From contig CP136069.1 in assembly GCA_032622095.1 (NCBI GenBank), positions 169,066,394 to 169,130,393 of the forward strand: a stretch of 64,000 nucleotides of DNA. The letters run 5' to 3'. The position numbers and the translations under genes were made by a program. Shown here in pieces: positions 1-64,000 of this stretch. The notes below the pieces were generated by a model, which did no database searches, was not told the DNA's origin, and was given only the letters and a program-made list of their open reading frames with translations. Position 1 is the stretch's first letter. Each line of letters starts with the position of its first letter. The DNA comes from Siphonodentalium dalli (Eukaryota; Mollusca; Scaphopoda; Gadilida; Siphonodentaliidae).

Positions 1-177
1 GGAAAATGGCAGCCATCTTGGACGCCATCTTGAATTACAGAAAATGTTCAAAGCGGATTTTAGCGGATTTTGGATATGTTATAGAGGAGTTCTTCCTCTT
101 CAAAATGGTATAAAAACCAACTTAGTCCGAATTTTTTCTAGGTTGACCCTAAAATTTGAGTTTATCGACCAGACTAT

Positions 178-881
178 AAACCTACAAAATAAGTCTGTTA
201 AAGGTACGGTTGGCCTTGGCGGTGGGTATCCTGTGAAAATATTTCCACCCATCAAAAACCGCCACAAACAGAAAGAACATCAAAATGTAGACAGACTTTG
301 TCCGTATATAAATAAGAAATATTGCATAAACACTATGTTATTCTCATATGTTTAACCATTGTTATGTAAACAAAAGCATAAAAAGTTACTTTTCTGGTGT
401 TTGTTTATATTATGATGGTAAACATAAAGAGCGTTCTTTGTTGGTGAGTTCCTTATATGGAACTAATAAAGAGCGTTTATGCCATTTGTGTGTGATTAGC
501 CAGTAGCATTGTGCTGTCCTCTGTAACCCAATCAGGCTCTTGCTTAGGTAAAATATAGTAGGTATTTATGATAACATGCTGTTTACGCGATGGTCATGGT
601 ATATATGAACGAAACTGTATGCGTTTTAATGTTTTTCTGTTTACGGTGTTTGGAACAAATATGAATATTTTCGACAATTAAGGCCTCACGTGCCTTTAAA
701 GAATATAAGAATAAATTATTAAAATTGTAAAAAATTGTAAAAAAAAAAAAAATAATTGTTAGGCCAATGCATTCTCTTATATATGCGAGGCGACCTATGG
801 TCGACTCGCATATATAAGAGAATGCATTGGCACAGGGTATATGGGTTGATACAAAAATCGGACCTGGCACTCAAAGGATGT
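178..881. mobile_element. T2-type TTAA MITE, truncated, interrupted by a G element
   Basis: The stretch CCTACAAAATAAGTCTG at 181-197 and, after the interruption, AGAATATAAG onward match the interior of the complete T2 copy at 16396-16807 in reverse orientation. A 65-bp palindrome (about 768-832) and the T2 end (TATGGGTTGATAC then GGACCTGGCACTCAAAGG) follow. The terminal TTAA is lost at both ends. Nothing of T2 is recognisable before about 178. Confidence 0.7.
198..699. mobile_element. G-family TTAA element (AGGTACGG...CGTGCCT)
   Basis: A unit of about 500 bp starting TTAA-AGGTACGGTTGGCC and ending CACGTGCCT-TTAA. Copies lie at 24221-24725, 53138-53631 and 57818-58309. It sits exactly at a TTAA inside a T2 element, so TTAA is the target duplication. 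The short imperfect terminal inverted repeat is AGGYACG. No coding capacity was recognised. Confidence 0.75.
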
Positions 882-1250
882 CACCGTCGTCGAGATGATT
901 AGGACATGGATTAAGATTATCCATGTATGGGCTATAGAGGTGTTTGGTGCCGTTCCGATCGTACAGCATGGCCATTACGATAAGATATTTGAGAATTTGT
1001 TCACGCTCACTGAAGCAAGCACATTTGAAAGCAATGAACATTCATACTGAGTCCATGCCTCTATAAATCTGCGATATATAATAATATATATCACTGTACC
1101 AGAACCATGCAGTGATCGTATGGTCACAGATACAATTTCAGAGGAAGTGCATTGTGCTGTTCCAATATAATGGTAAACCGTTCTCTGTCAATATTCAAAC
1201 CCATGTTTAGACTAATACGCTGCCCAACTCTCGGTGAAAGGGCTTCCCAT
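882..1250. other. Unassigned intergenic sequence
   Basis: No ORF, palindrome or repeat family could be assigned here. Confidence 0.5.
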
Positions 1251-1641
1251 TTAACCCTTTACCCAAACAAACCGGCCAAATAAAGCTTCAACAGCCTAAA
1301 ATATCTTCGGTCTGTCTCAATAGAACCATACAAATATGGATATCATTGGAACCGGCTCATTGACCACATTGTGATGGTTACAGTTATGCCCTGTGCCAAT
1401 GCATTCTCTTATATATGCGAGTCGACCATAGGTCGCCTCGCATATATAAGAGAATGCATTGGCCTAAAAAAAATATTTTTTTAACACTTTTTACTATTTT
1501 TTCTTACATTCTTTAACAATTTTATAATTTTTAATGTGTTAAGCCAATGCATTCTCTTATATATGCGAGGCGACCTATGGTCGACTCGCATATATAAGAG
1601 AATGCATTGGCACAGGGCCCTTCTGTTGGGTAAAGGGTTAA
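1251..1641. mobile_element. T1 piggyBac-like MITE
   Basis: Flanked by TTAA, with termini TTAACCCTTTACCCAA and TTGGGTAAAGGGTTAA. The interior holds a CCGGCCAAATAAAGC segment, then two ~66-bp palindromes (1398-1463 and 1543-1610) in opposite orientation, separated by an AT-rich spacer. TTAA target duplication with CCCT-initiated ends is characteristic of the piggyBac superfamily. No transposase is present. Confidence 0.85.
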
Positions 1642-2704
1642 GGGGATGCCACGCATTGCCCAATCCACTATTCGTCATTGTTTATGGTTGGAGCAATAAA
1701 GTAAATTTATATTAAATTATTAAATTTGATTTTAAGATAACCTGTCAACCTGAACGTTTACAGAAGACATCTTCGACTCAAATTAATTATTATATATATT
1801 ATCGATATTAGATCGTGGTTGTTACCGGGAATTTATTTAAATTGGCGTACAGCCTCCATGTATAAGTAAGATTTGTTTCAACTTATGCTGTAAGCTTTCC
1901 AACTGTTGGGAGAAATCAGTTATAAAATTCGAATATAGCTATAGTTTGAAATTGTCCAATTGTTATAGATGTACATGTAGATCAATATACGGAACATATG
2001 TTCATAATACTTACATGTCACATGAAACACGTTTTGACAGCTAAATGCATCGGTATACATATATACGGATATGTTAATGGTATACACTGAGTGTGAATGG
2101 TTAATTACCCCCTCCCTGTATGTGATGCCACTCAAATATTGCGCTGTTTTTAGTCCAACATTTGCATATTTTTCCACTTTCGGTGATTTTTTTTTACTGA
2201 AATGTCATCAGTTGGAAATTTTCAAACCTTGGAAAGCTTGAGGCCAGTCTAGATGCTAGGATTTTGCAATTTTTTATGTTCAGATTTCAAAATGTTCTTA
2301 CACCGGGCCTAACCGTGGTCGACCCAATGAATTCCCCCCCCCCCATGTGGCCACAAGACTAATGCTCCATTCAGAATAGGATCCAGTCCTGTGTGAGAGA
2401 ACAGTGGAAATTCCAATGGGGACTACCCTCTAGCCACGTCCCTGGTGATATAATACCAAAAATATTATATTTTTGTAGAACATCACTGTTTATTACATGC
2501 TTGTTTCTAGAAATACAGTGTTATTGCTGTTCCATATTTACGCATCCCTATGTACGCATCTCGTTGACGTTAAATGACATTCGTCTCAACCATGAAACAT
2601 CAAATAAAAGCATAATCACAAGTGCCTAACTAAACATTGTAAGCATGTATTTTTAATCCACGGATTCTAGGACGGATGACGTGTAATAAACACAGAACGA
2701 CATG
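1642..2704. other. Unassigned intergenic sequence
   Basis: Low-complexity AT-rich DNA with a poly-C run near 2334-2343. No convincing gene or repeat family was seen. Confidence 0.5.
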
Positions 2705-2705
2705 T

Positions 2706-2838
2706 GTAGTGTGTTAATGAGGTTGTCGATACGGTACTTGTGTCATCGCGGAAGGATAGAACTCGAGGCTGGGGATCTCGTTTTATCCTTCCGGGCCAAT
2801 ACTCGTGCGGTATATCAACAAACCCATCAACACACTCG
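2706..2838. repeat. Imperfect long hairpin (foldback)
   Basis: The left arm (GTGTGTTAATGAGGTTGTCGAT) is complementary, with mismatches, to the right arm (TATCAACAAACCCATCAACACAC). The inner part CGGAAGGATAGAAC pairs with GTTTTATCCTTCCG. Arms are about 60 nt with a loop of about 10 nt. It could be a small MITE or a hairpin RNA locus. Confidence 0.55.
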
Positions 2839-3232
2839 TTTCGTTTTGTGTGTATATAGTGTAAACTAGAAGTGGGACTTGGGACAAATTATAGCAGAAG
2901 GAGGGATATACCAAACAATTTGAAGACAAAAAAAGGTCCCCAGCTCCTGATTGAGACTAGAATCCGAGATGATATGCGTATCTATTGACCTCAGGGACTT
3001 ATCTGCATAATGTCTTTGTCTGAAACAAGTTTGTTAATTGAAATGAGAGAATCGGCCCCCAAGGACCTATCTCTGAATCCTACAGTCTGGAATGGTTCTA
3101 CTAATCGGCTTAATGTGACAGAATGAGAAGAATAACACCTGAGCCGGAGAATAGAGAGCAGGACAAATTCTATGCAGGTCACGGAATATAACAATAATGG
3201 TAGCTCCCATCACTCTACAACAGTACACCTTA
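2839..3232. other. Unassigned intergenic sequence
   Basis: Nothing recognised apart from short open frames of no coding character. Confidence 0.5.
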
Positions 3233-3402
3233 TACAGTAATGCCCTAAATAATCAACTCCTTAACCACGGCAAAATTATGGGTAATTTTTCAGGATTTAG
3301 TCGGAAATATGGCTAATTGCCATTCATCGGAAAGCTCATCCTGCAAAATTACCCATAATTCTGCTGTGGTTAAGGAGTCGATTATTTAGGGCATTACTGT
3401 GC
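3233..3402. mobile_element. B-family foldback MITE (TA target)
   Basis: Starts TA-CAGTAATGCCCTAAATAA and ends ATTTAGGGCATTACTG. The arms are reverse complements, with the loop near 3340-3346. The right flank has lost the exact TA (it reads CTGTGCC). TA target and CAGT termini fit Tc1/mariner-type MITEs. Confidence 0.75.
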
Positions 3403-3577
3403 CAATTGACAAATACACTTAGGGGGAAATTGACCCAGATGGAAATATGCATTACCAGTGATATGTGATTAATGTTGGGAAATGCTGTGAAATAAATTAC
3501 AGGGAACCTATGTTCCATCTACTGGTAGCAACAGGGTATCTCACCCCTCCAATCTATACTAAATACTCATGGACAAG

Positions 3578-3793
3578 TACAGTAATGCCCTAAGTAATTG
3601 ACTCTTAACTACAGCAGAATTATGGGTAACTTTTCAGGATTTAGTCGGAAATATGGCTTGTTGCCATTCATCGGAAAGCTCTCAGGGAGAGCTTTCCGAT
3701 GAATGGCAAGAAGCCATATTTCCGACTAAATCCTGAAAAGTTAACCATAATTCTGCTGTAGTTAAAGAGTCGATTACTTAGGGCATTACTGTA
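3578..3793. mobile_element. B-family foldback MITE (TA target)
   Basis: A nearly complete palindrome of about 216 bp flanked by TA. The arms run from CAGTAATGCCCTAAGTAATT to the centre CTCAGGGAGAG and back. This is one of the longest copies in the window. Confidence 0.85.
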
Positions 3794-3807
3794 GTTACCT
3801 CAGGTAT

Positions 3808-3914
3808 TGATCATGCCATGAATCTCAACTCTGGCATGATCTACATCAGGAACTGTTCAGATAATAAGTTCTACAAACAACCATAAGTAGTTTATTGAAC
3901 TTATTATCTGAACA
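3808..3914. repeat. Two adjacent small hairpins
   Basis: GATCATGCCA...TGGCATGATC is followed by a perfect 18-bp inverted repeat, TGTTCAGATAATAAGTTC (3854-3871) and its complement (3897-3914). It is probably a small foldback element. Confidence 0.55.
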
Positions 3915-4008
3915 TTTCCCACGAATGAATGAATAGGATTCCATCTGCACTTTCTATTGTCTGCTCATATTACCGGAACATCCCTCCAAATTAATTCCAT
4001 TGAATACT

Positions 4009-4406
4009 TTAACCCTTTACCCAACAGAAGGGCCCTGTGCCAATGCATTCTCTTATATATGCGAGTCGACCATAGGTCGCCTCGCATATATAAGAGAATG
4101 CATTGGCTTAACACATTAAAAATTATAAAATTGTTAAAGAATGTAAGAAAAAATGGTAAAAAGTGTTAAAAAGATTTTGTTTAGGCCAATGCATTCTCTT
4201 ATATATGCGAGGCGACCTATGGTCGACTCGCATATATAAGAGAATGCATTGGCACAGGGCATAACTGTAACCATCACAATGTGGTCAAGGAGCCGGTTCC
4301 AATGATATCCATATTTGTATGGTTCTATTGAGACAGACCGAAGATATTTTAGGCTGTTGACGCTTTATTTGGCTGGTTTTGGCCGGTTTGTTGGGTAAAG
4401 GGTTAA
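4009..4406. mobile_element. T1 piggyBac-like MITE, reverse orientation
   Basis: TTAA-flanked copy in the opposite orientation to the one at 1251. The two palindromes are at 4039-4106 and 4184-4252. The end CCGGTTTGTTGGGTAAAGGG matches the other copies. Confidence 0.85.
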
Positions 4407-4688
4407 TAGCTGAATGGGATAATCCATTTAGTATAGAAAGGGTTAACGACATTACACGCTCGAATCAATGCCAGCCGAAAATTTGTGTCAATACATAAAA
4501 TAGGTTGAGCATTTTAGAATAATTTCCTAGTTTAGTACTTTTAGACTGGGGGGGGGGGGGGGTGCAGTGAACAGTATAAGGTATCAATTGGAAGGTGGTA
4601 AATGAAGTTTTCCAGTTGGGTATTTTGGTCTTCAAGTGTGGAAGCTTTTGGGGGGTGGAGGGTGTAGTCGGAGATTCAATTGGACACC

Positions 4689-5118
4689 CAGGTCTGAGTT
4701 TAGTGTGCCTGTCATTTGCAGAATGAGGTCCCCTAAGGGTGAATTTAGTTACGCTATCCCACATAGCAGGCTAGCATCACTAAATTCGCCCTATGGGGAC
4801 CTCATTCTGCTTAGGCCTCATCTTCTCTGGAAAGTTTCTTTGTTATAAAATTTCTATAGAAACTTCTTCAGAAAGATTCTATTTCTTTTTTAGTTTAGTT
4901 TCTCTATATCCCCAAATTGGCAGATGACACATTGCATAATCGAGGTTCCCAATGGGTGTGCATCACAATATTCGCCATTTGGGAACATCAATCTGAGTCT
5001 ATGTCTGCCACAGAGCGTGAATTTGGTGATTGCTAGTCTGCTATGCAGGATAGCATCACTAAATTCACCCTCTAGGGACCTCATTCTGCAAATGACAGGC
5101 ACACTAAACTCAGGCTTG
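4689..5118. mobile_element. C-family long hAT-like element
   Basis: A 430-bp element with ~45-bp terminal inverted repeats (CAGGTCTGAGTTTAGTGTGC and complement, ending CAGGCTTG). Each end carries a foldback around GAATGAGGTCCC...GGGACCTCATTC. Perfect 8-bp target duplications TGGACACC flank it (4681-4688 and 5119-5126). An 8-bp duplication is the hallmark of the hAT superfamily. No transposase is present. Confidence 0.8.
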
Positions 5119-5171
5119 TGGACACCCCAACAAAAACCTCTAGTCACGTCCCTTATAGTAAGTTAGCTATA

Positions 5172-5421
5172 TACAGTAATGTCCTAAATAATCGACTCCT
5201 TAACCTCAGCAGAAATATGGGTAACTTTTCAGGATTTAGTCGGAAATATGGCTTGTTGCCATTCATCGGAACGCTCTCACTGAGCGCTTTCCCATGAATG
5301 GCAACAAGCAATATTTCCGACTAAATCCTGAAAAGTTACCCATAATTCTGCTGTGGTTAAGGAGTCGATTACCCATAATTCTGCTGTGGTTAAGGAGTTG
5401 ATTATTTAGGGCATTACTATA
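5172..5421. mobile_element. B-family foldback MITE with duplicated right arm
   Basis: TA-flanked palindrome. The outer ~33 bp of the right arm (ACCCATAATTCTGCTGTGG onward) is present twice in tandem, a local slippage or rearrangement not seen in other copies. Confidence 0.8.
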
Positions 5422-5476
5422 GTTTTCACCCCCCAAATCCACCTCTAGATGGTGCCTTATTGAATAATCACTGTTA

Positions 5477-5876
5477 TTAACCCTTTACCCAACAAACCGG
5501 CCAAAACCGGCCAAATAAAGCTTCAACAGCCTAAAATATCTTCGGTCTGTCTCAATAGAACCATACAAATATGGATATCATTGGAACCGGCTCCTTGACC
5601 ACTTTGTGATAGTTACAGTTATGCCCTGTGCCAATGCATTCTATTATATATGCGAGTCGACCATAGGTCGCCTCGCATATATAAGAGAATGCATTGGCCT
5701 AAAAAAAATCTTTTTTTAACACTTTTTACCATTTTTTCTTACATTCTTTAACAATTTTATAATTTTTAATGTGTTAAGCCAATGCATTCTCTTATATATG
5801 CGAGGCGACCTATGGTCGACTCGCATATATAAGAGAATGCATTGGCACAGGGCCCTTCTGTTGGGTAAAGGGTTAA
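5477..5876. mobile_element. T1 piggyBac-like MITE
   Basis: A complete 400-bp TTAA-flanked copy, with palindromes at about 5630-5697 and 5780-5846. It contains the CCGGCCAAAA tandem doublet near the left end. Confidence 0.85.
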
Positions 5877-6319
5877 CACTCAATCAGCTCCTAACTATGA
5901 ACAAATAAACTAGAGAGATACCTGATCAACATGTTTGTTAGTTTGGTATTAAATGACTGGGAGACAAGATTGTTATCCAACAGTTAAAACTCTTAACACC
6001 TGTAGCATGTGTGGAGAGCAAACATAACCAGCAACAAATAGATTCTTGTTTAGCAAATCTGTAAAATTACTTTGCAGTTGAATACTTCCTATATTGTTAT
6101 TCTCGTATCTGTATAGAATTTTGCTAAGCAAAATAAACCCATCCCTCCGGTGATGCCAAATTGAAAACAAGACCAAACGAAATTGTCAGTGAGACTCTAG
6201 CTCAACTTGGGAGGAGTTAATCATTTTATGCTGAACAGTCAATAGAATGATAAAGAAGGAAAGTCAAAAAGTTTCAGTAAATGGACTGTATTGTGTAAAT
6301 TAAATTAACTTCTCCACTA
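5877..6319. other. Unassigned intergenic sequence
   Basis: No gene or repeat was recognised. Confidence 0.5.
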
Positions 6320-7130
6320 AATGTGGGCTGCAGGGTGTGCCGATGGATTCAAATGTGAAATCCAAGATGGCTCCAGGCGCCCATGTTTTTAAAACAAATT
6401 TCAGAAGCTCTCTTCTTCTAGAGGTGATCCTAATCATGCCTGTAAATTTCTTAGATATACATGTATGTGGGCTACAGTGTGTGCGGATGGATTCAAATTT
6501 GAAATCCAAGATGGCTGCTGATGGCCATGTTTTTTAGAGATAATTGATGGCTTCCATCTAGAGGTCACCCCAAAGATTGGTATTACTAGTAAGTTTGACG
6601 ATCGCATGAGGGATGTGGCCTGTAGGGTGGGACAAATGATTTAGTCATGCAAAGAGTAAAATCCAAGATGGCTGCTGGTGGCCATGTTTTTTAACGATAT
6701 TTGGAAATAATCGATGGCTCACCCAGAAGATCCATATGAAGTTTGGTGGCGATTAGATGAGGTATGTGGTGTGTAGGGTGTGCCAAATGATGTTGTCATG
6801 CAAAGGGTACAATTAAAGATGGCTGCTGGCAAGTGTAAGCAGAATGAGGTCCCCAGAGGGTGAATTTGGTGATTCTAGCCCACTATGCGGGGTAGCATCA
6901 CTAAATTCACCCTCTGGGGACCTCATTCTGCAAATGACAGACACCCTATTTCAAGGCTTGGCTGCTGGCGGCCATGTTTTTCATAAAAAAAATTGCTAAA
7001 ATTTGACAGCTCCCATCTAAAGGTGATGCTAAATATGTCTAAATTTTCAAAATATTTCTTCAATAAATGTGGGCTGCAGGGTGTGCCAATGGATTTAAAT
7101 TTGAAATCCTAAATGGCTGCTGATCAGATG
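6320..7130. repeat. Diverged ~145-bp tandem repeat (AAGATGGCTGCTGG type)
   Basis: About five units begin near 6330, 6468, 6613, 6767 and 7069. Each has GTGGGCTGCAGGGTGTGCC, then AAATCCAAGATGGCTGC, then GGCCATGTTTTT. A C-family element interrupts the fourth unit. A related piece (ATGGCAGCCATCTTGG) is at the very start of the window in the other orientation. Confidence 0.65.
6840..6960. mobile_element. C-family short hAT-like MITE
   Basis: A foldback of about 121 bp around GAATGAGGTCCCCAGAGGGT with an internally deleted left end. It is flanked by perfect 8-bp duplications GCTGCTGG (6832-6839, 6961-6968) and inserted in the tandem repeat above. Confidence 0.8.
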
Positions 7131-7149
7131 AAGGATGAGCCAAAGGAAT

Positions 7150-7510
7150 TTGTTGACTGATGCACGGACGCCAACCCATGACAATAGCTCAAAATTTACA
7201 AAAAGAAACTAAAAAGAAGAAAAATAAGGACCTTTAGAATGGAAAAAGCAAATAATTTCATTGCAAACTGCTTTGAAAGCACTCTTGATTGCAACATCCA
7301 TATCAAATTTGATTGAGATCTGATAAACCATGGCTGAGATATCTGCTCAGATGGACAGAAAACCGTTATTTAAGATAAAAAAAAGAAGGATAACTCTAGA
7401 ATGGAAAATTTGAATGTGATTAGGCCCTCTATTCAAAGCAATCCAGATGGAGAACCTCCATATTAAATTTTCACTGCTTAGATGTCTGCACGGATGGACA
7501 AATGGAAGTC
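7150..7510. repeat. Dispersed AACTCTAGAATGGAAA-type repeat
   Basis: Two loose units contain AAATTTGATTGAGATCTGAT, GGACAGAAAAC and AACTCTAGAATGGAAA. Related units are at 22060-22330 and 41090-41440. The class is unknown. Confidence 0.45.
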
Positions 7511-9105
7511 TATCCAGTTTGTCCCCACATCCGGTTATAACTTGCGATCTGATTGACTAATATTTCAAGTTCAAATCACCATATCCCCTGTCACCCTTGA
7601 CAGCAGCGTACAACTATAATAGAATGTGCATGAAATATCGGGGCACGTGAAACTTCAGGGGTATGTGAATGATCCTTGAACTACTAGTAGCAGTTTCCAC
7701 CAATCATGACATCATGACATGGCTCTAGCACACAGTTTGACATCACCTCAACCGGATCCATAGGTCAGCTACTGAAGTATTCTTATAAGCGAGATCATTG
7801 AGTCGCAGCTATATTGGATTCATCCAGCCCCATTCCGGGGGTTTAAGTGCTACAGGTCAAAATTCTGGAGGTGCATTCCTTATATGGATTTTTGAATATT
7901 CATGAATTCCATATATGGAATGCAGTGCAGTCTCCTGGTCCAGGTTGTGTGCATAAAATTTACCCTCATTTTGACTTCAGTTGTTGATAGCGGAATGGTT
8001 ATTGATGATTTTCTTTTGGTCAGGTGATCTGGTTCATGGTCATTTTCCACCATTTTGAAATCCAAGATGGCCACCATTCTCAATTTTCATTGAAAATATT
8101 AGAGATATAAAAAACAAATATATTGGATCATGAACATGCAGGACAAACTGTGTAACAATTATGAAGCAAACCCCATGGGCAAATAATTATGGAACATTAT
8201 GGCTTGCTCAGATCAATTTAATCCTGAATTTGTTTTAACATAAATTCTCATGATATCAGTAAAATATCAGTTTCAATCGTTTCAGATTGTGTATCTCAAG
8301 GTTAAATAGGAAAATTAAACAAATAATTGCAATAATAGCACTAAAACTTTGATATTCCCAAAATATGTGTCGACCATCATGATATAATTGCAATAAATTG
8401 TTTTATTCTATCTGGAATCGAAGTACGTTATGTTTATACATAATAGAAAGACTAACGCTCTCCTCTAGAATCTTTCGGCCGCTGGCCTTTTTCAGTAAGT
8501 AAATAATGTAAGAACAATTAGATAATGGAGACAGGGACAAATCAAATTCAATGCATTTTTCATCATCTCCAGTAATTGTTTATATACTTGCTGAAGAATG
8601 CTGGCATCCAAAAGGTTCTAATAGAGGAGAGCGAGACCAAAGGTCTGAGTTGAATATTGCGGCAATATCAACCCATGTGTATAAATGAATTGTCATATTT
8701 CATGATACATCATGGGGACTAGTCAAATTTTGGTCCTGCTGTATTCGCAGTTACAACATTTGCATTGAATTTCACATCGAAAGATGTCAACATAATATTT
8801 AATGACCTCTGAGAAAAGTCCTTGAATCTTGCAATTAAATCAACAGGTGTGGAATTAGTATAAAAAAGTTGAAAATGGGAGTGTATTCCAACAAAAACAA
8901 CAATAACAGATATTTCATGAAACTCGTTTTGCTGAAACGTTTGTATTTAAAAATACCGAAAAAAAGGTGAGAAACATCTGTGGTACACATATAGAAATTA
9001 AAAGTGATTTTCAACCCAAAACCACACATGCACCATTATGTAGTTTAAACAAATATGTTTTCAATAAATGAACAAATAAAAATGATGAATGGTGAATGAG
9101 AATGA
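7511..9105. other. Mostly unassigned intergenic sequence
   Basis: It contains a short inverted repeat GCATTCCTTATATGGA...TCCATATATGGAATGC (7873-7924) and a weak inverted pair CGCTCTCCTCTAGAA / TTCTAATAGAGGAGAGCG (about 8457 and 8616). Otherwise nothing was recognised. If the exon at 9385-9470 is real, the upper end of this stretch may be its 3' untranslated region. Confidence 0.4.
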
Positions 9106-9113
9106 ATTATACA

Positions 9114-9264
9114 CAAGCCTTGAAATAGGGTGTCTGTCATTTGCAGAATGAGGTCCCCAGAGGGTGAATTTAGCGATGCTACCCCGCATAGCGGGCTAGC
9201 ATCACCAAATTCACCCTCTGGGGACCTCATTCTGCAAATGACAGACATCCTATTTCAAGGCTTG
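9114..9264. mobile_element. C-family short hAT-like MITE, complete
   Basis: A reference copy of the family: a 151-bp near-perfect palindrome from CAAGCCTTGAAATAGGGTGT to its complement, flanked by perfect 8-bp duplications ATTATACA (9106-9113, 9265-9272). Confidence 0.9.
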
Positions 9265-9384
9265 ATTATACAGTTCACTCCCACAAAATGGTTACTATGG
9301 AGGTCACTAGCATCATCCTGTTGTTGAGTGTAACATTCCCACTGATTGGCTGATCCACAGGCCTGCCAGGCTCGCTCCCATCTC

Positions 9385-9470
9385 TCATTCTCCTCGCCCC
9401 TTGCCTCTAGGTGCACCTCTGCCACCCTGTTGTTGGCCACCTCGTCCACCTCCACGGGATCCGAAAGCAC
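9385..9470 (-). CDS. Probable last coding exon with RGG-box C-terminus
   Basis: On the minus strand an acceptor-like TTATATAATTTCAG precedes position 9470. The frame that enters with two bases of a split codon (a phase-1 intron) reads AFGSRGGGRGGQQQGGRG, then APRGKGRGE and a TGA stop at 9387-9385. RGG/RG tails are arginine-methylated, RNA-binding tails of nuclear and mRNP proteins; which protein this belongs to cannot be told. The stretch is GC-rich (CGAGGTGG-type codons) inside AT-rich DNA. Upstream exons would lie at higher coordinates and were not found. The alternative frame entering with GTG is also open, down to about 9255, and reads acidic (SDPVEVDEVANNRVAEV); it is the less likely reading because the RGG frame is so characteristic. 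A C-family MITE lies about 120 bp past the stop. Confidence 0.5.
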
Positions 9471-9673
9471 CTGAAATTATATAAATTAGAATAATAGTGA
9501 TTTGTTTTTATACCCTGCTCAACCTCTTCATAGCTAAATGATGTCATGATGTCATATGCTGGGTCATTGATGTTTTGGTCTTTTTTTCAGTGGAAACTAT
9601 AACGGGATTATCATGAAAACCATAAATCTGACTTTGTTGAAAGGCTATTATATTTCATAATCCAGGAACATCA

Positions 9674-9758
9674 TACAGTAATGCCCTAAGTAATCGACTC
9701 CTTAACCACAGCAGAATTATGGGTAATTTTTCAGTCGATTACTTAGGGCATTACTGTA
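9674..9758. mobile_element. B-family MITE, internally deleted
   Basis: Only 85 bp: TA-CAGTAATGCCCTAAGTAATC through GGTAATTTTTCAG, then directly the terminal complement AGTCGATTACTTAGGGC...CTG-TA. Both ends and the TA duplication are intact. Confidence 0.85.
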
Positions 9759-9933
9759 CACTGTTTAAAACGGTGAGAAACAATGGTTCCAATGCACCTT
9801 TCTACCATCAAACATGATCGATGTGCGAGTCCAATTGTTCGTGAGTCAGATTGCTCTGATGAAATGCTGGCACACTGATCAGTCATGCTCAGAGCAATCT
9901 TGCTAATCTAAATTGCTCAAGTGTGCGGTGGCC

Positions 9934-10367
9934 AAACAGGCCTGAGAATATGGTGCTGGACACTTGCTGAATGAGGTCCCCAGAAAGTGAATTTAATGAC
10001 GCTACCCAGCACAGCGGGCTACTATCACTAAATTAACTATCCGGTTACCTCATTCTGCTCAGGCCTCACCTTCTCTGGAATGTATCTTAATTAATAAGTT
10101 TTTTACATTCTTTGGAAAGTTTCTTTTTCTTTTTGAGTTTACCGGTAGTTTCTCTGTTTTCCCATATTGGCAGACGACACAATGTATAATCAAGGTGACC
10201 AATGGATCACATCACCATCTTCACTAACTTGAACCGGTGTCTAGGTCTCACATAGCATATATGGCCATGCAGAATGAGGTCCCCCGAGGATGAATTTGGT
10301 GATGCGTCACTAAATTCACCCTCTGGGGACCTCATTCTGCAAATGTCTGGCACCATATTATCAGGCC
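9934..10367. mobile_element. C-family long hAT-like element
   Basis: A 434-bp element with inverted ends (CAGGCCTGAGAATATGGTGC / GCACCATATTATCAGGCC) and two internal GAATGAGGTCCCC foldbacks, the same layout as 4689-5118. Perfect 8-bp duplications CGGTGGCC (9926-9933, 10368-10375). Confidence 0.8.
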
Positions 10368-10854
10368 CGGTGGCCTTAAAGGAGAAGATTAGCATGGACC
10401 TTTATCTTTGCCAATATCTACCAAGCTAATGTCACTGGCTGTTGAAGTCTAAACACACTTTTCTATTGGAACAGCACAGGAAGCCTGAGATATCATCACA
10501 AGAAGAATTAATGTGAAACCTGGAGTTCATCAATAGAATGCTTTCTGATCGCTCAGTGTCTGGCATCAAACCAGGGAGTCAATTAACTCATAGCTAAAGC
10601 TTTCTCCAAAATTTATGATACAACTCTATATTTGAAAGCAAATCAAATGACAAACCTGAAATTATCTTGAAAGTAAAATAATCAGAAAATTTGGGGTAAC
10701 ACATTATCATAATATTGTATGTAAATATATATTTAATGATCATAGCATACAGGTTACTATTTGTCGCTGTATATTTGTCCACAATCTACTGAAATTCTAA
10801 ACTTGCAAGAAATTGTATCCATTCTGGTAAAGTATGTGATACTAAGGCAGTCAG

Positions 10855-11453
10855 TCACACTGGGCGAACAGCCTGATCTTTTGTACAAGAAGCTCGGATC
10901 GTGATTACATGAAGCTCAGATCATGTCTACGTGAAGCTCAGATCGTGTCTATGTGAGGTCAGATCGTGTCTATGTGAAGCTCAGATCGTGTCTACATGAA
11001 GCTCAGTTCCTGTCTACGTGAAGCTCGAATCGTGATTACATGAAACTCGGATCGTGACTACATGAAGCTCGGATCGTGACTACATGAAGTTCGGATCATG
11101 ACTACATGAAGCTCGCATCATGTCTACATGAAGCTCCGATTGTGTCTACATGAAGATCTGATCATGTCTACATGAAGCTCAGATCGTGTCTACATGAAGC
11201 TCTGATCGTGTCTACATGAAGCTCAGATCGTGTCTACATGAAGCTCTGATCGTGTCTACATGAAGCTTTGATTGTGTCTACATGAAGCTCAGATCATGTC
11301 TACATGAAGCTCTGATTGTGTCTACATGAAGCTCTGATCGTGTCTACATGAAGCTTTGATTGTGTCTACATGAAGCTCAGATCATTATTGTGTGCTCTCA
11401 GGTTTCTTGTGGATATGATATGGGATTCTTTGGGTGACGGTCGCCCAGTGTGA
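10855..11453. mobile_element. TIR-bounded element with a minisatellite core
   Basis: TCACACTGGGCGA (10855-10867) and its exact complement TCGCCCAGTGTGA (11441-11453) bracket the 22-bp minisatellite. No clear target duplication is visible, so the superfamily is open. Confidence 0.55.
10889..11395. repeat. 22-bp minisatellite, about 23 units
   Basis: Unit GAAGCTCAGATCGTGTCTAC plus AT. The first third has GTGATTACAT and GTCTACGT variants; the last two thirds are GTGTCTACAT with alternating CAGATC, CTGATC and TTGATT. No sustained ORF was seen. Confidence 0.9.
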
Positions 11454-11481
11454 TAGTGGAGGCATGGGATGGAACTCATCT

Positions 11482-11882
11482 TTAACCCTTTACCCAACAA
11501 ACCGGCCAAAACCGGCCAAATAAAGCTTCAACAGCCTAAAATATCTTCGGTCTGTCTCAATAAAACCATACAAATATGGATATCATTGGAACCGGCTCCT
11601 TGGCCACATTGTGATAGTTACAGTTAGCCCTGTGCCAATGCATTCTCTTATATTATGCGAGTCGACCATAGGTCGCCTCGCATATATAAGAGAATGCATT
11701 GGCCTAAAAAAAACCTTTTTTTTAACACTTTTTACCATTTTTTCTTACATTCTTTAACAATTTTATAATTTTTAATGTGTTAAGCCAATGCATTCTCTTA
11801 TATATGCGAGGCGACCTATGGTCGACTCGCATATATAAAAGAATGCATTGGCACAGGGCATAACTGTTGGGTAAAGGGTTAA
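11482..11882. mobile_element. T1 piggyBac-like MITE
   Basis: TTAA-flanked with both palindromes (about 11635-11702 and 11786-11852). The first palindrome carries a small defect (TATATTATGC) and the second a G-to-A change in one arm, so arm symmetry is decaying. Confidence 0.85.
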
Positions 11883-12040
11883 CAGCATATACATGTAACA
11901 TAACAAAGACTGGTGACAATGAAGAAAATCAGTCTATCGGTACAACACCAGAGGCTTGAGATATCTTCACAAACTGAAGTTCATCAATAGAACACTTTCT
12001 GATCGCTCCGTGTCTGGCATCAAACAGCGAGTCAATTAAC

Positions 12041-12175
12041 TAGGGATGCCGGAGAAGGGGGCATGCAGGGGGCACTTGCCCCCCTTGCCCTGGCCCAGGG
12101 GAGTTCAGTGGGTACCCAAAAAGTGCCCTCCTAACTGGTGTGCCCCCTTGCCCTTTGGTGCTTCCGGTGTCCCTG
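12041..12175. mobile_element. Short hAT-like MITE with GC-rich interior
   Basis: A 135-bp element with ends TAGGGATGCCGGA / TCCGGTGTCCCTG and an interior rich in GGGGGCAC and TGCCCCC. Perfect 8-bp duplications CAATTAAC (12033-12040, 12176-12183). The empty site is present in the paralogous copy near 10578-10590. Confidence 0.8.
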
Positions 12176-12675
12176 CAATTAACTGATAGGGAAAGCTTTC
12201 TCAAAGTTTAATGTTTTTCAAATTTATTACAAAGACAATATTTGAAGCAATCAAATGACATACCTAGTTATCTGGAAAGAAATATAATCAGCATATTTGG
12301 ATTAACTCATTATCAAAATATTGATTGCGAATGATCATACCATAAATATTTGTCACTGTATTCTGGAAAATTATATAATATGGTGAATTAAGTCTGTTGA
12401 ATTTACTCCTATGGAAAACCTGTGGTCCATTTGGAAAAGAAGTGTATCTACTCCAATAAAGTTTGCTATAGGGGAGGCACACGATGGAACTTTGACATCA
12501 TCAGCATACACGCACCCGATATCACTGACTGGTAAAAATTAAGAAAATCAGTCTATTGGTACAACAGCACAGGAAGCCTGAGAAATCTTCACAAGATGAA
12601 CTAATGAGCAACCTGGAGTTCATCAATAAAATGCTTTCTGATCGCTCAGTGTCTGGCATCAAACCAGGGAGTCAA

Positions 12676-13074
12676 TTAACCCTTTACCCAACAAACCGGC
12701 CAAAACCGGCCAAATAAAGCTTCAACAGCCTAAAATATCTTCGGTCTGTCTCAATAAAACCATACAAATATGGATATCATTGGAACCGGCTCCTTGACCA
12801 CATTGTGATGGTTACAGTTATGCCATGTGCCAATGCATTCTCTTATATATGCGAGTCGACCATAGGTCGCCTCGCATATATAAGAGAATGCATTGGCCTA
12901 AAAAAATCTTGTTTTAACACTTTATACCATTTTTTCTTACATTCTTTAACAATTTTATAATTTTTAATGTGTTAAGCCAATGCATTCTCTTATATATGCG
13001 AGGCGACCTATGGTCGACTCGCATATATAAGAGAATGCATTGGCACAGGGCCGTTCTGTTGGGTAAAGGGTTAA
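12676..13074. mobile_element. T1 piggyBac-like MITE with empty paralogous site
   Basis: It splits AGTCAATTAACTCATAGC at TTAA: left flank GGAGTCAATTAA, right flank TTAACTCATAGC. The unsplit version is at about 10577-10595. Confidence 0.9.
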
Positions 13075-13676
13075 CTCATAGCTAAAGCTTTCACAAAGTT
13101 TAATGAGTTTCAAATTTATGATAGCTAATTATCACATTGAGATAATTGCATGTTAATACCTATCTGGTGTTTATCAGCTAACATTTTCAAAATTGAAGTT
13201 AATTATGCACACAAGGTGGGAGAGAAATTCCGAGGTAGACTACATGACTGCAGACTAAACAGTTTATCTCTTGAAAGTAAACTGAAGGGAACAGGTATTT
13301 TAGCGATATTCTAATGAATGTATCGCTCAAGTTTTATTAATTTAGTCCTCCTTTAATTCATGCATACCAGTTTGTGATATGGGATGTGCTAGATTAATAT
13401 CCAAGCCATGATTCTCCTATAGTATGGTGGAGGTAGGAACACACAAAAAGGGGTTGACTCAGAAGAAATTGGTAATTAGAGAAGCGATTTTGGTGTCATT
13501 CGATATAGCAGGATCCAGGAATAATGCGGGTATAAAAATTCCACTTTGGGGAAAATTGTGTCCAACATTGCTGCCATTTTATTTCGGAAGAGATACTAAA
13601 TAATTATTCAGTATGATCCGATTTCAGAGATAATATTTTGTGAAATGCATATATTTTTGTGATGCTATAACATAAA

Positions 13677-14064
13677 TTAACCCTTTACCCAACAAACCGG
13701 CCAAAACCGGCCAAATAAAGCTTCAACAGCCTAAAATATCTTCGGCCTGTCTCAATAGAACCATACAAATATGGATATCATTGGAACCGGCTCCTTGACC
13801 ACATTGTGATAGTTACAGTTATGCCCTGTGCCAATGCATTCTCTTATATATGCGAGTCGACCATAGGTCGCCTCGCATATATAAGAGAATGCATTGGCCT
13901 AAGAAAACACTTTTTACCATTTTTTCTTACATTCTTTAACAATTTTATAATTTTTAATGTGTTAAGCCAATGCATTCTCTTATATATGCGAGGCGACCTA
14001 TGGTCGACTCGCATATATAAGAGAATGCATTGGCACAGGGCCGTTCTGTTGGGTAAAGGGTTAA
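13677..14064. mobile_element. T1 piggyBac-like MITE
   Basis: TTAA-flanked, with a spacer between palindromes shortened to CCTAAGAAAACAC. This shortened spacer is shared with the next copy, as expected from the tandem duplication. Confidence 0.85.
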
Positions 14065-14689
14065 CTCATAGCTAAAGCTTTCACAAAGTTTAATGAGTTT
14101 CAAATTTATGATAGCTAATTATCACATTGAGATAATTGCATGTTAATACCTATCTGGTGTTTATCAGCTAGCATTTTCAAAATTGAAGTTAATTATGCAC
14201 ACAAGGCGGGAGAGAAATTCCGAGGTAGACTACATGACTGCAGACTAAACAGTTTATCTCTTGAAAGTAAACTGAAGGGAACAGGTATTTTAGCGATATT
14301 CTAATGAATGTATCGCTCAAGTTTTATTAATTTAGTCCTCCTTTAATTCATGCATACCAGTTTGTGATATGGGATGTGCTAGATTAATATCCAAGCCATG
14401 ATTCTCCTATAGTATGGTGGAGGTAGGAACACACAAAAAGGGGTTGACTCGGAAGAAATTGGTAATTAGAGAAGCGATTTTGGTGTCATTCGATATAGCA
14501 GGATCCAGGAATAATGCGGGTATAAAAATTCCACTTTGGGGAAAATTGTGTCCAACATTGCTGCCATTTTATGTCCAACATTGCTGCCATTTTATTTCGG
14601 AAGAGATACTAAATAATTATTCAGTATGATCCGATTTCAGAGATAATATTTTGTGAAATGCATATATTTTTGTGATGCTATAACATAAA

Positions 14690-15067
14690 TTAACCCTTTA
14701 CCCAACAAACCGGCCAAATAAAGCTTCAACAGCCTAAAATATCTTCGGCCTGTCTCAATAGAACCATACAAATATGGATATCATTGGAACCGGCTCCTTG
14801 ACCACATTGTGATAGTTACAGTTATGCCCTGTGCCAATGCATTCTCTTATATATGCGAGTCGACCATAGGTCGCCTCGCATATATAAGAGAATGCATTGG
14901 CCTAAGAAAACACTTTTTACCATTTTTTCTTACATTCTTTAACAATTTTATAATTTTTAATGTGTTAAGCCAATGCATTCTCTTATATATGCGAGGCGAC
15001 CTATGGTCGATTCGCATATATAAGAGAATGCATTGGCACAGGGCCGTTCTGTTGGGTAAAGGGTTAA
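14690..15067. mobile_element. T1 piggyBac-like MITE
   Basis: TTAA-flanked sister of 13677-14064. It differs by loss of one CCGGCCAAAA and a GTCGATTCGC change in the second palindrome. Confidence 0.85.
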
Positions 15068-15158
15068 AGCTCCCTATCCATGATGGCTGCCAGAATGGAC
15101 AACTGGCAATGAAAAAATTAAATGAATCATGTACAGAAGGTGGGAGAGAAATTCACTT

Positions 15159-15442
15159 TTAACCCTTTCATTTGGGAGCTGTGATGGTGCAGGCAACATG
15201 CAGCATTAAAGATCCTGTGCCAGTGCATTCTCTTATATATGCAAGTCTCACATAGGGACTAGGGGGCCTCGCATATATAAGAGAATGCACTGGCTTACAA
15301 GGTCAAGGTAAATAATATTAGGCCATGCAATGCATTCTCTTATATATGCGAGGTTCCCTAAGGGAGACTCGTATATATAAGACAATGCATTGCCACAGAA
15401 TTTTCGCAAAATTTCAGGAAGCTCCAGTCATGAAAGAGTTAA
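15159..15442. mobile_element. T3 piggyBac-like MITE
   Basis: TTAA-flanked, with ends TTAACCCTTTCATTTGGGAG and GCTCCAGTCATGAAAGAG. The interior has two palindromes: one with CCAGTGCATT/AATGCACTGG arms (about 15219-15293) and one with AATGCATT arms (about 15328-15393). Confidence 0.8.
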
Positions 15443-15618
15443 GAGAAAAATTTTAAACTCCCTCCCAAAATGGACAATTGGCAATGAAAAATGAAATTAA
15501 TCATGTACACAAGGTGGGAGAGAAATTCCGAGGTCGACCACATGACTTCAGACTAAACAGTTTATCTCTTGAAAGTAAACTGAAGGGAACAGGTATTTTA
15601 GCGATCTTCTAATGAACA

Positions 15619-15835
15619 TACAGTAATGCTCTAAGTAATCGACACCTTAACGACAGCAGAATTATGGGTAACTTTTCAGGATTTAGCCAGAAATATGGCT
15701 TGTTGCCATTCATCGGAAAGCTCTCGGGGAGAGCTTTCTGATGAATGGCAACAAGCCATATTTCCGACTAAATCCTGAAAAGTTACCCATAATTCTTCTG
15801 TCGTTAAAGAGTCAATTACTTAGAGCATTACTGTA
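15619..15835. mobile_element. B-family foldback MITE with two empty paralogous sites
   Basis: Inserted into a third copy of the 13.1-kb repeat. The flanks AATGAACA-TA and TA-TCTCTCTAGTTTTA match unsplit AATGAATG-TA-TCGCTCAAGTTTTA at 13321 and 14311, showing a TA target duplication. Confidence 0.9.
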
Positions 15836-16395
15836 TCTCTCTAGTTTTATTGGTCCAACTTCTCTTCATCCACACTAGACCAAGTCTTCTCAGTCCACAA
15901 CAGCTTGGGATATCGGTTAAGTTGATGCTGTTTTTGGACCGAGTCCCACCCCGTTTCTCTTTTATAACAGACTTTCATTCAAAAGACACACTACATGTAC
16001 AAGTGGAGCCCAGGCATTCATGTAAACCACTGAATGTGATTAATTAGCTGACATGTCCATGATTAATCTCTTTTCAAAATGATATATCATTTACCTTGGC
16101 AGAAAAATGTAAAGTGATGATACAATTGTTTAATGTATTGTTCACATGCATTTTCTGAGAGCGCGACAATCAAAATTATCTGGAAAACAAGACTTTGTTT
16201 ATTTATAAATCTCGTTGCTTTGACATTTAACAGACCTCTGATATACCCATGTTTGATATTATCATGCTTGGAAATGGCGGCCCTCTATGTTCAAATACAC
16301 AAAGGACGGATCCATTTGACTTAGTCCAAAGACATACAAGCAAGATAACTCGCACCCACGATTCTGGGCGTAAAGTCCATCATAGAAGAGTAACA
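15836..16395. other. Unassigned intergenic sequence
   Basis: No gene or repeat was recognised beyond the edge of the 13-kb repeat copy. Confidence 0.45.
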
Positions 16396-16807
16396 TTAAC
16401 CCTTTCAGTGCCAGGTCCGTATCAACCCATATACCCTGTGCCAATGCATTCTCTTATATATGCGAGTCGACCATATGTCGCCTCGCATATATAAGAGAAT
16501 ACATTGGCCTAACAATTTTTCATCATTTGTTATTATTTTTTAAAATTTTAATAATTTTTTCTTATATTCTTTAACAGACTTATTTTGTGGGTTTAGTGCC
16601 AGGGAATCTTACGTTTTTCATGGGCATCAAAATTATTAATATGGATACTTGGTGATAGTTTTGAGTTATAACATGCCCCTAAGGTTTTAACCAGTTTGTT
16701 TTTAAATTCGCTATAGCATGCTTAAGCATACCCAAAAAAATTCAACCCAATTTTTTTAGGGCCGATTTTACAGACCATATCACGGCCCCTGGCACTGAAA
16801 GGGTTAA
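16396..16807. mobile_element. T2 piggyBac-like MITE, complete
   Basis: TTAA-flanked 412-bp reference copy with inverted ends TTAACCCTTTCAGTGCCAGG / CCTGGCACTGAAAGGGTTAA. It has one internal palindrome (about 16438-16508) and a non-palindromic part with GGGGCATGTTATAACTC and GCATGCTTAAGCAT. Confidence 0.85.
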
Positions 16808-17176
16808 GCAGCATCATCCCAACCAATATCCCAAGCTGTTGTGGACCGAGACTTGGTCTACATCCACACCAGATTGTGACAACGTCTGTGCCAGATGAAG
16901 ATCATATCCATGACTCTTCTATAGTTTGGTGTGGTACACGAAAAAAGAGGTTGATTCATGAGGGAATTGGTAAAGAAGTGATTTTAGTGTCACTTCGATG
17001 CGGGATGATCATAGGAATAATATATAAAAAATAAAATTACTAGCCAATAATGCCCAATATGTTTGCGAAAAAAAAGGCAACTGGGAGTATGGTTGACTTT
17101 TTGTGATACTGAAATCTCGTATATACTTCTTGTATATATATATAAATCAACTTGTTGCTGTTGGCGTTTATGTACA

Positions 17177-17575
17177 TTAACCCTTTACCCAACAGAAGGG
17201 CCCTGTGCCAATGCATTCTCTTATATATGCGAGTCGACCATAGGTCGCCTCGCATATATAAGAGAATGCATTGGCTTAACACATTAAAAATTATAAAATT
17301 GTTAAAGAATGTAAGAAAAATGGTAAAAAGTGTTAAAAAAAGATTTGTTTTAGGCCAATGCATTCTCTTATATATGCGAGGCGACCTATGGTCGACTCGC
17401 ATATATAAGAGAATGCATTGGCACAGGGCATAACTTTAACTATCACAATGTGGTCAAGGAGCCGGTTCCAATGATATCCATATTTGTATGGTTCTTTTGA
17501 GACAGACCGAAGATATTTTAGGCTGTTGAAGCTTTATTTGGCCGGTTTTGGCCGGTTTGTTGGGTAAAGGGTTAA
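17177..17575. mobile_element. T1 piggyBac-like MITE, reverse orientation
   Basis: TTAA-flanked, with palindromes at 17205-17274 and 17354-17420. It ends with the CCGGTTTTGGCCGGTTTGTT doublet. Confidence 0.85.
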
Positions 17576-18019
17576 AAAGAGTTAATTCCCCAAACTTGCC
17601 TCCTTCAGGGAAAAATATGGAATACTACAACAACGCACAACTGCTCTATCATAACTGTCTAGGGTAAGACAGAATACCACTGACTGCTCAAGACAATGAT
17701 GTTATTCGATCATTTGGGATATTTGCTTAGAAAGTGTTGCTGCCCTTAAATAACAGCAGGGTCCACTCTTCTGGCAAGACATATATCTCAATTTTATCAA
17801 TATGGTACTGACTGCATCGAAAATGACAACTGAATAATTCCAGGTAATTTCCTAGTAACCTTTACTAAGGAGAGACCGGATGACAAAGTCTCCCGATCTT
17901 ATAATACTCAGTGGTCTATGAGGAATATACCTGTGAAGTTTCTGAGATGTGGCACAATTTGAACATATAAGCAACACCATGCGCAACTACATTATAGACA
18001 CTGTCTAAAATAAGGCAAC
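17576..18019. other. Unassigned intergenic sequence
   Basis: No gene or repeat was recognised. Confidence 0.5.
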
Positions 18020-18133
18020 TACAGTAATGCCCTAATTAATCGACTCTTTAACCACAGCAGAATTATGGGTAACTTTTCAGGATTTAGTCGGAAATATGGC
18101 TTGTTGCCATTCATCGGAAAGGGCATTACTGTA
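18020..18133. mobile_element. B-family MITE, one arm only
   Basis: A complete left arm to CATTCATCGGAAAG, then directly GGGCATTACTG-TA. The inverted arm is deleted but both termini and TA flanks remain. Confidence 0.8.
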
Positions 18134-18314
18134 CCACTGGGAGCCCGGGTCGGGTGTTGATGGTTGGGGGAGCCATAGGTTTAAAGGTTTAACAGGTGTA
18201 ACCATGAAAGAAAATACTGCAACACTATTTGACCTTCTTATGATAGTTATGGTCATTTCCAATTCACATTTCACTGGTAAATATTTTGTTGCTCCTAATC
18301 TAAAATTTCACTCT

Positions 18315-18790
18315 TAGCAAGACTTGAAATAGTGTGTGTGTCTGTCATTTGCAGAATGAATGCGGTCACCAGAGGGTAAATTTAATTACGCTACCCCGCA
18401 CGCAGCAGTCTAGCATCACCAAATTCACCCTCTGGGGATATCATTCTGCTTAGGCCTAATCTTCTGAGAAGTACACATGTATCTGTAGTCTCAATTCAAG
18501 TTAACATTGTTTTTAGTTACTTTTTCCCTTTTGTTCAGTTTCTATATCCCCTAATTTGCAGAAGAAAAAATGCATAATCGAGGTGACTAATGGGTGAACA
18601 TATCACAAACTTCAACTGGGGAACTTTAATCTGATCATATATAGGTCTCCCATATCAGTCGAGGCCTTCGCAGAATGAGGTCCTCAGAGGGGGAATTTAG
18701 TGATGCTAGAGCTGTGCAGGGTAGAGTCACTAAATTCACCCTCTGGGGACCTCATTCTGCAAATGACAGACACACTATCTCAAGGCTCCA
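18315..18790. mobile_element. C-family long hAT-like element
   Basis: Ends ACTTGAAATAGTGTG...CACTATCTCAAGGC with GAATGAGGTCC foldbacks at both ends. No clean 8-bp duplication was found, so the boundaries are approximate. Confidence 0.65.
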
Positions 18791-19277
18791 AGACAAAAGT
18801 ATATTGGGAATTCTTCTGAATTCCAGGATTTTTCAGAACACCTATTACTATTTTAGCCCCACCTACAAGTTAAGTCAATTTCATGATTAAACAATTATTG
18901 GCTTCTGTTTGGATGAAGAAAATAAAAAGAATAGAAATATCAATTTCGCTGACCTCTATTCACATGGATCTGAGAGGAAGCTGTTAGACAAATTAGGAAA
19001 TTATCGACATCCTGACATGTGCTATGTCTTTTGTTGACAGATAACAGAAGTTAGCTCATGGCTTGCTGGACACTGGTCAGCAGGAGGCAAAATCTAATCT
19101 ATTTAGACACAGTAAGTGGATTAAAATTTGAAGGGCTCTCTGTCTCCATCAGTGAATATTCAGCTGTCCAGAAAATTAAGTGTTCATCTTCAATAGAGTA
19201 ATCAAATCTCAATTCAAGAAAAATAATACTAAATAAGATGAGCTTGAAGAGGAGGAAACCAATGAGCTTGGTGAAGT
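18791..19277. other. Unassigned intergenic sequence
   Basis: No gene or repeat was recognised. Confidence 0.5.
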
Positions 19278-19400
19278 TTAACCCTTTCATGATGGGAGCT
19301 GTGCTGGTGCAGCATTAAAGATCCTGTGCCAGTGCATTCTCATCCCATATGGAGCCTCGCATATATATATGAGAATGCTTACTCAATGATTGCATAGGCA
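19278..19400. mobile_element. T3 MITE fragment
   Basis: The left end TTAACCCTTTCATGATGGGA and a degraded palindrome are present. The right half is missing. Confidence 0.65.
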
Positions 19401-19539
19401 CAGAAAATGAATAAGTGTGTAGATAAGCATATAATCTGCGCATATTGCACTACATCGACAATCACCAGGTGTTTTTTTGCAGGCAATTTTAGGTGTTTTT
19501 TCGAAGTTCTATGTATTTGAACTTGATTGGCTCAGTAAC

Positions 19540-19632
19540 AATGATTTGATTCGAAATTTGATTTGATCGAATAATTAAGCCTGATTCGATTCAAGTTCGA
19601 TTCGAAATGTAAACACCCGATTCGCAGGGTCC
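19540..19632. mobile_element. Fragment of the GATTCGAA-rich hAT-like element
   Basis: GATTCGATTCAAGTTCG...GATTCGCAGGGTCCTA matches the right end of the complete element at 46937-47757. The left end was not found. Confidence 0.5.
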
Positions 19633-20396
19633 TAATTATGTATATGTATTTATTCATGCAAAAATAAATTCTGTTGCAATTTTATGTGGGGTAAAATCAT
19701 ATATGCACTAGTCTAATTTTTTTCATCGATAATTAATCCTTGTTATAACTCAATTAATCGCATATAATAATGACATCTTATTCTGACGCCAACTGTAACA
19801 AGGATGTGAGTGATTAACTCTGACAAAAAGCTACATTATCATGATTGCACATAATTTCCTAATTCATCTAACAGACTTGTTGCCACAGCCAAGGGGGCAA
19901 CTGTGAGGCAATCATGTGCGGGCATTATCGTTTGATCTCTGCTGGCTATCAGACATAAGTGTCATTAGGAATGAACTGAGCCAAATTCTACATGAGGGAA
20001 TTGGTTGAGCAAGGTACTTAGGTAAGTCTGTCATTCAGTCGAGACTGGATCTTCATTCAAGTGGAATTCTGAAGATCGTGGAGAGGGACATATGTTCAGT
20101 TCTTGACTCGTCTGAACTCATTACCCCTGTCTTGCCGACATGGGAATGGCTTAATGCATGGTTTCATTCAGAGGAAATATTCAATGAGTAAGACTTCCCA
20201 CCAACTTCCATTAATTGTGACCAACTGTTGGTCTCATTAACTGTTCATTTACTATTAATAATTAATACATACTGCTCTCAATGTGATTATTTCATGTAGA
20301 TAATTCAAACATGAAACAAGAGTCTGATGTATCAGTATATGTTTATTTAAGTTTTTAAGCTAATCAGTTGAAAACAAATTTATGAAAATTGACATA
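19633..20396. other. Unassigned intergenic sequence
   Basis: AT-rich. No gene or repeat was recognised. Confidence 0.5.
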
Positions 20397-20658
20397 TTAA
20401 CCCTTTCACGATGGGAGCTGCGCTGGTACAGAATTAAAGATTGTGTGCCAGGGCATTCTCTTATATATGTGAGTCTCCCATAGGGATCCTCGCATATATA
20501 AGAGAATGCACTGGCTTACAAGGTCAAGGTATATATGTTAGGCCAATGTATTCTCTTATATATCTGAGGCTCCCCATGGGAGACTCGCATATATAAGAGA
20601 ATGCATTGGCACAGGGTTTTTGCAAATTTTCAGGAAGCTCCAGTCATGGAAGGGTTAA
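20397..20658. mobile_element. T3 piggyBac-like MITE, complete
   Basis: TTAA-flanked, with ends TTAACCCTTTCACGATGGGA / GCTCCAGTCATGGAAGGG. Palindromes lie at about 20449-20515 (CCAGGGCATT / AATGCACTGG) and 20542-20610. Confidence 0.85.
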
Positions 20659-20825
20659 TTAACCTTTTGGCTGCTGTACATGAGTACTCAGAAGGGACCT
20701 AAAATGTCATGTGTGGTATACGTCCATATATACTAGAGGTTTGTAATGCACCACGTTGCCCCCACCCGCACTCCCCGTATATGCTGTCCCTATATATGTG
20801 CCTGCTTATGTGTGCATATAGTAAC

Positions 20826-21813
20826 AGGGTCCGTGACTACCTGCCCCCGAGAGAACCCGCCCCCTTTCACTCTGAGACAACCCGCCCCCGGACAACCCGC
20901 CCCCAAAAATCAATTAGCGTTAATCAGTGGCTAATTAGGAGGTGTGAGAGGATTATGAGATGTTTGTTTAACGAAACTGGGTTGTTTTTTATAGATTTTT
21001 ATTTGATTTAACAACATGGACAACAATAAATACACATGTAATATAATATAACTTATGAACACAAAAATGCATCAACGATAATATGTTTATTTATTACGAA
21101 GTTTAATGAACGAAATTTTAAAACGGAATGAATGAATATGAACAAAGATTAAAAACAAAATTTGTCTGCACTGCATGTGCCAGCCTCTTCTCCGTTCCGT
21201 AGACGCTTGAGCACTTCTTCAGAAAGCTGGCTGTTGTTAACCTCGGTGGATCGGACATGTAATTAATCATCCCAGAACTCCCTAATCTTCCTGGCCTGGA
21301 TAGTGTACTAAAGTGAGTGGTTTGGGGTGGCTGGCCCCGGGGTTGTCGAAAGGGCCGAAAGGCCCTTTCCTTAATCCCAATGAAGATGTCCCACACTCAT
21401 TGCAAGAGTTAATATACCCAGTTCCGTCGGCATCGTTCAAAGGCTGTTTGTAGACTCACCTCCAGTTAACATCAGTGAGATGAATCATGATCACTAAGTG
21501 ATGTGATAACACACTGTGATAATGAACCATTTGCATCAAATGTTTGTTTTGAAAGCACCCTTTTAATTAGTCTTCACTTACCTTAAGTGCTGTTCAGTTG
21601 TCAAAACATCGTGTCATTCTTTATCCCAGTCCACGCATTGACATAATTAATGAATAAACACATGTTTTGTTGATCAAAATCTTTAATAATATATCATCAA
21701 AGAACATAATCACTATTAACAATTTCGGGACAACCCGCCCTCATTTATCGGGACAACCCGCCCCCAAAATAGCATAGGGGCGGGTTGTGTCGGGGGCGGG
21801 TAGTCCCGTTCCC
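20826..21813. mobile_element. 988-bp hAT-like element with CCCGCCCC subterminal repeats
   Basis: Perfect 8-bp duplications ATAGTAAC (20818-20825, 21814-21821). The ends AGGGTCCGTGACTACC and GGTAGTCCCGTTCCC are inverted with mismatches. ACAACCCGCCCC is repeated at both ends in both orientations, as expected for transposase-binding subterminal motifs. A minus-strand open frame (21118-21396, 92 codons) shows no recognisable domain. Confidence 0.75.
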
Positions 21814-21821
21814 ATAGTAAC

Positions 21822-22869
21822 GGCGTATATAATTAGTGTACATGGGGGGGGGGGGGGGGGGTGCAGAGGGTTGTTCATGCCTCTGGTAATGTGGAAGCTA
21901 ATGTACTTTGAAGCGGCCATGTGATTTGTTTGTTATGTGCAGCATGTGCCAAACAATTGCACAATCACTGAACTATTCCTTTGCCAGCCTTGGGAATTGG
22001 TGTGCTTTACCAAAAATCAGGGAATGATTGTAGCAATGGGATTGTGCTATAACTATGTATAACGCTAGAAAAGAAATCTTGAAACTTCTTCTGAAAGCAC
22101 TCCTGGTAACAAACCTCCACATTAAATTTCATTGAGATCTGAATAAGAATGACTGTAATATCTGTATATAGAGATGGATAGAAAAACAAAATGAAGGATG
22201 TAAACTACAAACATTATCCCTGGAGACTATTCTGAAAGCACTTTGGATGGAAAAGCTGTTCACCTAAGATCATTGAAATAATGTTGGCAGAAAAACATGC
22301 CCAGACAGACAGACATAAGGACGAAGGAAAAAGCAAGATAAATTAAGTATTCCCCATAATTTTTTTCATTATTAAAACTTTCTGAAAATTATGTGTATTT
22401 CTGATAAAAACTGCAATCATTTAGAATGATAATCGCTATAAACCAGAGCAGCAAAGCAAATGGATTTTTTTCCACACCCCATTGAGTGATAATGTTACTA
22501 TTTCATGCAACAGAATGAGACAGGTGAGATACTGTTAGTATTACAGGTATCAGATAAGGACACTCTGTCTGGAAGGCGCACCCATTACCTCCCTTTTATC
22601 TGAGATAAACTCGATCCAGCAAATTAATTATGTTTCTAATTATGACTCTGGCTTCTGCAAATTATCAGCACATCAATGGGTTTTAGGCTTTTAATAAATT
22701 TCCATCTATCTTCCCTGGGACACTAATGGCTGTTAAAATGTCAAATAGTTTGGTGATGGAACAAAAAGATGCAAAGAAGATATTTTAACCGGTTGCTTCC
22801 TGGATTCAGTTCTATAGGGACCAGTCTAGAAGTTTAAAATGGTGAGTAATCGCTTCTCGCTATCTGTTA
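21822..22869. other. Mostly unassigned; poly-G run and dispersed repeat
   Basis: A G run of about 18-19 lies near 21844-21862. 22060-22330 carries two units of the AAATTTCATTGAGATCTGA repeat family seen at 7150 and 41090. No gene was seen. Confidence 0.45.
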
Positions 22870-23132
22870 TTAACCCTTCCATGACTGGAGCTTCCTGAAA
22901 TTTTGTGAAAACCCTGTGCCAATGCATTTTCTTATATTATTTTCTCCCATAGGGAGCCTCGCATATATTAGAAACTACATTGCCCTAACAACATTTACCT
23001 TGACTTTGTAAGCTAGTGCACTCTCTTATATATGCGCAGCTCTCTATGGGGGGGGGGCCTTGCATATATATAGAGAATGCACTAGCACAGGATCTTTAAT
23101 GCTGCACCAGTTTCCCGTCATGAAAGGGTTAA
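22870..23132. mobile_element. T3 piggyBac-like MITE, reverse orientation
   Basis: TTAA-flanked, beginning TTAACCCTTCCATGACTGGA and ending CCCGTCATGAAAGGGTTAA. Both palindromes are degraded (22915-22983, 23013-23090). Confidence 0.8.
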
Positions 23133-23216
23133 CTCTCTGTGATCCCATCTAGTACACTAAGAACAATTTAATATATTATTTATAACCCCATAAATATCAA
23201 TAATCAGCAAATCACT

Positions 23217-23340
23217 TTAACTCTTTCAGTGCCAGGGGCTGATCTCATCGGCCCTAATTTACGGCCTGTAAAATCGGACCTAAAAAAATAAAAATTTTGG
23301 GCATGCTTAAGCATGCTATAGCGAATTTAAAGGGGCACTT
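23217..23340. mobile_element. T2 MITE, left half of a split copy
   Basis: TTAACTCTTTCAGTGCCAGG through GCATGCTATAGCGAATTTAA matches the reverse of the complete T2 copy. It stops at an internal TTAA (23337-23340). The missing half resumes at 29707. Confidence 0.8.
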
Positions 23341-24017
23341 TGATTATTGCGACATAACGAAGAAGCGGCCCCCGTTGGTTCAGAGTGCCCGGATGAAGAT
23401 AATTAATCGAGTGTGCTTCTCACAGTACGAGCTAACTGCATGGCCTCCTATAGCCTGATACCGGAGTACGCTGTGTATGTCTCTTTGGAAAGCAGACGAA
23501 ATTCCTAAACAATGTACATCTGTTAGTAATTTCGTCGGCTTTTCTAAGACAGGCTATTTGGCCATGCGTTTGTCACAACAGACCTGTTTCTTACGTGCAT
23601 GCATAATTCGTGTTTATTGATAGTAATGATGAAAAGAGTAACGGCTTGTATTAATCGAATAATATAAATGAAGTTAGTTTGCCGCGTATCGTAATCAGGA
23701 TGGACTTTATTTTACCTATAGACCATTTTACAGATAACCATTTTGACTGTTGCATTGTGGGCCAGAAAGTATCCAAATAAAGCCACGTGCTTTACGGTCG
23801 CATGCATTTACTATGGGGCATTTAGGGTGGGTCTATAAAACTAATTATAACTTTGGTATCTGTCATAGTTTACGCGATAAATTTTAAACATATATCAGGG
23901 ACATGTACCCCTTCTAGAATGTTCAAAAACATTTCCAGTTGCTTGTCGTATTTTAAATGATTTTATGCGATGAAATAATGCGAAAATTTAGAAAATTGCA
24001 CTATAATTTCTCAATAC

Positions 24018-25433
24018 TTTGCGGTTTTAGTAAACGCCTGATAAAAGTATTTCTATTGGGAATTTTTACACCAAATTTTCAGAGAATATAGAGTAAACAC
24101 AGTACTATCGGAATATCGTAAAGGAGTTCTGTGCATTTGGGATTGATTAACCCTCAGACTGCCGAAGCTGTCGTCAATAAATTCGCTTTTTCGTGTTCGA
24201 CGAAAATGAAACTTGTCTGTTTAAAGGTACGGTTGGCCTTGGCGGTGGGTATCCTGTGAAAATATTTCCACCCGTCAAAAACCGCCACAAACAGAAAGAA
24301 CAACTAAATGTAGACAGACTTTGTCCGTATACAAATAAGAAATATCGCATAAACAGTATGTTATTGTCATATATTTGACCATTGTTATGTAAACAAAAGC
24401 ATAAAAAGTTACTTTTCTGGTGTTTGTTTATATTATGATGGTAAACATAAAGAGCGTTCTTTGTTGGTGAATTCCTGATATGGAACGAATAAAGAGCGTT
24501 TATGTCATTTGTGTGTGATTAGCCAGCAGCATTGTGCTGTCTTCTGTTACACAATCAGGCTCTTGCTTTGGTCAATATAGTAAATCTTTATGATAACATG
24601 CTGTTTACGCGATGGTCATGCATGGTATATATGAACGAAACTGTATGCGTGTTAATGTGTTTCTGTTTTCGGTGATTGGAACAATTATGAATATTTTCGA
24701 CAACTAAGGCCTCACGTGCCTTTAAAGGTCCCATTTCGTGTCGAATGGTGAATTTGGCTGCAACAACACCCGTGATGTTTTACTTCAACTTTCAAAAGAG
24801 GAAGTTTGAACACATTTTGTATTGTTTTTTTTTTTTTGCCTAGAACAATATCCAATGATTGCGTCCATTAAAAACCTTCTTGCGCAAAAGCGCCGCTACA
24901 CGATAAAGAGCGTTTTCATTTACAATCGTTTTTACTCGTTTTCAAAACTGATGTATATTGTTTTGTGAATGCTCATTGGTCACGCTATTTATTTTACGTA
25001 TTTTTTTCTGTTGCATTTGAACATTTGTTACACAGGCTTCGCGATTATTAACTTCAACTGATAAGCGCCGACTGCGCAACGTATGCGCTCAACAGTTTGT
25101 CTCAAATAAATTGTTATAAAAACACAGGTTTATGGCCGCGGACATAAGCCGATTAAGTGTGATGTAATTTATCCATGAACTTGACAACTGGAGATTATAT
25201 CACCATTCGACACGAAAATTGGACCTTTAAACAGACAAGTTTCATTTTCGTCGAACGCGAAAAAACGAATTTATTGACGGCAGCTTCGGCAGTCTGAGGG
25301 TTAATCAATCCCAAATGCACAGAACTCCTTTGCGATATTCCGATAGTACTGTGTTTACTCTATATTCTCTGAAAATTTGGTGTAAAATTTCCCAATAGAA
25401 CAACTTTTATCAGGCGTTTACTAAAACCGCAAA
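24018..25433. repeat. Large inverted repeat, ~230-bp arms
   Basis: The left arm (24018-24220 plus 24726-24750) is the near-exact complement of the right arm (25201-25433). Arms run from TTTGCGGTTTTAGTAAACG past TTAACCCTCAGACTGCC to TTTAAAGGTCC. A G element sits in the left arm only. The ~450-bp centre (24751-25200) holds no recognised gene. The internal TTAACCCTCAGACTGCC pair (24147, 25304) looks like yet another TTAA element end. Confidence 0.85.
24221..24725. mobile_element. G-family TTAA element nested in an inverted-repeat arm
   Basis: A near-identical copy of 198-699. The opposite arm preserves the empty site (TTTAAAGGTCC, complement at 25221-25231), confirming TTAA duplication. Confidence 0.9.
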
Positions 25434-25479
25434 CTTATTCCCTTCCCTATATATTCCTTATTTTCAAAAATGTCGCTTT

Positions 25480-25710
25480 CGGCTGACTTGACGGCATGGG
25501 TGTGTGGCCCGCCCCGAATACCACATAGAAACACTCCGACCTCGACCCATCACCCCCCCCCCCCAGTGGCACCACCCCGAGTGGTGAAAATTGGGTATGG
25601 ACCATTTTCGAGAATGGTAAGGATTTCGACCGATTTGACGGAATGTGTGGGTGGCCCGCCCTAAATACCACCTAAAAACACTCCGAGCCACCACGTATCA
25701 CCCCCCGGGT
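25480..25710. repeat. Two imperfect ~145-bp tandem units, GC-rich
   Basis: GACGGCATGGGTGTGTGGCC...ACACTCCGACC and GACGGAATGTGTGGGTGGCC...ACACTCCGAGCC are separated by about 145 bp, with poly-C runs. No coding assignment was possible. Confidence 0.6.
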
Positions 25711-26564
25711 GGTGGGCCTACCTCCCAACCCAAAACATATAATAGCTTACTATATAGAGACTGGGACTCATATAATATATAATATTAGTCCCAGCTACAT
25801 GTAGCTAGAAATGTGAACAGCAGACATCCTGAGATACAAACAATATATATTATTGATTGTTTGATTTTCCAACCAGTATTTAGTGGGGGGAATGTGTTGT
25901 TTTTAGACCAACAGCAGTATATTCTTCTACTTTTGGTCCAAAGTTTGGTCGGAATGGCTATCGGTTGAACAATTTAGGTTTAGAGGGTGTCAGGTTGGAC
26001 ATTTCATTTGGAAATGTTTGAGGTACCATTTGGAAAGTTCAACTGGGAGGGGGGGGGGGGGGTGCAAAGTAGTATTTCGAGAACACTTGACTTTGGTCTG
26101 GTTCAAGGTACGTACATTTGGAAATGTCATGGTGGACAAACCCAAGTTTCCCAACCACCCACCAATGGGGACCATCTACATGTAGCCACCTCCCCGATTA
26201 TAAGGTATAAGAACACATTGGCTACATGGATGCGACTAGAGATCTCCATTGTGGGGGGGTCTCCAACGATAACTTACTATTATTATCACAGTTAGTGGCC
26301 AAGACATAAATGCTATACGTGTAAGCATTCTCTCCAGTCAATTATTTACCAGATCGACATACTTCTAAGTTAGGAATGAAATAGACACGACAAGAGAAAA
26401 ATGTAATCCTGTCCATTTTGGTCAATACATGTAGGCGATCACTACCATATATATGGTAATATAAATTTTTGCCTCAAGGCGACATATAATATTTCCGAAT
26501 GCCATGCTACATGAAACTAAATATGAAATGTTCCAGATACCATAAAATCTCTTACAGGTACCGG

Positions 26565-27001
26565 TACTTAATCCGATCAGAGGGTCCCCATATAATCACA
26601 TTCCAACAACAACATTTTTTGAAATGACGCTTCAGTTTCAGAATCTAATAATTGCCCAAAAATAATGAAAAACACCATCAACTATAGTATAAAATTGCAC
26701 AAAACCTGTTATTTATCACCATTTTGTTCAACGAAATTTTACCGGTTTGTCAAATATCTGACACAAAAAGCCACTTGATTTTAGAGTTTAATATCCATCT
26801 TTGCCCGCAATTTGGTCAATGAAATTCTTCTCGTTGACTGTCTATTGGGCCACTATAATTAAAATAATAGATTTATAACATCGATATCTGATCACTCTGA
26901 GCTGTGGTGGGTGGGTTCCTCGACTCGAATCAAATATTTTTTACCCCCGAAGTCAAGGAAATAGTAATTTGCGACCGTTAATTCGGATTGAGTACCTTTA
27001 A
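26565..27001. mobile_element. D-family TTAA element, left end degraded
   Basis: The right end is GGATTGAGTACCT-TTAA; the left end is degraded (GGTACTTAATCCGATC). The interior matches 43375-43783 (CAACTATAGTATAAAATT, GGTTTGTCAAATAT). Confidence 0.65.
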
Positions 27002-28985
27002 TATCTAACAGCAACCATATCTCAACCCCACTACAATCTGGGACTAATATATGTTATACATGTATTAGTCCCAGCTACAATCAGTGAACCTGATGAATAA
27101 TTTTAACAGCATCTGAAAATGAAAGAAACATCCCGCACCTTGTCTACGATATAATGAAAGCCATAATTGTAAATCAATCAGCTCTGCGTGTACCGGTATA
27201 CATGTATATGTACACATATTGGACCCACATGAATTGCTATATTCTCCATATTAATTTAAAACGAGCGCACCACTTTAACAAACTCATTATTGAGTATTAT
27301 ATCAATAGCGATGTGTTTGTTAAAGTGGCAAGGTCATTTTAGATTTATACTCCTTTTAACATCAGTAGGCCTACACAATCATTCGTTGCATAACTTTCAT
27401 TAAATTTTCCTAGTACTGAATATAAACAGTACTGGTACAACACTAGCAGTACTTGAACCGACCATACTGTAGGTGTCTGGCCTGTTTATTACCTTTTTAA
27501 TTTGTTGATAGTTCATTCAGACAACATCCTCTAAGTTGCCTAATAATAGAGACAAACTAATAATAGTGATGGTGGGATTTTTTAGCTAAAATTAATAATA
27601 GTAACCACAGCAATTTCACTCTATGTCTCTTAGTGATCTGATCATGGGAAGTGTTCTCCAAATATAATAACAGTGTTGACACTATCATATTATTGACACT
27701 ATTATTGCACATGAGAGTACCGTTACTAGTACATGTAGATGCTAATATGAGTAAGTCATTATCAAGTCTGGCTCTTCTTGAATTCAACTATCATAGTGAT
27801 ATTCAACTACATGTATTATAGCTTAATTGTACTACCATACACAATGTATACTGGTACGGTATATACGTAAACTCCAGGTTTTCTCTGTTTTTACTAAAAC
27901 TTCATGGAATCATCTCACTTCGTAATGCACAACCACATTAAAGTGTACATGTATATAACACTATAATTTTAAAAGAGAAAATGAGAAGGCATCAGATTCC
28001 AATATAAAAAGAATTCTACAGCTTATTGCAGGAGACCTGTTTATTTCATAATGGCAGAAGTACATATGTGCATGTATGCCATTTGAATGACATTTTAATA
28101 ACTTCTCACCAAGATGATTTCAAAATTCTAACTACTAGTACAAGTAAATCAGTTAAATAATCAAAAATGCCAGCACCGATATATATACTGTACTACATGT
28201 AGTAGGTACCGTACATGAGATATTGTCACCACTTCATAATAGTTGAATATATACATGTACCGGTACAATGGAATTCAAGTTGTATCAGACCTGTTGTTTG
28301 GCATAACCAATGTACCAGTAAGTGACTTTGGTGATCACTGTTAGTCATTGATTTTGATAACATAAGTTCATGATTTTTACAAAATAATTTTAATGAATCA
28401 AAACCATGTGCAGCCGCATGTGTAACATGTAACTGTCTTTGTCCATTAGTCATTATCCAAGTCTGGTTTAGTCTTGATCTAATGATCAAAGGCGGAATGT
28501 TACTAGTATGTACCGGTAACTTATTATCATGATCCGGGAGTACTGATGAATTATAATCCATTTCACAGCATTGTCCATGTCTGCATGTATCATGACATGT
28601 TTGGTAAACATCCTCACTCGATTCACTGACACTGGTGAGTGGTGCCATTGCCATTCTAATTCTCCATATCATGTTCTACCCTTCACAAGTTCACACACAT
28701 GTAGCTACTGTACTTCTAATCAGTCTAATGTACTATTCAGAATGATAGAATCTGAATGAACATTCAATGACCTTTTACGGCATCAGCGTTGACTGCATTT
28801 CAGCGTTGACTGCATTTCAGCATTGAAGGGATGAGGAGTCCAGAATAGAACTATAATCATCATATTTTGCAATAATCATTACATTCACATTGTTTGCATT
28901 CTTCCATTGGGGTCAATCAGTGCTATTCTGTATTCACTTATTCGAGTCAATCAATGTCCATGATAATAACAGCTGAATACGGCAT
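27002..28985. other. Unassigned part of the 6.4-kb insertion
   Basis: AT-rich with many TACATGTA motifs and a TGGGACTAATAT...ATTAGTCCCA inverted pair (about 27039-27075). The longest anonymous frame (28226-28672, minus) has no domain features. Confidence 0.45.
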
Positions 28986-28989
28986 AGTC

Positions 28990-29170
28990 TGACCTGCCAC
29001 ACTCAGTGACTCACACACAGTGTCTGTGACCAGTCCAGTGTTAGTTCAGTCATGAACGTAGTGCGCATCCTTCTACGCTGGAAGCAGCAATCTGCGAAAG
29101 CGGTCATGTTGACCAACTTCACCAAGTCCAGTGTGCGATATTCGGATTGGTCCCGTCACTTCACATGATA
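28990..29170. other. GC-richer island with short ORFs, possible 5' exon
   Basis: An ATG at 29053 opens a 38-codon frame starting MNVVRILLRWKQQSAKAV, basic and free of acidic residues until its end, like a mitochondrial presequence. It closes with TGA and has no obvious splice donor. It stands out in base composition from its surroundings. Confidence 0.2.
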
Positions 29171-29706
29171 TTTTCTGATAATTAAGCGGTATTTCTAACA
29201 TCCAACGGGTTAAAACAGTCTATATCTAATCCGTTGTGTACACGAAAGAATGAGATACACATTTTCTGCGAATAATGAACGAAACAAGCAGATATGACAG
29301 ATGAAAAAACTATTTTTTTTTAACACATAAAAATCGGAAATTCCACACCGGAAGTGTGAAATAACGTACTCTAACTCTGGGAACAATTTATCCCCAATTT
29401 CATGTACAATAATGTTTAAACATTATCATAACATATTCGACTTGTTTTTAATTTGTTTTCGTGAAAAGGAATGATAAAAGGCACAATAAACATATCTAGA
29501 ACGACAACTAAATCCAAATTAGCCATTTCCCCGTCATATTTCGGTCAGGCAAGCGAGGTACAAAAATGTATGAATCTGAGTACGAAAGTCGGAGTGTTCC
29601 TCTATCGTATTGCAATAATCGCCAACCTATTATAATATAAAAAGCTATGCAGGGGGATAACTCGGAAAAAAAATTATTGTTGCGGAAAAAGTCTCATTGT
29701 GAGACT

Positions 29707-30025
29707 TTAAAAACAAACTGGATAAAACCTTAGGGGCATGTTATAACTCAAAACTATCACCAAGTATTCATAGTAATAATTTTGATGCCCATGAAAAACG
29801 TAAGATTCCCTGGCACTAAACCTACAAAATAAGTCTGTTAAAGAATATAAGAAAAAATTATTAAAATTGTAAAAAATAATATCAAATGATGAAAAATTGT
29901 TAGGCCAAAGCATTCTCTTATATATGCGAGGCGACCAATGGTTGACTCGCATATATAAGAGAATGCATTGGCACAGGGTATATGGGTTGATACAAAAATT
30001 GGACTTGGCACTGAAAGGGAATTAA
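29707..30025. mobile_element. T2 MITE, right half of a split copy
   Basis: Continues T2 from TTAAAAACAAACTGG through the palindrome (about 29903-29969) to GGCACTGAAAGGGAATTAA. It pairs with 23217-23340. Confidence 0.8.
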
Positions 30026-30350
30026 GTATACGGTTTGGACACACTGGGTTTGTGAAATATTTTCTTGGCATGAAAACACCTTGTGATATAACCGCATGAA
30101 AGCTCAATATATGCCGATAAGTTGAATGAAGAGGCAACTTCGCGGAAATCATAATTATGAGACGATCACTAAACTGCGAAGTGTACGACACTGTATTGCC
30201 TAACCACTCGCATGCTTCCCTAACAATTTCATGCGTATCAGTTAACCACGAGTAAAAAGTTTATTTCGCATGCTTTTATGAGTGAATTTGTGAAGACAAA
30301 TGAATCTCCATCATGCCATGGAGAGGATAAGGAGATCATCTTCATCCAAC
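30026..30350. other. Unassigned intergenic sequence
   Basis: Nothing was recognised. Confidence 0.5.
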
Positions 30351-30500
30351 ATAACTAACCCTTTCATGACGGGAGCTGTGCTGGTGCAGCAAAAAAGATC
30401 CTGTGCCAGTGCATTCTCTTATAGATGTGAGTCTCCAAAAGGGAGCCTCATATACATGTATATAAGAGAATGCACTGGCTTACAAGGTCAAGGTAAATGC
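30351..30500. mobile_element. T3 MITE fragment
   Basis: The left end CCCTTTCATGACGGGAGC, one palindrome with CCAGTGCATT/AATGCACTGG arms, then TTACAAGGTCAAGGTAAAT. The rest is missing. Confidence 0.7.
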
Positions 30501-30949
30501 CGACGAAGCCATTCCTGGTTCAGCCAAACTCATATAGCATGGCTCATGGACAACCAGGTTTTAATTGCGCTGCCACTTGCCAAAATTGCCAATGGCAAAA
30601 AAATTACATTTGGCAAAAATTTTTGAAAAGTGGGATTTTAATTCTGCGATATGAACGATTTAGTTATAATTAATACATCATCAAAGTGCAGATTAATCCG
30701 ATACATGTGCATGATTTAAATAGACGGACATAAATTAGCAGCCAGACCTTGAAAACGCATTCGAGAGTCGCTAAAGTGATTAATTACTGAGTTAAACAGT
30801 GACAATGGTGAGGTCAACCATACTATAGGTTAATCAATTTCAGTGCTGCATGCACATGGTAATGCGTGCCTTGTCACTTGATAGTTGTCAAATGAATGAT
30901 TGTTTGTTTGACAAATCTAATTAAATTTCTATGGGTGTTAATTTAAGTA

Positions 30950-31064
30950 AGATAAACAACTTGGTCTGTCCATTATGCGTTAGAAAGTTCCACGCTTGCT
31001 TGGGGCTGGTGCCCCTCGCCTGAAACTTTCTAAACACATAATGGACAGACCTCATCGTTTATCT
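30950..31064. repeat. Strong ~115-nt hairpin
   Basis: GGTCTGTCCATTATGCGTTA pairs with TAAACACATAATGGACAGACC; the stem continues outward (AGATAAAC/GTTTATCT) and inward (AAAGTT...AACTTT), with a GCTTGGGGCTGGTGCCCC tip. It could be a single-copy foldback MITE or a hairpin RNA precursor. No second copy was noticed in the window. Confidence 0.6.
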
Positions 31065-31175
31065 ACTAAATAAATTTGCTATCGACTCATGTCGTTGCTG
31101 CACTGAAATATCGGTGTTATGGCATATAGACACAGTTCATTTGCACCGATGTATCGGTGTTACGTATTCAAAGGG

Positions 31176-31320
31176 TTAATGACGGCATTGTATTCCATGG
31201 TGTTCGGTGTTTTATGACCAGCGAGTATAAGACAATAGGTTAATCAGCCAAATGAAATGGAGCCGGATTCAATTTTGGCTCTTTGTCTGCAACCCTGATA
31301 GTCAAAATAATATGTAACTT
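31176..31320. repeat. Copy 1 of the GACGGCATTGTATTCCAT segment
   Basis: Matches about 36100-36250 and 43785-43935. It marks the upstream part of the ancestral tandem unit of the lectin array. Confidence 0.65.
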
Positions 31321-32059
31321 TGCCATCAAATGGAACAAACTTGATGACTCTGTTGTGTGCGCCAGTGATCCAGAGGATTTCTTAAGGGCACTCCGCAAGA
31401 TCACTGTTCCTGGAGAATTCCATCCGTCGCAGCCTCCAGGATCAACTCTAAAAACAGAGACACCTTCCTCCCTGTGCGCCTAAGGCCAGCATTGTCCCAT
31501 ATATATATATATAAATTTCTTAACTGTTTAGTAATGTGGAAAGTATTTATTTTGTACATATATGCAGATACATTTTATTTTCATGCATCAAGCTGAGCAG
31601 TACATGTATATATTAAATACAGATGGAAAAAAATTTCACCAATTTTCCCCAATTAGCTGATGTATTGCCATGCTTATATATAATCATATCAGACTGTTTG
31701 GACAATGCCAATAACTTCTTTTTAGGTTGTTACAACTGCGTTTTACATGTACATTCTATATAGTTGTATTGTGTACATGTATATAGTGCTTAGATTCTAG
31801 AACATTTTTGTTTGTTTTGATAATCAGTAAAAGCCGATGTTCAAATGTGAGGTACAATTAATATCCGATGGGCTATTATCGGCCGATGGCCGATTCCGAT
31901 AATCGGAACATCACTACATATTGGCCACAAGCCGCCACCAGCCATAATTTCAATTTGGAAAGTCATTTTGGAATTTGGCAAAAAAAATAAAATCATTTGG
32001 AAAGAGAAAATGTTAGTCCAGCGGCAACCCTGTGGACCACCCACCAGCTCTACTACATG

Positions 32060-32250
32060 TACAATCGACTCCTTAACCACAGCAGAATTATGGGTAATTT
32101 TTCAGGATTTAGTCAGAAATATGGCTTGTTGCCAATCACCGGAAAGCTCTCACTGAGAGCTTTCCGATGAATGGCAACAAGCCATATTTCCATCTAAATC
32201 CTGAAAAATTACCCATAATTCTGCTGTGGTTAAGGAGTCGTTTATTTAGG
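32060..32250. mobile_element. B-family MITE, both ends trimmed
   Basis: A palindrome from AATCGACTCCTTAACC to TTATTTAGGG. The outer CAGTAATGC ends are missing on both sides. The homologous flanks of genes 2 and 3 (TACATGTAGGTGCCTGG) lack it. Confidence 0.8.
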
Positions 32251-32571
32251 GTGCCTGGATTTTTCTGAACCTCTATTCTATATCCAACCTTTTGCTTCAC
32301 ATCTCACCATTAGACGACTCTGAATAAAAGCTGACAAGAAATAGATTATTCCCTCACTTTTATATTAACTGAATTCACAACTAAAGTGTCTTATTGTTTC
32401 TAGGTCGAAAAAGAAAACAATGATCATGTGAAGACCACATCACAACAAAGGAAGCAACATCACGTGAGGATGAATCTGATCCTCATCCAACACTGAGTCT
32501 CTTTAGAAGATTGAAGACAGTGACAGTGAGGGCTCCAGTGTTGCTATCTATGAAACATATATACAGTAATG

Positions 32572-32778
32572 CTCTAAATAATCGACTCTTTAACCACAGC
32601 AGAATTATGGGTAACTTTTCAGGATTTAGTCAGAAATATGGCTTGTTGCCATTCATCAGAAAGCTCTCGCCGAGAGCTTTCCGATGAATGGCAACAAGCC
32701 ATATTTCTGACTAAATCCTGAAAAGTTACCCATAATTCTGCTGTGGTTAAGGAGTTGATTATTTAGAGCATTACTGTA
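32572..32778. mobile_element. B-family foldback MITE, complete
   Basis: TA-flanked 207-bp palindrome with CTCTCGCCGAGAG at the centre. It sits about 350 bp upstream of lectin gene 1 and is absent from the flanks of the other copies. Confidence 0.9.
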
Positions 32779-33125
32779 CGCTGTAAGCACTCACTGGCAC
32801 TGTTGCACGGTGATAGAATTACAAGAGACTACACTTAAAGTAGTATAGTTTTGTTAAAGATATCAATATTATGCTTTATAGAATGAAGACATGACACTTC
32901 AGAGGAAGCTTTCTGTGAAAAACATATAGTATATATACTCTACAAGTGTGCTTCAATACGGTAGCATGGTGACATAAATTATACGAGACAGCTATTAAAG
33001 GCAATAAATGCAGCGAGGACAGATCGACGGAAGCTTTCTGTGAACAATGAAATGTTGTTGAAGACAAATTTCAGTGATAAATTTCAGTAACTATTTTTGG
33101 CACACAGTACATACTGACGGAAATA

Positions 33126-33857
33126 ATGGCTGATATTTCCAGAGTTGTTACCACTATTCTGCTGTTTGTGATCGTTCTGAGCAGAATTTTAGTGGCAATT
33201 GACGAGATACTGATCGCAAAAACAGAAAATTATTTACGATGTCGGAAGCTTTGTACATTCCAGCGCTCGTGTGAGAGAATTTACTTCATGAAGAAGACAT
33301 GTTTGATGATAAAAAATGTGACAAGTATTTACGGTGAAAAAGTGGTTAAATCTGCAGTGCCTGGAATGGTATGCACAACGGGAGTTTGTAGTGAGAATGA
33401 ACTGTGCATTCCTACCGGCAAATGGGGTCCTGATAGAGGTTATAGATGTGAGGCTCTCCACCGTGTAGACGCCATCAATTTGAAGGGATTATATTTTTCA
33501 CTCCAAAGACTTGAATTTGATGAAGCAGACAGTGAATGCCAAAAACAGAAAGGACAATTATTCGTCATTGCAAATCACAATGAGTTGGCTCAATTTATTC
33601 AAGAAAAAAAATTTGAACAAACCACACCCAAGGGTTACTGGATAAACGGGGAAGACAGAAATTCAGAAGGGAATTTCACAACAACATCAGGAAATATGAT
33701 TCCTTACATAGAATGGGTACCTAGCCAACCTGACAATTATTGTGGAAAAGAGCACTGCTTGGAATTGATAGTAAGCTACTATTACTTCATAAATGACAAT
33801 TCATGTGATACAAAAAACGGGTTTGTCTGTGAGTTTCCTCTCATAAACAGAAATTAA
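33126..33857 (+). CDS. Secreted C-type-lectin-like protein, copy 1 (intact)
   Basis: An intronless 243-codon frame. Residues about 7-25 are hydrophobic (VVTTILLFVIVLSRILVAI), a signal peptide or anchor. Residues 39-108 hold eight cysteines: C39, C43, C49 and C59 with spacing like a PAN/apple core, then C83, C88, C94 and C108 like half an EGF domain (both comparisons are inference). The C-type lectin domain follows from about 120: first cysteine C138, WING at 172-175, QPD at 201-203, EHC at 209-211, ND at 223-224, C227 and final CEF at 235-237. QPD plus E and ND is the galactose-type calcium/sugar site. Sequons at N64 and N183. An extra C206 is unique to this copy, and the 155-171 loop differs from its sisters. 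Likely an extracellular recognition molecule; the ligand is unknown. Confidence 0.88.
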   Translation: MADISRVVTTILLFVIVLSRILVAIDEILIAKTENYLRCRKLCTFQRSCERIYFMKKTCLMIKNVTSIYGEKVVKSAVPGMVCTTGVCSENELCIPTGKWGPDRGYRCEALHRVDAINLKGLYFSLQRLEFDEADSECQKQKGQLFVIANHNELAQFIQEKKFEQTTPKGYWINGEDRNSEGNFTTTSGNMIPYIEWVPSQPDNYCGKEHCLELIVSYYYFINDNSCDTKNGFVCEFPLINRN

Positions 33858-33877
33858 CCCTGATTTGACTGGGTAGT

Positions 33878-34275
33878 ACCATCAACTTGAAAGGATTATA
33901 TTGTTCACCCCAAATACTTGAATTTGATGAAGCAGACAGTGAATGCCAAAAACAGAAAGGACAATTATTCATCATTGGAAATAGTAATGAGTGGTCACAG
34001 CTGGCTAAATTTATTCAAGAAACACCTACACTGTCCACAATTGAAGCTTACTCAGGATAAATGGGGAAGGCAGAATTTCAGAAGGAAATTTCAATACAAC
34101 ATCTGGGAATCCAATGCCTTACACAAATTGGAATCTAGGCCAACCTGATAACAACAGGGGCAAAGAGCACTGCATGGAATTGTGGCCAAGCAAAATAAGA
34201 CTACTTAATGAACGACACACGATGTACAGGAAAAAATGGATTTATCTGCGAGTTTCGTCTCATGAACTTAAAAAC
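33878..34275 (+). pseudogene. Orphan lectin-domain cassette without 5' half (a)
   Basis: Starts only 20 bp after gene 1 at the position equal to residue 117 (CCATCAACTTGAAAGG). It runs through FDEADSECQ, a TCAGGATAA stop near WING, and GQPDNNRGKEHC in a shifted frame, to a shifted RVSSHELK end. At least two frameshifts. It has no leader, cysteine module or promoter. Confidence 0.8.
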
Positions 34276-34333
34276 AGCAGTTATTCATTGGGTTGTAATG
34301 GATTATGCATTACAAAGTGACTGTTATTGAAGA

Positions 34334-34428
34334 ATGCCAAGAACAGAAAGACAATTATTCATCATTGAAAATGGCGACCAGTGGTCACAGCCAGTTGAGT
34401 TTGTTCAAGAGACACCTACAGTAATGCC
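34334..34428 (+). pseudogene. Short orphan lectin fragment (b) cut by a B MITE
   Basis: AATGCCAAGAACAGAAAGAC through CAAGAGACACCTACA matches the first third of the lectin domain out of frame, then stops at the TA where a B element begins. Confidence 0.75.
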
Positions 34429-34537
34429 CCAAATAATCGACTCCTTAGCCACAGCAGAATTATTGGTAATTTTTCAGGATTTAGTGGGAAATATGGCTTG
34501 TTGCCATTCATCAGAAAGCTCTCCCTGAGGGAGATTG
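34427..34537. mobile_element. B-family MITE, left arm only
   Basis: TA-CAGTAATGCCCCAAATAATC to CTCTCCCTGAGGG. The second arm and the rest of the lectin cassette are deleted; the following sequence matches the distal 3' flank seen at 41796. Confidence 0.75.
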
Positions 34538-34971
34538 TTCTGTGATAACATAAAATTCACCGTAAAATGTCAAAATGCTAGCAATACAATGGTACATACA
34601 TTTACTTAGTTTCCTTCAAATTTCACTGGAGGTTAGAATTATCTCTGACGATGACATTGCCGTCAGCTTCATTTAAAAGATATCTTTCGCTGAATACTGC
34701 TCATTCATAAATTTTATGTCTTTCACATCGTGGAGTTTTTATTTGGTACATTTTAGTGTCAATGCGCATCGAGTACATATGTAGGTTGCACATTACTGTC
34801 ATTAGAATTATGTATGTACTAGTAATAAGGTATAAATGGCAGAGAGTCCACTATGTGTAGGCCTACCCTGAGCATTGCTTGTAAACAAACCCACATGGGT
34901 TGGTGTGGAATATATGATACTTCCCTCCAGCAGTATTGATCTAAACTGTGACAACTACATGTAAGTGAATG

Positions 34972-35330
34972 TTTAGACGACCACGTTTCAATCGTAAGTG
35001 GAGGAATCAGGCCCGACTAAATCGTGGATAGTTTGTTCACACGATTGTGATGTTGTCGTACATGATGATATCGTAGGTTGTTCGTATAAAGAATGTGATT
35101 GACTACCCTGCGATCATTCCAGCCACAAGTTTTACGTACACACAACTGCGATTATGTCGCAAGTGGAGGTATCCAAGGATACGCCATGATTTTGAATCTA
35201 AAATCAAACAGTGCTTGATATTATTTTTTGACTTGCGATATTGACGTGAGCATGCACAGTCTAACTATCGGTTACTACCTACGATGGAAATCCTTCCACT
35301 TACGACTGAATCGTGGTCATCTGAACGTTC
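34972..35330. mobile_element. TIR element, GACGACCACG type
   Basis: Inverted ends of about 36 bp (AGACGACCACGTTTCAATCG, then TAAGTGGAGGAAT, and complement at about 35289-35325). The second copy is at about 42115-42472 in the paired duplication. The target duplication is not clear. Confidence 0.6.
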
Positions 35331-35636
35331 ACTAAATTTGTTCCAGATAATTGTCATTTTACAACAGAGTTAAGGTGGCAACAATATGCCTTTTTCTTAG
35401 TTTTAGCCAATCAGCTTGGTGCATTTCATTTCATAGTCAAGTCTGGAAATAGTATGTCTGTTATTTGCAGAATGAGGTCCCAGAGGGTGAATTTAGTGAT
35501 GCTACCCCACACAGTGCATGGGCTAGCATCACCAAATGGGCAGCCAGACCTCGAAAACGCATTCGAAAGTCGCTAACAGATCGACACAACTGACAAAACA
35601 GACATTTAAAGATGCTTGGACAGTTAATGACCTTGG

Positions 35637-35886
35637 TTAACCCTTTGAGTGCCAGGTCGATTTTTGTATCAACCCATATACCCTGTGCCAATGCATTCTC
35701 TTATATATGCGAGTCGACCATAGGTCGCCTCACATATATAAGAGAATGCATTGGCCTAACATTTTTTTTTTTTTTTTTTTTTTTACAATTTTTTACAATT
35801 TTAATAATTTATTCTTATATTCTTTAACAGACATATTTTGTAGGTTTAGGGCCGATGAGATCGGCCCCTGGCACTCAAAGGGTTAA
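35637..35886. mobile_element. T2 piggyBac-like MITE, short form, empty paralogous site
   Basis: TTAA-flanked 250-bp copy with ends CCCTTTGAGTGCCAGG / CCTGGCACTCAAAGGG, one palindrome and a T run of about 22. The paired duplication has the unsplit GTGGTTAAAGTC at 42785-42795. Confidence 0.9.
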
Positions 35887-36552
35887 AGTAAGAAAAAGCA
35901 ATTTTTGGAAAGGTTGTTTGAGACAGATACATGTGTAAGTAATTTGTTTGTAACAGGTTCAGTGTTCGTCTCTCAAGAAAGATTACGTCACTTTGTACGA
36001 AACAGCAAACAATAATTATAAAATTGTTTTTACAGATAATCATCTTTAAATTTGTCTGTTCGGGCCATACATGCATGCAGCCGTTTTAACCATCCATATT
36101 AATGACGGCATTGTATTCCATGTATTAATGATGGTCTGTGTGTTATTACCAGTCAGTATACGACAATAGGTTAATCAACCGAATGGGAATGATGCCGGAT
36201 TAATTTATGGCTCTTTGTCTGCAACACCGATACAGTAAAAATAATATGTATGCTTTGATGACAGATATTTGTACTAAATTATACTTCATAATTCCGTTCA
36301 GAAATCTTCAGGAATCAGCATGTTAACATAGCTTATTCCTGTGGTAGTCAGCATTCTGTTCATGCCGAGATGTAGGCCCGCGCTTGAGCATTAATAGGCG
36401 AGAAATCGGTGAATTGTGACGAAGTCCGTTCGCATAGTTACGTGTGCAGGGAAGGTGAATCACTTTTATTGTGGAACAGCGCTCTGTCGGACGTATATTC
36501 TGAACACTCCACTTTTTCTTACACTGAACTTCTAGACTATCAGAAGTCTAAC

Positions 36553-36965
36553 AGACAAAGCCTGAGTTTAAGGTGCATGTCATTTGCAGAATTAGGTCCC
36601 CAGAGGGTGAGTCCAGTGATGTTATCCCACATAGTGGGGTAGCATAACCAAATTCACCCTCTGGGGACCTTATTCTACATGGCCTCATCTGCTATGGGAG
36701 ACATAAACTCAGGTTGAAGTTCCCAAATGGTGAATATAGTGATGTACACCCATTGGGAACCTCGATTATGCAATGTGTTGTTTGCCAATTTGGGGATATA
36801 GAGAAACTAAACTAAAGAAGAAATAGTATCTATGTGAAGAAGTTTCTATAGAGATTTTATAATAAAAAAACTTTCCAGAGAAGATGAGGCCTAAGCAAAA
36901 TGAGGTCCCCAGTGGGTGAATTTAGTGATAGGCCACTATGAGGGATAGCGTCTCTAATAGGGCTC
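36553..36965. mobile_element. C-family long hAT-like element, right end eroded
   Basis: The left end AAGCCTGAGTTTAAGGTGC with foldback 36590-36675, then TTCCCAAATGG/CCATTGGGAAC and a second partial foldback near 36900. The order is the same as in 4689-5118. The final inverted end is lost. Confidence 0.6.
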
Positions 36966-37739
36966 AATAAGTTCACATCCCATAATCAATTTGATATGGA
37001 CACCCCAGATTGATCTGACTCTACAACTGCTCTGGTTCCATTTACTTCCATATTAAATGGGTAATTGAGTATTACAATCTCTTTTGTGCTGGAATACCAG
37101 TAGCATTTCCAATAAGGATGGACTGATCATACAACAGTATATGTCATCTTGCCATTTCTGGATCATGTCTCAGGTTTCAAAGATCAGTATTTTATGGGCA
37201 TTCTGTTGGATTAAGGACATGCATTTACATGCGCCACCCTGCCATAATGAATACTGCAGTAATAATTAAGCTATGTCAACACTCTCATTCCCTCATATCT
37301 ATTCCTTCCATTATTTGTATAAATGGGAAGATGAGAGGTAGAATTTCTTAACTGTTTAGCAATATTAAAGCATTTATTTCTATGTATATGCCAATACATA
37401 GAGGATACCTATGGTTTTTGAGTGAATACCATTATTATTTCATGAGTGACTAGCAACGGTAATGTGAATTCCCACTCCTAATCACTCATGAAATAATATG
37501 GGATTCACTCAAAACAGGTGTTCTATTTATTATACAAATGTACTAGTATTATAGGCTTTAACCATGTCAATAATTATTTTTAATGTATTCATACTCCTTA
37601 ATTGCCAAATAACTTCTCACAAAGCATGCACAAAATTTCAGTTATATATTGATTATTGTTGTTTGCCAATTTAACAAATGCCAAATAACAGTAAAATGAC
37701 ATTCTATTTTTGAAATAATGACACTACATGTACTTCAGT
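36966..37739. other. Unassigned, with a ~100-bp hairpin at 37415-37514
   Basis: TTTTGAGTGAATACCATTAT pairs with the complement ending GGGATTCACTCAAAA; the inner part TTTCATGAGTGA/TCACTCATGAAA also pairs. It is probably a foldback element. The remainder is featureless. Confidence 0.5.
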
Positions 37740-38139
37740 TTAACCCTTTACCCAACAAACCGGCCAAAAACGGCCAAATAAAGCTGCAACAGCCTAAATT
37801 ATCTTGGGTCTGTCTCAATAAAACCATACACATATGGGTATCATTGGAACCGTCTCATTGACCACATTGTGATGGTTACAGTTATGCCCTGTGCCAATGC
37901 ATTCTCTTATATATGCGAGTCGACCATAGGTCGCCTCGCATATATAAGAGAATGCATTGGCCTAAAAAAAACTTTTTTTTAACACTTTTTACCATTTTTT
38001 CTTACATTCTTTAACAATTTTATAATTTTTAATGTGTTAAGCCAATGCATTCTCTTATATATGCGAGGCGACCTATGGTCGACTCGCATATATAAGAGAA
38101 TGCATTGGCACAGGGCCCTTCTGTTGGGTAAAGGGTTAA
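37740..38139. mobile_element. T1 piggyBac-like MITE
   Basis: A complete TTAA-flanked 400-bp copy with palindromes at 37889-37959 and 38040-38107. The only T1 copy inside the lectin array. Confidence 0.88.
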
Positions 38140-38239
38140 ACAAGTCTTTTTTATCATGTTCATACAGGTAGTTCTGATGCGCATTGATATTTATTCACTA
38201 TTATTCGGTGAATTTACCGAAAGTAAGTGACAGGGAAGA

Positions 38240-39290
38240 TATCATTTTTAAATAACAAAATGATATCTTTACTGTCGGTCCAGACACTAAATACGATATT
38301 TACTTTGCGATAATTTCCCACTATTTAATGGGGAAGCATAAAATCCATTTTATTTTCATGCATAATGTTGAGCAGCATATATTAAATACAGATGGGAAAT
38401 TTTCACCTCAATTTTCCCCAAATAAGATCCTCATTTCAATTTGGAAAGTCATTTTAAAATTTGACCAAAAAAAAAAACAATTGGCAAGAGAAAATTTTAG
38501 TCCAGCGGCAACCATGAGGGCCACCCACCAGCCCTGCCTACATGTAGGTGCCTGGATGTTTGTGAACCTCTATTCTATATCCAACCTTTTGCAATACATC
38601 TCAAGTTCTCAACATCAGACGACTTTGAATAAAAGCTCACAAGGAACATAGATTATTCCCTCATTCTATATTAATTAAATTCATCACCACAAAGCCAGCA
38701 ACATCACAAGAGGAAGAGTCTGAATCTCATTAAAACCCCGAGTACAAATAATCATATGACACGGAGTCACGGAGATAGAAAACTGCGACAATGAGAGCTC
38801 AAGGGATGCTTTCCTTGAAAGACATATACTCTGTATACACTCATTGGCAGTGTTGCATGGTGATAAGAATTACAAGAGATCCCCGTTGACGGAAAAAATG
38901 CATTGGCGACAGGTCGAGGGATAAGCATTATGTGAACCATGAATAATCTAATTATCAATATTATGCTTTAGAGAATTTTAAAAGTATGTACAATGGCAGG
39001 GTGGAATCAATGCACAATGACACTATGCCATAGCGACATGCACCATACCAAGTAGTCAGTTCAGGTGAAGAATGAAGGCGAAACTGATCATTGGAAGTTT
39101 TCTGTGAAACATATATACTTTATAAGTGAGCACCAATACGGTAGCATGGTTACAAACACCATACAAGACAACTATACAGGAAAGAAATGCAGCCAGGACA
39201 GGCCGAGTGAAGCCTTCTGTGAACTATGAAGTATTGTTGAAGACAAGTTCCTATGACTTTTCGTGGCACACAGTACATTTGATATAAATA
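38240..39290 (+). promoter_or_regulatory. 5' flank of lectin copy 2
   Basis: Homologous to the gene 1 and gene 3 flanks. It contains the GCGGCAACCATGAGGGCC block and the unit with GAAGCCTTCTGTGAAC (about 39210). It ends GTGGCACACAG...GATATAAATAATGG. Confidence 0.45.
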
Positions 39291-40023
39291 ATGGCTGATA
39301 TTTCCCCGAGTTGGTATCACTATTCTACTGTTTGTGATAGTTCTGAGCAGAATTTTAGTGGCAATTGACGAGATACTGATTGCAAAAACAAAAAATAATT
39401 TACGATGTAGGAAGCTTTGTACATACCAGCGTTCGTGTGAGAGAATTTACTTCATGAAGAAGACATGCTTGATGATAAAAAATGTGACAAGTATTTACGG
39501 TGAAAAAGTGGTTAAATCTGCAGTGCCTGGAATGGTATGCACAACGGGAGTTTGTAGTGAGAATGAACTGTGCATTCCTACTGGCAAATGTGGTCCTGAT
39601 AGAGGTTATAGATGTGAGGTTCTCCACCATGTAGATGCCATCAATTTGAAGGGATTATATTTTTCACCCCAAAGACTTATATTTGACAAAGCAGACAGTG
39701 AATGCCAAAAACAGAAAGGACAATTATTCATCATTGCAAATCATGATGAGTGGTCACAGCTGGTTCAATTTATTCAAGAAACACCTACACTGTCCACAAT
39801 TGCAGCTTACTGGATCAACGGGGAAGACAGAATTTCAGAAGGAAATTTCACTACAACATCTGGGAATCCGATGCTTTACACAAATTGGAAACTAGGCCAA
39901 CCTAATAACAACAAAGGCAGAGAGCACTGCGTGAATTTGTGGGTAAACTATGACTACTTCATGAACGACGAGCCATGTACAAAAAAATCAGAGTTTATCT
40001 GCGAGTTTCCTCTCATCAACTGA
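39291..40023 (+). pseudogene. C-type-lectin-like copy 2, 1-nt insertion near the start
   Basis: The ATG at 39291 aligns with the other copies, but TTTCCCCGAG has one extra C compared with TTTCCCGAG in copy 5, so the frame from this ATG stops after about 25 codons. From GTG 39334 on, the old frame is open to the normal stop and keeps all cysteines. The sugar motif reads QPN instead of QPD (GQPNNNKGREHC), followed by MNDEPC. The 733-bp length equals an intact gene plus one. Either a recent pseudogene, a sequencing error, or rescued by another start. Sequons NVT and NFT are retained. Confidence 0.75.
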
Positions 40024-40084
40024 AAAACAGCAGTTATTCATTGGGTAGTAATGGATTATGCATTTATTACAAAGTGACTGTTAT

Positions 40085-40406
40085 TGAAGAAAGCCAAAGA
40101 ACAGAAAAGACAATTATTCATCATTGAAAATGGCGACCAGTGGTCACAGCCGGTTGAGTTTATTCAAGAGACACCTACATGTACACTGTCAACATTCCAG
40201 GTTACTGGATTAACGGGGAAGAAGAAAATTTCACCACAACATCTGGGAATCTGATTCCTTACACAAAATGGAACACAGGACAACCTGATAACTACAATAG
40301 TGGAGAACAATGCATGGATTTATGGGGAGGCTATGACTACCTCAAGAACGGGATGGATGGAAAAATACAGGTTTATCTGCGAATTTCCTCTCATCAACTG
40401 AAAAAT
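40085..40406 (+). pseudogene. Orphan lectin-domain cassette (c)
   Basis: AGCCAAAGAACAGAAAAGAC onward, out of frame. Then an in-frame stretch from 40179 with GYWINGEEENFTTTSGN, GQPDNYNSGEQC and GGYDYLKNG, then a shift into VYLRISSHQLKNN instead of the normal FICEFPLIN end. The same end shift is seen in cassettes at 51.2 and 56.2 kb. Confidence 0.75.
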
Positions 40407-40550
40407 AACACTGGTTCATTGGGTAGTAATGGACTTAGCATTAACACTGGTTCATTGGGTAGTAATGGACTAAGCATTAACACTGGTTCATTGGGTAGTA
40501 ATGGATTATGCATTAACACTGGTTCATTGGGTAGTAATGGATTATGTATT
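40407..40550 (+). repeat. 36-bp tandem repeat, four units, open in frame
   Basis: The unit AACACTGGTTCATTGGGTAG plus TAATGGACTTAGCATT is repeated four times and reads NTGSLGSNGLSI/CI in the frame running through the cassette. The unit is the normally untranslated sequence just after the lectin stop codon, amplified. Confidence 0.9.
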
Positions 40551-40560
40551 AAAAAGTGAC

Positions 40561-41089
40561 TCTATTGATTTGTATGAATTGTTATTTTTACATTAATATT
40601 TATGCAAATTTGTAAATAATCTGGTTCAGCTCAACATAATTTCCAGATGGCGCACGTGGACATAATGAGTGACATCATGTTTGATTCTGAAGTCGATTAG
40701 CTGCTTTGTTGGAAAATGTACACACTGACAGGTGGGAATCATTGCATTGGCAAATAGTATTGGCTAAATGGCTCTGGCATCAATAAGGTGCAACCAAAGA
40801 GTTGTTTCAACGTATCTGAGCCAAACTAAATAATTTACAAGTTTCGCCGACCATTTTCAAATGTTGACATGTGTTCTGCCACACATATTCCAAAACATAT
40901 TTGTTACAATCAGTGATGTACAGTATATCAACGCCAAATTCTAGTGTGTATTTATGAACAACTACCCTAATGATGATTTCTATTATTATTGACGGCCATC
41001 AACCACTGACAATAACAAGAGATGGACTGTCGTCTGGTGCATACCCCCTTTAGGCATACCGCCTAGTGTGGGCATATCTATAACTTAAG
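40561..41089. other. 3' flank of lectin cassette, unassigned
   Basis: Homologous in part to 51360-51740 and 56280-56640 (CAACCAAAGAGTT...CAACGTATCTGAG). No gene was seen. Confidence 0.5.
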
Positions 41090-41440
41090 ACTGATGGACC
41101 CAAAAATCAGCATTTTCATATAAACAAAAAATGAATAACTCTAGAACGGAAACTCGAACAAAACAATTGAATCCTATATTGAATGTCACCATAATAGTGA
41201 ACATCCTTACCAAATTTCATTGAGATCCCAGCACAACTGTTGAAGTTACGACATGAACAGACACTAGATGGACCAAAAACCCAACATTTCCAGATAAACA
41301 AAGATATATAACTCTAGATTGGAAAACCCGAACAAAATGATGGACACCTCTATTAAATTTCCTCATATTAGTGAACATCCATACCTAATTTAATTGAGAT
41401 CCGAGCACTACTGTTCAAGTTATGAGATGAACAGACATTG
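41090..41440. repeat. Two ~176-bp tandem units of the AACTCTAGAACGGAAA repeat
   Basis: Both units have AACTCTAGA, GTGAACATCC, AATTGAGATCC and ATGAACAGACA. Same family as 7150-7510. Followed by CACG microsatellite and poly-A. Confidence 0.6.
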
Positions 41441-42903
41441 GACAGACGTATGGATGGATGCACGCACGCACGCACAGAGAGGTGCAAAACAGTATACCCC
41501 CCTTTAAAAAAAAAAGAAGGGGGTATAATGAAACACAACATTGTTATCGTCATTCTAATTCACAATGTGAAAATTATTCATAAATAGAAGTGCAAATGTT
41601 GCTTTATAGGGAACACTTTCAAATGAATTCCGCACTCGATGTGAAATACTATATACCAAGCAACCACAAACATCTTGTTCTTTCGAAATCAATACAAAAT
41701 AATTCTGCTGTGAATTGCTCAGAATTTATAACTGCAAGTCGAAATTGAAAACATGGCCACTTGATTTTTATATTAATACAATAATATTCTCCGATTGTTC
41801 TGTGATAACATAAAATTCACCGTAAAGTGTCAAAATGCTAGCAATAATGGTACATACTTAGTTGCCTTCAAATTTCACCGGAGGTTATGATTTGTCGATT
41901 TGACGATGACATTGCCGTCAGCTTCATTAAAAAGATATCTTTCGCTGTATTCTGCTCATTCATAAATTTTATGTCTTAGCATGCAGTTCATATTCTAAAA
42001 AAAACATCTTTCATATCATGAAGTTTTTATTTGGTATTTTAGTGTCAATGCGCATGATGTACATATGATGTAGGTTGCGCATTACTGTCATTATAATTGT
42101 GTATGTACTAGGCATTCAGACAACCATGATTCAATCGTAAGTGGAGGAATCGGGCCCGACTAAATCATAGATAGTTTGTTCACATGATTGCGATGTTGTC
42201 ATACATGATGATATCGTAGATTGTTCGTAAGCATGTAATTGACTACCCTGCAATCTTTCCAGCCACGATTTTTACGCACAAACGACTGTGATTACGTCGC
42301 AAGTGGAAGTATCCAAGGATACGCCACGATTTTGAATCTAAAATCAAACAGTGCTTGATATTATTTTTTGACTTGCGATATTGACGTGAGCATGCACAGT
42401 CTAACTACCGGTTACTACCTATGATGGAAATCCTTCCACTTACGATTGAATCGTGGTCGTCTGAACGTTCACTAAATTTGTTCCAGATAATTGTCATTTT
42501 ACAACAGAGTTAAGGTGGCAACAACATGCCTTTTACTTAGTTTTAGCCAATCAGCTTGGTGCATTTTATTTCATGGTCAAGCCTGGAAATAATTTGTCTG
42601 TCATTTGCAGAATGAGGTCCCAGAGGGTGAATTTAGTGATGCTACCCCACACAGTGCATGGGCTAGCATCAACATATTCACCAAATTAGCAACCTGAGAC
42701 CTCGAAAACGCATTTGAAAGTCGCTAACTGCCCAACACAACTTACAAAACGGACATTTAAAGATGCATAGACAGTTAAAGACCGTGGTTAAAGTCATAAA
42801 ATGCAATTTTTAAAGTTTGCGGACGAAACCCATATTTTTTGGCAATTAAATTTTTTATTGTTGTTGTTGGAATCTGATGATATGGGGACCATCGAATCAG
42901 ATT

Positions 42904-43012
42904 GATGTAGATTCGGTAGGATTCCTTCCTTTTTCGGTGCCTCTTCTTCTCGCCGGTCCTTGACGCCTTCTGGGTCTTGGTGGCCTTTTTGGCTCCTGCT
43001 TTGGGGGGGCAT
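42904..43012 (-). pseudogene. Histone H2B N-terminal pseudogene fragment
   Basis: The minus-strand translation reads PPKAGAKKATKTQKASRTG, then EKKRHRKRKESYRIYI, a clear H2B N-terminal tail and start of helix 1. The ATG at 43012-43010 is followed by seven C where six would keep the frame, so the start is out of frame with the body. The match ends exactly after ESYRIYI, where D-family repeat sequence (AATCTGATTCGATGGTCCCC) takes over. The histone fold is absent. It lies in a ~400-bp insert missing from the paired duplication. Confidence 0.8.
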
Positions 43013-43374
43013 TGTGAAACGAGATAGATGAAAATTATTTTACTTGACAAAATGTCGAGAAAATATGGATCGCCGCAGAAACCGTTTTCTTTTATATCGC
43101 GAGTGCGCTCTAACGCGGATCAAATAATGCTAACCACAGTCAACTATAGTATCAAATTTCCCAAAACCTATTATTTATGAACATTTTATTCAACAAAATT
43201 TTGCCGGTAGATACATTGTAAGTAATTTGTTTGTAACAGGTTCAGTGTTGGTCTCTCAAGAAAGATTACATCACTTTGTATGAAACAATAATTATAAAAT
43301 TGTTTTGAGAGTTAATCATCATTAAATTTGTCTGTTCGGGCCATGCATGCATGCAGCCATTTTAACCATCCCTA

Positions 43375-43783
43375 TTAAAGGTACTCAATCTTATTCGATG
43401 GTCCCCATATCATCAGATTCCAACAACAACAATAACAAATTTAATTGCCAAAAAATAATGCTAACCACAGTCAACTATAGTATAAAATTTCCCAAAACCT
43501 ATTATTTATTTTTCCGGTTTGTCAAATATTTGACACAAAAAATCCACTTGATTTTAGAGTTATCCATCTTCATCTGCAGTTTGGTCCCAGACCGTCTTCC
43601 CATCAACTTTTTACTGGGCCACTAAAAAAGTATCGGTGGTGAAAAATAATAGATTTTAAAAATCGATATCTGATCACGCTGGGCTTTGATGGGTGGGTTC
43701 CTCGACTTGAATCAAATATTTGTTACCCCAAAAGACAAGTAAATAGTAATTTGCGAGTGTTACTTTGGATTATGCATCTTTAA
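43375..43783. mobile_element. D-family TTAA element with empty paralogous site
   Basis: TTAA-AGGTACTCAATC at the left and TATGCATCT-TTAA at the right, 409 bp. The paired duplication reads unsplit CCATATTAATGACGG at about 36096-36110. Confidence 0.85.
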
Positions 43784-44290
43784 TGATGGCATTGTATTCC
43801 ATGTATTAATGATGGTCGGTGTTTTATGATCAGCGAGTATAAGACAATAGGCTAATCAGCTGAATGTGAATGTAGCTGGATTAATTTGTGGCTCTTTGTC
43901 TCCAACACGATACAGTCAAAATAATATGTATGATTTGATGACAGATATTTGTACTAAATTATACTTCATAATTCCGTTCAGAAATCTTCGGGAATGAGAG
44001 TGTTAACACAGCTTATTACTGTAGTAATCAGCGTTCTGTTCCATGCCGAGATCTAGGTCAGTGCTCAAGCTGACTAGGCGAGAAATCAGCAAATTGTGAC
44101 GGAAGTCCGTTCGTATAGTCACATGTGCAGTGAAAGTGAATCACTTTTATTGTGGAACAGCACTCTGTCGGACGTATATTCTGAACACTCCACTTTTTTT
44201 CATTTCGACATGTCTGCTAATAGACTTTTTCCAGAAATCCCATATGGTACGTGTTTCTTACACTGAACTTCTAGACTATCATAAGTCTAA

Positions 44291-46928
44291 CAAACTTCGT
44301 ACAAACAAACCGTCATACTGGTTTTCTAGTTTTATGACTGACATGAAGATACTTCAACATGGACACTACATGTATATGCGATCCCAGCGTTCATGCTACA
44401 CTGAATTTATTCGGTTTATACAATTTTCCGACTCAAAAATTTAAATCATTGAACCCATTGGTCATCCATGGTCTATCCGAGCCATTTTTCCATTGTGAAG
44501 AAATTAATATATATATGCCTACATGTATGCACAGCATCGATATTGCACATTCAATGATATCCTATTGCACTGATTGGATGAAATACCCCACAGTGTATAG
44601 GACCACTGGTCTATCAATATATATCAGTTGACAGATTATCCCTCGAAGCATCTCGAATCATAATGATACTGCATGATTCCGACTTTAAAAAAAAATCCAG
44701 GTGCACAAGGCTCCCAATGGGGATCTCGCCAGTTTTTAGTTTTCGTGTGGTTTTAATTTACCATTTCTAATATCACTGAACTCTAACTCTTCGCCACCTT
44801 CGGGTCTACTATCAATCTGGACAAATCACATCTAACATCCAACTCAAGGTACCCCACAGTATTGGGGATATCACCAATGCAGTGATCTTGCGAGTGATCT
44901 TGATCATCTACAATCTTCTATCAGATCAAATAACGTATGTTCATAACCTACTATGTTCAGCAATAAACCGTTTCAGAATCCCTTATAGGAGTATTATGAG
45001 ATTCAAGTTACTGATTTTCAGACTTTCCATAAAATACTTTAAGTATTATCGAGCTTTCGTCAGCTGGTATCAAGACATCACATTGTGATCTGACAATTTC
45101 ACATTACTCTTGGACATCTTATTCAACCTAAATGTACCTCCATAGTATTCACAAAGCTCCTCATTAGCACGGAGCTACCGGTAATGACTCTACATTTGAT
45201 CTGGTCTAATGAGTCATTTGTCGCCGCATTTACTTATATGAAACTCAAAGCTAGCTGAATATGCTCTGCTCTTTCCCATCTGCGCCTTCATAATTGTATC
45301 AATAGCTGCTTCTGTCTGCATTGCGTGACATACATGTAACTGACAGGATGACTACCTTTTGATCTCTCTGTAGCTAGATGTTGGCTTGGACTGGAACCAG
45401 TAAAACTGACTTAACCACTACTACTTACGTGGATATGTAGAATAACAACCATCTGGATATGGCACTCACTGGATGTCCAAGATGAATTTGGAGCGAGCAA
45501 ATTGACCACCCACCATTCCTTGACTGATTTTGATATGTCTAATTATATATCTAGGCTGAATTCTCACATTTCGGACTTTGGAAGTGGGAACAACGTCACA
45601 CAGTCAAACACATTGAGGTGTTCAGGGTCCAGTGGTCACCACATACTTAGCAGTACCTCATTAATTGTCCCTCATCGAACTCCTCAGTTGGGTTTCTGCT
45701 TCTGCTAATCATCCTTAATCGATGCTGCAATCATACTTTGAGGGTTAACACTGGACCCCAAGATTCAATTAGTGGTCGACCACCAAATCATTCTCAATAG
45801 GGAATTTGCCTTCGATTTAGGAATGAATGCTTTATTGCGAAGACCCAAATTAATGAGTAACATGCAAAACATATATACAATATTTTATATACAATAGGTC
45901 AAGCTAGGTTGTCTACCTGGACCATTTGAAGAGAAAACCAGTCAGCCAGCATAAATAAATATGAATGCTATTGTACTTTTGGAGGGCTTTATACCACTTT
46001 GGAATTTATCAGAATACTACCACTGTCGTTATTCAATCCTGGCGACACAGCACATTCATGTGCAGATACTTCATCTCATCACAACCGTAATCGAGCTAGT
46101 GCCATAAAACGATTCATTTCCACTGAATAGACCAGTGGTTGGGACTTGTCTCATACTCCCATTCCACGTCTGACATTTCCAGACAAGCGGTTACCATACA
46201 TTTACATGTACACCCCACCTCAGCCATGCAACAAGGCATAAGAGATATTTCTTAGCTTGATGGTCTAATTTCATTAATCAGTGAAATGCGCATGGTAACT
46301 CAAATTCTGTACAATACCGGTCTGCACTATATAACAGGATAACAATGATTCTCCTTCCTTTCTCAGAAAGGCGTCATTTCCTGAAATCACCCATACACAC
46401 TGTCTTATGATTACCATTTGTTCAGCGCAATGCTATTCTTGTATCAATATCTCTGCTCATAAAGTCATACCTGTACTATCACAGGTCTAAACAGAACAGA
46501 TACTACATTCACCTCATTCTATAATGCCAAACATCCAATCTAGCTAGTTGCGGTTGACAACAACTTTGTCTTTTGCTGGACACGTCATTGGATCACGCTG
46601 ACTCTTTAGGTAATCTGACTAAAAATAACAGAACATGCATGGTATCCAGGACAATTAGTCCATGGTCTAGTGAAGTTTTACTAGTAGTAGGAACAATCAA
46701 CCTCTACTATTACTATTTTCAGGCAGTCCAGGGTATACTAGTACATGTAACTCATATTATCTTGAACACTTCCAACTGGACATTCTCTGGCATACTTAAG
46801 GCCCAACTACATGTACATCTCTTGATGCACCTATTACAAGGTTAGTTATAGGGGGTGCAGTTAACTCTCTCATAGTGTACCAGTAGCAATATATGCTGAC
46901 GTTTCACAGAACTGCACAGCTCTGGTAC
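44291..46928. other. Mostly unassigned; decayed retroelement likely
   Basis: Apart from the RT trace at 44787-44867 no clear gene remains. Many short frames with stops fit an old, decayed coding element. Confidence 0.35.
44787..44867 (+). mobile_element. Decayed reverse-transcriptase trace (DIRS/LTR type)
   Basis: The frame reads LFATFGSTINLDKSHLT, then SNSRYPTVLG. This resembles the conserved RT segment (G-F-x-I-N-x-x-K-S-x-L, ending in L-G) of DIRS and Gypsy-like elements. Stops occur on both sides and no intact domain is left. Confidence 0.45.
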
Positions 46929-46936
46929 TTAACATG

Positions 46937-47757
46937 TAGGCCCCTGCGAATCGGATTTTTTCTATCGAATCGAATACCGATTTGAATCAGGTAAATGGTA
47001 TTCGATTTCGAATCAAATTCGAATCGAATCAGACATTGTGTTGACATGCGAGGAGTTCATAAACAAAAGTAACTACTAATGAGATAATTCATCGTACACA
47101 CCAGCATTAATCCCTTGTGTGGGTTGTGGGATTGTCAACCGGAACTGATTCATTTTATCCACGGGAACAGCCGAATATGGACGATGTAATACGGAAATAA
47201 GCTGGGTTTACTCAAAATCGGGAATGACACATCGGAACGAGTCATTTGCACCACTGGTGGTGGTTGTTGTAGCTATATAATATCTATGTTATAATTGATA
47301 TCACAACTTTTGTGTCCAAGTAAAAGGTCCAAGGAACAGTCATGCTGTGAGCATAAGATTATAATGGCGATATCAATTCAAATCTTGATAGTGGGAAGCA
47401 TATTTAATAGCTCAGAGACTAGTATGCCGATCTGTGGAGCAGAAAATAAATTGATTCAACAATACCATCATTATCTAAAGGTGCTCAGAGTCATCACATT
47501 GTTTCTAGCATTATAGACCCCATGTGACAGCACAATAGTGTTATTCCGTCAACGGGCGAGCAGATGAATCGTGTGTGTGCGACAGGAAACTGGTAAAAAT
47601 GCTGATCGTAAACAACATCATTTGACTCAACCGTCAGCGAGAATGCCGCGAGATATTCGATTCGAAAACAACGTCAACAAGATTCGAAATCAAATCAAAT
47701 CGAATCGCAGGAACGATTCGAAATTTCGAATCGAATTCGAATATTCGCAGGGCCCTA
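46937..47757. mobile_element. 821-bp hAT-like element, GATTCGAA-rich
   Basis: Ends TAGGCCCCTGCGAATCGG and CGAATATTCGCAGGGCCCTA are inverted. Perfect 8-bp duplications TTAACATG (46929-46936, 47758-47765). Subterminal regions are dense in ATTCGAATC motifs in both orientations. No transposase was recognised. Confidence 0.85.
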
Positions 47758-47765
47758 TTAACATG

Positions 47766-48059
47766 GTGCAAAGAACACCTTGTCATCATCCGACTGGAAT
47801 CAGATTCAGACTTACATAGAAAGAGCTTTTCATGGTCATTGCCAGGAATTCCATGTGAAAAGCCATCTGCTAATGATGAGATTAGTCCATTATATTTAAT
47901 TCACCTGTGTGGTGATATACATGCACATATTTCTTTACCTGTGTTGTCATACACAAACACAATTTTGACAACTTTCTCTGGACGAAGCTATGTTAACACT
48001 CTCATTCCGATGATTTCTGAACGGAATTATGAAGTACATGTATAATTCCACCTCTCATC
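47766..48059. other. Unassigned intergenic sequence
   Basis: Its end shares CTCTCATTCC...TCATCTTCCCATTTAT with gene-flank sequence elsewhere in the array. Confidence 0.4.
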
Positions 48060-48998
48060 TTCCCATTTATAACATAACATAAAATAAAGTTCTCAGAAGT
48101 ATATCGCAATGACTTTTTTTCCAAAATAGCTATATATATATAAATACTATTTGTGTTTTGCATGCAGGTTGCGTCAAATCCAACTTCTAATCATTGTAAT
48201 CATAATGCAAATAATAACAAAATAATATCTTTACTGTCGGTCTAGACACTAAATACAATATTTTTAATGGGAAGCATATAATAAATTGGATTTTCATGCA
48301 TAATGTTGAGCAGCATATATTAAATACAGATGGAAAATTTTTACCTCAATTTTCCCCAAATAAGATCCTCATTTCAATTTGGCATGTCATTTTAAAATTT
48401 GACCAAAAAAAAAAAAATTGGCAAGAGAAAATTTTAGTCCAGCGGCAACCACGAGGGCCACCCACCAGCCCTGCCTACATGTAGGTGCCTGGATGTTTGT
48501 GAACCTCTATTCTATATCCAACATTTTGCTACACATCTCACCATCAGACTTTGAAGCTCACAAGGAACATAGATTATTCCCTCATTGTTGCATAGTTGCA
48601 TGGTGATAAGAATGAGACCCCCTTTGGGGGCAACAAAAAATCATTGCAGACAGGTCGAGGGAAGCATTTATATAATATGTGAACCATGAATAGTCCATTA
48701 GTTTTGTTGAAAATATCAATATTATGCTTTAAATATAGAAGTGGAATCAATGCACACTGACAATATGCCATAGCCGTACACACCATATCAAGAAGTCAGT
48801 TCAGGTGACTAACTGTGAAACACATATAATTTATAAGTGTGCACCAATGTGGTAGCATGGTTATAAAAATCATACATGACAGTTATACAGGCAAGAAAAA
48901 CAGCCAGGTCCAGTGAAGCTTTCTGTGAACTGTGAACTATGAAGTATTGTTGAAGATCCAATGACTCTTCGTGGCACACAGTACATTTGATATAAATC
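48060..48998 (+). promoter_or_regulatory. 5' flank of lectin gene 3
   Basis: Homologous to the flanks of copies 1 and 2 (GCATAATGTTGAGCAGC, GCGGCAACCACGAGGGCC). The proximal unit has AGTGAAGCTTTCTGTGAAC (about 48910), then GTGGCACACAG and GATATAAATCATGG at the start codon. Confidence 0.45.
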
Positions 48999-49730
48999 AT
49001 GGCTGATATTTCACGTGTTGTCACAACTATTCTACTGTTTGTTATGGTTCTGAGCAGAATTTTAGTGGCAATTGACGAGATACTGATTGCAAAAACAGAA
49101 AATAATTTACGATGTCGGAAGCTTTGTACATACCAGCGATCGTGCAAGAGAATTTACTTCATGAAGAAGACATGTTTGATGATAAAAAATGTGACAAGTA
49201 TTTACGGTGAAAAAGTGGTTAAATCTGCAGTTCCTGGAATGGTATGCACAACGGGAGTTTGTAGTGAGAATGAACTGTGCATTCCTACCGGCAAATGTGG
49301 TCCTGATAGAGGTTATAGATGTGAGGTTCTCCACCATGTAGACGCCATCAATTTGAAGGGATTATATTTTTCACTCCAAAAACTTGAATTTGATGAAGGA
49401 GACAGTGAATGCCAAAAACAGAAAGGACAATTATTCGTCATTGCAAATCATGACGAGTGGTCACAGCTGGCTCAATTTATTCAAGATACACCTACACTGT
49501 CCACAATTTTACGTTTCTGGATAAACGGGGAAGACAGAATTTCAGAAGGAAATTTCACTACAACATCTGGGAATCTGATGCCTTACACAAATTGGAAAGA
49601 AAGTCAACCTGATAACTTCAATGGCAGAGAGCACTGCGTGCATTTGTTGGCAAGCTATGGCTACTTAATGAACGATCAGCAGTGTAACAAAACATTAGAG
49701 TTCATCTGCGAGTTTCCTCTCATCAACTGA
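48999..49730 (+). CDS. Secreted C-type-lectin-like protein, copy 3 (intact)
   Basis: 243 codons in one exon, the same architecture and length as copy 1: hydrophobic leader 7-25, eight-cysteine module 39-108, lectin domain 120-243 with SECQ, FWINGED, SQPDNFNGREHC, MNDQQC and FICEF. All expected calcium ligands (QPD, E, ND) and four domain cysteines are present. The 5' ~390 nt are almost base-for-base the same as in copies 1 and 6, including silent sites. The sugar-site loops (DTPTLSTILRFW; HLLASYGYLMNDQQCNK) are its own. Sequons NVT and NFT are conserved, and an NKT occurs near 228. Start chosen by alignment with all sister copies. Confidence 0.88.
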   Translation: MADISRVVTTILLFVMVLSRILVAIDEILIAKTENNLRCRKLCTYQRSCKRIYFMKKTCLMIKNVTSIYGEKVVKSAVPGMVCTTGVCSENELCIPTGKCGPDRGYRCEVLHHVDAINLKGLYFSLQKLEFDEGDSECQKQKGQLFVIANHDEWSQLAQFIQDTPTLSTILRFWINGEDRISEGNFTTTSGNLMPYTNWKESQPDNFNGREHCVHLLASYGYLMNDQQCNKTLEFICEFPLIN

Positions 49731-49976
49731 AAAACAGTAGTGGTTCATTGGGTAGTAAATTGTAATGGCTTGTTCATTATAAAGTATCCGTTACTGACGA
49801 TTACCAAAAACATGAAGAACATGAGGATATGAACAATGCATGAAATTGTGGGTAAATGGAAACTACTTCAAGAACAACAGGCCATGTATGGACAGGTCGA
49901 GTGAAGCTTTCTGTGAACTATGGAGTATTGTTGATCCAATGACTCCTCGTGGCACACAGTACATATGATATAAATA
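49731..49976 (+). pseudogene. Lectin tail fragment (d) fused to a gene 4 proximal promoter
   Basis: GAACAATGCATGAAATTGTG...AACAGGCCATGTA (about 49837-49890) is the end part of a lectin domain. It is joined directly to GGACAGGTCGAGTGAAGC, the proximal 5' unit of the next copy. This marks a duplication breakpoint and explains the ~1-kb spacing of copies 3 and 4. Confidence 0.65.
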
Positions 49977-50715
49977 ATGGCTGATATTTCACGAGTTGTC
50001 ACAACTATTCTACTGTTTGTTATGGTTCTGAGCAGAATTTTAGTGGCAATTGACGAGATACTGATTGCAAAAACAGAAAATAATTTACGATGTCGGAAGC
50101 TTTGTACATACCAGCGCTCGTGCAAGATAATTTACTTCATGAAGAAGACATGCTTGATGATAAAAAACGTGACAAGTATTTACGGTGAAAAAGTGGTTAA
50201 ATCTGCAGTGCCTGGAATGGTGTGCACAACGGGAGTTTGTAGTGAGAATGAACTGTGCGTTCTTACTGGAAAATGGGGTCCTGATAGAGGTTATAGATGT
50301 GAGGCTCTCCACCGTGTAGATGCCATCAATTTAAAGGGATTATATTGTTCACCCCAAAAACTAAAATTTGATGAAGCAGACAGTGAATTCCAAAAAAAAA
50401 ACAGAACGGACAATTATTCGTCATTGCAAATCATGACGAGTGGTCACAGCTGGCTCAATTTATTCAAGATACACCTACACTGTCCACAATTTTACGTCTC
50501 TGGATAAACGGGGAAGACAGAATTTCAGAAGGAAGTTTCACAACAACATCTGGGAATCCGATGCCGTACACAAATTGGAAAGAAAGTCAACCTGATAACT
50601 ACCAAGGCAGAGAGCACTGTGTGAATTTGTTGGCAGGCTATATGACTACTTAATGATCGATTTGTCGTGTGCAAGAAAATTAGAGTTTATCTGTGAGTTT
50701 CCTCTCATCAACTGA
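49977..50715 (+). pseudogene. C-type-lectin-like copy 4, two frameshifts
   Basis: The ATG and first ~138 codons match the family. The first lectin cysteine is changed to phenylalanine (SEFQ), and an A run of 10 instead of 5 (50392-50401) shifts the frame. Further on, CTATATGACTAC has two extra bases relative to CTATGACTAC. Read through the shifts, the domain keeps WINGED, SQPDNYQGREHC and FICEFPLIN to TGA 50713-50715. Length is 739 bp (732 plus 7). Confidence 0.85.
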
Positions 50716-50759
50716 AAAACAGCAGTGGTTCATTGGGTAGTGAATTAGTAACGGATTGT

Positions 50760-50912
50760 GCATTAGAATGTATCTGTTATTGACGAGTACAAAATACATA
50801 AAGGACATGAGGATATGAAGAGTAAATTAAATTGTGGGTAAACGGAAACTACTGCCATGTGATACAAAAAATGTGTTTTGTCTGTGAATTGCCTCTGATC
50901 ACAAATAACTGA
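50760..50912 (+). pseudogene. Lectin tail fragment (e)
   Basis: GGACATGAGGATATGAAGAG...GTGTTTTGTCTGTGAATTGCC matches the last third of the domain (C..FVCEL) with deletions. Related fragments are at 62160 and 63233. Confidence 0.6.
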
Positions 50913-50936
50913 AAATAAACCCTGGTTTGATTGGGT

Positions 50937-51320
50937 AGTAATGGACTGTGCATTACAATGTGACGGTTATTGACGAATACCAAAAAAATAACAGAAGACA
51001 ACTATTGTTCATCATTGAAAATTGCAATCTCGCTGATCTGTGATCACAGCTGTCTACATTTATACAAGGGACACCTACAGTGTGACAATTCAAGATTACT
51101 GCAACAACGAGTGAGACAATATTTCAGAAGGAAATTTCACCAAAACATCGGAGAATCTGATTCTTTACACCATATGGAACACAGTCCAACCTGATAAAAA
51201 CAATGGCAAAGAGCTGTGCATTGATTTATGGGGATGCTATGACTCCCTAATGATCATGAACGGGATGTATGGTAAAATATGGGTTTATCTGCGACTTTCC
51301 TCTCAACAACTGAAAAACAG
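50937..51320 (+). pseudogene. Orphan lectin-domain cassette (f), strongly decayed
   Basis: GTAATGGACTGTGCATTACA, then AGAAGACAACTATTGTTCAT, CAAGGGACACCTACAG, GAAGGAAATTTCACC, CAACCTGATAAAAACAATGG and the shifted VYLRLSSQQLK end. Sister of cassettes at 55.8 and 63.8 kb. Confidence 0.7.
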
Positions 51321-52317
51321 TAGTGGTTTATTGGGTAGAAATGGATTATTACAAAGTTACTTCATTGATATGTATGAATTGTTATTTTTTACATTGATAG
51401 CTATACAGATTTGTAAGCAATCTGGTTGATCTTGACATAATTTCCAGATGGCCGCAAAATGAGTAGATTAACTGCTTTGTTGGAAAATGTGCACAATGAT
51501 AGGCGAGAATTATTGAGGTGGCAAATAGTATTGACTATATGGTTCAGGTATCGATAATGCGCAACCAAAGAGTTTCAACGTATCTGAGCTTTAAATAAAT
51601 TGAACTTAAAATTTGACAACTTTCGGCAGCCAACTTCAAACGTCGACACGTGCTCTGTCACACATATTCCAAAACATGGTATATCAATGCCAAATTCTAG
51701 TGTGTATTGATGATTTCTATTATTATGGACAGCCATGTTGAACTGGCCAGCAGTCTACGACTGACAATCATGAATCACAACATAGTTATCGCCATTCTAA
51801 TTCACAATGTGAAAATTATTCATAAATACTGTAGAAGTGCAAATGACACTTGAATATCGGCAACAACTTCAAAGTGAATTCTGCCTTCGTTGTGAAATGC
51901 TAAATACCAAGCAACCACCAACTTCTCATTCTTCTGCGATTGATAAAAAAAAAATCCGCCGTCATTTGCTCAGAATTTATAACTGTAAGTTGAAAGTGAA
52001 AACATGGTGACTTGATTTTTATACTAGAACAAAATTATTCTCCGATTGTTCTGTGATAACATATAATTCACCGTGAAATGTCAAAACAGTACCAATACAA
52101 TGGTACAAACTAAGTTGCTTTCAAATTTCATTGGACGTTATGATTTGTATTTGGAGATGACATTGCCCGTCAGCTTCATTTAAAAGTGATCATATAAACA
52201 GAATTCTGCTCATTCATAAATTTTATGTCATAACATGAATGATATTCTAAATAAATCTTTTGCATCATGGAGATTTTATTTGATATTTTAGTGTCAATGC
52301 ACATTGTGTACACATTA
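51321..52317. repeat. Duplicated 3' flank (pair: 56216-56990)
   Basis: Shared blocks include CAACCAAAGAGTTTCAACGT, TGGACAGCCATGTTGAACTG and CTCCGATTGTTCTGTGATAA. No gene. Confidence 0.7.
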
Positions 52318-53080
52318 CGCATGCACAGGGGCGTGTCATTAAAATGAGTAAAATAAATTTTATAATATATCAGTTTAAAACGAGCACGCCACTTTAATAA
52401 GTGCATCAATAAACAATACATACTTAACAAGGGAGCTTACTTTTCAGATACCTCCTCACTTCTAATGGCCATAATTCACAAACGCCTAAACAGATTCTTA
52501 AAATTCCAATGCCCATCGTTCGAGTAAATGCTATATTTTCCAATTTTTATACACAATTCTAGGATAAACTGTTCCAAGAAGGATGCTGAACACAAAAATC
52601 ACAGCACCGGCTAATGGGTACCTCGATAGAACAGGAGATAATATATTATCCATTTCTAAGTCAATAATCATCAATAAAAACCCCAACTTACTAGTATGTT
52701 AAAACAATCTTCATGTATCGATATATCTAATCTTAATCTCCCCAAATCAATCGCATATTTGAATCAAAGTCACCACTATATTCCCATATTTCAGCAATAA
52801 TTTCAAATTAGTTTTTGCATTGAAAAATAACTCATTGACCTATTGGGGGAGCGCGCACTGAGTATATTGATCGCTGATTGGTTAAACTGGCGTCATGTGT
52901 AATTTATGTACTCTGAAGTCGCTTTGTAATTATTGTTAAATATAGGAATACAGTGGCGACTGTTTATGAATTATGGCCGTTAGAAGTGAGGAGGTGTCTG
53001 AAAAGTAAACTCCCTTGTTAAATATATATGAATTAAAAAAATTATTTTAATCGCTTTAACGACACGCCGCTGTGGATGCA
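52318..53080. mobile_element. Long-TIR foldback element, copy 1
   Basis: The left arm GCATGCACAGGGGCGTGTCA...TACCTCCTCACTTCTAATGG (to about 52486) is complementary to the right arm CCGTTAGAAGTGAGGAGG...GACACGCCGCTGTGGATGCA (from about 52962). About 475 bp of unique AT-rich centre. The second copy is at 56990-57762. Confidence 0.75.
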
Positions 53081-53137
53081 GCAGGTCGCACATTACTGTC
53101 ATTAGAAATGTGTATATACTAGTAATAAGGTTTAAAC

Positions 53138-53631
53138 TTAAAGATACGGGTGGCGTTGGCGGTGGGTATGCTGTTAAAATATTCACGACCATCAAAAACC
53201 GCCATAAACAGAAATAATAGTAAAATATAGACAGACATTGTTTTTAAACCAATCAGAAATATGGTATAAACAGTATGCTATTGTCAAATGTATTTCTTTT
53301 GTTATGTAAACAAAAGCAAAAAACGTTACAGAACCTGGCGTTTAGATCCGGATATGGTAAACATAAAGAGCATTAATTGTTACTGTTTTCCTGATATGGA
53401 AATAATAAAGAGCGTTTATATCATTTGTGTGTGATTAACCAATAGAATTGCGCTGTGTAACACAAGCAGGCTCTTGTTTACGTACACCATTGTACATCTT
53501 GACGACAATATACTATTTACGTGCTGATTATGTTTGGCATATGAACTATATATATTTTAATATTCCTTCTGTTGATGGCGATTTGAACAAATATGAATAT
53601 TTTCTGCAACGAACGCTGCCCATGCCTTTAA
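53138..53631. mobile_element. G-family TTAA element, diverged
   Basis: TTAA-AGATACGGGTGGCGTTGG to CCCATGCCT-TTAA. Interior as in 198-699, with more substitutions. Confidence 0.8.
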
Positions 53632-54443
53632 GATGAGCATTGCTTGTAAACAAACCAACATGGGTTGGTGTGGAATGATACTTACCTCCAGTAGCAGTAT
53701 ATACTGTGACAACTCAATTTGCGACATGTAATTGTCATTTTACAACAGATTTAAGGTGGCAACCACACATGCCTTTTTCTTATTTTAACCAGTCAGCTTG
53801 GTGTATTTCATAGTGGGAAATTGTTAGGGATTAACTGGAATTTTACCAATTTCTTCTGGGTCTAAACCTCCAATGACCATACTATATAGTATGTTATCAA
53901 ATAGATCATTAATTAGAACCAGACTTACCCCAACCCCCCATTCCCTTTTCAACCAAAGTGAATAACTTCCATGGCTAATGGACCACCCCCAGGATGTTTA
54001 GAAACCCCTATTCTATAGCAAACCTTTTGCTTCGCATCACACCACAACACCTTGAATAAAAGCTCACAAGATATATGGATTATTCCTTCATTTCTATATA
54101 CCCGGTAAATTGAATTCATACACAGTACAGCTAAAGAATCTCCCAATAAGAATGATTGTGTGCATGCATAGATTGAAAGTTTACTAGACAGCTACTCAAA
54201 AAATAACACACAAAACATCATGTGGAGGTGACATCATGACAAAAGTCAGCAATATCAAGGGATGAAGAGTCTGATCATAGAAATGAGTACCAATAGCTAG
54301 ATGTCATTTCCATTGCCAGAGAATAGCTGTACAGAAGTATGTACAACTGCCAAGTGGAAACAACATTGTGGTGTGGCGACAAAAATCATATGGCCCTGAG
54401 TCAATTGAGGTGAAGACTGACAGTGAGAGGCCGAGGGAAGCTT
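53632..54443. repeat. Duplicated 5' region of copy 5 (pair: about 58310-59204)
   Basis: GATGAGCATTGCTTGTAAAC onward is shared with the region upstream of gene 6. It retains the empty TA site (54014-54015) of the B MITE found at 58690. Parts resemble 34890-35000. Confidence 0.75.
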
Positions 54444-54775
54444 TCTGTGAAACACATTCTCTACAAGCACATACTCAGGTGCTGTCCTACGGTGACAAGA
54501 ATTATACCAGACAGCCATTACCAGCAGCGAGGAGAGGTCAAGGATAGTTTTCTGTGAAACACATACTCTACAAGAATTGACTCAGGTACTGTCGCTTGGT
54601 GACAAGAAACATACAACACAGCCATTACTGACAGCGAAGACAGGTTGAGGGGACCTTTTGTGAAACACATACTCTACAAGAATAATTCAGGTACTGTCGC
54701 TTGGTGATAAGAATCATACCAGACAGCCATTACGGGCAGTGAGGAGAGGTCGAGGATAGCTTTCTGAAACCAAAT
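54444..54775 (+). promoter_or_regulatory. Three ~105-bp tandem units upstream of copy 5
   Basis: Units start near 54447, 54556 and 54659, each with TTCTGTGAAACACATACTCT, ACAAGAA, TCAGGTACTGTCGCTTGGTG and AGACAGCCATTAC. A single related unit precedes copies 1-3. Their position just upstream of every gene suggests a regulatory or 5' untranslated role (inference). Confidence 0.5.
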
Positions 54776-54883
54776 GCTGAGACACTAACATTTTTGAAGC
54801 AAAGTGGTGGTCTTGGTGCTGATAAATTCAAGTGACTTACAGGACATACCATATGTGGCATACAGAACATACCGATTGAAATA

Positions 54884-55615
54884 ATGGCTGATATTTCCCG
54901 AGTTGGTATCACTATTCTACTGTTTCTGATGGTTCTGAGCAGAATTTTAGTGGCAATTGACGAGATACTGATTGCAAAAACAGAGAATCGTTTACGATGT
55001 CGGAAGCTTTGTACATACCAGCGCTCGTGTGAGAGAATTTACTTCATGAAGAGGACATGCTTGATGATAAAAAATGTGACAAGTATTTACGGTGAAAAAG
55101 TGGTTAAATCTGCAGTGCCTGGAATGGTATGCACAACGGGAGTTTGTAGTGAGAATGAACTGTGCATTCCTACCGGCAAATATGGTCCTGGTAGAGGTTA
55201 TAGATGTGAGGCTCTCGACCATGTAGATGCCATCCATTTGAAGGGATTATATTTTTCACTCCAAAGACTTGAATTTGATGAAGCAGACAGTTAATGCCAA
55301 AAACAGAAAGGACAATTATTTGTCATTGCAAATAGTGACGAGTGGTCACAGCTGGCTCAATTTATTCAAGAAACACCTACACTGTCCACAATTTCAGGTT
55401 TCTGGATAAATGCGGAAGACAGAATTTCAGAAGGAAATTTCACTACAACATCTGAGAATCTGAAACCTTACACAAATTGGAAAGAAGGTCAACCTGATAA
55501 CTACAATAACAGAGAGCACTGTGTTGCTTTGTGGGGAAACTATGACTACTTAATGAATGATGTGCTGTGTGCAACAATATTAGAGTTTATCTGCGAGTTT
55601 CCTCTCATCAACTGA
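54884..55615 (+). pseudogene. C-type-lectin-like copy 5, single nonsense codon
   Basis: Full 732-bp length and open throughout except one stop at 55292-55294, where GAATGC (Glu-Cys in all sisters) reads TAATGC. This truncates the product at 136 residues, just before the lectin domain. Beyond it the frame continues with GFWINAEDRISEGN, GQPDNYNNREHC, MNDVLC and FICEFPLIN to TGA 55613-55615. The truncated product would be the secreted eight-cysteine module alone. A recent pseudogene, or a polymorphic or natural short form. Confidence 0.88.
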
Positions 55616-55645
55616 AAAACAGCAGTCGTTCATTGGGTAGTAAAT

Positions 55646-55777
55646 TACAGTAATGCCCTAAATACTCAGGGAGAGCTTTCCGTTGAATGGCAACAAGCCA
55701 TATTTCCGACTAAATCCTGAAAAATTACCCATAATTCTGCTGTGGTTAAGGAGTCAATTATTTATGGCATTACTGTA
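55646..55777. mobile_element. B-family MITE, left arm mostly deleted
   Basis: TA-CAGTAATGCCCTAAATACTC, then the complete right arm to GGCATTACTG-TA. It lies 31 bp after the stop codon of copy 5 in the segment GTAAATTA-GTAACGG. Confidence 0.85.
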
Positions 55778-55829
55778 GTAACGGCTTGTGCATTATAAAG
55801 TATCTCTTATCGGTGAGTACAAAAACATA

Positions 55830-56215
55830 AAGGACATGATGATATAAGAGTACATGAAATTGTGGGCAAACGGAAACTACTTCATGAACAACACGCCATG
55901 TGATACAAAAATTGCAATCTCGCCGGTGTGTGACCACAACTGTTTACATTTATACAAGAGACACCTACAGTTTCCACAATTCAAGGTTACTGGAACAACG
56001 GGTGAGACAATATTTCAGAAGGAAATTTCACCAAAACATCGGAGAATCTGATTCTTTATCCCAAATGTAACACATACAGGCCAACCTGATAAAAACAATG
56101 GTGAAGATCCCTGCATTGATATATGGGGATGCTATGACTACCTCATGATCATGAACGGGATGTATGGGAAAATATGGGTTTATCTTCGACTTTCCTCTCA
56201 ACAACTGAAAAACAG
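55830..56215 (+). pseudogene. Lectin fragments (g): tail piece plus decayed cassette
   Basis: A tail-like piece (AAATTGTGGGCAAACGGAAA...GCCATGTGATACAAAAA) runs directly into the decayed domain (ATTGCAATCTCGCCGGTGTG...GAAGGAAATTTCACC...CAACCTGATAAAAACAATGG) and the shifted VYLRLSSQQLK end. The junction differs from 50.8-51.3 kb, where the two pieces are separate. Confidence 0.7.
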
Positions 56216-58689
56216 TAGTGGTTTATTGGGTAGTAATGGATTATTACAAAGTGACTTCATTGATATGTATGAATTGTTATTTTTACAATTAATATCTATA
56301 CAGATTTGTAAGCAATCTGGTTCATCTTGACATAATTTCCAGATGGCTGCAATATGAGTAGATTAACTGCTTTGTTGGAAAATGTGCACAATGATAGGCG
56401 AGAATTATTGAGGTGGCAAATAGTATTGACTATATGTTTCAGGTATCGATAAGGCGCAACCAAAGAGTTTCAACATATCTGAGCTTTAAATAAATTAAAC
56501 TTAAAATTCGACGACTTTCGACAGCCAACTTCAAACATCGACACGTGCTCTGTCACACATATTCCAAAACATGGTATATCAATGCCAAATTCTAGTGTGT
56601 ATTGATGATTTCTATTATTATGGACAGCCATGTTGAACTGGCCAGCAGTCTACCACTGACAATCATTAATCACAACATGGCTACTTGATTTTTATATTAG
56701 AACAAAATTACTCTCCAATTGTTCTGTGATAGCATATAATTCACTGTGAAATTTCAAAATGCTACCAATACAATGGTACATACATAGTTGCCTTCAAATT
56801 TCATTGGACGTTATGATTTGTATTTGGCAATGGCATTTCCCATCAGCTTCATTTAAAAGTGATCATATACACAGAATTCTGCTCATTCATAAAAATTTAT
56901 GTCATAGCATGCATCATATTCTAAATATATCTTTTGCATCATGGAGATTTTATTTTATATTTTATTGTCAATGCACATTGTGTACGAATGATGCATTTAC
57001 AGAGGAGTGTCGTTAAAACGAATAAAATAAATTAAATAATATATCAGTTTAAAACGAGCGAGCCACTTTAATAAGTGCATCAATAAACAATACATATTTA
57101 ACAAGGGAGTTTACTTTTCATATACCTCCTCACTTCTAACGGCCATAATTCACAAACGCCTGAAACGATTCTTAAAATTTCAATGCCCATCACTCGAGTA
57201 AAAGCTATATTTTCCAATTATAATACACAATTCTAGGATAAACTGTTCCAAAACAGATGCTGAACACAAAAATCACAGAGAGCACTGGCTAATGAGTACC
57301 TCAATAGCACAGAGATAATATATTGTCCATTTCTACGTCAATAATTATCAATAAAACAACCCAACTTACTAGTATGTTAAAAACAATCTTCATGTATCGA
57401 TATATCTAATCTTAATCTCCCCAAATCAATCGCATATTTGAATCAAAGTCGGCACTATGCTCCCATATTTCAGCAATAATTTAAAATTAGTTTTTGAATT
57501 GAAAAAATAACTCATTGACCTATTGGGGGAGCGCGCACTGAGTATATTGATCGCTGATTGGTTAAACTGTCGTCATGTGTAATTTATGTACTCAGAAGTC
57601 GCTTTGTAATTATTGTTAAATATAGGAATACAGTGGCGACCGTTTGTGAATTATGGCCGTTAGAAGTGAGGAGGTGTCTGAAAAGTAAACTCCCTCGTTA
57701 AATATAGATGAATTAAAAAAATTATTTTAATCGTTTTAACGACATGCCCCTGTGGATGCAGCAGGTCGCACATTACTGTCATTAGAAATGTGTATATACT
57801 AGTAATAAGGTATAAACTTAAAGATACGGGCGGCGTTGGCAGTGGGTATGCTGTTAAAATATTCACGACCATCAAAAACCGCCATAAACAGAAATAATAG
57901 TAAAATATAGACAGACATTGTTTTTAAACCAATCAGAAATATGGTATAAACAGTATGCTATTGTCAAATGTATTTCTTTTGTTATGTAAACAAAAGCAAA
58001 AAACGTTACAGAACCTGGCGTTTAGATCCGGATATGGTAAACATAAAGAGCATTAATTGTTACTGTTTTCCTGATATGGAAATAATAAAGAGCGTTTATA
58101 TCATTTGTGTGTGATTAACCAATAGAATTGCGCTGTGTAACACAAGCAGGCTCTTGTTTAGTACACCATTGTACATCTTGACGACAATATACTATTTACG
58201 TGCTGATTATGTTTGGCATATGAACTATATATATTTTAATATTCCTTCTGTTGATGGCGATTTGAACAAATATGAATATTTCTGCAACGAACGCCGCCCA
58301 TGCCTTTAAGATGAGCATTGCTTGTAAACAAACCAACATGGGTTGGTGTGGAATGATACTTACCTCCAGTAGCAGTATATACTGTGACAACTCAATTTGC
58401 GACATGTAATTGTCATTTTACAACAGATTTAAGGTGGCAACCACACATGCCTTTTTCTTATTTTAACCAGTCAGCTTGCAATTGGTGTAGCAGGATATTT
58501 TTAGGGATGAACTGGAATTTTACAAATTTCTTCTGGGTCTAAACCTCCAATGACCATACTATATAGTATGTTATCAAATATATCACTAGTTAGAACCAGA
58601 CTTACCCCAACCCACATTCCCTTTTCAACCAAAGTGAATAACTTGCATGGCTCATGGACCACCCCCAGGATGTTTAGGAACCCGTATTC
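56216..58689. repeat. Segmental duplication (pair: about 51321-54010)
   Basis: Includes the second long-TIR foldback (56990-57762) and G copy (57818-58309). The order is the same as in the pair, with only small indels. Confidence 0.8.
57818..58309. mobile_element. G-family TTAA element, duplicated with its segment
   Basis: Near-identical to 53138-53631, with the same flanks, so it was duplicated rather than newly inserted. Confidence 0.8.
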
Positions 58690-58778
58690 TACAGTAATGC
58701 ACTAAGTAATCGACTCCTTAACCACAGCAGAATTATGGGTTACTTATCAGGACATTAGTAACTTAGGGCATTACTGTA
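58690..58778. mobile_element. B-family MITE, short form, with empty paralogous site
   Basis: Splits TTCTATAGCAAACC (seen unsplit at 54011-54024) into TTC-TA and TA-TAGCAAACC. 89 bp, with both CAGTAATGC ends. Confidence 0.92.
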
Positions 58779-59204
58779 TAGCAAACCTTTTGCTTCGCAT
58801 CACACCTGAAAACCTTGAATAAAAGCTCACAAGATATATGGATTATTCCTTCATTTCTATATACCCGGTAAATTGAATTCATACACAGTACAGCTAAAGA
58901 ATCTCCAATAATAATGATTGTGTGTGGATGTATCGGTCGAAAGTTTACCAGACAGCTACTCAAAAACTAACACACAAAATGTCATCTGGAGGTGACATAA
59001 CGACAAAAGCCAGAAATATCGAGGGATGAAGAATCTGATCATCGAAATGAGCACCAATAGCTAGATGTCATTTCCATTGCCAGAGAATAGTTGTACAGAA
59101 GTGTGTACAAGTGCCAAGTGGAAACAACATTGTGGTGTGGTGACAAAAATCATATGGCCCTGAGTCAATTGAGGTGAAGACTGACAGTGAGAGGCCGAGG
59201 GAAG

Positions 59205-61356
59205 CTTTCTGTGAAACACATTCTCTACAAGAACATACTCAGGTACTAGAGACCTTTCGTAAAACTCACGTTTACGATTACGGATACGGATAGGGTAATA
59301 CGTCACCAACCTTTGTGTACTTTCTAATCGTTCTCGTATTTTGCTATCCGTGATGACGGTTACGATTTCATGGTTTCTAATAAGCTCAAATAACACCTGA
59401 AAATTATTTTCTGCAATATATTACTTTACTCCGTTCGAGACTGTATATGTAAATCATGCAAATCATCCAGTTGTATTGAGCTACGACCTCGATATGCTGT
59501 TTAGATTGTCAATCACTGTACTCGTCGTCGTGAATCACGAGCTTCCCGCGAAATAAGATCGCTATTCACAACGGATAGCCATCGCTGGCTGTGACAGAAA
59601 ACTTTACAGCAAGAGGAGTGCACTATGAAACCAGTCGCCAAAAATACAGTATATAGTGTGCGATGCATGGGGAGTTTTGAGTTATTATTATGTGCAAGAT
59701 AATACACAATATATAGTGAAATTCAACAATTATTTAATTCAACAACCCATGGTGGTGTCCTAACGTGTGCAGTTATAGAATGCCTCAGGAAAGCCTAAAT
59801 AATGGCATAACCCTATTAATGAATAGTGAAAGATTTTGTGTTCTCTTCCCCTTTCCCGAATTGAATAGTTCATTCAATTTAATAATATTCGGTTTTCGGT
59901 AGAAGTTGTGTTTTATATATCTCTCTCGTAGAGTCTATAATGCAGGGCATTTTTAAATTACATAGAATTAATAACCGATTTTAAAATTACATGGAATTCA
60001 TAACCGATTTTAAAATTACATGGAATTCATAACCGAGTTCTAAGTTACATAAAGTACTCTCTGAGTAATCTGAACCTACCCTGGATCCCGATTCAACTGG
60101 TAAGTATAGCGACTTCTGCTCCTGAATCGTAACTAAAAGAATATTTGGCACACCCACCGACATCACCAGAGCTCAGCGGTCTCTGTCATGTTTGTTCTTT
60201 GCATTTATTTTTCATTTAAAAAACACGCACAAATGCGGCATTTAAAGGTACTCAATCCGATTAGATGTCCCCAATTCATCATATTCCAAATTTTTTTAAA
60301 ATGCCGCTTCTGTTATCAGAATCGAGTAATTGCTCAAAATTAATGCTAACCACAGTCAACTATATTATAAAATTTCCCAAAACCTGTTATTTATCAACAT
60401 TTTGTTCAACGAAATTTTGCCGGTTTGTCAAATATCTGACAAAAAGCAACTTTATGCACATCGCTTCTACCGTGTCGACTTTGTTTCGATTTGGTATTAA
60501 CAAATCAGAAGTGATGCACATCAGCGAGCTCACCAAACTTATGTCGGATTTCCTAAACCCAAAGAGGTGAAGCCAAAATCGCATTGAAATCAACTCGCGG
60601 ACTTGAAGGGGCTTGAACGATGGCGTCGTCGTTGATGTGAGGTCCAAATTCAGGAACCCCTCTTCCCCATCAACATAACGTCTATCTGGTCATCCATGCT
60701 AACAACGAACTGAATTTCCACCACATATGACCTGGCATTTATACCTGTATTGCCACAATATATCACGAGAATCCCGGGTCGTACGTTGTGACTGGTCGAA
60801 TTATTGACAATATTAACAGGTCATGATTATCGCATTGTTGCAAATGAGACGATAAGTGAAGTATTAAGGGACTGTATACCAAACACACGCTTTGGGTTGT
60901 AAAAGTTGTACGAAATAATGATCGTACGTGTTCGTCAAAACTCTTACGCGTAATCGTTTTGCGAAAGGACTTTTTGGCCATACGGATAGACTTACGTCTA
61001 CGAATAGCTATCCGTATTCGTAATCGTAAACGTGAGGATGCGAAAGGTCTCTACTGTCGCTTGGTGACAAGAAACATACAACACAGCCATTACTGACAGC
61101 GAAGACAGACTGAGGGGACCTTTTGTGAAACACATACTCTACAAGAATAGATTCAGGTACATGTACTGTCGCTTGGTGATAAGAATCATACCAGACAGCC
61201 ATTACGGGCAGTGAGGACAGGTCGAGGGAAGCTTTCTGTAAACCAAATGCTGCCACACAAAATTTTTTGAAGCATAGTTGTGGTCTTGGTCCTGATAAAT
61301 TCAAGTGACTTACAGGACATACCATATGTGGCTTACAGGACATACCGACTGAAATA
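59205..61356 (+). promoter_or_regulatory. Upstream units of gene 6, split by a transposon
   Basis: The ~105-bp units seen before copy 5 occur at about 59205-59248, 61052-61125 and 61126-61230. A 1.8-kb element interrupts the first. The proximal part ends GTGGCTTACAG...CTGAAATAATGG. Confidence 0.5.
59249..61051. mobile_element. 1.8-kb DNA transposon with GAGACCTTTCG termini
   Basis: The ends GAGACCTTTCGTAAAACTCA and complement (TGAGGATGCGAAAGGTCTC) continue inward as inverted GTTTACGATTACGGATACGG / CCGTATTCGTAATCGTAAAC. The empty site is the unit at about 54588 (CAGGTACTGTCGC); the filled site reads CAGGTACTA and TACTGTCGC, giving a 2-4 bp duplication within TACT. No transposase was recognised. 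It holds a D-family fragment (60242-60450) and three ~30-bp tandem units (59956-60054, AATAACCGATTTTAAA). Confidence 0.8.
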
Positions 61357-62088
61357 ATGGCTGATATTACACGAGTTGTCACAACTATTCTACTGTTTCT
61401 GATGGTTCTGAGCAGAATTTTAGTGGCAATTGACGAGATACTGATTGCAAAAACAGAGAATCGTTTACGATGTCGGAAGCTTTGTACATACCAGCGCTCG
61501 TGTGAGAGAATTTACTTCATGAAGAGGACATGCTTGATGATAAAAAACGTGACAAGTATTTACGGTGAAAAAGTGGTTAAATCTGCAGTGCCTGGAATGG
61601 TATGCACAACGGGAGTTTGTAGTGAGAATGAACTGTGCATTCCTACCGGCAAATGGGGTCCTGATAGAGGTTATAGATGTGAGGCTCTCCACTGTGTAGA
61701 CACCATCCATTTGAAGGGATTATATTTTTCACTCCAAAAACTTGAATTTGATGAAGCAGGTAGAGAATGCCAAAAACAGAAAGGACAATTATTTGTCATT
61801 GCAAATCATGATGAGTGGTCACAGCTGACTGAATTTATTCAAGGAACACCTGCACTGTCCACAATTGCAATTTACTGGATAAACGGGGAAGACAGAATTT
61901 CAGAAGGAAATTTCACTACAACATCTGGGAATCCAATGCCTTACACAAATTGGAAAGAAGGTCAACCTGATAACAGCAGGGGCAGAGAGCACTGTGTTGT
62001 TTTGTGGGGAAACTATGACCACTTCATGAATGACAGCCCATGTACAACACAATCAGAGTTTATCTGTGAGTTTCCTCTCATAAACTGA
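61357..62088 (+). CDS. Secreted C-type-lectin-like protein, copy 6 (intact)
   Basis: 243 codons, intronless, the same layout as copies 1 and 3: leader, eight cysteines (39-108), lectin domain with RECQ, YWINGEDRISEGN, GQPDNSRGREHC, MNDSPC and FICEF. Closest to copy 5 (shared KTENRLRC and MKRTC), as expected from the duplicated segment. The sugar-site loop (VVLWGNYDHFMNDSPCTTQ) differs from the others. Sequons NVT and NFT are kept. Its upstream region is separated from distal flank sequence by the 1.8-kb transposon at 59249-61051, which could alter expression. Confidence 0.9.
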   Translation: MADITRVVTTILLFLMVLSRILVAIDEILIAKTENRLRCRKLCTYQRSCERIYFMKRTCLMIKNVTSIYGEKVVKSAVPGMVCTTGVCSENELCIPTGKWGPDRGYRCEALHCVDTIHLKGLYFSLQKLEFDEAGRECQKQKGQLFVIANHDEWSQLTEFIQGTPALSTIAIYWINGEDRISEGNFTTTSGNPMPYTNWKEGQPDNSRGREHCVVLWGNYDHFMNDSPCTTQSEFICEFPLIN

Positions 62089-62154
62089 AAAACAGCAGTG
62101 GTTCATTGGGTAGTAATTAACTACTAGTAGTAACGGCTTGTGCATTAGAAAGTA

Positions 62155-62300
62155 TTTGTTATTGATGAGTACCAAAAACATAAAGGACATGAGGATATAA
62201 ACACTGCATGAAATTGTTGGTAAACGAAAACTACTTCATGATCAACAGGCCTTGTGATACACAAAAATGTGTTGTCTGTGAATTGCCTCTGAATAACTGA
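62155..62300 (+). pseudogene. Lectin tail fragment (h)
   Basis: AAAGGACATGAGGATATAAA...AACTACTTCATGATCAACAGG...TGTGTTGTCTGTGAATTGCC resembles the domain end (NYFM, CEL) in a broken frame. Nearly repeated at 63233-63316. Confidence 0.65.
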
Positions 62301-63009
62301 AAAAAAAACCCTGGTTTGATTGGGTATATTATTATCCATCGCTTATCTAACACTTTTTCTGATTGGGCAAAAGCCGTCACATGATAATCCGGGAAAAAGT
62401 CATATTGGACTCCCAAAAGTCATATTGGACTCTGTGACGTCACAAAGTAACTCTATTTGCCAAATTAGTTGGTGAAACTTACCTGTGAAGTCACCATTTT
62501 TCAATCAGTTTGTGATATAAGCAAACATGTATCTATCTGTATCTGCATGTATCTGAAGGTGTTGCAGTGCAGTAACCAATTCTGGTTTAGGCGCATCTAA
62601 TTAGACACCTGTTGTTTTAATCCATTTCAAAGCTTTGCCGATACAAAAGACCGCTAATTAAATTGATATACGCTTATTCAAAAGTACGAAATACATTACC
62701 TGTGTGTATGCGCGTTCGTCTGGTGTCGCTTTCGGAATTTATTTAGAATAAGATCAAATATAAATACGGCAGTATCTTTATTCTCAGGCATTATATTAGT
62801 TTTAATTTGTAAATAAATTATATTAATGTACCAGGAACTCTTCGTCCGTTTGTAACTAACTGTTGTCACCAACGGTGATCGAGATCAAACACAGGTCAAC
62901 TCAAATGCGGAAACGTTCACATCATTACCTTTTAACTGATTGCGTTCGGTCTCTTCCATCGCTTTAAGCGTTCGGATTTTGGAGGTAAACATTAGTGTAT
63001 TTGTTCACA
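62301..63009. other. Unassigned; AGTCATATTGGACTC repeats
   Basis: 62196-62475 recurs at about 63233-63495, including two AAAGTCATATTGGACTC units and GTGACGTCACAAAGTAAC. The rest is featureless. Confidence 0.55.
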
Positions 63010-63171
63010 TACGGACTATAAAGCTGTCCGATATTCGGAGTACAGAGGTTTCGGATTACAGAGGTGATAATTAGTGACAATGCACTTGGGTAAATTCGGG
63101 ACCGAACAATTCGTTCGGAATGGAGAGGGGTTCGGATTGTAGAGGATTCGGTTTGGAGAGGTTTCACTGTA
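63010..63171. mobile_element. Right end of a pogo/Tc1-like element
   Basis: The complement begins TA-CAGTGAAACCTCTCCAAACC and carries degenerate subterminal repeats (ATTCGGATTGTAGAGG units). The outer TA joins ATATCTATACAG, which is continuous at 56292-56303. The left end is missing. Confidence 0.55.
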
Positions 63172-63232
63172 ATATCTATACAGATTTATAAGCAATATAT
63201 GGTTCAGGCATTGATAAGGTGCAACCAAAGAG

Positions 63233-63316
63233 TTGGTAAATGAAAACTACTTCATGATCAACAGACCTTGTGATACACAAAAATGTGTTGTCTGTGAATT
63301 GCCTCTGAATAACTGA
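63233..63316 (+). pseudogene. Lectin tail fragment (i)
   Basis: A near copy of the end of fragment h (GAAAACTACTTCATGATCAA...TGTGTTGTCTGTGAATTGCC), carried by the 62.2/63.2-kb duplication. Confidence 0.65.
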
Positions 63317-63754
63317 GAAAAAAAACCCTGGTTTGATTGGGCATATTATTATCCATCCCTTAACTAACACTTTTTCTGATTGGGCAAAAGCCGTCACATG
63401 ATAATCCGCGAAAAAGTCATATTGGACTCCCGAAAGTCATATTGGACTCTGTGACGTCACAAAGTAACTCTATTTGCCAAATTAGTTGGTGAAATTTTGA
63501 TGCGCGCGCAATACTCTGGTGGATTTAGCAGACATTTCACTTCCGCATTGAGTTTTTTTTTCACTTCCGAGTTTATTATTCCAAATCATGCTTTCTGATG
63601 ATCAAATACAGGCTTTTATAGAGAATCAAGTACCGACAAATACCAAAAAAAACCACGAAAGTTTTATTCCCAAAATTTGGATAAACATACAGATGGATAA
63701 TAAAAATGTTACTATACAATGTTGTGTACAGTATGTGTTTTTCTTGTACTCGTC

Positions 63755-63827
63755 CAGGTTGTGATGAAAAGTCATATTGGATGCCACACTATGTGTCTCA
63801 TCCAATACGACTTTTCACCACAACCTG
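63755..63827. repeat. Hairpin with ~29-bp arms
   Basis: CAGGTTGTGATGAAAAGTCA...ATTGGATG pairs with CATCCAATACGACTTTTCAC...AACCTG, with few mismatches. The arms reuse the AAAGTCATATTGGA motif of the flanking repeats. Confidence 0.65.
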
Positions 63828-63840
63828 CACTCTTACAATA

Positions 63841-64000
63841 ATAACTTTATAGTAATGGACTGTGCATTACAATGTGACGGTTATTGACGAATATAAAAAA
63901 AAATAACAGAAGACAACTATTGTTCATCATTGAAAATTGCAATCTCGCCGGTGTGTGACCACAGCTGTCTACATTTATACAAGAGACACCTACAGTGTCC
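63841..64000 (+). pseudogene. Orphan lectin-domain cassette (j), cut by window end
   Basis: GTAATGGACTGTGCATTACA...GAAGACAACTATTGTTCATC...CAAGAGACACCTACAG matches cassettes f and g, so the array continues past the window. Confidence 0.7.

What the first reader, a model, noticed from the sequence alone, without database searches (positions are those of the whole stretch)
33126..64000. Tandem lectin array with complete genes and leaderless lectin-domain cassettes
Six copies with leader and cysteine module (three intact) are mixed with at least eight lectin-domain pieces that lack a 5' half, mostly just downstream of complete copies and in the same orientation. Broken, promoterless cassettes next to intact genes are the layout of loci diversified by gene conversion from donor pseudogenes. 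That this array works so is inference; it could equally be ordinary birth-and-death decay. It is the best candidate here for an undescribed recognition system.
Basis: partly seen in the sequence, partly recalled or inferred. Interest (0 to 1): 0.75.

Follow-up and report, generated by a model that had tools for sequence, protein, structure and literature searches.

The report
Lectin genes that swap binding domains
A cluster of apparently intron-free sugar-binding (lectin) genes in an unnamed animal-type genome belongs to a family of at least 90 copies whose sugar-binding end is exchanged between gene copies, and the broken pieces beside the genes look mostly like discarded former binding ends rather than a store of spare parts.

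Summary
Between 33,120 and 64,000 lie six full-length copies of a lectin gene read from one open frame (leader, PAN-like module, Cys module, C-type lectin domain [CTLD]); three are intact. I count eleven leaderless CTLD pieces, all on the same strand. A seventh copy, lacking its leader, lies 2.5 kb beyond the window.

Gene-conversion-like exchange is strongly supported, but between complete genes. G1 and G7 share a homogenised 5' part with G2-G6 (dS about 0.1) and carry a different lectin half (dS 0.37 to 1.3). 5' and 3' trees conflict. Elsewhere, L035 is a clean three-part chimera whose borrowed tract runs from CTLD start to stop codon.

The cassettes of this window are poor donors: diverged, mostly broken, and eight of eleven are copies of two old fragments multiplied by segmental duplication. 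Two stacks (G1/K1a here, L041 on C3) show a gene's current CTLD followed by what looks like a former one. Of 80 other loci, 18 carry family fragments downstream; one carries a 5' fragment upstream. Three cassette-gene tracts elsewhere leave a minor donor role open. Somatic use is untested.

The parts
33126..33857 (+). G1, intact gene; class-1-like framework to about codon 150, class-2 lectin half after it
33873..34276 (+). K1a, apparently displaced class-1 CTLD from about codon 114; contiguous with G2-type 3' flank
34331..34420 (+). K1b, start of an older fragment (C2 type), cut by a palindromic repeat at 34417
39291..40026 (+). G2, full-length, frameshift at about codon 6 (leader lost), rest open
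40088..40404 (+). C2, 5'-truncated CTLD fragment
48999..49733 (+). G3, intact gene
49825..49923 (+). T3, CTLD tail fragment
49977..50718 (+). G4, full-length, frameshifted
50811..50903 (+). T4, CTLD tail fragment (weak by itself, E 0.85; rests on unit matches)
50975..51318 (+). C4, 5'-truncated CTLD fragment, one of three segmental copies
54884..55618 (+). G5, full-length, one in-frame stop in the CTLD
55860..55911 (+). T5, CTLD tail fragment
55912..56213 (+). C5, segmental copy of the C4 fragment
61357..62091 (+). G6, intact gene
62193..62306 (+). T6, CTLD tail fragment
63239..63322 (+). T6b, copy of the T6 stretch (62216-62480 and 63232-63497 are 96.6% identical)
63890..64000 (+). C6, segmental copy of the C4 fragment; continues to 64243 beyond the window

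Best explanation
This is part of a dispersed family of apparently single-exon secreted lectins (leader, PAN-like module, Cys/EGF-like module, CTLD). Shown here: the 5' framework is homogenised between copies, while the lectin domain is exchanged as a unit between paralogues, at cleanest from CTLD start to stop codon. Inferred: this happened by germline ectopic gene conversion or recombination, and diversifies carbohydrate recognition on a constant scaffold. Also inferred: most leaderless cassettes are relics. They look like former 3' ends left downstream when a new CTLD took over, or when a neighbouring tandem copy lost its 5' half, and they are then multiplied by segmental duplication. They are by-products that only occasionally exchange sequence with genes.
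For: Synonymous divergence G1/G7 vs G2-G6 is 0.09-0.12 in codons 26-150, 0.37 in 151-190 and 1.32 in 191-233, while comparisons with three C4 relatives are roughly even (0.73-1.13 over codons 26-233). Upstream flanks of G1 differ from those of G2-G6 by 18-56% while coding nt 150-300 differs by 0-7%. 3' data reject the 5' tree, AU p 2e-43; the reverse p is 0.015. In a 19-gene subfamily both reject (6e-51, 4e-62). 19 of 326 tested pairs have unequal 5' and 3' dS after Bonferroni; 8 involve this array. L035: informative sites match L019 (another contig) to nt 320, except two that match L069 and one that matches neither; from 349 to 719 they match L069 with one exception; against L030, sites match L069 to nt 702 with one exception and L030 from 721. 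Stacks: after G1, DNA matches G2 from gene nt 340 on through its 3' flank. After L041, DNA matches L019 from nt 299 through 236 nt of 3' flank, 85.7% over 643 nt. Fragments within 1 kb: 18 of 80 loci downstream, all same strand (12 groups by flank homology); upstream 3 of 80 gave hits: one real 5' fragment (L066), one CTLD tail (L059), one the gene's own N-terminus (L036).
Against: Fisher tests use pairs that share genes and NG86 counts; poor alignment in variable loops can inflate 3' dS. The two stacks fit equally a deletion between tandem neighbours, which needs no insertion. Five of the 10 fragment groups compared (L010/L011, L025, L053/L069, L058, L062) have the adjacent gene as best, near-best or mixed match, as simple partial duplication predicts. 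L066 carries a 5' fragment upstream, so the downstream bias is not absolute. No elevated third-base identity marks recombination anchors at the CTLD edges. Omega of the loop region is 0.88 (0.61-1.30), so positive selection is not shown. Carbohydrate binding, secretion and absence of introns are inferred from sequence only.
Confidence: 0.7

Rival explanations
1. Donor-cassette system: the leaderless CTLD pieces are an archive from which intact genes are rewritten by gene conversion, in germline or soma.
For: L064 and K_L051 share 146 identical nt in the variable half (K_L051 is 100% to L064 and L071 over 125 aligned columns there, 89-96% elsewhere). L049 and its own cassette share 59 identical nt, P 3.9e-5. 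K_L032 is 97.6% to its gene (and to L067 and L078) in nt 337-430 and 71% to its gene in nt 533-680. Cassettes lie downstream on the same strand.
Against: No such tract in this window's variable region. Of 20 cassettes against 91 genes, three have an exact tract over 50 nt. 18 of 20 carry a stop or a frameshift against their nearest gene; the exceptions are K_L028 and K_L051. Direction of the tracts is unknown.
Confidence: 0.1
2. Plain birth-and-death with segmental duplication: tandem copies decay, and deletions between neighbours leave complete genes followed by 3' remnants; no exchange needed.
For: Collinear blocks of 90-94% carry cassettes C4, C5 and C6. G2, G4, G5 and G7 are broken. A deletion from just after one gene into the next would also give the G1/K1a and L041 stacks. 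A 5' fragment does lie upstream of L066.
Against: Does not explain conflicting trees, the L035 chimera or dS jumps inside genes. Predicts 5' fragments upstream as often as 3' fragments downstream; 1 locus (L066) against 12 groups seen, two-sided binomial about 0.003 (my arithmetic).
Confidence: 0.17
3. Diversity-generating-retroelement-like system: the downstream CTLD copy is a template whose adenines are rewritten in the gene.
For: Layout only: a 3' CTLD variable region with a short same-strand copy just downstream; that DGR targets are often CTLDs is recalled (search listing only).
Against: No adenine bias: mismatch fraction at cassette A 0.196, C 0.217, G 0.196, T 0.176. DGRs are called prokaryotic in the abstract of PMC10743442 (listing). 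I did not look for a reverse transcriptase.
Confidence: 0.01

Closest known systems
Sp185/333 (SpTransformer) family, sea urchin (PMC5103432, passages read)
   Same: Clustered immune gene family; mosaic genes, gene conversion and recombination proposed, segmental duplications.
   Different: Different protein with a second exon, and that paper reports a single pseudogene; here lectins read from one open frame, with many broken copies and 3' relics, and exchange of a folded domain.
FREP lectin-like genes of Biomphalaria (one passage of PMC10875847 read)
   Same: Invertebrate recognition family said to diversify by gene conversion, duplication, gene loss and exon shuffling, with truncated members.
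   Different: Fibrinogen-related proteins; that passage gives no domain-exact exchange or downstream relics.
Oyster sperm bindin, F-type lectin (PMC5712786, passages read)
   Same: Lectin domain diversified by recombination.
   Different: One gene with repeated F-lectin domains and recombination in an intron; here C-type domains, no intron seen, many dispersed genes.
KIR receptors, e.g. KIR2DS4 by conversion with KIR3DL2 (PMC3972465, one passage read)
   Same: Germline gene conversion between paralogues that changes ligand specificity.
   Different: Immunoglobulin-like receptors (recalled), a two-residue change described; here whole CTLD units.
Lamprey VLR cassettes (PMC13428168, passages read)
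   Same: Incomplete cassettes near a gene of the same family.
   Different: VLR cassettes are assembled in somatic cells by a gene conversion-like process; here 18 of 20 tested cassettes are broken, tracts are rare, and complete genes exist in the germline.
Silent pilin cassettes (pilS/pilE) and chicken Ig V pseudogenes (recalled, not looked up)
   Same: 5'-lacking copies near an expressed gene.
   Different: There the silent copies are proven donors; here not.

Membership tests
C-type lectin domain family (Pfam Lectin_C) | Match above the curated cut-off over the domain | tested here: met
   49.5-63.5 bits against a cut-off of 22.6, for 4 of 4 window proteins
C-type lectin domain family (Pfam Lectin_C) | Ca/sugar site motifs (EPN/QPD type and WND type; motif meaning recalled) | tested here: inconclusive
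   QPD at 203-205 aligns with EPN of mannose-binding protein 1hup, MND at 224-226 with WND; no binding data; G2 has QPN
PAN/apple domain | Pfam PAN_1 match | tested here: inconclusive
   17 of 30 members match at E<=10, best 8e-4; the first window protein (G6) does not
Donor-cassette gene conversion system (VLR, pilin, chicken Ig type) | Gene carries tracts identical to promoterless cassettes | tested here: not met
   window variable region; three significant cassette-gene pairs elsewhere in the genome
Donor-cassette gene conversion system (VLR, pilin, chicken Ig type) | Sequence differs between cells or generations | not testable with these tools
   one assembly only
Multigene family evolving by ectopic gene conversion | Parts of genes have conflicting histories, with tract boundaries | tested here: met
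Diversity-generating retroelement | Adenine-specific differences between template and variable repeat | tested here: not met
Diversity-generating retroelement | Associated reverse transcriptase | not tested
   no search made

The most novel reading that the evidence does not exclude
Lectin domains are replaced by a directed process: a new CTLD unit (CTLD start to stop codon) is placed in front of the resident one, which is pushed downstream and archived in layers. Archived domains can later be re-used, giving an animal without antibodies a renewable repertoire of sugar receptors, perhaps even within an individual.
Probability: 0.07. Interest if true: 0.95.

Novelty: new variant of a known kind. 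Interest (0 to 1): 0.6.

Why it matters
Constant-scaffold, exchanged-binding-domain evolution is the logic of immune and allorecognition repertoires. Here it appears in a large lectin family with members on all nine contigs, with tract edges that in the best case can be read to within 20-30 bases, and relic domains that seem to record former binding ends in order. That makes the turnover of an animal recognition repertoire traceable from one genome, and testable for somatic use with ordinary long reads. My searches (open-access PMC only, by listing, plus passages of the papers read) showed no paper describing such CTLD exchange or layered relics.

Tried and rejected
Donor use of the window cassettes: no globally significant gene-cassette tract in the 12-sequence test. 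Retroposition of cassettes: by eye, several cassettes start within about 20 nt of the stop codon without a poly-A tract; not pursued. DGR-like rewriting: no adenine bias. Conserved recombination anchors at CTLD edges: none in third-base identity. Positive selection: omega interval includes 1. Structure: one AlphaFold job on window sequences only gave mean pLDDT 37, discarded. Other ORFs of the window: no Pfam match at E<=0.01 in 7 of 7 scanned. Prior art by gene conversion in papers that also mention C-type lectins: PMC4943706 (Yellow proteins), PMC1790711 (D7 proteins) and PMC9526060 (sulfatase and NAGLU genes) concern other families (passages). Loci L005 and L008 were fetched and not used. 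Seven of 20 cassettes (K_L010, K_L011, K_L025, K_L043, K_L058, K_L062, K_L069) were left out of the tract test, though not. The cassettes of L050, L057 and L065 (3 of 18 loci) were left out, and the window tails from all tract tests. Pairs above 98.5% identity at variable sites were skipped. Smaller further pieces behind L049 and L041 were not examined one by one. One search printed a cut list; the count was redone.

Corrected on checking: I first took two of the three upstream hits for the gene's own N-terminus. One search shows that the one at L066 is a real 5' fragment (about 37-46 codons, ending 46 nt before the fetched gene start); upstream positions printed are 60 too high. The binomial used 0 of 12 and no longer applies.
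Full report
What is there. The window is G000:C9:169066394-169130393 of a 2.23-Gb genome in nine contigs. From 33.1 kb on it holds six full-length copies of a gene read from one open frame of 243 codons when intact (G1-G6), three of them intact. [quoted passage not shown] A seventh copy (G7) lies just outside; its first ~20 codons are replaced by unrelated array DNA. The CTLD is secure: 4 of 4 proteins scanned exceed the Pfam cut-off. The N-terminal module is PAN-like at best (17 of 30 members match PAN_1, best E 8e-4), followed by a Cys-rich, EGF-like stretch (my reading). QPD at 203-205 aligns with EPN and MND at 224-226 with WND of mannose-binding protein.

The family. A search of the same genome with the G6 protein scored 150 of 878 candidates, so the family size is a lower bound. 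Besides the array and four relatives on C4 (O1-O4) I fetched the next 80 long matches in rank order. Of these 80, 63 are ATG-to-end open by a strict test. Of the 17 that fail it, ten (L024, L044, L051, L064, L067, L071, L085-L088) have their only stop within about six codons of the end of the translated stretch, which I read as the native stop; L024 also lacks an ATG.

Cassette anatomy. Cassettes C4, C5 and C6 are 91-92% identical to each other but 70-75% to G2-G6. They sit in collinear blocks (50936-54554 against 55908-59247, mostly 93-94%; 50936-52441 against 63850-64314 plus 65509-66524, 91% and 83%). They are one old fragment multiplied with its surroundings. No scored match outside the array covers the cassette part (40 of 102 candidates scored). 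Tail pieces recur behind G3, G4, G5 and G6 in the same kind of block, and T6b repeats T6; so eight of the eleven pieces are copies of two fragments. Behind G1, DNA from 33873 to 34421 matches G2 from gene nt 340 through its 3' flank and into C2 (88.7% over 550 columns). So K1a plus K1b is the second half of a G2-type locus.

Mosaic genes. Between G1/G7 and G2-G6, dS is 0.116 (codons 26-75), 0.088 (76-114), 0.106 (115-150), 0.373 (151-190) and 1.324 (191-233). Against O1-O3 it is 0.73-1.13 over the same segments, so the low 5' values are not a general property of those sites. The upstream flank of G1 is 18-56% diverged from those of G2-G6, while coding nt 150-300 is 0-7% diverged. G1 and G7 thus carry a separate lectin half on a shared framework. 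The 3' alignment rejects the 5' tree at AU p 2e-43; the 5' alignment rejects the 3' tree only at 0.015, and most bootstraps inside the array are low there. In a GENECONV-like test of 7 genes plus K1a, G1-G5 (global P below 0.0002 in 5000 shuffles), G1-K1a (0.0078) and G1-G3 (0.0436) share tracts. With the C cassettes added and columns lost, no pair is globally significant. O1 and O2 on C4 show the same kind of mosaic (dS 0.10-0.18 in three 5' segments, 0.76 in codons 76-114, 1.4-2.5 from codon 151).

Genome-wide. Of 4095 gene pairs, 326 have dS below 0.6 in at least one part; 19 of these differ between parts at Bonferroni 0.05. In 16 the 5' part is closer and in 3 the 3' part; 8 are G1 or G7 against G2-G6. 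The pairs share genes and are not independent. The clearest case is L035 (C3). Its upstream kilobase and nt 1-340 are 98-99.5% identical to L019 on C8. From nt 340 to the stop it is 97-100% identical to L069 (C1) and 95-100% to L053 (19 kb away on C3). Behind the stop its 3' flank is identical to L030 (C3, 15 kb away) over about 107 aligned nt. Tract test approximate P for L035-L069 is 1e-13. The borrowed tract is the CTLD from its start to the stop codon. L066-L083 is the converse: 92-100% only in nt 100-400, with diverged DNA on both sides.

Cassettes elsewhere. Within 1 kb downstream, 18 of 80 loci carry family fragments, all same strand; 15 of the 18 are CTLD 3' pieces (exceptions L065, codons 69-120; L050 and L057, 112-165). 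Upstream, 3 of 80 give hits. On closer look one is the gene's own N-terminus (L036), one a CTLD tail (L059), and one a real 5' fragment (L066). The 18 fall into 12 groups by flank homology (the L032-L051 link is weak, and L049 and L053/L069 share a similar junction by eye, so 11-13). Twelve against one gives a two-sided binomial of about 0.003 (my arithmetic). Partial tandem duplication or deletion with random ends predicts 5' fragments upstream as often. In L041 the DNA from +268 matches L019 from nt 299 through 236 nt of its 3' flank (85.7% over 643 nt): a second stack like G1/K1a. Of the 20 cassettes, the best gene match is the adjacent gene for 4 (L011, L058, L062, C2) and another gene for 16; four of these 16 (L010, L025, L053, L069) are near ties or mixed. 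L049 and L046 are sisters in the 5' tree (bootstrap 94), and the L049 cassette is closest to L046, as expected if it is the former CTLD of that lineage.

Are cassettes donors? In the 19-gene subfamily test, ten of 298 pairs pass the Bonferroni limit by approximate P: nine gene-gene and one gene-cassette (L049-K_L049, 3.9e-5 against 1.7e-4). In the C1 subfamily two of 36 pass, both gene-cassette (L064-K_L051, 1.7e-4, and L071-K_L051, 1.2e-3, against 1.4e-3). K_L051 is 100% identical to L064 and L071 over 125 aligned variable-half columns and 89-96% elsewhere. Direction cannot be read. So cassettes can take part in exchange, but rarely, and in this window the variable part shows none.

Selection. 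In 24 gene pairs that share no gene, omega is 0.51 (0.43-0.59) in codons 26-114 and 0.88 (0.61-1.30) in 191-233. Of the 14 codons with most replacements, ten (200-202, 207, 208, 219, 221, 227, 228, 230) lie close to QPD and MND and four (74, 78, 159, 171) do not. This is relaxed or locally positive selection; not decided.

How it most likely works. Shown: framework homogenisation, CTLD exchange, relic cassettes downstream, segmental copying. Inferred: germline ectopic conversion or recombination with tracts ending near the coding limits. Displacement of the old CTLD, or alternatively deletion between tandem neighbours, would leave the relics; these two origins are not separated here. Function as secreted pattern-recognition or gamete/allo-recognition lectins is inference.

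Known and new. Gene conversion in multigene recognition families is well known (passages of PMC5103432, PMC3972465, PMC5712786, PMC10875847). The exchange of a complete CTLD in genes without visible introns, with layered relics, is to my knowledge a new variant; searches showed nothing that described it, in an open-access library only, mostly by listing.

Noticed in passing
window 32562-32778; partial copies 34417-34529, 55665-55778, 58690-58752: A ~217-bp self-complementary (96.8%) element whose copies lie at or near gene and cassette edges, also beyond the window at extended positions 67223-67469 and 68726-68941.
   Followed up: partly
window 42775-43119 (-): An ORF that reads to me (from recall) like a histone H2B N-terminus; Pfam gave no match at E<=0.01.
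   Followed up: partly
L053 (C3) and L069 (C1); L075 (C3), L076 (C1) and L080 (C3); L010/L011; L039/L043: Lectin loci copied with flanks, some between contigs, at about 79-100% identity in 50-nt steps, mostly above 92%: segmental duplication of single loci.
   Followed up: partly
L066, about 46-183 nt before the fetched gene start: A 5' fragment (leader and start of the PAN-like module, 78% to the gene's own) just upstream of a complete gene: the only such case found among 80 loci.
   Followed up: partly
extended coordinate 76747-77751 (L002): About three tandem units of ~335 bp, 94-96% identical, downstream of the array.
   Followed up: no
window about 51750-52300: The 3' part of the duplicated unit is a dispersed repeat found on several contigs, while no scored match outside the array covers the cassette part.
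   Followed up: partly
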